This document shows positions 1 to 29,008 of a stretch of DNA of 29,008 bases, one piece after another. A program made the position numbers and the translations under genes. The stretch comes from a virus: positions 1-29,008 of IMG/VR virus record IMGVR_UViG_3300020162_001081. One strand, written 5' to 3'. The first letter of the stretch is position 1, and each line of letters begins with the position of its first letter. The notes below the pieces were generated by a model. The model made no database searches, had not been told where the DNA came from, and saw only the letters and a program-made list of their open reading frames with translations.

Positions 1-597
1 AGTGGAACAGATGTTGGTGTTGCACATCAGAGTTCACCTTATGTCTCCATATATCCATGGACCACTGGTACAGGATTTGGTACCAAGTATGCTAACCCAG
101 CTACATTGCCGCCGAACAATGGCAATGCCGTGAATTTCAGTCCTAGTGGAACAGATGTAGGTATTGCCAATTCAACCACGACACCTTATGTCGGCATATA
201 TCCATGGACCACTGGTACAGGATTTGGTACGAGGTATGCTAACCCAGGTACATCACCTGGTGATAGCGTAAATGGAATTAATTTCAGTCCTAGTGGATTA
301 GATGTGGCTTTGGCCGGCGCCGCAAGCCCATATTTATTTTTATATCCATGGACCACCGGTACAGGATTTGGTACCAAGTATGCTAACCCAGCTACACTAC
401 CCTCCGGAGCAACCGGATACGATGTATCTTTCAGTCCTTATGGAAATGATATTGCATATGTAAATGGAACAGTAACACCAAGTATATCCGTATATCCATG
501 GATTTCGGGTACAGGATTTGGCACCAAGTATGCTAATCCGAACATTGCCACTTCTAGCACAGTGAACTCGGTGTCTTTTGCTGCGCTTGCAGCTTAA
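1..597 (+). CDS. Beta-propeller (WD40-like) repeat protein, 5'-partial
   Basis: The reading frame is open from base 1, so the true start lies upstream and at least 198 residues are visible. The protein is made of units of about 49 residues, each with an 'FSPSGTDVA' strand, an 'SPYVSIYPW' strand and a 'GTGFGTKYANP' loop. Four YPW copies are visible. The FSPxG and YPW strands resemble WD40-type propeller blades. The final unit ends in a hydrophobic strand (VSFAALAA) just before the stop, as expected if the last strand closes the ring with the N-terminal one. Proteins with this repeat are known from aquatic phages, where they are annotated as structural or fibre-like. A receptor-binding or fibre-tip role is inferred from its position at the head of the adhesin island. 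No enzyme motif is seen. An internal TTG at 106 is not a credible start because the repeat continues upstream of it. Confidence 0.8.
   Translation, partial: SGTDVGVAHQSSPYVSIYPWTTGTGFGTKYANPATLPPNNGNAVNFSPSGTDVGIANSTTTPYVGIYPWTTGTGFGTRYANPGTSPGDSVNGINFSPSGLDVALAGAASPYLFLYPWTTGTGFGTKYANPATLPSGATGYDVSFSPYGNDIAYVNGTVTPSISVYPWISGTGFGTKYANPNIATSSTVNSVSFAALAA
55..540 (+). repeat. In-frame tandem repeat, about 147-nt unit (4 copies)
   Basis: The sequence CCATGG followed by an ACAGGATTTGG core recurs with its CCATGG at 55, 202, 346 and 496, giving spacings of 147, 144 and 150 nt. The conserved block encodes YPWTTGTGFGTKYANP and is nearly identical in copies 1 to 3. Copy 4 has diverged (ATTTCG in place of ACCACT). 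The spacing equals one predicted propeller blade. Confidence 0.85.
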
Positions 598-618
598 TTA
601 TTTAAAAAGGAAAATAAA

Positions 619-993
619 ATGAGTTTTTATACTATTACGGAACAGAAAAAATTTGAAGCAATCGCAGATGCGGTTGTTGGTCGAGAAGAAGAAATTTTTA
701 GTTACGATATAAATATCACTAACTATGAAACAATGTTGATAACACTACCAGAAGGAGAATGGCCGCAACATCTCGTTCAGTATCAGAGATCAACACTGGA
801 TCAGGTACCCGATGAATACGATCAAACAGTTTCAGACTACCAATACAGAGATAGGATCAAGAGTCTTTTAAAAACCGAAAGACTTGAAAGAAGTAAATCT
901 TTCAAGGTTTATGAAGCACTTCTATCTCAACTTCCAGAAAACCAGAAAGAATCTTTAATTGCTGCTGCTGTACAAAAAAGATTGTCACAGTAA
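619..993 (+). CDS. Small acidic protein of unknown function in the fibre island
   Basis: This encodes 124 residues with no recognised domain. The start is supported by an AAAGGAAAATAAA leader ending at the ATG. The sequence is mixed acidic/basic and predicted largely helical, with a charged central stretch (residues about 60-95, rich in R, K, D and E) and a C-terminal helix ending KRLSQ. There is no signal peptide or membrane segment. It lies 21 nt after the propeller gene and 34 nt before the next gene, so it is probably cotranscribed with its fibre-like neighbours. A fibre-assembly chaperone is possible by analogy with small proteins beside phage fibre genes, but nothing in the sequence proves it. 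Confidence 0.75.
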   Translation: MSFYTITEQKKFEAIADAVVGREEEIFSYDINITNYETMLITLPEGEWPQHLVQYQRSTLDQVPDEYDQTVSDYQYRDRIKSLLKTERLERSKSFKVYEALLSQLPENQKESLIAAAVQKRLSQ

Positions 994-1027
994 TTTTGAT
1001 TGACATTCTTAAAAAGAACCACATAAA

Positions 1028-1219
1028 ATGCCGACAAAGCTTTCGCCTTCAAACTTAGATGAAACCCAAAACTTTTCAGCTTTGGTTCCTTCGGTATTCC
1101 AAGCAGCAAACGCAGCCTTCTTACAAGCAAACGCAGCCTTCCTACAAGCTAACACAGGTGGTGGCGGTGGAACCAGTTCAGCTGCAGCGGCAGGTTACTC
1201 ATTAATATTCGGGGGATAA
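1028..1219 (+). CDS. Mini fibre protein: N-terminal module plus two AAFLQAN repeats
   Basis: This encodes 63 residues. The first 35 or so (LDETQNFSALVPSVFQAAN) match the N-termini of the 953-aa protein at 3027 and the 245-aa protein at 10016. Two AAFLQAN repeats follow, then a GGGGG run and a short hydrophobic tail ending SLIFGG. It therefore contains the presumed attachment module without any distal domain. The stop codon is followed, after one base, by the ATG of the next gene in another frame, suggesting translational coupling. It may be a self-standing short fibre or adaptor, or the stump of a formerly longer fibre. Conservation of the module argues that the reading frame is real despite its size. 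Confidence 0.75.
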   Translation: MPTKLSPSNLDETQNFSALVPSVFQAANAAFLQANAAFLQANTGGGGGTSSAAAAGYSLIFGG

Positions 1220-1220
1220 C

Positions 1221-1592
1221 ATGGCAGCACCAAATTTAATCGGCGCAACAACAATCAATGGTAAAACAACCGGTGCAAACCTAACGAGCACAGCTGCAAC
1301 TACAGTGTTGAATAATCCAGCAAGTTCAGGTAAGTGTTTGAAAGTGAACACAGTCAATGCTTGTAACTATGGTGCAGCAGTAGCAAATGTAACAATAGGT
1401 TATTATACTGGTGCAAATGTGGGTGGAGTACAATTTCAAATTGCGGGAAATATTAGTGTACCTGGAAATAGTACATTAAATGTGATTGATAAATCTAGTC
1501 AATATTATCTAGAAGAAGGTACTAGTTTAGGAGCCACTGTAGGCACAGCCAATACAATCATTGTAACTTGCAGTTATGAGGATATAAGTTAA
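1221..1592 (+). CDS. Conserved aquatic-phage virion-associated protein, unknown function
   Basis: This encodes 123 residues beginning MAAPNLIGATTINGKT. The family is familiar from T4-like phages of marine bacteria: a small beta-rich protein with a conserved 'ASSGKCLKVN' segment, an 'ISVPGNSTLNVIDK' segment and a 'YYLEEG' turn before the last strands. No transmembrane segment or enzyme motif is present. The ATG follows GGGGGATAAC, a good purine-rich ribosome site that overlaps the end of the preceding gene. It sits between two fibre-like genes. A structural or fibre-accessory role is inferred from family context, and the molecular role is unknown. Confidence 0.8.
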   Translation: MAAPNLIGATTINGKTTGANLTSTAATTVLNNPASSGKCLKVNTVNACNYGAAVANVTIGYYTGANVGGVQFQIAGNISVPGNSTLNVIDKSSQYYLEEGTSLGATVGTANTIIVTCSYEDIS

Positions 1593-1593
1593 C

Positions 1594-2583
1594 ATGGTGA
1601 AGAGATATCAAAGTGGATTAATATCTGCTAACAATTCACCAACTAATATTTCACAAACATCTGGTTTTTTTAATATTAGTCAGCAAATGCAAGCCAAACA
1701 AGAGGGATTATGGCCACAAGCAAATAACAAAATAGACTCTTCTAGTGGCACAATTTTTACATCCACTCGACAGGTGGTATCTGGTCAAGTAATACAATAT
1801 AAATATCATGCTTTTTTATCCTCTTCCACTTTTGTGACAACCGGTAATGGCGTAGTTGATATATTAGTTGTCGGCGCCGGCGGCGGTGGTGGCGGAGGTG
1901 GCGCCACGAACCAAGGTGGTGATGGCGGTTCCGGCGCCGGCGTTGTAGTAATATCTAATCGATCTATTGCATCAAATACATATACAATTACTATTGGCGG
2001 CGGCGGATCAGGCGGAGCTCTTAGTGCGTCCGCTGGTGCAAATGGTTCAAATGGTACATTTAGTTCTGTAAGTGGAATTGTTGGAGCTAACTCAGCTGGC
2101 GGATTATTTGGCCGTGGTGGCGGCAATGGTGCGGCTTATCGAGCAGGAAATGGCGCCGGCGGCACCTGGACTGGTACCGCATCAGCAACTGCGGGTCTAA
2201 CACCAGGTATTGGATTGGGAGTAGATTTTTTTAACCTAGTTGATTTGGGTGAAAACACACCGGTAAGAAATTTTAGATTTGACACGGCAAACGGACTCAT
2301 ATACTTTGCAAGCGGCGGCACTAGTACATGGGCATCGACCACCAGCTCCGGTGGATCACCCGGAAGTGCCCGGGGGAATGCTGCGCTTGGCGGCGGCGCA
2401 GGCTGGGTAGTGACACAAACCTTTGGTGATACCGGATTGAATGCAACGAATGATGTACGACTTCTCCGTCAAGCTGCACCAAATATGGGTGGCGGTGGAG
2501 CTTCTGGATTTCGTGCTAGCGGATCCGCTAGCGATGGAAGTACTGGAGGTAGCGGGTTAGTTGTCATAAGATACAGAATATAA
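1594..2583 (+). CDS. Glycine-rich adhesin-like protein with GLWP N-terminal module
   Basis: This encodes 329 residues. Residues 1-45 carry the short motif EGLWPQ (GLWP at 38-41), shared with three other island genes. After a linker, a hydrophobic strand (DILVVGAGGGGGGG) opens a glycine-rich domain that ends at the C-terminus in GGSGLVVIRYRI. The same opening and closing strands frame the glycine-rich domains of the genes at 7824 and 13347. Glycine-rich repeats of this sort recall the polyglycine loops of T4-type gp38 adhesins, but homology is not shown. The role as a fibre-tip or receptor-binding protein is inferred. GC-rich GGCGGCGGC tracts contrast with the AT-rich surroundings. The ATG lies two bases after the upstream stop. 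Confidence 0.78.
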   Translation: MVKRYQSGLISANNSPTNISQTSGFFNISQQMQAKQEGLWPQANNKIDSSSGTIFTSTRQVVSGQVIQYKYHAFLSSSTFVTTGNGVVDILVVGAGGGGGGGGATNQGGDGGSGAGVVVISNRSIASNTYTITIGGGGSGGALSASAGANGSNGTFSSVSGIVGANSAGGLFGRGGGNGAAYRAGNGAGGTWTGTASATAGLTPGIGLGVDFFNLVDLGENTPVRNFRFDTANGLIYFASGGTSTWASTTSSGGSPGSARGNAALGGGAGWVVTQTFGDTGLNATNDVRLLRQAAPNMGGGGASGFRASGSASDGSTGGSGLVVIRYRI

Positions 2584-2617
2584 TTTATTTTCAATAACAT
2601 TTTAAAGGAGAAATATC

Positions 2618-2980
2618 ATGTCACATTTTGCACAAATTGATGAAAACAATATAGTAACTAGAGTACTAGTAATCGAACAAGATGTTGTCGATACTGGTCT
2701 ATTTGGAGAACCTAATACTTGGGTTCAAACAAGTTACAACACTTCGGGTGGCATACACCGTTTAGGTGGCACACCACTACGGAAGAATTATGCAGGCATA
2801 GGTTACACTTATGACTCTGAAAGAGATGCATTTATTCCACCAAAACCATATGCAAGCTGGATTTTGGTTGAAGATACATGCCAATGGCAAGCACCAGTGC
2901 CAATGAATGACGATGGTAAATTTTACCAATGGAATGAAGATACATTGTCTTGGGATGAAATCGTCACTCCAACAGAATAA
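2618..2980 (+). CDS. Conserved fibre-island protein, unknown function
   Basis: This encodes 120 residues beginning MSHFAQIDENNIVTRVLVIEQ, a family widespread in aquatic phages and usually found among fibre genes. Visible hallmarks are WVQTSYNTSGG at about 36-46, LRKNYAGIGYTYD at about 53-65 and a C-terminal segment (ASWILVEDTCQW, then KFYQWNEDTLSW). The last 37 residues align with the 71-aa protein at 9792. There is no membrane segment or signal peptide. A strong AAAGGAG ribosome site (2604-2610) precedes the ATG. A role in fibre assembly or as a virion component is possible, but the molecular function is unknown. Confidence 0.82.
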   Translation: MSHFAQIDENNIVTRVLVIEQDVVDTGLFGEPNTWVQTSYNTSGGIHRLGGTPLRKNYAGIGYTYDSERDAFIPPKPYASWILVEDTCQWQAPVPMNDDGKFYQWNEDTLSWDEIVTPTE

Positions 2981-2986
2981 TAAATA
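2979..2986 (+). promoter_or_regulatory. Candidate T4-type late promoter (AATAAATA)
   Basis: AATAAATA differs from the T4 late -10 element TATAAATA only in the first base. It begins at the stop codon of the 120-aa gene and lies 40 nt before the 953-aa fibre gene. It is supported by position and similarity only. Confidence 0.4.
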
Positions 2987-3026
2987 CTAGCTTGGGTTCA
3001 ATAACTTTCTAAAAGAATAAAAAGAC

Positions 3027-5888
3027 ATGTCAACAAATCTTAAACCGGGCAGATTAGATTCTAGTAAAGACTTTTCCGCATTTGTTCCTTCGGCATTTCA
3101 GGCAGCAAATTTAGCATTCTTACAGGCTAATGCTGCATTTACCGTTGCAAATTCCGGTTCAGGTGCGGCTTCATCTGGGTTATATGCGAATGCGGCTTTT
3201 TTACAAGCCAACTCTGCATTCACTAGAGCAAACAACTCGTTAAATATTACTACTGGCGGTACAGTTGCTGGCGATGTTATTATTACTGGTAATTTAACTA
3301 TTCAAGGTGAGCGCACCTACGCAAATACACAAACGGTGTTGATTGCAGATAACATCATTACTGTCAATGCCGCTATAGATCAAGCTTCTGCACCAGTTTT
3401 TAATGCTGGTATTGAAGTTGATCGTGGTTCTTCCGCCAATACAGCTCTGCTTTGGAATGAATCTACTGACAAGTGGACTGTAACGAATGATGGCACAAAT
3501 TATTTTAACCTTGCTTCAGATGCGGCTGAATCATATGCCAACGCAGCATTCTTACAAGCAAATACCGGTGTAACCAATGCGGCAACAGCTGACAGCAAAG
3601 CAGTAACATCCGGTTCATATGCTAATGCTGCTTTCTTGCAAGCAAACACTGCTGCAACAAATGCAACAAGTGCTGGCTTATATGCCAACGCTGCGTTCTT
3701 GGCAGCCAATAATTCTACAGACACTTGGGTAAGAGGTGCTGCTAACGCAGCCAGTTCTTATGCAAACTCTGCTTATACCCAAGCAAATACAGCAACTACT
3801 AATGCAGCAACAGCTGATTCTAAAGCAGTAACAGCTGGTTCATATGCAAATTCAGCCTTTGCCGCGGCTAATAGTAGTAATGGCACAGTAACTTCAGTGA
3901 CAGCTGGAACAGGTTTAACCGCAGGTCCTTTTATTACGGCTGGTAATACTCTCATAGTTAATGGGGTTGCTAGCTCTTACCTATCTGTGTCCGCTCTATC
4001 TGACACTCAAGCAATAGCAGTTTATCGTGGCGCATCTGGTTACCTACAAGCCGTTACTCTTAATGTCAGCGGTACAACAATCACATCAGGCACTGTACTG
4101 ACTCTCAATTCCACTAGCACAGTTCACACATCTGTCACTGCACTATCTGCTACTCAGGCTATAGTAACTTATTATGGTGTGAACCAGTACTTGCAAACCG
4201 CTACTCTTAATGTCAGCGGTACAACAATCACAGCAGGCACTATACTGACTGTTAATGCAGTTAGCAGCCAGCACAGCAAAGTTACAAAATTAACCGCTAC
4301 TCAGGCGCTGGTGGTTTTTCAAGGCCAATCTCCTTCGGATTACCTAAACACCTGTACACTAAACATCAGTGGAACAACGGTTACAGCAGGTGCCGTATTG
4401 ACTGTTAATGCAGTTAGCAGCGCCGAGACCTCACTCACTACACTATCAGCTACTCAGGCGTTAGTAACATACACAGGCGCGTCTGAATACCTACAAACCT
4501 GTACCCTAAACATCAGTGGAACAACGGTTACAGCAGGCGCCGTGTTGAATATTACATCAGCCGCAACCTACTACGGAGCAGTCACGGCCTTATCCGCTAC
4601 TCAGGCTGTGGTATCGTATCGTGGAACATCTAATTATGTAGAAGCTCGTACACTAAACATCAGTGGAACAACGGTTACAGCAGGCGCAATTCTGGTTGTT
4701 AGTGCAGTTGTTAGCGGCTGGCGAGCAATTACAAAAATAACCTCCAGTCAGGCGTTGTTGGCTTATCAGAATTCGGACTTATCTGGTCGCTTACAAACCG
4801 TTATTCTCGATATCAGCGGAACTACAGTCACAGCAGGCAACATTGTTACGGCCAGTGCTGGGAGTGCTTCATACATATCAATCACCACACTTACCACCAC
4901 TCAAGCATTAGTAGTATACTACGGAACAGATGGGTATCTTACAACCGCAACACTACAGTTATCCACCACAATCACAACCAGTGGCACAGTTACACTAGCT
5001 AATACAGCAGTAACTGCGGGTAGTTACACAAACACCAGTCTGACTGTTGATGCTCAAGGTCGTATTACAGCTGCAGCTAATGGTTCTGGTAGTGATGCTG
5101 CCAGTTCATATGCTAACTCTGCATTCACCGCTGCAAACACTGCTGCAACAAATGCAACAAGTGCTGGCTCATACGCAAATGCAGCATTCACCAAGGCTAA
5201 TACAGGTGGTGGTTCTGGTCTGTTCAACTCTGCAATCAATGTATCAACTGGTTATGCAGTCACAAGTGCTTTGGCAAATGCTGTAGTGTTTACTGCAAAT
5301 GCAACAGTTCATTCTATCTATATAACAAACATTGGTGCAGATGTTAATGCTGCAGTAACTATTACTGGTGACTTTACACCAGCAGGTTCTTCTGCAAATG
5401 TTTCATTGTTTAGAAATATTCCAATACCATCTCGTTCTTCTGTAGAGATGTTAAAGAAGCCACAAGTTGTCAGAACAAATGACATTATCAAAATGCAATC
5501 GTTCTTCAATAGTGTTGCTGCTTCTTCTAATGTACACGCAACTATTGTGTATGAAACTACTGCACTATCTACATTTGATAGATCAGCTGCATTGGCTGGC
5601 ACAGGTTACTCCACACTCTATACAGCAACAGGTAGTCCTGCGGTTATTGAGAGTATCAAAGTTGTTAACCAAGATACTGCATTTGGCAACCACGCAATCA
5701 GTATTATCTGGACAAACTCAGGCAACACTATACAAGGTTACATGGCCAAAGAAATTATTTTACCTGCAAACTCTACAATCGAGTTGTGTGAGGCACCAAA
5801 ATATCTGTCAACTGGAGATAAACTAGATATCTTTTCATCATTCGCCAACGTAGTATCGGTGTTCGTATCCGCTAAACGCACTTCATAA
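3027..5888 (+). CDS. Long tail-fibre-like protein with a seven-unit beta-propeller
   Basis: This encodes 953 residues. Residues 1-40 (LDSSKDFSAFVP...AAN) match the presumed attachment module of the genes at 1028 and 10016. Residues about 30-290 contain many YANAAFLQAN-type repeats with short charged linkers, a pattern of elongated trimeric fibre shafts in aquatic phages. They are interrupted at about 75-150 by a domain containing GNLTIQGERTYANTQTVLI. Residues about 308-655 hold exactly seven units of 49-51 residues with core LSATQALVTY...YLQT.TLNISGTTVTAG. Further ANAAF repeats occupy about 690-725, and a beta-rich C-terminal domain runs from about 735 to the end. The likely role is a virion fibre whose propeller or C-terminal domain contacts the host surface. 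The function is inferred; the architecture is seen. Confidence 0.82.
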   Translation: MSTNLKPGRLDSSKDFSAFVPSAFQAANLAFLQANAAFTVANSGSGAASSGLYANAAFLQANSAFTRANNSLNITTGGTVAGDVIITGNLTIQGERTYANTQTVLIADNIITVNAAIDQASAPVFNAGIEVDRGSSANTALLWNESTDKWTVTNDGTNYFNLASDAAESYANAAFLQANTGVTNAATADSKAVTSGSYANAAFLQANTAATNATSAGLYANAAFLAANNSTDTWVRGAANAASSYANSAYTQANTATTNAATADSKAVTAGSYANSAFAAANSSNGTVTSVTAGTGLTAGPFITAGNTLIVNGVASSYLSVSALSDTQAIAVYRGASGYLQAVTLNVSGTTITSGTVLTLNSTSTVHTSVTALSATQAIVTYYGVNQYLQTATLNVSGTTITAGTILTVNAVSSQHSKVTKLTATQALVVFQGQSPSDYLNTCTLNISGTTVTAGAVLTVNAVSSAETSLTTLSATQALVTYTGASEYLQTCTLNISGTTVTAGAVLNITSAATYYGAVTALSATQAVVSYRGTSNYVEARTLNISGTTVTAGAILVVSAVVSGWRAITKITSSQALLAYQNSDLSGRLQTVILDISGTTVTAGNIVTASAGSASYISITTLTTTQALVVYYGTDGYLTTATLQLSTTITTSGTVTLANTAVTAGSYTNTSLTVDAQGRITAAANGSGSDAASSYANSAFTAANTAATNATSAGSYANAAFTKANTGGGSGLFNSAINVSTGYAVTSALANAVVFTANATVHSIYITNIGADVNAAVTITGDFTPAGSSANVSLFRNIPIPSRSSVEMLKKPQVVRTNDIIKMQSFFNSVAASSNVHATIVYETTALSTFDRSAALAGTGYSTLYTATGSPAVIESIKVVNQDTAFGNHAISIIWTNSGNTIQGYMAKEIILPANSTIELCEAPKYLSTGDKLDIFSSFANVVSVFVSAKRTS
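3948..4990 (+). repeat. Seven tandem propeller-type units (147-153 nt)
   Basis: The (T/S)QA motif of each unit falls at 4005, 4152, 4299, 4452, 4599, 4746 and 4899, giving spacings of 147, 147, 153, 147, 147 and 153 nt. Several copies share long identical DNA such as CTAAACATCAGTGGAACAAC in units 3 to 5. Seven units is the classic count for a closed seven-bladed propeller. Confidence 0.85.
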
Positions 5889-5898
5889 GAGAAACACT

Positions 5899-7158
5899 AT
5901 GGCAATTAGTGGAATATTGACAAGTCGGAATCATTATAACCAGAGGGTTAGTGGTTTGTGGCCGACAATTTCTACATCTCTTTTTATTGTAACACCAGCA
6001 TCGGCAAGTATCAATGAGAGTTCATCATTAACCTTTAATGTTACTGGAGGAAATATTACCAATGGAACATATTACTGGTCAATTAATAATGTAACTACTG
6101 CGGCCGGTGATTTTTCAGCCAGTTCAGGTTCATTTACAATTACAAACAATGCTGGTTCATTTACAGTAACTGCGGCCGCTGATGCAACAACTGAAGGTAG
6201 TGAAACATTTACAGTATCAGTACGAACCGGTAGTGTTAGTGGTACTGTAGTTGCCACAAGTAGTTCGGTAACGATTAATGATACTAGTTTGACACCTGCT
6301 TCAACCAACCAATCGGCCATTTTTGGTAGCAGCACCTATGATGGTGTGAATTTTACCAATTTAGTTTCAAACACTGGAGTCGTTCAGAATAATGTTGCGG
6401 GTGTTGGTACTAATAGGGCTGGTTATGCCGGTTCAAATTACGGTACAGATAAGGCAATTTTTGCGTTTGGTGAATCTACAAATGAAAGAAAATTAATTTC
6501 AAACACCGGCGTTGTAGCATCAGCTGTTTCGGGTATAGGAACGATTCGTTACTACCTCGCGGCCGCTCCATTTGGCGGCGACAAAGCTATATTTGGTTAT
6601 GGCATTGGGCCCGGTTCCGTTAGAGTATCATTAACCAACCTAGTATCAAACACTGGCGTTGTTGCTAGTGACGTAAGCGGAGTAGGAACAATTAGAGGCC
6701 AGCTAGCTGCAACAAAATATGGCACAGATAAAGCTATATTTGGATATGGTACTGGGGCTAGCAACTATTCACTAACCAACCTAGTATCAAACACTGGCGT
6801 TGTTGCTTCTGATACTGCTGGTGTTGGTACTGTTAGATACTGGCTTGCAGCTGTAACCTATGGCACAGATAAAGCTATGTTTGGTTATGGACTAGGTGCA
6901 GCTAATTATTCACTAACCAACCTAATATCAAATACAGGTGTGGTATCTACTGACACTACGGGTGTTGGTACTGCTAGATGGGGATTAGGAGGCGCAGGTT
7001 ATAGTACAGATAAAGGCATATTTGCTTATGGTGCGGCGTCTGCTGGTGTGCCGTTATCAATGAAGAATCTGGTTTCAAACACTGGCGTTGTTGCTCTTGA
7101 TGCAGCGGGTGTAGGTACTGCCAAGTCGGTCATTACCGCGGCTTCTTTCGGTTCATAA
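5899..7158 (+). CDS. GLWP-module adhesin: Calx-beta-like domain plus six-unit propeller
   Basis: This encodes 419 residues. The N-terminal module ends in VSGLWPTI (GLWP at 19-22). Residues about 28-131 resemble a Calx-beta domain: an SINESSSLTFNV strand, then EGSETFTVSVRTG and a closing SSVTIND, with acidic residues where such domains bind calcium. Residues about 140-419 are six units of 44-49 residues with core NLVSNTGVV...GVGT.R..LAA..YGTDKAIFGYG. The array opens with a lone AIFG strand and stops at ASFGS, just before the matching strand would recur, as in circularly closed propellers. The gene at 8819 carries the same array without the Calx-beta domain. The likely role is a virion adhesin, and receptor binding is inferred. 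Confidence 0.8.
   Translation: MAISGILTSRNHYNQRVSGLWPTISTSLFIVTPASASINESSSLTFNVTGGNITNGTYYWSINNVTTAAGDFSASSGSFTITNNAGSFTVTAAADATTEGSETFTVSVRTGSVSGTVVATSSSVTINDTSLTPASTNQSAIFGSSTYDGVNFTNLVSNTGVVQNNVAGVGTNRAGYAGSNYGTDKAIFAFGESTNERKLISNTGVVASAVSGIGTIRYYLAAAPFGGDKAIFGYGIGPGSVRVSLTNLVSNTGVVASDVSGVGTIRGQLAATKYGTDKAIFGYGTGASNYSLTNLVSNTGVVASDTAGVGTVRYWLAAVTYGTDKAMFGYGLGAANYSLTNLISNTGVVSTDTTGVGTARWGLGGAGYSTDKGIFAYGAASAGVPLSMKNLVSNTGVVALDAAGVGTAKSVITAASFGS
6310..7158 (+). repeat. Six tandem SNTGVV/KAIFGYG units
   Basis: The TCA codon opening each SNTGVV motif lies at 6367, 6499, 6646, 6787, 6928 and 7075, so units are 132-147 nt. CCAACCTAGTATCAAACACT is identical in units 3 and 4 and recurs in the gene at 8819. 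Confidence 0.85.
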
Positions 7159-7210
7159 CAATTAACCAACCTAAATATTTTTTTACAACAACCTTTTTTA
7201 TGGATAAATT

Positions 7211-7816
7211 ATGGCATCAAATCTAAACTCTGAATTCAACTATCGTTATCAAGTTATTGGTAGCACACCGTGGGAAAAAATTAAAACTCTACAAGGATTC
7301 TTAGTCGGTAGAAAACGCGCAGCAGTGCTTGAAGAATGTGCTGAACTTAAATATCAAGCTAAACTAGAAGAGTTGGATCACCTAAGATCAATACCGGCAG
7401 CAAAGCACCTGATTCTAAATTTGCGTGCTGAAATTTTGGAATTAGAATCACACTTAGATGACCAAAAACATGCATTCGAACTTAATCGTAAAGAGATTAA
7501 AATATTGGAAAAGTTAATGTCAGAACTTTATATGGAAGTTGAACCAACAAGACTTAAACATGAAGACGGTACACTTTATACAGACGATGAGATGTTTGAG
7601 GAAAATGCTAACTATGAATTTACAGTAACTGTTGGTCGTGAGATTCAGGCAGAAATTATTGCCAATGGTAGACCAAGTCCTGCTAAATTATTAAATGCAA
7701 TGAGTAATCCGCAAACATTAGAGTCACTTAAATTAGTTGGGCTTATTCCAAAAGAAGCAGCCTTATTGATGCAAAATGATGTTGTTGGATTAATTGGTAA
7801 CGATACAACCGAGTAA
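7211..7816 (+). CDS. Conserved T4-like aquatic phage protein with coiled coil, unknown function
   Basis: This encodes 201 residues. It opens with FNYRYQVIGSTPWEKIKTLQGF and then RKRAAVLEE, the signature of a family widespread in cyanophages and related myoviruses. Residues about 35-110 are long charged helices with heptad-like leucine spacing, probably a coiled coil (ILELESHLDDQKHAFELNRKEIKILEKLM). The C-terminal half contains EIQAEIIANGRPSPAKLLNAM, also characteristic. There is no signal, membrane segment or catalytic motif. A GGATAAATT leader supports the ATG. It sits between two adhesin genes. A chaperone or fibre-assembly role has no direct support, so the function stays unknown. Confidence 0.83.
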   Translation: MASNLNSEFNYRYQVIGSTPWEKIKTLQGFLVGRKRAAVLEECAELKYQAKLEELDHLRSIPAAKHLILNLRAEILELESHLDDQKHAFELNRKEIKILEKLMSELYMEVEPTRLKHEDGTLYTDDEMFEENANYEFTVTVGREIQAEIIANGRPSPAKLLNAMSNPQTLESLKLVGLIPKEAALLMQNDVVGLIGNDTTE

Positions 7817-7823
7817 AACAAAA

Positions 7824-8807
7824 ATGGGTATTTTAGACGATATTTTTTCGTTGCGTAGTATGAATGACCTGAGAGCAGATGGGTTGTGGCCGACTAGTGT
7901 TACTCCGCCTCCAGCACCACCATCATCAGTAGAATATCTTGTAGTTGCTGGAGGCGGAGCAGGTTCTAAGTCAAATGCAGGCGGCGGCGCAGGCGGGTAT
8001 AGAACTGCTAGCGGATTTGCTGTTTCTTCAGGTAGTGCATTGACAGTGACCGTAGGTGCCGGTGGCGCAGCATCGACTACTGCTGGTCAGGGTGCAGTTA
8101 ATAACGCTTTGTACGGTACTCCTTCGGTATTTTCTTCAATTACATCGAATGCTGGCGGGGGTGGTTTAGCTACTGACGAGTATGGATATGGGTATGTGGA
8201 TCCACCGAGTCTTCAGTCAGTAGCCACCGGTTCGGGCGGTGGATCAGCTGGCAACACTCGTAGATTCGGTGCAAATGGTACAGCCGGCCAAGGCAATGCT
8301 GGTGGAAGATCATCCGAAAATAACGGCTTTGGTTCCTATGGCGGGGGCGGGGGCGGTGCCGGAGCTGTTGGTGGTGGTGCAATTCAAGGTGCAAGCGGAT
8401 CAACAATTACCCCTGGTGCCGGAGGCGCCGGTGGTGTAGGCCTATCCTCTAGTATAAGTGGCACAGCAACATATTATGCTGGTGGCGGCGGCGGCGCGTC
8501 TTCCGCAGGGGTACGTGGTGTAGGTGGCACTGGCGGTGGCGGCAGTGGTGAACAAACAAATACTTATGGATCTAGTTACGGCGGTCCAGGTGTATTTTAT
8601 TCTCCTGTAGCGGGTACAACTAATACAGGCGGCGGAGGCGGCGGCGGTCATACAGTTGATGGTCAAGCTGGCGGGTCCGGTATAGTAATTATTCGTTATG
8701 CAGATACATCCGCAGCAGCAACATCAACTACAGGTTCACCAACAGTCACGGTAGCAGGTGGTTATAGAGTGTATAAATTTACATCTTCTGGTTCAATAAC
8801 ATTCTAA
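7824..8807 (+). CDS. Glycine-rich adhesin-like protein with GLWP N-terminal module
   Basis: The ATG at 7824 is preferred over an upstream in-frame TTG at 7794. It lies just after the preceding stop (7816), and the encoded MGILDDIFSLRSMNDLRADGLWPT matches the other GLWP modules (GLWP at 20-23). This gives 327 residues. A proline linker leads to VEYLVVAGGGAG, the start of a glycine-rich domain, which ends at GGSGIVIIRYADTS. A final beta segment, YRVYKFTSSGSITF, resembles the HTFTSSG segment that closes each glycine-rich domain in the gene at 13347. The inferred role is a fibre-tip or surface-binding protein. The GC-rich glycine codons differ from the neighbouring genes. Confidence 0.78.
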   Translation: MGILDDIFSLRSMNDLRADGLWPTSVTPPPAPPSSVEYLVVAGGGAGSKSNAGGGAGGYRTASGFAVSSGSALTVTVGAGGAASTTAGQGAVNNALYGTPSVFSSITSNAGGGGLATDEYGYGYVDPPSLQSVATGSGGGSAGNTRRFGANGTAGQGNAGGRSSENNGFGSYGGGGGGAGAVGGGAIQGASGSTITPGAGGAGGVGLSSSISGTATYYAGGGGGASSAGVRGVGGTGGGGSGEQTNTYGSSYGGPGVFYSPVAGTTNTGGGGGGGHTVDGQAGGSGIVIIRYADTSAAATSTTGSPTVTVAGGYRVYKFTSSGSITF

Positions 8808-8818
8808 AATAATAAAAA

Positions 8819-9763
8819 ATGGCAGATACAAATATTACAGGGCCACTTTGGGGTTACGAGTATCGAAGCAGAAGACTTGCTGGCTTGTGGCCGACTAGTG
8901 TTTATGTGGCTGCAGTTGCAAATATTAGGGCTATATTTGGTTTTGGATTTAGTACTGTTAAGGTATCAATAACCAACCTAGTATCAAACACTGGTGTAGT
9001 TGCTACAGACACTGCTGGTGTTGGTACTGTTAAATCGCAGTTAGCAGCTGCTGGTTATGGTACAGATAAAGCTATCTTTGGATATGGACTTAATGCAGGT
9101 GATTCCGATATATCAATAACCAACCTAGTATCAAACACTGGTGTAGTTGCTACCGATACTGCTGGTGTTGGTACTGCTAGAAGTAATTTAGCTGCTGCTG
9201 GGTATGGCACAGATAAGGCTATATTTGGATATGGAAGTGGTCCAACTGCTATAACCAACAAAGTATCAAACACTGGTGTAGTTGCAACTAATACCACTGG
9301 TGTTGGTACTGAGAGGTTTCATCTGGCAGCAGCTGGGTATGGCACCGATAAAGCAATATTTGGATATGGAGCTGCAGCAGGATTTGTATTAGTATCATTA
9401 ACAAACCTAGTATCAAATACTGGAGTGGTAGCAACTGACACCACTGGTGTTGGTACTGTTAGGCGACTTCTAGCAGCCGCAGGATATGGTACCGATAAAG
9501 CTATATTTGGTTATGGCCTCGGTCCAGTATCAATGACCAACCTAGTATCAAATACTGGAGTGGTAGCAACTGACACCACTGGTGTTGGTACTGCTAGATC
9601 CTCATTGGCAGCTGCTGGTTATAGCACAGATAAGGCTATATTTGGATATGGAGGAGACGCATCAATGACCAACCTAGTATCAAACACTGGTGTAGTTGCT
9701 ACAGACACTGCTGGTGTTGGTACTGCTAGAAGTAATTTAGCTGCTGCGTCCTACGGTTCATAA
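8819..9763 (+). CDS. GLWP-module adhesin with six-unit propeller
   Basis: This encodes 314 residues. The N-terminal module RRLAGLWPTS (GLWP at 22-25) is followed almost directly by the propeller array, which opens with RAIFGFG and ends ASYGS. Six units have core NLVSNTGVVATDTAGVGTAR, then LAAAGYGTDKAIFGYG. It looks like the paralogue of the gene at 5899 without the Calx-beta domain. The units are far more alike than those of 5899, suggesting recent homogenisation. No clear Shine-Dalgarno is seen; the leader is AATAAAAA. Receptor or surface binding is inferred. Confidence 0.8.
   Translation: MADTNITGPLWGYEYRSRRLAGLWPTSVYVAAVANIRAIFGFGFSTVKVSITNLVSNTGVVATDTAGVGTVKSQLAAAGYGTDKAIFGYGLNAGDSDISITNLVSNTGVVATDTAGVGTARSNLAAAGYGTDKAIFGYGSGPTAITNKVSNTGVVATNTTGVGTERFHLAAAGYGTDKAIFGYGAAAGFVLVSLTNLVSNTGVVATDTTGVGTVRRLLAAAGYGTDKAIFGYGLGPVSMTNLVSNTGVVATDTTGVGTARSSLAAAGYSTDKAIFGYGGDASMTNLVSNTGVVATDTAGVGTARSNLAAASYGS
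8926..9763 (+). repeat. Six tandem SNTGVV/KAIFGYG units, highly similar
   Basis: SNTGVV codons start at 8984, 9131, 9266, 9413, 9548 and 9680, with spacings of 147, 135, 147, 135 and 132 nt. Units 1, 2 and 6 share the spelling CAAACACTGGTGTAGTTGCT, while units 4 and 5 share CAAATACTGGAGTGGTAGCA. This shows two recent duplication or conversion groups. Confidence 0.85.
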
Positions 9764-9791
9764 CAATAAACTAAAATAACAAAGGTAAAAA

Positions 9792-10007
9792 ATGATAGAC
9801 TTAGAAAACATGCCTGAACCAACAGCAGAAGAAATTGCTCAAGCAAGAGAAAACGCATTTAATGCTGAACGGCCTGCATCATGGGTTTGGAATGAAGAAG
9901 CAGTATCATATGTTGCACCGATAGCAATACCAACTGATGGTTATCCATACTTGTGGGATGAAGCTACAACTAATTGGGTACCATTCCCAGATTTTCCTAG
10001 AGATTAA
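9792..10007 (+). CDS. Small fibre-island protein, C-terminal paralogue of the gene at 2618
   Basis: This encodes 71 residues. After an acidic N-terminus (MPEPTAEEIAQARENAF), the segment ASWVWNEEAVSYVAP, then YPYLWDEATTNWVPF, aligns with the C-terminal 37 residues of the protein at 2618 (ASWILVEDTCQW, KFYQWNEDTLSW). An AAAGG ribosome site precedes the ATG. It could be an independent small accessory protein or a shortened relative. The function is unknown. Confidence 0.75.
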   Translation: MIDLENMPEPTAEEIAQARENAFNAERPASWVWNEEAVSYVAPIAIPTDGYPYLWDEATTNWVPFPDFPRD

Positions 10008-10015
10008 AATTCACA

Positions 10016-10753
10016 ATGGCAACAAAAGTACCACCGTTAGCGTTAGATTCGACTAAAGACTTTTCTGCATTAGTCCCTGCGGCGTTTGCTGCAGCAAATG
10101 CGGCCTATGCTCAATCGAATTCAACTGTCACATTAGTCTCTGAAGTTTTCAATAAGGCCAATACAGCTGCTGATGGTGGTTCAAATGCAAACGCAGCATT
10201 TCTGCAAGCCAATGTTGCAATATCTAATGCTGCTGGTGCAAGTCTGTATGCAAATGCGGCTTTCTTACATGCAAACGCAGCATTCTTACAAGCTAACACC
10301 GGTGGTGCAGATCAATTAGCAAGAGACACGGCAAATGCAGCTTTCATTCAAGCCAATGCAGCATTCATTCAAGCAAATACAGGTGGTGCAAGTACCGATC
10401 AAGTGGCAAGAAATACTGCAAATGCGGCCTTCTTACGAGCCAATACAGATTTCATTTCACTTAGTATGCCAGGTACCATCACCTCGCCGGTGACTGGAAA
10501 TGCAAGATATTATCCAACCGATACAATTGTTATAAATACAGTATATGCAAATCTAAGTGAAGCTCCCACAGGTAATTTTACTTTCATCATTAAAAAGAAT
10601 GGTACCAGTATAGGTAACACATTTATATTTTCAAGTGCCGTGATGACACCGAATGCGGTTAATGTTTCATTGACTACAAGTGATTATCTGACACTGGATG
10701 TTACAGGTGTTAATGGTTCAAACTTAAATGTTAAATTAAAATACAGTTATTAA
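10016..10753 (+). CDS. Short tail-fibre-like protein with AAFLQAN repeats
   Basis: This encodes 245 residues. The N-terminus (LDSTKDFSALVPAAFAAAN) is the same module as in the genes at 1028 and 3027. Residues about 25-145 hold ANAAFLQAN-type repeats, broken by GGADQLARDTANAAF and GGASTDQVARNTANAAF spacers, consistent with an elongated trimeric shaft. Residues about 150-245 form a beta-rich C-terminal domain (TITSPVTGNARYYP, then NFTFIIKKNGTSIG) resembling small phage head or fibre domains of beta-sandwich type. No enzyme motif is seen. It likely forms a short fibre; its receptor is unknown. Confidence 0.78.
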   Translation: MATKVPPLALDSTKDFSALVPAAFAAANAAYAQSNSTVTLVSEVFNKANTAADGGSNANAAFLQANVAISNAAGASLYANAAFLHANAAFLQANTGGADQLARDTANAAFIQANAAFIQANTGGASTDQVARNTANAAFLRANTDFISLSMPGTITSPVTGNARYYPTDTIVINTVYANLSEAPTGNFTFIIKKNGTSIGNTFIFSSAVMTPNAVNVSLTTSDYLTLDVTGVNGSNLNVKLKYSY

Positions 10754-10766
10754 GGTAATAACAAAA

Positions 10767-11066
10767 ATGAATAAAGAGTTTTTTCAAACTAAATTTGGTA
10801 CTAAAGGACATGTATACAAATTCATAGGTACAATTCCAGATGAAATTGTTGATGAAACGCAAAAAAATAGATATGTAACCATACAATTTGTAACTGATGT
10901 TAATAATTTTCAGTTGGCCACCAATGCGATTTTTATGCCAAATTATGGAAATATAATTTTTGTTTATGGTGATGTTAAATATGAATCGGATTTATTTCAA
11001 TTCATTACCAATTTAACTCCTGATGTGGTTGAACCTGTAGTCGAAGAAACACCCTCTGAAGGATAA
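10767..11066 (+). CDS. Small hypothetical protein
   Basis: This encodes 99 residues with no family I recognise. The sequence alternates basic and hydrophobic strands in its first 85 residues (residues 50-80 contain FQLATNAIFMPNYGNIIFVYGDV) and ends in an acidic, proline-containing tail (PVVEETPSEG). It starts 13 nt after a short-fibre gene and stops 3 nt before the next start, so it belongs to the same transcription unit. No membrane segment is seen. A structural accessory or chaperone role is possible but unsupported. Confidence 0.72.
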   Translation: MNKEFFQTKFGTKGHVYKFIGTIPDEIVDETQKNRYVTIQFVTDVNNFQLATNAIFMPNYGNIIFVYGDVKYESDLFQFITNLTPDVVEPVVEETPSEG

Positions 11067-11069
11067 AAA

Positions 11070-11894
11070 ATGTTGATAAGATATAGAGTAAATAGTGCAT
11101 GTACAATAGATAACTTTAAGACTGATATTAATAATATCATAGTTGGTAATATTATAACAGTTAACGATCTAAGTGCTGGCGCAGATAAAGCAAACAGTAT
11201 TATGTACGGCACTTACCCAGCGGGTACATATGCAAGAGCAAATAATACAACATTCACATACAGCAAAGATCATAACACTGAAGCTAAAACACATTATTTT
11301 AGATTAAATTTTACTGCAACAGGAATAGATCAATTGACACTTGCGGAAAGTTATACAAGTGGAACAGATACGCTGTTGAATTCTGCTACTTTTTCCACAT
11401 CAATATTATTTAATAATCCATATACTACTATTAATCCAGTTGGTTTTGATATTATTGTTTCTGATAAATTATTTAATATTGTTCCATCAGGCCAAATGGA
11501 AAAAGTTGGTGTATATGACATTGGTCATAATGCTGTATCTAGAGCATATGCTAATACGATGTTAATGGTAACAGGTGATATGGGTGATTATGGCAATCCA
11601 AAAGCAGGACTTTATACATATATTCCATACACATATTTCTTTGATACTTTAAGTTATGCGAGCGACATGACGGGACAACCTGCAAATGCTGTATCTACTA
11701 TGAGAAAAACTACCGGCAACTCTGTTGCTGTTATTTTTGAATCGGCGTTTACCACGGGTGTGACTGGTGCACCGTCATTAATGTATGGAACTTTCAGAAT
11801 ACCAGCATTCACATTTGAAGGTCAACAAATTTATAGAGATGCTTCAAATAATTATAGACTCACTTTCAACGACATTTCTTTTTTGGTGGATTAA
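11070..11894 (+). CDS. Predicted virion structural protein, unknown function
   Basis: This encodes 274 residues. The sequence is beta-rich with many aromatic and small residues and no catalytic motif. Visible landmarks include an N-terminal MLIRYRVNSACTIDNFKTDI, a conserved-looking GHNAVSRAYANTMLMVTGDM at about 151-170, and a C-terminal FEGQQIYRDASNNYRL. The gene is followed after 3 nt by the 478-aa gene, and the pair looks like a cotranslated unit. Similar paired proteins occur in aquatic T4-like phages, where they are annotated as virion structural proteins; that assignment is from memory of the family and not decisive here. Confidence 0.7.
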   Translation: MLIRYRVNSACTIDNFKTDINNIIVGNIITVNDLSAGADKANSIMYGTYPAGTYARANNTTFTYSKDHNTEAKTHYFRLNFTATGIDQLTLAESYTSGTDTLLNSATFSTSILFNNPYTTINPVGFDIIVSDKLFNIVPSGQMEKVGVYDIGHNAVSRAYANTMLMVTGDMGDYGNPKAGLYTYIPYTYFFDTLSYASDMTGQPANAVSTMRKTTGNSVAVIFESAFTTGVTGAPSLMYGTFRIPAFTFEGQQIYRDASNNYRLTFNDISFLVD

Positions 11895-11897
11895 AAC

Positions 11898-13334
11898 ATG
11901 ATAGTTACATTTAAAACAACTCCAACAGGTGTAGGCACACTTGACACCGGATATGTAAATTTTTTACGATGCGTTACTGCAATTCTAACAGCAAACGCAG
12001 GCACAACATCTTTAACAGTCAATCCATATACCGCAAACAACACTATTAATACCGGATCAAACTGTATTGTTAGTATTGATAGTAATCAAGAGGGTGGTGG
12101 TTGGTTAACTAGTTCAGTCCATCATGTTCCATCTAGTGCAAACAATGTGGCAGCTTCAATTCAATCAATAGTATCCACTGCTGCACTTACTTATAAAGCA
12201 GATTTTTATAAGGCATCAGGTAAAGCAAGTCAACCGTACTACAAATTGTGTTTTCACTCATATAATGATTATAATTCAACCGGTGACTGGGGATTTACAG
12301 AGGCTGCCGGCACAACACTTCGGCAGACAAGATCTCTAATGAACGTCAATCAAGGTGCAAATATGTTAATCACCTACGGTTCTTCAACGACAACGAATTG
12401 GACCGACACCACTTTTCCTCCGGCCACAGGAGCAATCAGTACTAAGTGGAACGGTACAAGCCAAACAACATCTTACACGATGAATGGAGACATGTTTAGC
12501 GCACAGCAAAACAACGGACCAGGTTTGGTTTATACAGATACCAGTGTTCAATATACGATGGCTGTTGGTGCCGATTATTGTTTGATTTGGGAAAGTAAAG
12601 TCGGTGATACATATGCCGGCAGTTATTTCGGGACCACTACTATTGGCAATGGCACCACATACTGGAATAATGCTCGTTATGGAAGTATGTATTATATGGG
12701 AACAAGAGAAACCCAGCCATGGGAAGACACTCGGATTGATAATCCACCATGGGTTGCGTGGAACATAACAACAAATAATTTTGGCGCCGGCACAATTAAT
12801 AATCCATGGGCACCAGATGGTGTCTGTGCCTATATGGCTACTATGAATTCAGCGGGTGCCGTTGCGGCACCGGTGCGTAGATATACACAGAACGCTCGGA
12901 CAACACCATACTTCAATGGTTCTAACCATAGTTTGACTTCAACCACCAGCTCTGGTGCGGGTAATGTGGACGGTGCCACCAGAACCGGTATAGATTGTCC
13001 TATTTTTACACTTAAAAACTGGGGCAGCCTAACCGCGGCTCAGGCGCTTACATATGGGTGGAATACTAATACCGACAATTTTACATATTTACCTCAAGTT
13101 GATCCTACATCGGGCACTTTAGTTCCTGGTGCATATCCCATAGATATCAAAAGTTCAAATAGCTCACAATGGAATGCAGGAGGAAAATGCAAAAGCATTT
13201 ATAAGAGTCTTGGTATGCCATTTGCAACTATGAAAAGTTATTGGCAAGCTCAAAATCAAAATTTTAAAATTGACGGTGTAAATTATTTACCTATCGTTAT
13301 AGCTGAAGACATGTGGTTGATTAGAGTCGTTTAA
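11898..13334 (+). CDS. Predicted virion structural protein, unknown function
   Basis: This encodes 478 residues, rich in N, T, S, G, W and Y, as in many beta-structured phage tail components. The N-terminal VTFKTTPTGVGTLDTGYVNFL and C-terminal LPIVIAEDMWLIRVV are its distinctive ends. The middle contains repeated tryptophan and glycine turns (YGSMYYMGTRETQPWED at about 258-275, then NPPWVAWNI). No hydrolase or lyase active-site pattern could be picked out, although an enzyme domain cannot be excluded. Residues around 370-478 are more polar and end in a hydrophobic strand. It follows its 274-aa partner by 3 nt and precedes the large glycine-rich gene by 12 nt. Confidence 0.7.
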   Translation: MIVTFKTTPTGVGTLDTGYVNFLRCVTAILTANAGTTSLTVNPYTANNTINTGSNCIVSIDSNQEGGGWLTSSVHHVPSSANNVAASIQSIVSTAALTYKADFYKASGKASQPYYKLCFHSYNDYNSTGDWGFTEAAGTTLRQTRSLMNVNQGANMLITYGSSTTTNWTDTTFPPATGAISTKWNGTSQTTSYTMNGDMFSAQQNNGPGLVYTDTSVQYTMAVGADYCLIWESKVGDTYAGSYFGTTTIGNGTTYWNNARYGSMYYMGTRETQPWEDTRIDNPPWVAWNITTNNFGAGTINNPWAPDGVCAYMATMNSAGAVAAPVRRYTQNARTTPYFNGSNHSLTSTTSSGAGNVDGATRTGIDCPIFTLKNWGSLTAAQALTYGWNTNTDNFTYLPQVDPTSGTLVPGAYPIDIKSSNSSQWNAGGKCKSIYKSLGMPFATMKSYWQAQNQNFKIDGVNYLPIVIAEDMWLIRVV

Positions 13335-13346
13335 TAATATCTGAGT

Positions 13347-15668
13347 ATGGCAATTAATTTAGAATACTTAGTAATTGCAGGTGGCGGTGGTGGCGGCGCA
13401 ACTAACTCCAATAACGGCGGTGGTGGTGGCGGCGCAGGCGGACTATTAACTGGTAATACTGCGCCGGTTTCAGGCGTTTCATATACCGTAACAGTTGGTG
13501 GAGGAGGCACCGGTGCCACTCAAAGCGTAGTTGGTGTGTCTGGTGCAAATTCATCTATAAGCGGCACATCAGTTAGCATAACTTCAATTGGTGGCGGCAG
13601 AGGCGGCACCATAAGCACCGCCGGCACCGCTGCAGGAGCAAATGGTGGTTCTGGCGGCGGCGCAGACGGTGAAGGCGGCGCCAATGTTGGTTTAGGAACT
13701 GCGGGACAAGGTAATAACGGCGGCCAAGGCGGACTCGGCACAGGCGGAAATCAAGGTGCAGGCGGTGGCGGTGGCGCCGGTGCAGTAGGTGCCAATCGAT
13801 CTTCTGGATCTCCTGGAGCAGGCGGTGGCGGTGTTTCTAGTAGTATAAGCGGTACTGCGGTAGCATATGCTGGCGGTGGCGGTGGTGGCGTAAGTAATTC
13901 AGGTGCAACAACCGGTGCGGCTGGTGGTTCGGGTGGCGGCGGCAAAGGTGGCAATGTTAACGATATCGCATCAGTAGTATCAGGAACTACTAACACAGGC
14001 GGCGGTGGCGGTGGCGCAGGACATAACTATCCTACAAATACTAACTACGGTGGCGCAGGTGGTAGTGGAGTTGTTATAGTTAGATATCTAACTTCCACTG
14101 CAACAGGTACAGGTGGAACAATAACCACATCTGGATCATACACAGTACACACCTTTACATCTAGTGGAATACTCACAATAACCGAAACACCAGCTACAGC
14201 AAACGTTGAGTATTTGGTAGTTGCAGGCGGTGGCGGTAACTATGGCGCCGGCGGCGGCGGTGCTGGTGGTCTATTAACTGCCAACAATTTCTCGGTAAAT
14301 TCTGGGGCATCTATTACTGTGACAGTTGGTGCCGGTGGTGCGGCGACAAGTAATGGCATTGCGTCAGCGTTTGGCACAGTATCTACTTATGGTGGCGGCG
14401 GTGCCGGTTATGGGCCCAGCGGTGGCGGAGGTGCCGGTGGCGGCAATGGTGGTTCAGGTGGAGGATCATCATATTATGGAAATGCCGGCGGCAAGGGTGT
14501 GTATCCAGGATCCAGTTATGTAAGCGCGACCAGACAAGGATATGACGGCGGTATTGGATATAATGCTGGTGGCAGTACATATAACGGCGGCGGTGGTGGT
14601 GGCGCAGGCGCAGCTGGTAGTAATGGTGCTGTCGGCGGCAGTGTTGGTGGCAATGGAGGTATAGGTGTAGAAAGCTCTATATCCGGTACAGCCACATACT
14701 ATGCTGGTGGCGGTGGCGGCGCTGGTGCAACTACTAATGGCACTGGTGGACTTGGCGGCGGTGCTAATGCTAATGGTGGTCCGGCGCCGAATAATGTAAC
14801 GCCTGGACTCAGTGGAACAGTTAATACCGGCGGTGGTGCAGGCGGCGCCAATGCTGCTGGCGGCGGTGCAGGTGGATCAGGTATTGTTATAGTTCGTTAT
14901 TTAACTAGTGCTGGAACAGGTACAGGTGGAACAATAACCACATCCGGAGCATACACAATACACACCTTTACAAGTAGTGGAACATTTTCATTAACTGCGG
15001 CCGCGGTATCAGCAGCTAATACAACACTTACAGTAACACCAGTTCTTTCAAGCAACACTGCAAATGGACTTTCTATTATTGGTCAATCCGTGGTATGTTC
15101 TGATGGTACCTGGACAGGTTACACACCAATAGTTTTTACTTATCAATGGAAACGAGAAACAGTTAACATATCAGGTCAAACAAGTAATAATTACACACTA
15201 ACATTAAATGATGCTAATCAAAATTTAATTTGTGCTGTAACGGCTACAAATAATGTTTCAAGTTCCACAGCAAATAGTAATTCATATTTCGTTATAGTCA
15301 GTGGTGTATCAATTATTAAAAATCAAAAATACATTGTACCGTCACAAAATCTGGAAACATTTGCAACAGCCAATGATACACCTTTGACGGAATCACAGTT
15401 TCTTTCAATTAATGCTGCATCATCTATAGTAAGAGACTACATTGTACCAACACAAAACTTAGAAACTTTTGCAACAGCCAATGATACACCACTACCTGAA
15501 GCAAGTTTTGTCACACTTCAAAATTCAGCGAATGTAATCTATAAGACAAACCAATCAATTACTCAAAATCTAGTTGTCTTTACAACACATTCTTATACGG
15601 ATAACATACCTATCGTAGTGGGTGGTACCACAGTGGTTGGTGCAACAAACCAACAATATTGGCACTAA
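13347..15668 (+). CDS. Large adhesin: two glycine-rich domains, Ig-like domain, C-terminal repeats
   Basis: This encodes 773 residues with no long N-terminal module: the glycine-rich domain starts at residue 5 (EYLVIAGGGGGG). Domain 1 (about 5-285) and domain 2 (about 287-555) each end in a GSGxVIVRYLTS strand and an HTFTSSG strand. They are offset by 271 residues and clearly arose by duplication. Residues about 557-650 look like a bacterial Ig-like domain (GQSVVCSDGTWTG, TYQWKRETVNISGQTSNNYTL, LICAVTATN). The C-terminus has two copies of QNLETFATANDTPL plus a degenerate third. It lacks both the GLWP and the FSAxVP module, so it may attach differently or bind the end of another fibre. A receptor-binding role is inferred. 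Confidence 0.78.
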   Translation: MAINLEYLVIAGGGGGGATNSNNGGGGGGAGGLLTGNTAPVSGVSYTVTVGGGGTGATQSVVGVSGANSSISGTSVSITSIGGGRGGTISTAGTAAGANGGSGGGADGEGGANVGLGTAGQGNNGGQGGLGTGGNQGAGGGGGAGAVGANRSSGSPGAGGGGVSSSISGTAVAYAGGGGGGVSNSGATTGAAGGSGGGGKGGNVNDIASVVSGTTNTGGGGGGAGHNYPTNTNYGGAGGSGVVIVRYLTSTATGTGGTITTSGSYTVHTFTSSGILTITETPATANVEYLVVAGGGGNYGAGGGGAGGLLTANNFSVNSGASITVTVGAGGAATSNGIASAFGTVSTYGGGGAGYGPSGGGGAGGGNGGSGGGSSYYGNAGGKGVYPGSSYVSATRQGYDGGIGYNAGGSTYNGGGGGGAGAAGSNGAVGGSVGGNGGIGVESSISGTATYYAGGGGGAGATTNGTGGLGGGANANGGPAPNNVTPGLSGTVNTGGGAGGANAAGGGAGGSGIVIVRYLTSAGTGTGGTITTSGAYTIHTFTSSGTFSLTAAAVSAANTTLTVTPVLSSNTANGLSIIGQSVVCSDGTWTGYTPIVFTYQWKRETVNISGQTSNNYTLTLNDANQNLICAVTATNNVSSSTANSNSYFVIVSGVSIIKNQKYIVPSQNLETFATANDTPLTESQFLSINAASSIVRDYIVPTQNLETFATANDTPLPEASFVTLQNSANVIYKTNQSITQNLVVFTTHSYTDNIPIVVGGTTVVGATNQQYWH
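14102..14985 (+). repeat. Direct repeat at the ends of two glycine-rich domains (813-nt offset)
   Basis: AACAGGTACAGGTGGAACAA occurs at 14102 and again at 14915, both followed by a near-identical HTFTSSG-coding stretch. The 813-nt offset equals 271 codons, the size of the duplicated domain. Confidence 0.8.
15331..15500 (+). repeat. Two 36-residue repeats near the adhesin C-terminus
   Basis: ACATTGTACC starts the copies at 15331 and 15439, an offset of 108 nt. Both encode YIVP(S/T)QNLETFATANDTPL. A third degenerate copy (QNLVVFTTHSYTDN) follows. Confidence 0.75.
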
Positions 15669-15690
15669 TATAGATTGCGTTCCGGAGAAA

Positions 15691-15698
15691 GATAAATA
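15691..15698 (+). promoter_or_regulatory. Candidate late promoter of the neck/packaging block (GATAAATA)
   Basis: GATAAATA matches seven of eight bases of the T4 late element. It lies in the 49-nt gap after the adhesin island and 19 nt before the gp13 start, with a GGGGG ribosome site between. Confidence 0.5.
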
Positions 15699-15717
15699 CC
15701 CCATATAGGGGGACACA

Positions 15718-16494
15718 ATGGCAGAACCAATCACATCCAGAACAGCTTTCAAAGAGTATTGCCTAAGAAGGCTGGGATTCCCAGTCATTGAAATAAATGT
15801 TGATGACGATCAAGTAGAAGACAGAATTGATGATGCTTTACAATATTGGCAAGATTATCACTTTGACGGTTTACAAAAAGTCTATTACATCAAAAAAATT
15901 GATGCAACCGATATTGCAAACAAGTATTTAAATTTAACAGAAGCCAGAGACTCTTCAAATAATGTATTGCAGATTGCTGGTATAACCCGCATCTTTCCTA
16001 TCTCCGATTCGTTATCTTCTGTTAACATGTTCGACTTGAGATACCAACTCAGATTAAATGAACTGTATGACTTCACCTCAGCGTCCTACATAAACTATAC
16101 ACTGACGCAACAACACTTGCGTTCACTGGAACTTATGTTTGTAGGTGAAGTTCCAATTCGTTTCCAGAGACATATGCAACGACTATATATTGATTGGGCT
16201 TGGGGAAAATCACAAGCACCACTTGGTACAACAGTCATAGCAGAATGTTATGCTGCAATTGATCCTGATGTATACAATATGGTATGGAATGACCGTTGGT
16301 TAAAAGAATATGCAACGGCACTTATCAAACGATCTTGGGGAAATAACCTTAAAAAGTTTGAAGGTATACAGTTACCTGGCGGCGTCAAACTCAATGGTGA
16401 TAAGATTTACACCGAAGCTAAAGATGAGATTGATGCCTTACATGCAGAAATTGGTGACAAATATGGTGCACCACTAGAAATGTTTATTAATTAA
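15718..16494 (+). CDS. gp13: Neck protein gp13 (head completion)
   Basis: This encodes 258 residues, somewhat shorter than T4 gp13 (about 309). The N-terminal FKEYCLRRLGFPVIEINVD, then EDRIDDALQYWQDYHFDG, is the hallmark of gp13 in aquatic T4-like phages. In T4, gp13 joins gp14 to seal the portal vertex after packaging and to form the docking surface for the tail. No repeat or fibre motif is present, marking the abrupt end of the adhesin island. AGGGGGACACA before the ATG is a strong ribosome site. Two bases separate its stop codon from the gp14 start, consistent with coupled synthesis of the two neck partners. Confidence 0.92.
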   Translation: MAEPITSRTAFKEYCLRRLGFPVIEINVDDDQVEDRIDDALQYWQDYHFDGLQKVYYIKKIDATDIANKYLNLTEARDSSNNVLQIAGITRIFPISDSLSSVNMFDLRYQLRLNELYDFTSASYINYTLTQQHLRSLELMFVGEVPIRFQRHMQRLYIDWAWGKSQAPLGTTVIAECYAAIDPDVYNMVWNDRWLKEYATALIKRSWGNNLKKFEGIQLPGGVKLNGDKIYTEAKDEIDALHAEIGDKYGAPLEMFIN

Positions 16495-16495
16495 T

Positions 16496-17377
16496 ATGGC
16501 AACCAATGTATACTTTAACAACTACAATTCGTATTCTGAACAACGAGTAGTTGAAGATTTGATCGTAGAATCCATTAAGATAATGGGTTTTGACGCATAC
16601 TATCTTCCGATTGAGAATGAGGAAGATAGGGACATTCTTTATGGTGAAGACCCAATTAAGAAATTTAGTTCTGCGTTCCCTATCGAATTCTATCTTTCCA
16701 ATTCATTAGAGTATACAGGCGAAAGAGAATTCTTCTCAAAATTTGGGCTTGAGATTAAAAACAATGTCAACATCATATTGTCTAAGAGGTCATTCTCTCA
16801 AAGAGTACCACAAGATAAATTGTCTCGACCTAGAGAAGGTGATTTAATTTATGTGCCGTTCTTAAATGGTACAGGTGAATTGTTCGAGATTAAATTTACA
16901 AATCAAACCAAAGATTTCTTTATGTTAGGCCGTAAGATTCCATATTTCTATGAATTGGAACTAGAGAAGTTTAAATACTCACAAGAAGTTATTGATACTG
17001 GTGTTGAAGACATTGATGATGTAATGATACAATCAAGTTACACAATAGAATTGAACACAGGCGCAGGCACAGGAACATTTGAAGCAAGAGAGATTGTATT
17101 TCAATCGACTGACGGAACTCAGCCTAACTCAAGTGTTGTTGCTATTGTTCAAGAATGGAACACAGTAAATAATGTACTGAAAGTAACAAATGTTGCTGGT
17201 GAGTTTATGGACAATGTGGTGATTATTGGTGCAACAAGTAATGCAAGACACTATTTGTCATCATATGATCCACTCAAAGACAGTACCAGAAACGAAACTT
17301 ATGATAACCTTTATTTGTTCAATGAAGCAAATAACATTATAGATTTCACAGAAGATAATCCGTTTGGAAAAATATAA
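16496..17377 (+). CDS. gp14: Neck protein gp14
   Basis: This encodes 293 residues against about 256 in T4. The N-terminal YFNNYNSYSEQRVVEDLIVE and the following IMGFDAYYLP are typical of gp14 in this phage group, as is EREFFSKFGLEIKNN. It works with gp13 at the portal vertex as the connector to the tail. Residues about 185-255 are beta-rich (TGTFEAREIVFQSTDG), and a similar 'KVGEKVYQG' type segment occurs in gp15, so both may share a small beta domain. Its TAA overlaps the gp15 ATG by one base (TAATG), indicating translational coupling. Confidence 0.9.
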   Translation: MATNVYFNNYNSYSEQRVVEDLIVESIKIMGFDAYYLPIENEEDRDILYGEDPIKKFSSAFPIEFYLSNSLEYTGEREFFSKFGLEIKNNVNIILSKRSFSQRVPQDKLSRPREGDLIYVPFLNGTGELFEIKFTNQTKDFFMLGRKIPYFYELELEKFKYSQEVIDTGVEDIDDVMIQSSYTIELNTGAGTGTFEAREIVFQSTDGTQPNSSVVAIVQEWNTVNNVLKVTNVAGEFMDNVVIIGATSNARHYLSSYDPLKDSTRNETYDNLYLFNEANNIIDFTEDNPFGKI

Positions 17378-18393
17378 TGTCATCATATAACCGCGTCATA
17401 AGAAAATTGGTTGTTGGATTTGGCAACCTATTTGATAACATCACATTGTATAGATTCGACACAGACAATGAGGAAACTGAAAGATTTATTGTACCGATTG
17501 CATATGCATCCAAAGAACGATATGTTATGCGTTTGGAAGATGATGCAAACTTAGATAAGAAAGTACAGATAACTCTACCAAGAATGTCTTTTGAAATGGC
17601 AGGGTTATCTTATGATTCTTCTAGAAAACAAAATACAAACATAAAGAATTTTACCGGAACAGTGCCTGCTGCAATTATATCACAATATAATCCTGTGCCA
17701 TACAATTTTGATTTTAATTTGTACATATATGTCAGAAACATTGAAGATGGTACACAGATCATCGAACACATTTTACCATACTTTACACCAGACTACACAG
17801 TAAAATTAAATTTGATTCCAGAAATGGGCATAGTTAAAGAAGTTCCTGTTATTCTGAATAGCACATCACACGAAATACTTTATGAAGGTGCTAGAGAAAA
17901 TGATACCAGAATGATTGTCTGGACATTAAACTTTACAGTCAAAGGTTTCATATTTGGTAAAATGTCTGAGACTGGTGTTATTAACAGAGCATTTGTTTCT
18001 GTTTACAATCAGGTATCAAGAGATGAAACAATCGAGTTCTATATGAACTTGGACTCTGGTTATGGAACATACAAGGTTGGTGAAAAGGTATATCAAGGAT
18101 ACACCGCAGAAGATGCATCAGCCACTGGCATCGTTGTTCAATTTACAGAAAACATATTACGACTAAAAGACTTAACAGGAGACTTTGTGTCAGACAAACC
18201 CATATATGGTATAAATACCTCAGCAAACTATAAATTCACTTCTTATAACTTGAACCCACTGAAGTTTGTTGAAGTTGACGCAGTTGGCAGAGTCACTACA
18301 GATATTGATAACTTGTCAGTTGATAAGGAAGAGGCTAAGGCTGACAACACATTGAATACTGTTTTGACAATTAACAAAGCCGCAAACCAATAA
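17377..18393 (+). CDS. gp15: Tail terminator / proximal sheath stabiliser gp15
   Basis: This encodes 338 residues; T4 gp15 is about 272. The N-terminal YNRVIRKLVVGFGNLFDNIT, ERFIVPIAYASKERY, and QITLPRMSFEMAGLSYDS match the gp15 family closely. The protein forms a hexameric ring that ends the tail tube and sheath and joins the tail to the neck. The extra length is C-terminal: residues about 225-285 contain a YGTYKVGEKVYQGYTAEDASATG segment common in aquatic T4-like phage proteins, followed by a polar tail. An internal TATAAATA at 18210 lies 199 nt before the next gene. Confidence 0.92.
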   Translation: MSSYNRVIRKLVVGFGNLFDNITLYRFDTDNEETERFIVPIAYASKERYVMRLEDDANLDKKVQITLPRMSFEMAGLSYDSSRKQNTNIKNFTGTVPAAIISQYNPVPYNFDFNLYIYVRNIEDGTQIIEHILPYFTPDYTVKLNLIPEMGIVKEVPVILNSTSHEILYEGARENDTRMIVWTLNFTVKGFIFGKMSETGVINRAFVSVYNQVSRDETIEFYMNLDSGYGTYKVGEKVYQGYTAEDASATGIVVQFTENILRLKDLTGDFVSDKPIYGINTSANYKFTSYNLNPLKFVEVDAVGRVTTDIDNLSVDKEEAKADNTLNTVLTINKAANQ

Positions 18394-18408
18394 ACAAGAG
18401 AGAACTAA

Positions 18409-20220
18409 ATGGCTAAACAAATTATTAATATTGGTATTAGAGCAAATGATGGTAAAGGTGATTCATTAAGAACCGCCTTTATAAAAACAAACTCTAACAT
18501 TGGTGAGTTGTTTGCAAATGTCGCTAGTAACGCAAACACATCAAACATTTATTTTGACACCAATTTAACATTAGCACAAGGTGCTTTTGACAGAGCGAAC
18601 TCAGTATTCTTGGGTGATATTAATTTCCAAGATAATTTGATGTACAGTAATTCAATTGTTGAAATTGGTAACGATCAACACCAACATAAAGCTTGGGGTT
18701 TATTGTACGGTCAAATAACAGAACAAGCCAATAACACATATGGCAATGGTGTTGCATACGATTCAGCAAATAATATATTAGTTGCAACAACAACACAAAA
18801 TGAAGTTAATGGATTACCACAATCGACAGTTATTAAATACGATCCATTTGGCAACATATACTGGAGAAAATCAGTACCTACAATGAATGTTAATAATGTA
18901 TTGTTGGCCAGTTACGGTGAAGCGGTAACAGTTGATGCAAACAATAATGTGTATCTGCTAACAAACATACCAGAAAACTTCTCAACCTTAGTTACAAAAT
19001 TCAATTATACTGGACAAAATGTTTACAGCACATTGGTTTCAGATGCAGAAGGTTCGACAGATATTACCGTTGATGATGAAGAGTTTCCATATTTTGTAGG
19101 TCAACACAATCTGTTAACAGGTTTAGATATTACTGGTGAATTATATTTCACAAGTTTTAGCGCACAGTCAATGAATGCTCATGTGGTAGTAGCACTGCCA
19201 AACAATCGTGGTGTGTTGGTTGGTTCTGATGGTGGCAAAATACATAAATTCGATACTGAAGGTGTTTATATTTTTTCAAACAACGTAAACACCGATGGTA
19301 GAAAAATTATTGGTTTAGCGTATGACAATTCAAACAATTTTTATGCAGCATCAAACACAGTAATTTATAAATTTAGAGCCAACAATCAATTAATTTGGGA
19401 AAGACAAATTACTGGTGTGAGTTCACCAAACATAAATTTTATTAAATACGACAACAACTTCCTATATGTCAATGGCGTAACAACCGATCCAAACAACCAG
19501 CGCGCATTTATAAATTACAAAATTGATGCAAACGGTTCTTTAATTTGGGCAAATGCACTTGAGGTACCTAGTGCCAATCAAACCATCAGACTTGGACATA
19601 GACAGTTGGATGTTCGCGGAGACTTTTTAGTTGGAATTGGATATGCAAGACCCAACAACAGCACTAAAGATATAAGTGTAACATATCAACTACCAACTAG
19701 TGGTGCTTTAGCTGGAACATATTTTGGTGCATCCGGAAGTCGATGGAACGGTTTCACATATGTTACTGTACCAGAAGCAAACACAACAATAAGTACCACA
19801 GTTGGTACTGGCAATACAACAGTAACGATTGCAGAAAATACTGATTATGCATATACGATGAATCTTGTTAGATATGGCAATCCAAGTCCAGAAAATGAAG
19901 AAGACCTTTATAATTTTAGTCAGAAATGGGACTTCAATGGATTAGGAACAATAGTATTTCCATCTTCGGGTCAGACTACTGGTATGGACTTGAATGGTAA
20001 AACAATTGCAAATGTTGGAGTCATTAATTTTGCTGATGGTACCAGTTCAAATACTTTTGGTAACATTGCAGCAAGTCCTCCAGCAACAGCTAGAGGTGTG
20101 ACAGGAGATAGAAGGGGTAACATAAGAGCGAACAGCACATACTTATATTACTGTTCAAATAATTATGATGGTACAGCTAATGTTTGGAAGAGAATTGCTT
20201 GGAGCAATGACACTTGGTAA
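18409..20220 (+). CDS. Fibre-like virion protein with propeller-like centre, between gp15 and gp16
   Basis: This encodes 603 residues. The N-terminus (INIGIRANDGKGDSLRTAF, then IKTNSNIGELFANV) is a module common in structural proteins of aquatic T4-like phages, followed by an AFDRANS fibre-type repeat. Residues about 110-440 contain repeated strands of NHL/PQQ-propeller character (GNGVAYDSANNILVATT, AVTVDANNNVYLL, GLAYDNSNNFYAAS, IYKFRANNQLIWERQ). The C-terminus (TGDRRGNIRANSTYLYYCSN, YDGTANVWKRIAW) is a recurrent fibre-tip ending. It is cotranscribed with the neck and terminase genes. It is likely a virion-attached fibre or whisker-like protein. T4 has no gene here, so this is an insertion into the core block. 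Confidence 0.78.
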   Translation: MAKQIINIGIRANDGKGDSLRTAFIKTNSNIGELFANVASNANTSNIYFDTNLTLAQGAFDRANSVFLGDINFQDNLMYSNSIVEIGNDQHQHKAWGLLYGQITEQANNTYGNGVAYDSANNILVATTTQNEVNGLPQSTVIKYDPFGNIYWRKSVPTMNVNNVLLASYGEAVTVDANNNVYLLTNIPENFSTLVTKFNYTGQNVYSTLVSDAEGSTDITVDDEEFPYFVGQHNLLTGLDITGELYFTSFSAQSMNAHVVVALPNNRGVLVGSDGGKIHKFDTEGVYIFSNNVNTDGRKIIGLAYDNSNNFYAASNTVIYKFRANNQLIWERQITGVSSPNINFIKYDNNFLYVNGVTTDPNNQRAFINYKIDANGSLIWANALEVPSANQTIRLGHRQLDVRGDFLVGIGYARPNNSTKDISVTYQLPTSGALAGTYFGASGSRWNGFTYVTVPEANTTISTTVGTGNTTVTIAENTDYAYTMNLVRYGNPSPENEEDLYNFSQKWDFNGLGTIVFPSSGQTTGMDLNGKTIANVGVINFADGTSSNTFGNIAASPPATARGVTGDRRGNIRANSTYLYYCSNNYDGTANVWKRIAWSNDTW

Positions 20221-20234
20221 AAATGGAAAATAAA

Positions 20235-20648
20235 ATGAATAATTTTGATAAAAATATGGAAAACATTTTTGATGTGGTGTCTGTAAAAGAGACTGAAAAA
20301 TCTTTGGATGTTAAATTAAAAACCACGGATGAACCTGATCTGAAGGCTGATCTTGCAGATGCTTATAGGCAATCTAAAGACAATTTGCAAGATATGATAG
20401 ACCAAGGCAAAGAAGCCATGGAAGATATATTACAGATTGCAAGGGCAGGACAACACCCAAGAGCTTTTGAGGTGTATGGTACATTGTTAAAAAATACAGT
20501 TGAAGCCAATGATCGCTTATTGAAAATGCAAAAAGAAATGCGAGACATGGATGGCAAAAGAGGTGACGGCAATACCAAAATAGATAAAGCTATTTTTGTT
20601 GGTTCTACCGCAGAGTTGAATAAACTCTTAAAAGGTAAACAAGAATGA
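20235..20648 (+). CDS. gp16: Terminase small subunit gp16
   Basis: This encodes 137 residues from the ATG at 20235, chosen because GGAAAATAAA precedes it exactly as it does the gene at 619. An in-frame ATG at 20223 is the alternative. The conserved core DAYRQSKDNLQDMIDQGKEAM, then HPRAFEVYGTLLKN, NDRLLKMQKEMRDM and KAIFVGSTAELNKLL parallels T4 gp16 (HMEVFATLMGQ, NREILKLHKDMKDI, ATVFMGSPTEL). The small subunit regulates the packaging motor ATPase and DNA recognition. The stop overlaps the gp17 start as ATGA, a tight coupling matching the shared complex. Confidence 0.93.
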   Translation: MNNFDKNMENIFDVVSVKETEKSLDVKLKTTDEPDLKADLADAYRQSKDNLQDMIDQGKEAMEDILQIARAGQHPRAFEVYGTLLKNTVEANDRLLKMQKEMRDMDGKRGDGNTKIDKAIFVGSTAELNKLLKGKQE

Positions 20649-22336
20649 ATCCCGATTTAAAATTCGGTGAGGCGTATAGAGATAATCCGTTACTTAAAAA
20701 AGCAGGCGTTCAGGTAGAATACACACAAGAACAAATTGATGAATACATTAAGTGTTCTAAAGACCCCATATATTTTGCAAAAAAATATGTAAAGATTGTC
20801 AACGTTGATGAAGGTCTTATTAATTTTAGTATGTGGCCGTTTCAAGAGGAGATGTTGCATTTATTTGCAAACAACAGGTTTGTTATAACCAAATGTCCTC
20901 GCCAAGTTGGTAAGACAACCACCACGATTGCTTATATGTTGTGGGCAACCATATTCACTGATACACAGAACTGTGCAGTCCTGGCCAATAAAGGTTCTTT
21001 AGCCAGAGACATTCTTTCTAAGTACCAGTTAGCATATGAGAACCTACCAATGTGGTTGCAACAAGGTGTGGTTACTTGGAATAAAGGTAATGTTGAACTA
21101 GAAAATGGATCAAAGATCATTGCTGCATCAACATCAAGTTCTGCTATCCGAGGAGGTTCTTTCAACATCGTATTCTTGGATGAATTTGCATTCGTTCCAA
21201 ACAATATCGCAGAAGAATTCTTTAACTCTGTATATCCTGTAATATCATCCGGAAAAAAGACAAAAATTATAATTGTTTCTACACCAAATGGTATGAATCT
21301 ATTCTACAAATTGTGGATGGATTCAATCAACAAGAAAAACAATTATATAAATTTCGAAATTCATTGGTCAATGGTACCTGGTCGTGATGAAAGGTGGAAA
21401 GAAGAAACTATTCGAAACACATCTGAACGACAATTCAAACAAGAGTTTGAGACAGAGTTCTTAGGATCCAGTAACACACTAATTTCTGGTTACAAATTAC
21501 AACAGTTGGTATTTAATGATCCAATTGCAAATCACGATCTATTAAAAATATATGAACATCCAATAAAAGAAGGTATAGATGAATCAAAAACAGATCACCT
21601 ATATTGCATGTGTGTGGATGTTTCTGAAGGTAAGAACTTAGACAGTTCAGCTTTCTCTGTAATTGATATATCACAAACACCATATAAACAAGTTGCAACA
21701 TATAAGAGTTCATCGATTACGCCGATGCTTTTTCCAACTGTCATATATAATACAGCAAGATATTATAATGATGCATATGTTTTGGTTGAGATTAACAACA
21801 ACCCACAAGTAGCAGACTCGTTGCATGTGGATTTTGAATATGAAAACTTGTGGAAAATATTTACAGGCAACAAGAAACCACAACAATTGTCAGCAGGCTT
21901 TGCCCGTGGCATTCAAATGGGTTTAAAAATGTCACCTCAAGTTAAAGCGATTGGGTGTTCAAACCTAAAAACTTTGATTGAAGGTGACAAATTAGTAATT
22001 AATGATTTTGATACATACTCCGAACTGACAACTTTTGTACACCAAAAGAACTCGTTTAGTGCGGAAGATGGTGCAAACGATGACATGGTTATGTCTCTGG
22101 TGATTTTTTCGTGGCTTTCGACACAACAATACTTTAAAGAGATTGTTAACCACGACATTAGAAAACAGATTCAGTTAGAAAATATGAATCAAATAGATGA
22201 TGATGTTCTACCCGCTCCTATTATTGAAGATGGTTTAGAACATGATTTCCAAATTATAGATGGTGATTTGTGGGAAGTAGCGGACGGCAATGAAATTTAT
22301 TCAAAATTCATACGAAATAGGCTGGAAAGGTTATAA
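20645..22336 (+). CDS. gp17: Terminase large subunit gp17 (packaging ATPase and nuclease)
   Basis: This encodes 563 residues (T4 gp17 has 610). The ATPase domain shows a Walker A motif CPRQVGKTT at 84-92, Walker B IVFLDE at 175-180 with catalytic Glu180, and the coupling motif STPNG at 212-216. The C-terminal RNase H-like nuclease starts at CVDVSEG, with Asp325 matching the T4 metal-binding Asp401. A VEINNN strand and the late NDD(M)V motif supply the remaining acidic residues. The protein packages DNA through the portal and cuts the concatemer. All key residues are present, so it should be active. Its stop lies 66 nt before gp18. Confidence 0.96.
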   Translation: MNPDLKFGEAYRDNPLLKKAGVQVEYTQEQIDEYIKCSKDPIYFAKKYVKIVNVDEGLINFSMWPFQEEMLHLFANNRFVITKCPRQVGKTTTTIAYMLWATIFTDTQNCAVLANKGSLARDILSKYQLAYENLPMWLQQGVVTWNKGNVELENGSKIIAASTSSSAIRGGSFNIVFLDEFAFVPNNIAEEFFNSVYPVISSGKKTKIIIVSTPNGMNLFYKLWMDSINKKNNYINFEIHWSMVPGRDERWKEETIRNTSERQFKQEFETEFLGSSNTLISGYKLQQLVFNDPIANHDLLKIYEHPIKEGIDESKTDHLYCMCVDVSEGKNLDSSAFSVIDISQTPYKQVATYKSSSITPMLFPTVIYNTARYYNDAYVLVEINNNPQVADSLHVDFEYENLWKIFTGNKKPQQLSAGFARGIQMGLKMSPQVKAIGCSNLKTLIEGDKLVINDFDTYSELTTFVHQKNSFSAEDGANDDMVMSLVIFSWLSTQQYFKEIVNHDIRKQIQLENMNQIDDDVLPAPIIEDGLEHDFQIIDGDLWEVADGNEIYSKFIRNRLERL

Positions 22337-22347
22337 ATCCGGCCTTT

Positions 22348-22355
22348 CATAAATA
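22348..22355 (+). promoter_or_regulatory. Candidate late promoter of gp18 (CATAAATA)
   Basis: CATAAATA lies between gp17 and gp18, 48 nt before the gp18 ATG. A second partial match, TATAAATC, lies at 22332-22339. A strong ribosome site, AAGGAGAATAAA, precedes the gp18 start. Confidence 0.5.
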
Positions 22356-22402
22356 CACTTATGGTATTTTGCCAAGAGAACAAATAATTCAAGGAGAATA
22401 AA

Positions 22403-24094
22403 ATGGCATTTCAAATCTCTCCAGGCGTAAATGTATCTGAAGTTGATGCAACGACTGTTGTACCTTCAGTGCAACAAACTGCTGGTGCATTTGCTGGAAC
22501 ATTTCAATGGGGTCCAGCGGATAAAGTAAGACAAATAGATAGTGAATTAACTCTCGTTAGTACATTCGGTAAACCAGATGCAGCTTCTGCAACAGATTTT
22601 TTTACTGCTGCAAACTTTCTATCATATGGTAATAATCTGAACATCGTTAGATCGGTCGGAAATCTTGCAAACAATGCAACCGATGGCAGCGGTGGTACGA
22701 TTCAAATTAAGAATGAAGATGTTTACGAAACTACATATCTACTCACCAACAATAGCAATAGCTATGGTCCATTTGTGGGAAGATATCCAGGACTCTTGGG
22801 TAATTCTTTAACTGTTCATGTTTGTGCAAATACAAGCACATTTAGTTCATGGAGTTACAGAAGTTATTTTACATCAGCACCAGGTACATCAGAATTTGCC
22901 AGTTCAGTAGGCGGCAGCAATGACGAAATGCACATTGTTGTGGTTGATGCAGATGGTCTATTTACTGGATCAGCAGGTGCGATACTTGAAACTTACGGTT
23001 TTGTTTCGGCTGCTTCTGATGCAACAATTAATGGCGTAACAAACTACTACAAACAAGTCATACTTAACAACTCCAAGTATGTGTACGCAATGAGTCCAAT
23101 TGATTATGGTACAACAAATGCAACTTGGGACCGGGCTGCGGCCGGCAGAAGTTTTGCAAGACCAGCCACAAACATTGCAACCAATTTGTCTACAGGTACT
23201 AGTGTTGCACCAACAGATGGCAATATTCAAGTTTCATATGACTTCTTCACAAACAAAGAATCTATTGATATCTCACTTGTATTAACTAGTGGGCACAGTG
23301 TTACAGTTCAACAATATGTAATTGATAATATTGCAGTTGGTCGTGCCGATTGCGTTGCTTTCATTTCTCCAAGATATTCTGATGTTGTCAACCAGTCTGG
23401 TTCAGAAACAACAAATATTGCTGGTTGGTTAGCTGCATTGGCAAGAAGTTCATCTTATGTTATGGCAGACTCTGGTTGGAAATACCAATTCGACAAGTAC
23501 CACAATACATATCGTTGGATTCCATTGAATGGTGACATTGCTGGCTTATGTGTATACACAGACAGCGTTAGAGATCCATGGTTCTCTCCAGCAGGTTTCA
23601 ACCGTGGTGCAATTAAGAATGCCGTTAAGTTGGCTTGGAATCCAAGTAAATCTTTCCGTGATACAATGTATGCTGCAGGTGTTAATCCAGTAGTGTCCTT
23701 CCCAGGTCAGGGTACTGTATTGTTTGGCGACAAGACTCTGTTAGCTAAACCATCAGCATTCGACCGTATCAATGTTCGCAGATTGTTCATTACATTAGAA
23801 AAATCAATTGCACAAGCTGCAAAGTTTTCAATGTTTGAATTAAATGACGAATTCACAAGAGCACAATTCATTGCCTTAGTAGCACCATTCTTACGCGATG
23901 TTCAAGGTCGCCGTGGTATTACAGACTTTAGAGTTGTTTGCGATTCCACAAATAACACACAACAAGTTGTTGATAGCAACCAGTTTGTCGGCGATATCTA
24001 CATTAAGCCTGCGCGGTCAGTTAACTACATTCAGTTGAACTTTGTTGCTGTGGGTACTGGAGTTGACTTCGTGACCATCGTTGGTGCAGCTTAA
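22403..24094 (+). CDS. gp18: Tail sheath protein gp18
   Basis: This encodes 563 residues (T4 gp18 has 659). The N-terminal FQISPGVNVSEVDATTVVP and GAFAGTFQWGPADKV form the conserved arm that links sheath rings. The C-terminal core has GYRWIPLNG-like HNTYRWIPLNGDIAGLC, RVFSPAG-like DPWFSPAGFNRGAIKN and the family-typical RRLFITLEKSIAQAAKFSMF and FVGDIYIKPARSVNYIQL. Sheath hexamers stack on the tube and contract on infection. Compared with T4, the exposed middle domain appears smaller. An optimal AAGGAG ribosome site fits the large copy number needed. Confidence 0.95.
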   Translation: MAFQISPGVNVSEVDATTVVPSVQQTAGAFAGTFQWGPADKVRQIDSELTLVSTFGKPDAASATDFFTAANFLSYGNNLNIVRSVGNLANNATDGSGGTIQIKNEDVYETTYLLTNNSNSYGPFVGRYPGLLGNSLTVHVCANTSTFSSWSYRSYFTSAPGTSEFASSVGGSNDEMHIVVVDADGLFTGSAGAILETYGFVSAASDATINGVTNYYKQVILNNSKYVYAMSPIDYGTTNATWDRAAAGRSFARPATNIATNLSTGTSVAPTDGNIQVSYDFFTNKESIDISLVLTSGHSVTVQQYVIDNIAVGRADCVAFISPRYSDVVNQSGSETTNIAGWLAALARSSSYVMADSGWKYQFDKYHNTYRWIPLNGDIAGLCVYTDSVRDPWFSPAGFNRGAIKNAVKLAWNPSKSFRDTMYAAGVNPVVSFPGQGTVLFGDKTLLAKPSAFDRINVRRLFITLEKSIAQAAKFSMFELNDEFTRAQFIALVAPFLRDVQGRRGITDFRVVCDSTNNTQQVVDSNQFVGDIYIKPARSVNYIQLNFVAVGTGVDFVTIVGAA

Positions 24095-24100
24095 TAAATA
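24093..24100 (+). promoter_or_regulatory. Candidate late promoter of gp19 (AATAAATA)
   Basis: AATAAATA overlaps the gp18 stop codon and lies 21 nt before the gp19 ATG. An AGGAG ribosome site (24111-24115) sits between. It would give gp19 its own transcript in addition to read-through from gp18. Confidence 0.4.
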
Positions 24101-24121
24101 AAACGATAACAGGAGAAAATA

Positions 24122-24664
24122 ATGGCATTTAATGTAGCAGAATTTAGAGCAAATATGATTGGTGACGGTGCTCGTCCTAATCTATTCTCTGTCTCTTTAA
24201 TATTCCCATCACTCGTTCAAAACGCTACAGCTGCTGGCCAGAAGATAACATTCATGGCTAAGACAGCTCAACTACCAGGTTCCACAATCGGCACTGTACC
24301 AATTTACTACTTCGGTCGTGAAATGAAATTTGCTGGCAACAGAACCTTTGCAGATTGGACATTAACAATTATTAATGATGAAGATTTTACCATCAGAAAT
24401 TCTTTAGAGAATTGGATGAATTCAATCAACAGTCATTCCGGTAATGTTAGAGCACCAGGTGCAAGTAATGCAAACGGTTATGCCGTTGATGCTAATGTAA
24501 TTCAATACGGAAAAACTGGCAATGAACTGAAGAAGTATAAATTTGTTGGTGTGTTTCCACTCGATTTGTCACCTATTGACCTCGATTGGGGTTCAAATGA
24601 CACAATTGAAGAATATACTGCCTCATTTGCTTACCAGTTCTGGGAAACAAATACAACGACTTGA
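24122..24664 (+). CDS. gp19: Tail tube protein gp19
   Basis: This encodes 180 residues; T4 gp19 has 163. Conserved features are NVAEFRANMIGDGARPNLF at the N-terminus, FMAKTAQLPGSTIGTVPIYYF, GREMKFAGNRTFADWTLTII and the closing EYTASFAYQFWE. Hexamers of this protein stack into the inner tube through which DNA passes. It pairs with gp18 upstream, and the unit is closed by a strong terminator immediately downstream, so the two most abundant tail proteins form their own expression block. Confidence 0.95.
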   Translation: MAFNVAEFRANMIGDGARPNLFSVSLIFPSLVQNATAAGQKITFMAKTAQLPGSTIGTVPIYYFGREMKFAGNRTFADWTLTIINDEDFTIRNSLENWMNSINSHSGNVRAPGASNANGYAVDANVIQYGKTGNELKKYKFVGVFPLDLSPIDLDWGSNDTIEEYTASFAYQFWETNTTT

Positions 24665-24671
24665 TATGTAC

Positions 24672-24701
24672 GGAGGGCCTAGTGCCCTCCATGTTTTTTT
24701 T
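24672..24701 (+). terminator. Intrinsic terminator after gp19
   Basis: GGAGGGC (24672-24678), loop CTAGT, GCCCTCC (24684-24690) form a perfect 7-bp GC-rich stem, followed by eight Ts at 24694-24701. It lies 8 nt after the gp19 stop and is the only clear intrinsic terminator seen in the window. Confidence 0.93.
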
Positions 24702-24706
24702 GATTT

Positions 24707-24712
24707 TATAAT
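24707..24712 (+). promoter_or_regulatory. Possible promoter element before gp20 (TATAAT)
   Basis: TATAAT lies in the 22-nt gap between the terminator and the gp20 start. It ends 12 nt before the ATG, so transcription from it would give an almost leaderless message. It is weak evidence; AT-rich sequence could produce it by chance. Confidence 0.25.
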
Positions 24713-24723
24713 TACACACAAAT

Positions 24724-26463
24724 ATGGCAAACACAAATAAATTTTCGCTTTTCGGTTTCACAATCTCTCGTCAAAAAGACTTAGAGGATGCGGCCGCGCA
24801 ACAATCTTTTGCACCTCCGACTTCGGATGATGGTGCATTAACTATTACATCTGCCGCACATTATGGTACATATGTTGATTTAGACGGTACTGCCAAGAAT
24901 GAAGTAGAACTCATTTCGCGTTATCGTGAAATGGCTATGCAACCAGAAATCGAATCGGCGATAGATGACATAGTTAATGAAGCTATTGTACAAGACGATG
25001 ATGGCAAAATTACTCAGATCATTTTGGATGATTTAAAACAGAATGAAAAGATCAAGAAAGCTATTAAAGAAGAATTTAATATCATTCTTAGATTATTAAA
25101 TTATCAAAATTTAGCACAAGATATTTTTCGCCGTTACTATGTTGACGGCAGAATGTATTTTCATATTATTATTGACCGTGAACAACCACAAGATGGTATT
25201 AAAGAACTGCGTTATATAGATCCACGCAGATTGAGAAAAGTACGGGAAATTAAAAAACAAAAAGACGAACGAACCGGCGCAGAGATTATGCAGCCAGTTA
25301 ATGAGTACTACATCTATAATGACAAGGTTGTGTCTGGAAGTGCATCCAACTTTGGTCCAGTTGGTGTTCGCATTACCACAGACTCCATCATCTCCGTAAC
25401 CTCAGGCCTCATGGATTCGCGTAGAGCAGTGGTGTTATCTTATCTACACAAAGCAATCAAGCCACTCAATCAGTTACGCATGATTGAAGATGCAACAGTT
25501 ATCTATCGTATATCAAGAGCACCAGAACGCAGAATCTTTTACATTGACGTAGGCAATCTACCAAAATTAAAAGCGGAACAATACCTACGCGACATTATGA
25601 TTAAATACAAGAACAAACTTGTATATGACGCAAACACAGGTGAAGTGCGAGATGACCGCAAGTTTATGTCCATGATGGAAGACTTTTGGTTACCAAGGCG
25701 TGAAGGTGGCAAAGGTACAGAGATTACAACATTGCCTGGTGGACAAAATCTAGGAGAACTGGAAGATGTTAAATACTTTCAGAAGAAATTGTATGGTGCA
25801 TTATGTGTACCAATCTCCAGACTAGAACCGAACCAAGGGTTCTCTCTTGGTCGTACATCAGAAATTACCAGAGATGAATTAAAGTTCTCTAAGTTTGTTG
25901 ACAGACTAAGAAGTAAATTCTCAGAAGTTTTTAATCAAGCTCTCCGTGTGCAGTGTGTGTTAAAAGGCATTTGCACCGATGAAGAGTGGGAAACATTTAA
26001 AGAAGATATTCACTACGATTATATTAAAGACAACAACTTCTCTGAGATGAAAGAAGCTGAACTAATGTCACAAAGATTGACATTGTTGTCTTCAGTTGAT
26101 CCATACACTGGTAGATATTTCTCACAGAGATGGATTCAACAGAATGTATTGAGATTGTCCGATGATGAGATACTCGAAATGGACGAACAAATCAATAAAG
26201 AAAAAGAAGAAGGCCTTGGATTACCAGTTTCTGTTACAAATGATGTTGCACAACAACAAATGTTAGGACAGGTACAAACAGACCAAATGGTACAACAGAG
26301 TAAATTAATGCCACAAGATGGTGGTGCACCTGCACCAAGTTCTTCTGGTGGTTCTTCAAGTAGTTCATCTAAACCAAAACCAAAAAGTACTGGTGATTCA
26401 AAGTCAACAAAAGGTGATTTGAGTTTGGAAAGTACTTTCACTAAGCTAAAACGCATTTTATAA
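24724..26463 (+). CDS. gp20: Portal protein gp20
   Basis: This encodes 579 residues (T4 gp20 has 524). The conserved segments are YVDLDGTAKNEVELISRYRE, MAMQPEIESAIDDIVNEAIV, RRYYVDGRMYFHIIID and ELRYIDPRRLRKVREIKK, the part used as a diversity marker for T4-like cyanophages. Further on come EDFWLPRREGGKGTEITTLP and GRTSEITRDELKFSKFVDRL, also typical. The dodecameric portal nucleates the prohead, is the packaging channel and binds gp17. The C-terminal 60 residues are a low-complexity SGGSSSSSSKPKPKSTG tail. The start has no visible Shine-Dalgarno and follows the terminator by 22 nt. Confidence 0.95.
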   Translation: MANTNKFSLFGFTISRQKDLEDAAAQQSFAPPTSDDGALTITSAAHYGTYVDLDGTAKNEVELISRYREMAMQPEIESAIDDIVNEAIVQDDDGKITQIILDDLKQNEKIKKAIKEEFNIILRLLNYQNLAQDIFRRYYVDGRMYFHIIIDREQPQDGIKELRYIDPRRLRKVREIKKQKDERTGAEIMQPVNEYYIYNDKVVSGSASNFGPVGVRITTDSIISVTSGLMDSRRAVVLSYLHKAIKPLNQLRMIEDATVIYRISRAPERRIFYIDVGNLPKLKAEQYLRDIMIKYKNKLVYDANTGEVRDDRKFMSMMEDFWLPRREGGKGTEITTLPGGQNLGELEDVKYFQKKLYGALCVPISRLEPNQGFSLGRTSEITRDELKFSKFVDRLRSKFSEVFNQALRVQCVLKGICTDEEWETFKEDIHYDYIKDNNFSEMKEAELMSQRLTLLSSVDPYTGRYFSQRWIQQNVLRLSDDEILEMDEQINKEKEEGLGLPVSVTNDVAQQQMLGQVQTDQMVQQSKLMPQDGGAPAPSSSGGSSSSSSKPKPKSTGDSKSTKGDLSLESTFTKLKRIL

Positions 26464-26476
26464 TTAGGAGATAAAA

Positions 26477-26653
26477 ATGGAAACAACAAGATCAATTGTC
26501 GATTACGCAGAAACTGATGACGCATCCGGACTACGCGATGCATTGTATGCTGCAATTTCGGATAGAGTTATGTCTCACATTGAGAACCACAAAGTTGAAG
26601 TTGCAAAAAGCTTAATGAATGTTCCTCAAGAAGCTTCCACAGAAGCCGAATAA
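26477..26653 (+). CDS. gp67: Prohead core protein, gp67-like
   Basis: This short gene encodes 58 residues: METTRSIVDYAETDDASGLR, then DALYAAISDRVMSHIENHKVEVAKSLMN. The helix pattern resembles T4 gp67 (AARKLFAEAMAARTIDLIKEEKIAIARNFL), and it sits at the same place, directly after gp20. T4 gp67 (80 residues) is a prohead core component cleaved by gp21 during maturation. The long acidic tail of T4 gp67 is nearly missing here, reduced to QEASTEAE. The TAGGAGAT ribosome site before the ATG is strong. The match is by pattern and synteny. Confidence 0.82.
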   Translation: METTRSIVDYAETDDASGLRDALYAAISDRVMSHIENHKVEVAKSLMNVPQEASTEAE

Positions 26654-26659
26654 TTTTGG

Positions 26660-26667
26660 TATAAATA
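26660..26667 (+). promoter_or_regulatory. Late promoter, exact TATAAATA
   Basis: This perfect T4 late element lies in the 41-nt gap between the gp67-like gene and the 173-aa gene, 28 nt before the ATG. Initiation about 6 nt downstream would leave a leader of roughly 20 nt. Confidence 0.65.
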
Positions 26668-26694
26668 TTATCCAAACAATAACAGGGATTAAAA

Positions 26695-27216
26695 ATGGCA
26701 AACGCATTTACATATCAAGTCATTAAAGACACAACAGAACATACCGTTATTAAATTAACAGGTAAATTCGATGGTACTGGTCAAGAAGACAATAACAGAA
26801 GAATTACAGCAAACACATTGAGTGGTGCAATGGACACATCGAAAGCTAATTTGCTTTCATCGGCCGCAAACACCGGTTCTCTATCGTTTTATGGTTTATC
26901 TGTGAATCGTTTATGGTACTCAGGTCCTAATAATGCAGATGTTAATTTATTTTGGCACGCTGATACTACCGCATCAATATTCTTACTGAATAGTAACTGT
27001 GAATTTGATGGTCAAAGTAATTGGGTAACAATACCAAACAACACAAAAGGAACAGCAGGTTCCAAAGGTGATATAGGTATTCAAACTAGAGGCATGGTTG
27101 CGAACAATTCATATACATTAATATTAGAACTGCGAAAAGATAATGAACATTATCAACGCGGTCATTTGACAGATCCTGCTGCATTTAATTATGGTTCTTA
27201 CTCCCTTCGACCATGA
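26695..27216 (+). CDS. Conserved T4-like aquatic phage protein in the prohead block, unknown function
   Basis: This encodes 173 residues beginning FTYQVIKDTTEHTVIKLTGK, with FDGTGQEDNNRRI, LSVNRLWYSGPN, VNLFWHADTTASIFLLNSN, GDIGIQTRGMVANNSYTLIL and DPAAFNYGSYSLRP. Related proteins occur at this place in cyanophage-type genomes. It is beta-rich with no enzyme motif, and it occupies the T4 gp68 position without resembling a small helical core protein. The sequence character (beta sandwich, aromatic strands) would suit a capsid surface or portal-vertex protein, but this is inference. It has its own exact late promoter and ends by overlapping ATG at 27213. Confidence 0.82.
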   Translation: MANAFTYQVIKDTTEHTVIKLTGKFDGTGQEDNNRRITANTLSGAMDTSKANLLSSAANTGSLSFYGLSVNRLWYSGPNNADVNLFWHADTTASIFLLNSNCEFDGQSNWVTIPNNTKGTAGSKGDIGIQTRGMVANNSYTLILELRKDNEHYQRGHLTDPAAFNYGSYSLRP

Positions 27217-27224
27217 GGATCAAA

Positions 27225-27869
27225 ATGAAACTTATTAAAGAGATCACCGAGTCAGTAAACTATCTCGTAGAAGAGACTGACGGAAAAAAAGTATTGTTCA
27301 TCGAAGGACCATTTTTGGTCGCCGAAAGAACAAACAAAAACGGCCGCATGTACAAAGAAGAAACTATGTCCAAAGAGGTTGGCCGTTATACTGAAGAATA
27401 TATAAATAAAAATCGTGCCTTTGGTGAACTGGGACATCCAGATACCCCATCTATTAATCTTGACCGTGTATCACATTTAATTGTTGGTCTGCGGAAAGAA
27501 GATAATACTTGGATAGGCAAAGCAAAAATTCTTGAAACACCAATGGGCAACATTGCAAAAAGCCTTATCGAGGGTGGAGCACAATTAGGCGTGTCTTCTC
27601 GCGGTATGGGTTCTTTGAAGACTGTCAATGGTATCAACATAGTTCAAGATGACTTTCATTTAGCCACAGCGGCTGATATAGTAGCAGACCCTTCTGCGCC
27701 GGGTGCTTTTGTACAAGGTATTATGGAAGGTAAAGAGTGGATGATGGTTGAAGGAATATGGACTGAAGTTCATTATGAGGAAGCTCGTAGAGAAATCAAA
27801 CAAGCTACCCCAAAACAGATCGAACAAGTCAGTTTAAAAATATTCGAAAATTTCATCAAAAAACTTTAA
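27225..27869 (+). CDS. gp21: Prohead maturation protease gp21
   Basis: This encodes 214 residues from ATG 27225, chosen because it begins MKLIKEITESVNYLVEE like its relatives and has GAGG 6 nt upstream. An in-frame ATG at 27213, overlapping the previous stop, would add four residues. Catalytic landmarks of the T4 gp21 serine protease family are His71 in FGELGHP and Ser124/125 in LGVSSRGMGSL, with VADPSAPGAF downstream. FIEGPFLVAERTNKNGRMY is the conserved N-terminal strand region. The enzyme cleaves the scaffold, core and capsid proteins before DNA entry. All expected active-site motifs are present. Confidence 0.94.
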   Translation: MKLIKEITESVNYLVEETDGKKVLFIEGPFLVAERTNKNGRMYKEETMSKEVGRYTEEYINKNRAFGELGHPDTPSINLDRVSHLIVGLRKEDNTWIGKAKILETPMGNIAKSLIEGGAQLGVSSRGMGSLKTVNGINIVQDDFHLATAADIVADPSAPGAFVQGIMEGKEWMMVEGIWTEVHYEEARREIKQATPKQIEQVSLKIFENFIKKL

Positions 27870-27870
27870 T

Positions 27871-27878
27871 TATAAATA
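27871..27878 (+). promoter_or_regulatory. Late promoter of gp22, exact TATAAATA
   Basis: This perfect T4 late element lies in the 38-nt gap after gp21, 30 nt before the gp22 ATG. AAGGAG (27893-27898) is the ribosome site. Confidence 0.7.
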
Positions 27879-27907
27879 TCCAATATAAAATCAAGGAGAT
27901 TCTCAAA

Positions 27908-29008
27908 ATGGGAAAATACAATCTATCAGACGCTGCTAAAGCAATTTTGACAGAAGGCGCAAAGGAAAGCTTTGACGCTAATCTATCTTCTAAGCGTAGT
28001 GGCCAGGACGGCGCAACAAAATTACCAACATCTGTTGCTTATGGCATGAAAGATGTGGGTGAAGTTGCAGACGTTGTTGACAAACAAGATGATGTAAAGC
28101 CAGACTACACAAAAGGCACACCAACTGCAACACCTCCAGGTCCTACACCGCCAATCGGTTCAGAGCCAGGTTCTAAGTTGAGTGGTCCTGCTGATTCGGA
28201 AGGTTCTGAACACAAAGCCGTTCAAGCTGCTGCAACTGACTATTCGGCCATTCGTGACCGTATCAAAGCCAGATTAGCAACTCAGACTATGCAAAGTAAT
28301 CCTGGTGCAACTGCACCTTATGTTCCAGAAGAAGTTACTGAATCTGATCCAGTTATTTCAGAAGAAGAACATGAAGACAAAAAAGAAGACAAAGCACTCA
28401 TCATGAAGATGATGAAGAAACAGAAAATGAAGGAAGAAATGGATTCCGATGTGAATGCATTGCTTTCTGGTGAAAACCTTTCTGAAGAATTCAAACAAAA
28501 AGCTACCACAATTTTCGAAGCTGCTGTTATTGCACGATCACAATCCGTAGTGGAAGAAGTCGAACAAGCAATGTACGAGGAATTCGAAGTTGCTGTAGAA
28601 GAAATCAAAGAAGATTTGGCTGTTAAACTTGATGACTACATCAGTTACATGGCTGAAGAGTGGTTCAAAGAGAACCAACTAGCAATTGAAAAAGGTCTGC
28701 GTTCAGAAATCGTTGAAGATTTCATTCGCGGATTAAAAGGATTGTTCGAAGAACACTACATTGACATTCCAGAAGAAAAAGTTGATGTTGTTGAACAATT
28801 GACAAACAGAGTTGAAGAACTGGAAGACTCATTAAACGAACAGATCAAAACTGCCGTTGCAATGAAAAAGACTATCAGTGAACACAAAAAGAATGAGGCT
28901 ATACATGCAGTATGTGAGGGCCTGACGCAGACGCAAGTAGAAAAATTTAAATCACTCGCAGAGGGTGTTGACTTTACTACTGAAGAAGAATTCGGAAGCA
29001 AAATGGAC
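27908..29008 (+). CDS. gp22: Prohead scaffold protein gp22, 3'-partial
   Basis: The frame is open to the end of the window, giving 367 residues so far, longer than T4 gp22 (269) as is usual in aquatic relatives. The N-terminal part (YNLSDAAKAILTEGAKESFD, then DYTKGTPTATPPGPTPPIGS) is the form seen in cyanophage-type gp22. From about residue 185 the scaffold core begins: LSGENLSEEFKQKATTIFEA, EWFKENQLAIEKGLRSEIVE, DFIRGLKGLFEEHYID, followed by long charged coiled coil (VDVVEQLTNRVEELEDSLNE). It forms the internal core around which the capsid assembles and is then degraded by gp21. Strong signals (TATAAATA, AAGGAG) fit high expression. Confidence 0.92.
   Translation, partial: MGKYNLSDAAKAILTEGAKESFDANLSSKRSGQDGATKLPTSVAYGMKDVGEVADVVDKQDDVKPDYTKGTPTATPPGPTPPIGSEPGSKLSGPADSEGSEHKAVQAAATDYSAIRDRIKARLATQTMQSNPGATAPYVPEEVTESDPVISEEEHEDKKEDKALIMKMMKKQKMKEEMDSDVNALLSGENLSEEFKQKATTIFEAAVIARSQSVVEEVEQAMYEEFEVAVEEIKEDLAVKLDDYISYMAEEWFKENQLAIEKGLRSEIVEDFIRGLKGLFEEHYIDIPEEKVDVVEQLTNRVEELEDSLNEQIKTAVAMKKTISEHKKNEAIHAVCEGLTQTQVEKFKSLAEGVDFTTEEEFGSKMD

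Follow-up and report, generated by a model that had tools for sequence, protein, structure and literature searches.

Among described systems, the tailspike arrays of Ackermannviridae come closest to the locus presented here, as far as the available portion of PMC11721090 goes. The tailspikes of these phages (TSP1-4, e.g. of CBA120) combine conserved N-termini with diverse receptor-binding domains and comprise N-terminal tandem and gp10-like XD domains and a beta-helical catalytic body; they also swap binding domains between paralogues, similar domains being found in tsp1 and tsp4 and recombination having been inferred (PMC11721090). Compared with what that portion describes, our locus likewise holds several paralogues whose N-termini are conserved and whose C-terminal domains are diverse, and a similar C-terminal domain can sit on different N-termini. 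It differs in that the N-termini, which we call sockets, measure 22-25 residues and end in GLWP, and in that the distal parts, called tips, are propellers (predicted), glycine-rich or Calx-beta-like domains. Sockets A, B and C of the window (the whole analysed stretch of 29,008 nucleotides) span 22-25 residues, and their proteins gave no PHROG or Pfam match to gp10-like XD domains; no beta-helical catalytic body was found among the tips tested (Gly_rich_2, the weak Calx-beta, SBBP, the weak Lcl_C and the propeller model). A PHROG scan of A, B and C found no T4 gp10-type N-terminal module either; one is encoded elsewhere in the same phage, at 18409-20220 (phrog_677, 'baseplate wedge tail fiber protein connector', E 2.5e-6).

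The other precedent is the host recognition cluster described for pelagimyophages and cyanomyophages, a large variable tail-fibre island in the structural region which ends at the neck gene gp14 (PMC7029224). Our island is similar as a variable fibre-gene island adjoining a neck gene (gp13), and the accessible part of that source makes no mention of fixed sockets with exchanged tips or of a propeller of the type found here, designated P1. In the literature, mainly on phage adhesins and fibres, we did not find these sockets, a P1-type propeller in phages or the LNS protein introduced below, which has no family name to search. An earlier note on this DNA, made from sequence, took the island as the window's best candidate for an undescribed system. 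Given the two precedents, in the portions of them available, that was too much: the array principle itself is already known, and it is the sockets, tips and accessory proteins that differ from the Ackermannviridae arrays. What had been a guess about interchangeable fibres is now a measured case, in which sockets stay fixed, tips are replaced and the junctions can be seen.

The window belongs to a T4-like virus of bacteria known from environmental DNA alone. Megablast of the island against INPHARED gave no match, and none of the 2,517 phage records that match gp17 reaches 60% identity. A cyanophage host is unsupported, because PF00124 (psbA family) was found in 0/9 records. By the list of open reading frames, the island (1-15668) consists of 17 consecutive frames, all on the + strand like every feature given below, and eight of its genes are long and repeat- or glycine-rich (1-597, 1594, 3027, 5899, 7824, 8819, 10016, 13347), which agrees with the earlier count of at least eight. 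The left end holds the 3' part of a repeat protein (1..597) with WTTGTGFGTKYANP repeats, propeller-like by eye, whose 5' end is lost at the contig end and which matches phrog_19311 weakly (E 7.3e-5). On the right, the island is bounded by the gp13 neck protein (15718..16494; phrog_211, E 2e-41). The glycine-rich domains that had been noticed are Gly_rich_2 (PF21722, by Pfam) in the genes at 1594, 7824 and 13347; the last (13347..15668) has two such stretches and no socket module. Its neighbour of 478 residues (11898..13334), a candidate fibre part absent from the L006 island, has no PHROG or NCBIfam match, and its Pfam matches are all below cut-off.

GLWP stands near the N-terminus of four window genes (1594, 5899, 7824, 8819), as had been claimed, and the idea of a single recurring module has to be given up: A, B and C are distinct N-termini, all upstream of gp13. 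Socket A (5899..5964, 22 residues) heads a protein (5899..7158) with a Calx-beta-like domain and a predicted P1 propeller. Socket B (7824..7892, 23 residues) carries a Gly_rich_2 tip (PF21722, by Pfam) in the protein at 7824..8807; its start is ATG 7824, in agreement with the start in relatives, the longer frame from 7794 having a TTG start and overlapping its neighbour. Socket C (8819..8893, 25 residues) precedes a predicted P1 propeller of six KAIFGYG repeats (8918..9763) in the protein at 8819..9763. Module D, which joins GLWP to a Gly_rich_2 tip (PF21722, by Pfam; 1594..2583), was found in the window and G009 only, i.e. in one phage, and its candidacy as the fourth of the set was rejected: in the four relatives listed, the gene in that place has another N-terminus without GLWP. 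The Calx-beta assignment is weak for the window copy (Ig_3 only, E 0.054) and better for a two-copy version in a relative, which comes close to the PF03160 cut-off (E 1.3e-5, 25.6 bits vs 27).

Tips are replaced on conserved sockets, and the same tip occurs on different sockets and in different lineages. Across 13 distinct related islands, all of them metagenome assemblies, in which assembly of repeat genes may hide or create changes of blade number, median amino acid identity is 91, 87 and 92% for modules A, B and C (copies cut by a contig end excluded) and 22, 31 and 43% for their tips, which form 9, 11 and 12 clusters at 80%. These figures use the first tip longer than 90 residues per socket and island, leaving out socket-C stubs and a second, two-blade C gene of G001. 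The module is thus followed by different tips in related phages, as the earlier note had expected, and the constant pairing of module and tip that would speak against exchange was looked for in these islands and not found. Within one socket, G014.B and G017.B share 97% of module DNA and 52% of tip DNA. Between sockets the relation is reversed: 51% (module) and 94% (tip) for G014.B against G017.C, 44% and 94% for G014.C against G020.A, and tips 93-95% identical are found on different sockets. Lineages are crossed as well, since the B tips of G021 and G031 reach 100% identity in most bins of 30 columns, an indel aside, and the gp13 proteins of the two are 98% and 54% identical to that of the window. 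Even G001, with gp13 98% identical to that of the window and socket B DNA 90% identical, has two Calx-beta-like domains and P1 on socket B in place of Gly_rich_2, and the two B tips are not alignable. Crossing between sockets is occasional, because P1 tips partly cluster by socket: their tree requires 9 changes of socket label (minimum 2, shuffled mean 15.1, 0/200 shuffles as low). No shuffling of single blades between sockets was seen: leaving aside blades at the same position of the same socket, the 26 pairs with a DNA identity of 93% or more all lay within one socket.

At base level, identity shifts on the GLWP codons, a short way past them or in the Calx-beta-like spacer, and the four aligned junctions reveal no single fixed site. 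Much the same hinge word is present in all sockets. Its Leu codon is TTG in 33 of 35 cases, compared with 22% usage, hinge codons not being independent observations.

We consider it likely that this is the region by which a T4-like phage recognises its host, with three paralogous adhesins whose GLWP sockets present exchangeable tips side by side. Each of sockets A, B and C would be fixed at a site of its own on the tail or neck, and their C-terminal tips would be exchangeable and displayed together. Co-infecting relatives may recombine through the common TTGTGGCC(A/G)ACT word and through the spacer DNA. Such recombination would let the phage trade its receptor-binding domain and leave the docking surface untouched. 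Where the tip is P1, the variable loops of the propeller predicted by a low-confidence model might read the receptor, perhaps a surface glycan. By trading tips, related viruses can probably alter the target of their adhesion. The earlier idea of several receptor-binding proteins on common sockets survives as regards exchange, and the common socket becomes three paralogous ones.

The earlier note left open a mixture or replaceable cassettes. All three sockets are present in 19 of the 31 socket-bearing records, and the gene maps of the other 12 read as cut upstream by the contig end, so simultaneous display fits better than silent cassettes. A phase-variable arrangement, in which expression is limited to a single socket at any time and the rest serve as tip donors, is in our opinion unlikely. 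The 53-residue tipless remnants of socket C in G012, G016, G028 and G034 would suit it, as would the shared hinge word; against these stand the long tips borne by all three sockets in the 19 records that have them (among these, G021 and G022 lack the start of A, lost at a contig end) and four aligned junctions that do not fall at one fixed site, and neither a recombinase family (in a general family scan of genes) nor, in 9/9 records, a reverse transcriptase was found.

It is less probable still that the products never enter the virion and are secreted or intracellular repeat proteins encoded beside neck genes. A, B and C are known here from their genes alone, and one P1 and LNS pair, with a signal-like N-terminus, lies in a bacterial MAG contig (L275). 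The surroundings argue otherwise: gp13 is present in 30/31 socket-bearing records, downstream of the sockets among the gene maps listed, the six genes upstream of the island in G001 that were scanned against PHROGs include fibre and baseplate families, Gly_rich_2, SBBP, FG-GAP, LamG and Lcl_C-like domains occur on A, B, C or FSA sockets, and the neighbouring shaft gene can carry Mtd_N. Hardly credible, finally, is an only apparent swap produced by vertical divergence of fast-evolving tips on fixed sockets. Partial clustering of tips by socket and the 92.5% identity of the A tips of the window and G001 are what it would predict; it does not accommodate the different kind of B tip in these same close phages, nor nearly identical tips on different sockets.

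Returning to the exchangeable tips, the commonest is P1, with six KAIFGYG repeats in most copies and five in some. Of the propeller-like repeats, which also occur in 1-597 and 3027, this is the type that we examined (genes 5899 and 8819), by structure prediction of the latter. An initial AlphaFold model covering the entire C protein had pLDDT 40.7, and Foldseek returned nothing below E 1; the model of its P1 part has a mean pLDDT of 50.5, four strands in most repeats and a strong match to the kelch fold (Foldseek E 1.3e-7; KLHL20 with Z 23.1, rmsd 3.0 over 266 residues). On this low-confidence model, P1 appears to form a kelch-like propeller of six blades, in which the framework is conserved and each blade has two hypervariable sites. 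In each blade, entropies (175 of 180 blades parsed, A, B and C tips only) mark the loop following KAIFGYG and the residue pair behind GTAR as strongly variable; pN/pS is 0.16 in the framework, 0.93 in the loop and 1.25 in the residue pair. DGR diversification was set aside, reverse transcriptase PF00078 being found in 0/9 records, all fragments, by a search positive in 3/14 controls.

As modelled with low pLDDT, P1 resembles the propellers of KLHL20, KLHL3 and Keap1 in its six blades, mostly of four strands; unlike kelch proteins, it is only about 9-15% identical to them and has no kelch Pfam match, none appearing up to E 10 for 14 P1 members. In Keap1, contact residues directly follow the GG doublet and the conserved Arg. 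The variable sites of P1 are placed in the same way. An enumeration of the Keap1 contact residues is given in PMC6891428, whose available part does not map them to the GG doublet or the Arg. Pfam matches of P1 such as Peripla_BP_4 were below cut-off and rejected, and phmmer of single proteins against PDB gave no match. In PDB profile searches, PLL-type lectins were the sole family below E 0.1 (E 2.3e-7; 5.6e-7), single stretches matching weakly (0.00029 to 0.23 among the matches listed) with both sides repetitive. According to the available part of PMC12203525, the Photorhabdus PLL/PHL lectins have seven four-stranded blades with sugar sites between them, compared with six repeats, or five in some copies, in P1.

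Among viral contigs, 536 stretches contained relatives of P1, which in the 80 kept also sit on other sockets. Tblastn of the window proteins 8819 and 5899 and of L239 at E 0.01 against the 50,697 phage records of INPHARED gave none; absence from isolates is likely, not proven, because the low-complexity filter was on and a repeat-protein positive control was lacking. In the class of the MAG, a search for further P1 or LNS was positive in 1/143 genomes, the starting genome itself. A bolder reading, which we put forward tentatively and hold to be slightly less probable than its negation, is that P1 serves uncultured phages, in the manner of antibodies, as a universal scaffold for recognition. 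A single conserved frame of six blades, each with two hypervariable sites (about 12 per propeller), would be mounted on unrelated sockets, often two or three times per phage, with LNS as a dedicated partner in many, and traded between sockets, lineages and, once, a bacterial genome. Should P1 be a recognition scaffold with variable loops, phage specificities could be read off from these loops and checked on glycan arrays, and designed propeller binders would have a counterpart in nature.

The LNS protein (LNSEFNYR; 7211..7816, 201 residues) was never found without P1 among the loci examined. It was not found in 13 of the 25 P1-bearing records; either it is dispensable or these records lack sequence. 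From this co-occurrence we propose that LNS is a partner or chaperone which helps to fold or attach P1 tips. It has no PHROG, NCBIfam or above-cut-off Pfam match and none in INPHARED at E 1e-5; a kinase identity (weak PDB profile matches only, best E 0.052) and the sub-cut-off family matches of LNS relatives (HmpF E 0.049, Terminase_6 0.076, DUF2773 0.0082) were rejected. The LNS family is an obvious candidate for assays of chaperoning or attachment. A small phrog_7759 protein (2618..2980, E 2.4e-37; matches in 39/50,697 phage records) may be another accessory, perhaps chaperone-like. The 71-residue protein at 9792..10007, which we label WDE, adjoins P1 genes and is like the C-terminal part of phrog_7759.

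A further module, FSA(L/F)VP...AAN, occurs in the three genes where it had been reported (1028, 3027, 10016) and heads proteins with different distal ends, in relatives too. The shortest (1028..1219, 63 residues) has two AAFLQAN repeats and no tip. The protein at 10016..10753 is absent from L006; in its place, G021 has the same FSA socket with FG-GAP repeats and Gly_rich_2. The shaft protein (3027..5888), with AAFLQAN repeats and a repeat domain, has its C-terminus in common with L006:1765, and there the FSA N-terminus is exchanged for Mtd_N.

The gene for gp13 lies at position 15718 of the 29,008-base virus record (phrog_211), and the genes after it can be read, by sequence and order, as a T4-like series up to gp22. 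The large terminase is less than 60% identical in all 2,517 matching phage records. Upstream of gp13, 17 ORFs make up the plus-strand island at 1-15668. Eight are long and rich in repeats or glycine; GLWP stands near the N-terminus in four ORFs and FSA(L/F)VP in three. Because the ORF count, the long genes and both module counts could be reproduced, the repeat-rich island described in the earlier note stands, with corrections. Genes A (5899), B (7824) and C (8819) begin with modules of 22-25 aa ending in GLWP, here called sockets; their C-terminal ends are called tips. The N-terminus of a fibre-like gene downstream of gp13-gp15 (18409-20220) matches phrog_677 (baseplate wedge tail fiber protein connector), which gives this phage a further type of socket.

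With gp13 as query, 80 loci were retrieved. In L006, a locus of virus record G001, gp13 is 98% identical to that of the window and gene A is the same; socket B bears a P1 propeller together with two Calx-beta-like domains, as against a glycine-rich tip in the window, there are two C genes, and the five genes that directly precede gp13 in the window are missing. Searching viral contigs by DNA pattern yielded 8 stretches for socket C, 28 for B and 44 for FSA. The C and B matches spread over 32 records, one of which is G001; gp13 is present in 30 of the other 31, and the remaining one, G039, is a chance match. It is intact and 98-100% identical to the window's in five of these 30 records, partial (96%) beside a second, distant gp13 in G022, and about 53-55% identical in the remaining copies. 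Among the gene maps listed, the common plan is a shaft gene (3027 in the window), A, an accessory gene, B and C in either order, then gp13, often with the 71-aa WDE gene (9792-10007) between sockets and gp13. Our socket table comprises 31 records (window included, G035 left out). All three sockets are found in 19 of them; as we read the gene maps, the other 12 are cut upstream by the contig end.

The earlier note asked whether one module is followed by different tips in related phages, and this is what we found. Once records with identical islands were removed, 13 distinct islands were left, G021 and G022 sharing most tips. Median module identity is 91, 87 and 92% for A, B and C (minimum 82, 78 and 84%), that of tips 22, 31 and 43%, and at 80% identity the tips form 9, 11 and 12 clusters. 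Sockets are conserved, tips are replaced, the junctions are visible and co-occurrence is seen. Classed by motif, A carries Calx-beta-like (Calx) plus P1, P1, P1 plus glycine-rich (Gly), D60-type or Calx plus Gly tips; B carries Gly, Calx plus P1, P1, Calx plus Gly, Calx with another end, or Calx plus D60; C carries P1, Calx plus Gly, or Calx with another end. The D60 type consists of SBBP propeller repeats; Lcl_C scores 34.7 bits on the other end carried by G017.C, short of the cut-off of 34.9.

Tips also cross between sockets. Six cross-socket pairs reach at least 75% identity, the best being G014.B/G017.C (95%) and G014.C/G020.A (93%). At DNA level the modules of these two pairs are 51 and 44% identical and the tips 94% in both; when G014 and G017 are compared at the same socket, identity is 97% for modules, 52% for B tips and 50% for C tips. 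G021 and G031 have identical B tips in most 30-column bins, one indel aside, while their gp13 matches that of the window at 98 and 54%, respectively. Four pairs were aligned at base level: in two of them identity jumps at the GLWP codons or directly behind them, and in the other two it does so around the beginning of the Calx-beta-like spacer or inside it. The hinge codons are much alike across A, B and C: leucine is encoded by TTG in 33 of 35 cases, versus a window-wide usage of 22%. Given the relatedness of these sequences, this is no more than suggestive. A tree of 32 P1 tips has nine socket-label changes (minimum 2, shuffled mean 15.1, none of 200 shuffles as low), which points to inheritance with occasional crossing between sockets.

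A, B and C are most likely tail- or neck-borne adhesins that would be displayed together, and co-infecting relatives most likely trade their tips by recombining either at the GLWP word or inside spacers; we infer virion location, simultaneous display, recombination mode, receptor type and the role of LNS, a 201-aa accessory protein (7211-7816). Ackermannviridae are already described as having receptor-binding arrays with several sockets and swapped domains (PMC11721090). As portrayed there, these resemble the present array in multiple sockets and swapped domains and differ in sockets, tips and accessory proteins. Ours is therefore a variation on a known kind of array.

Most complete copies of P1, the commonest tip, contain six KAIFGYG repeats; some contain five. 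In the 175 of 180 blades that were parsed, framework columns mostly stay below 1 bit of entropy; the loop after KAIFGYG is distinct in 119 of 175 (2.2-3.2 bits per column at the common lengths 6 to 8), and the residue pair that follows GTAR has 3.1 and 3.5 bits. Computed over 4991 non-independent blade pairs, pN/pS rises from 0.16 in the framework to 0.93 in the loop and 1.25 at the residue pair. The A tips of the window and G001 show no amino acid change at compared sites, and one loop differs in length. The consensus frame is kept across 43 sequences representing many types of socket. An AlphaFold model from these 43 rows has a mean pLDDT of 50.5, with four strands in most repeats. Foldseek returned 266 chains at E <=0.001, kelch domains best (E 1.3e-7, TM 0.67), and VIA-align gave Z 23.1 for KLHL20 and 22.1 for a monomeric Ralstonia solanacearum lectin. 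We take P1 for a six-bladed kelch-like propeller, a predicted fold well supported by the match despite the weak model. Photorhabdus PLL-type lectins rank first in PDB profile searches, and BFVD holds a protein of an uncultured phage 73% identical to P1. Perhaps P1 reads glycans, the ligand being a guess.

Some islands depart from these plans. The second socket-C gene of L006 (9270-9650) encodes 126 aa with two P1 blades only, either a deletion product or a chain needing a trimer for six blades. Tipless socket-C stubs of 53 aa occur in L194 (852-1013, overlapping the LNS start), with equivalents in G016, G028 and G034. On the reverse strand of L169 (G022; 3682-8001), the gp13 that closes a lineage-1 island breaks off after 132 aa; behind it come a second 71-aa gene and a lineage-2 gp13 that is complete. 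Either a whole island recombined naturally or the assembly is chimeric here. An HNH-endonuclease-like gene (MNHKHHIIPKHMGG) follows gp13 in L006 (10779-11282), G021, G025, G026 and G027, and is absent from the window and G009.

The second module family, FSA, behaves similarly. Proteins starting with SRLDS(T/S)KDFSSLVP or near it range from 74 to 1648 aa and differ in their C-terminal ends, LamG domains forming the distal end of one (L163). Window gene 10016 and an 878-aa gene of G021 have the FSA socket in common; unlike the former, the latter carries seven FG-GAP stretches and Gly_rich_2. The shaft gene and its L006 homologue have the same C-terminus but begin with FSA in the window and with Mtd_N in L006. 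The loose FSA expression matched 33 distinct proteins, of which at least two (L143, L150) are chance matches.

A P1 relative is encoded in 536 of 579 pattern-matched stretches of viral contigs. Among the best 80 of these 536, which were kept, P1 is often found in two or three neighbouring genes and also follows other short N-termini (MSITITGG..., MPIIFEGATISGG..., MDIGQGISIGGG...). LNS has no above-cut-off match in Pfam, PHROGs or NCBIfam and no match in INPHARED. It was found in 63 of the loci examined, each of which also has P1, and in no examined locus that lacks P1, these loci being redundant and partly P1-selected; it occurs in 12 of 25 P1 records searched whole. Another accessory gene, MQEQLYI (97-119 aa), was found in 23 loci examined, none with P1; in L168, L193, L196, L198 and other loci it takes the position that LNS has in other islands. 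One of 11 pattern-matched stretches of genome contigs encodes a P1 relative: in an Oligoflexia MAG (L275, 4806-6555), a P1 gene with a signal-like N-terminus, presumably TAT-like, is directly followed by LNS, among what we read as housekeeping genes. Of 143 Oligoflexia genomes, this is the only one with P1 or LNS. Finally, L217 (3924-4928) and L243 (3945-4922) carry another repeat family (ITYATDTATASVRGPL) on the kind of socket that also bears P1 there.
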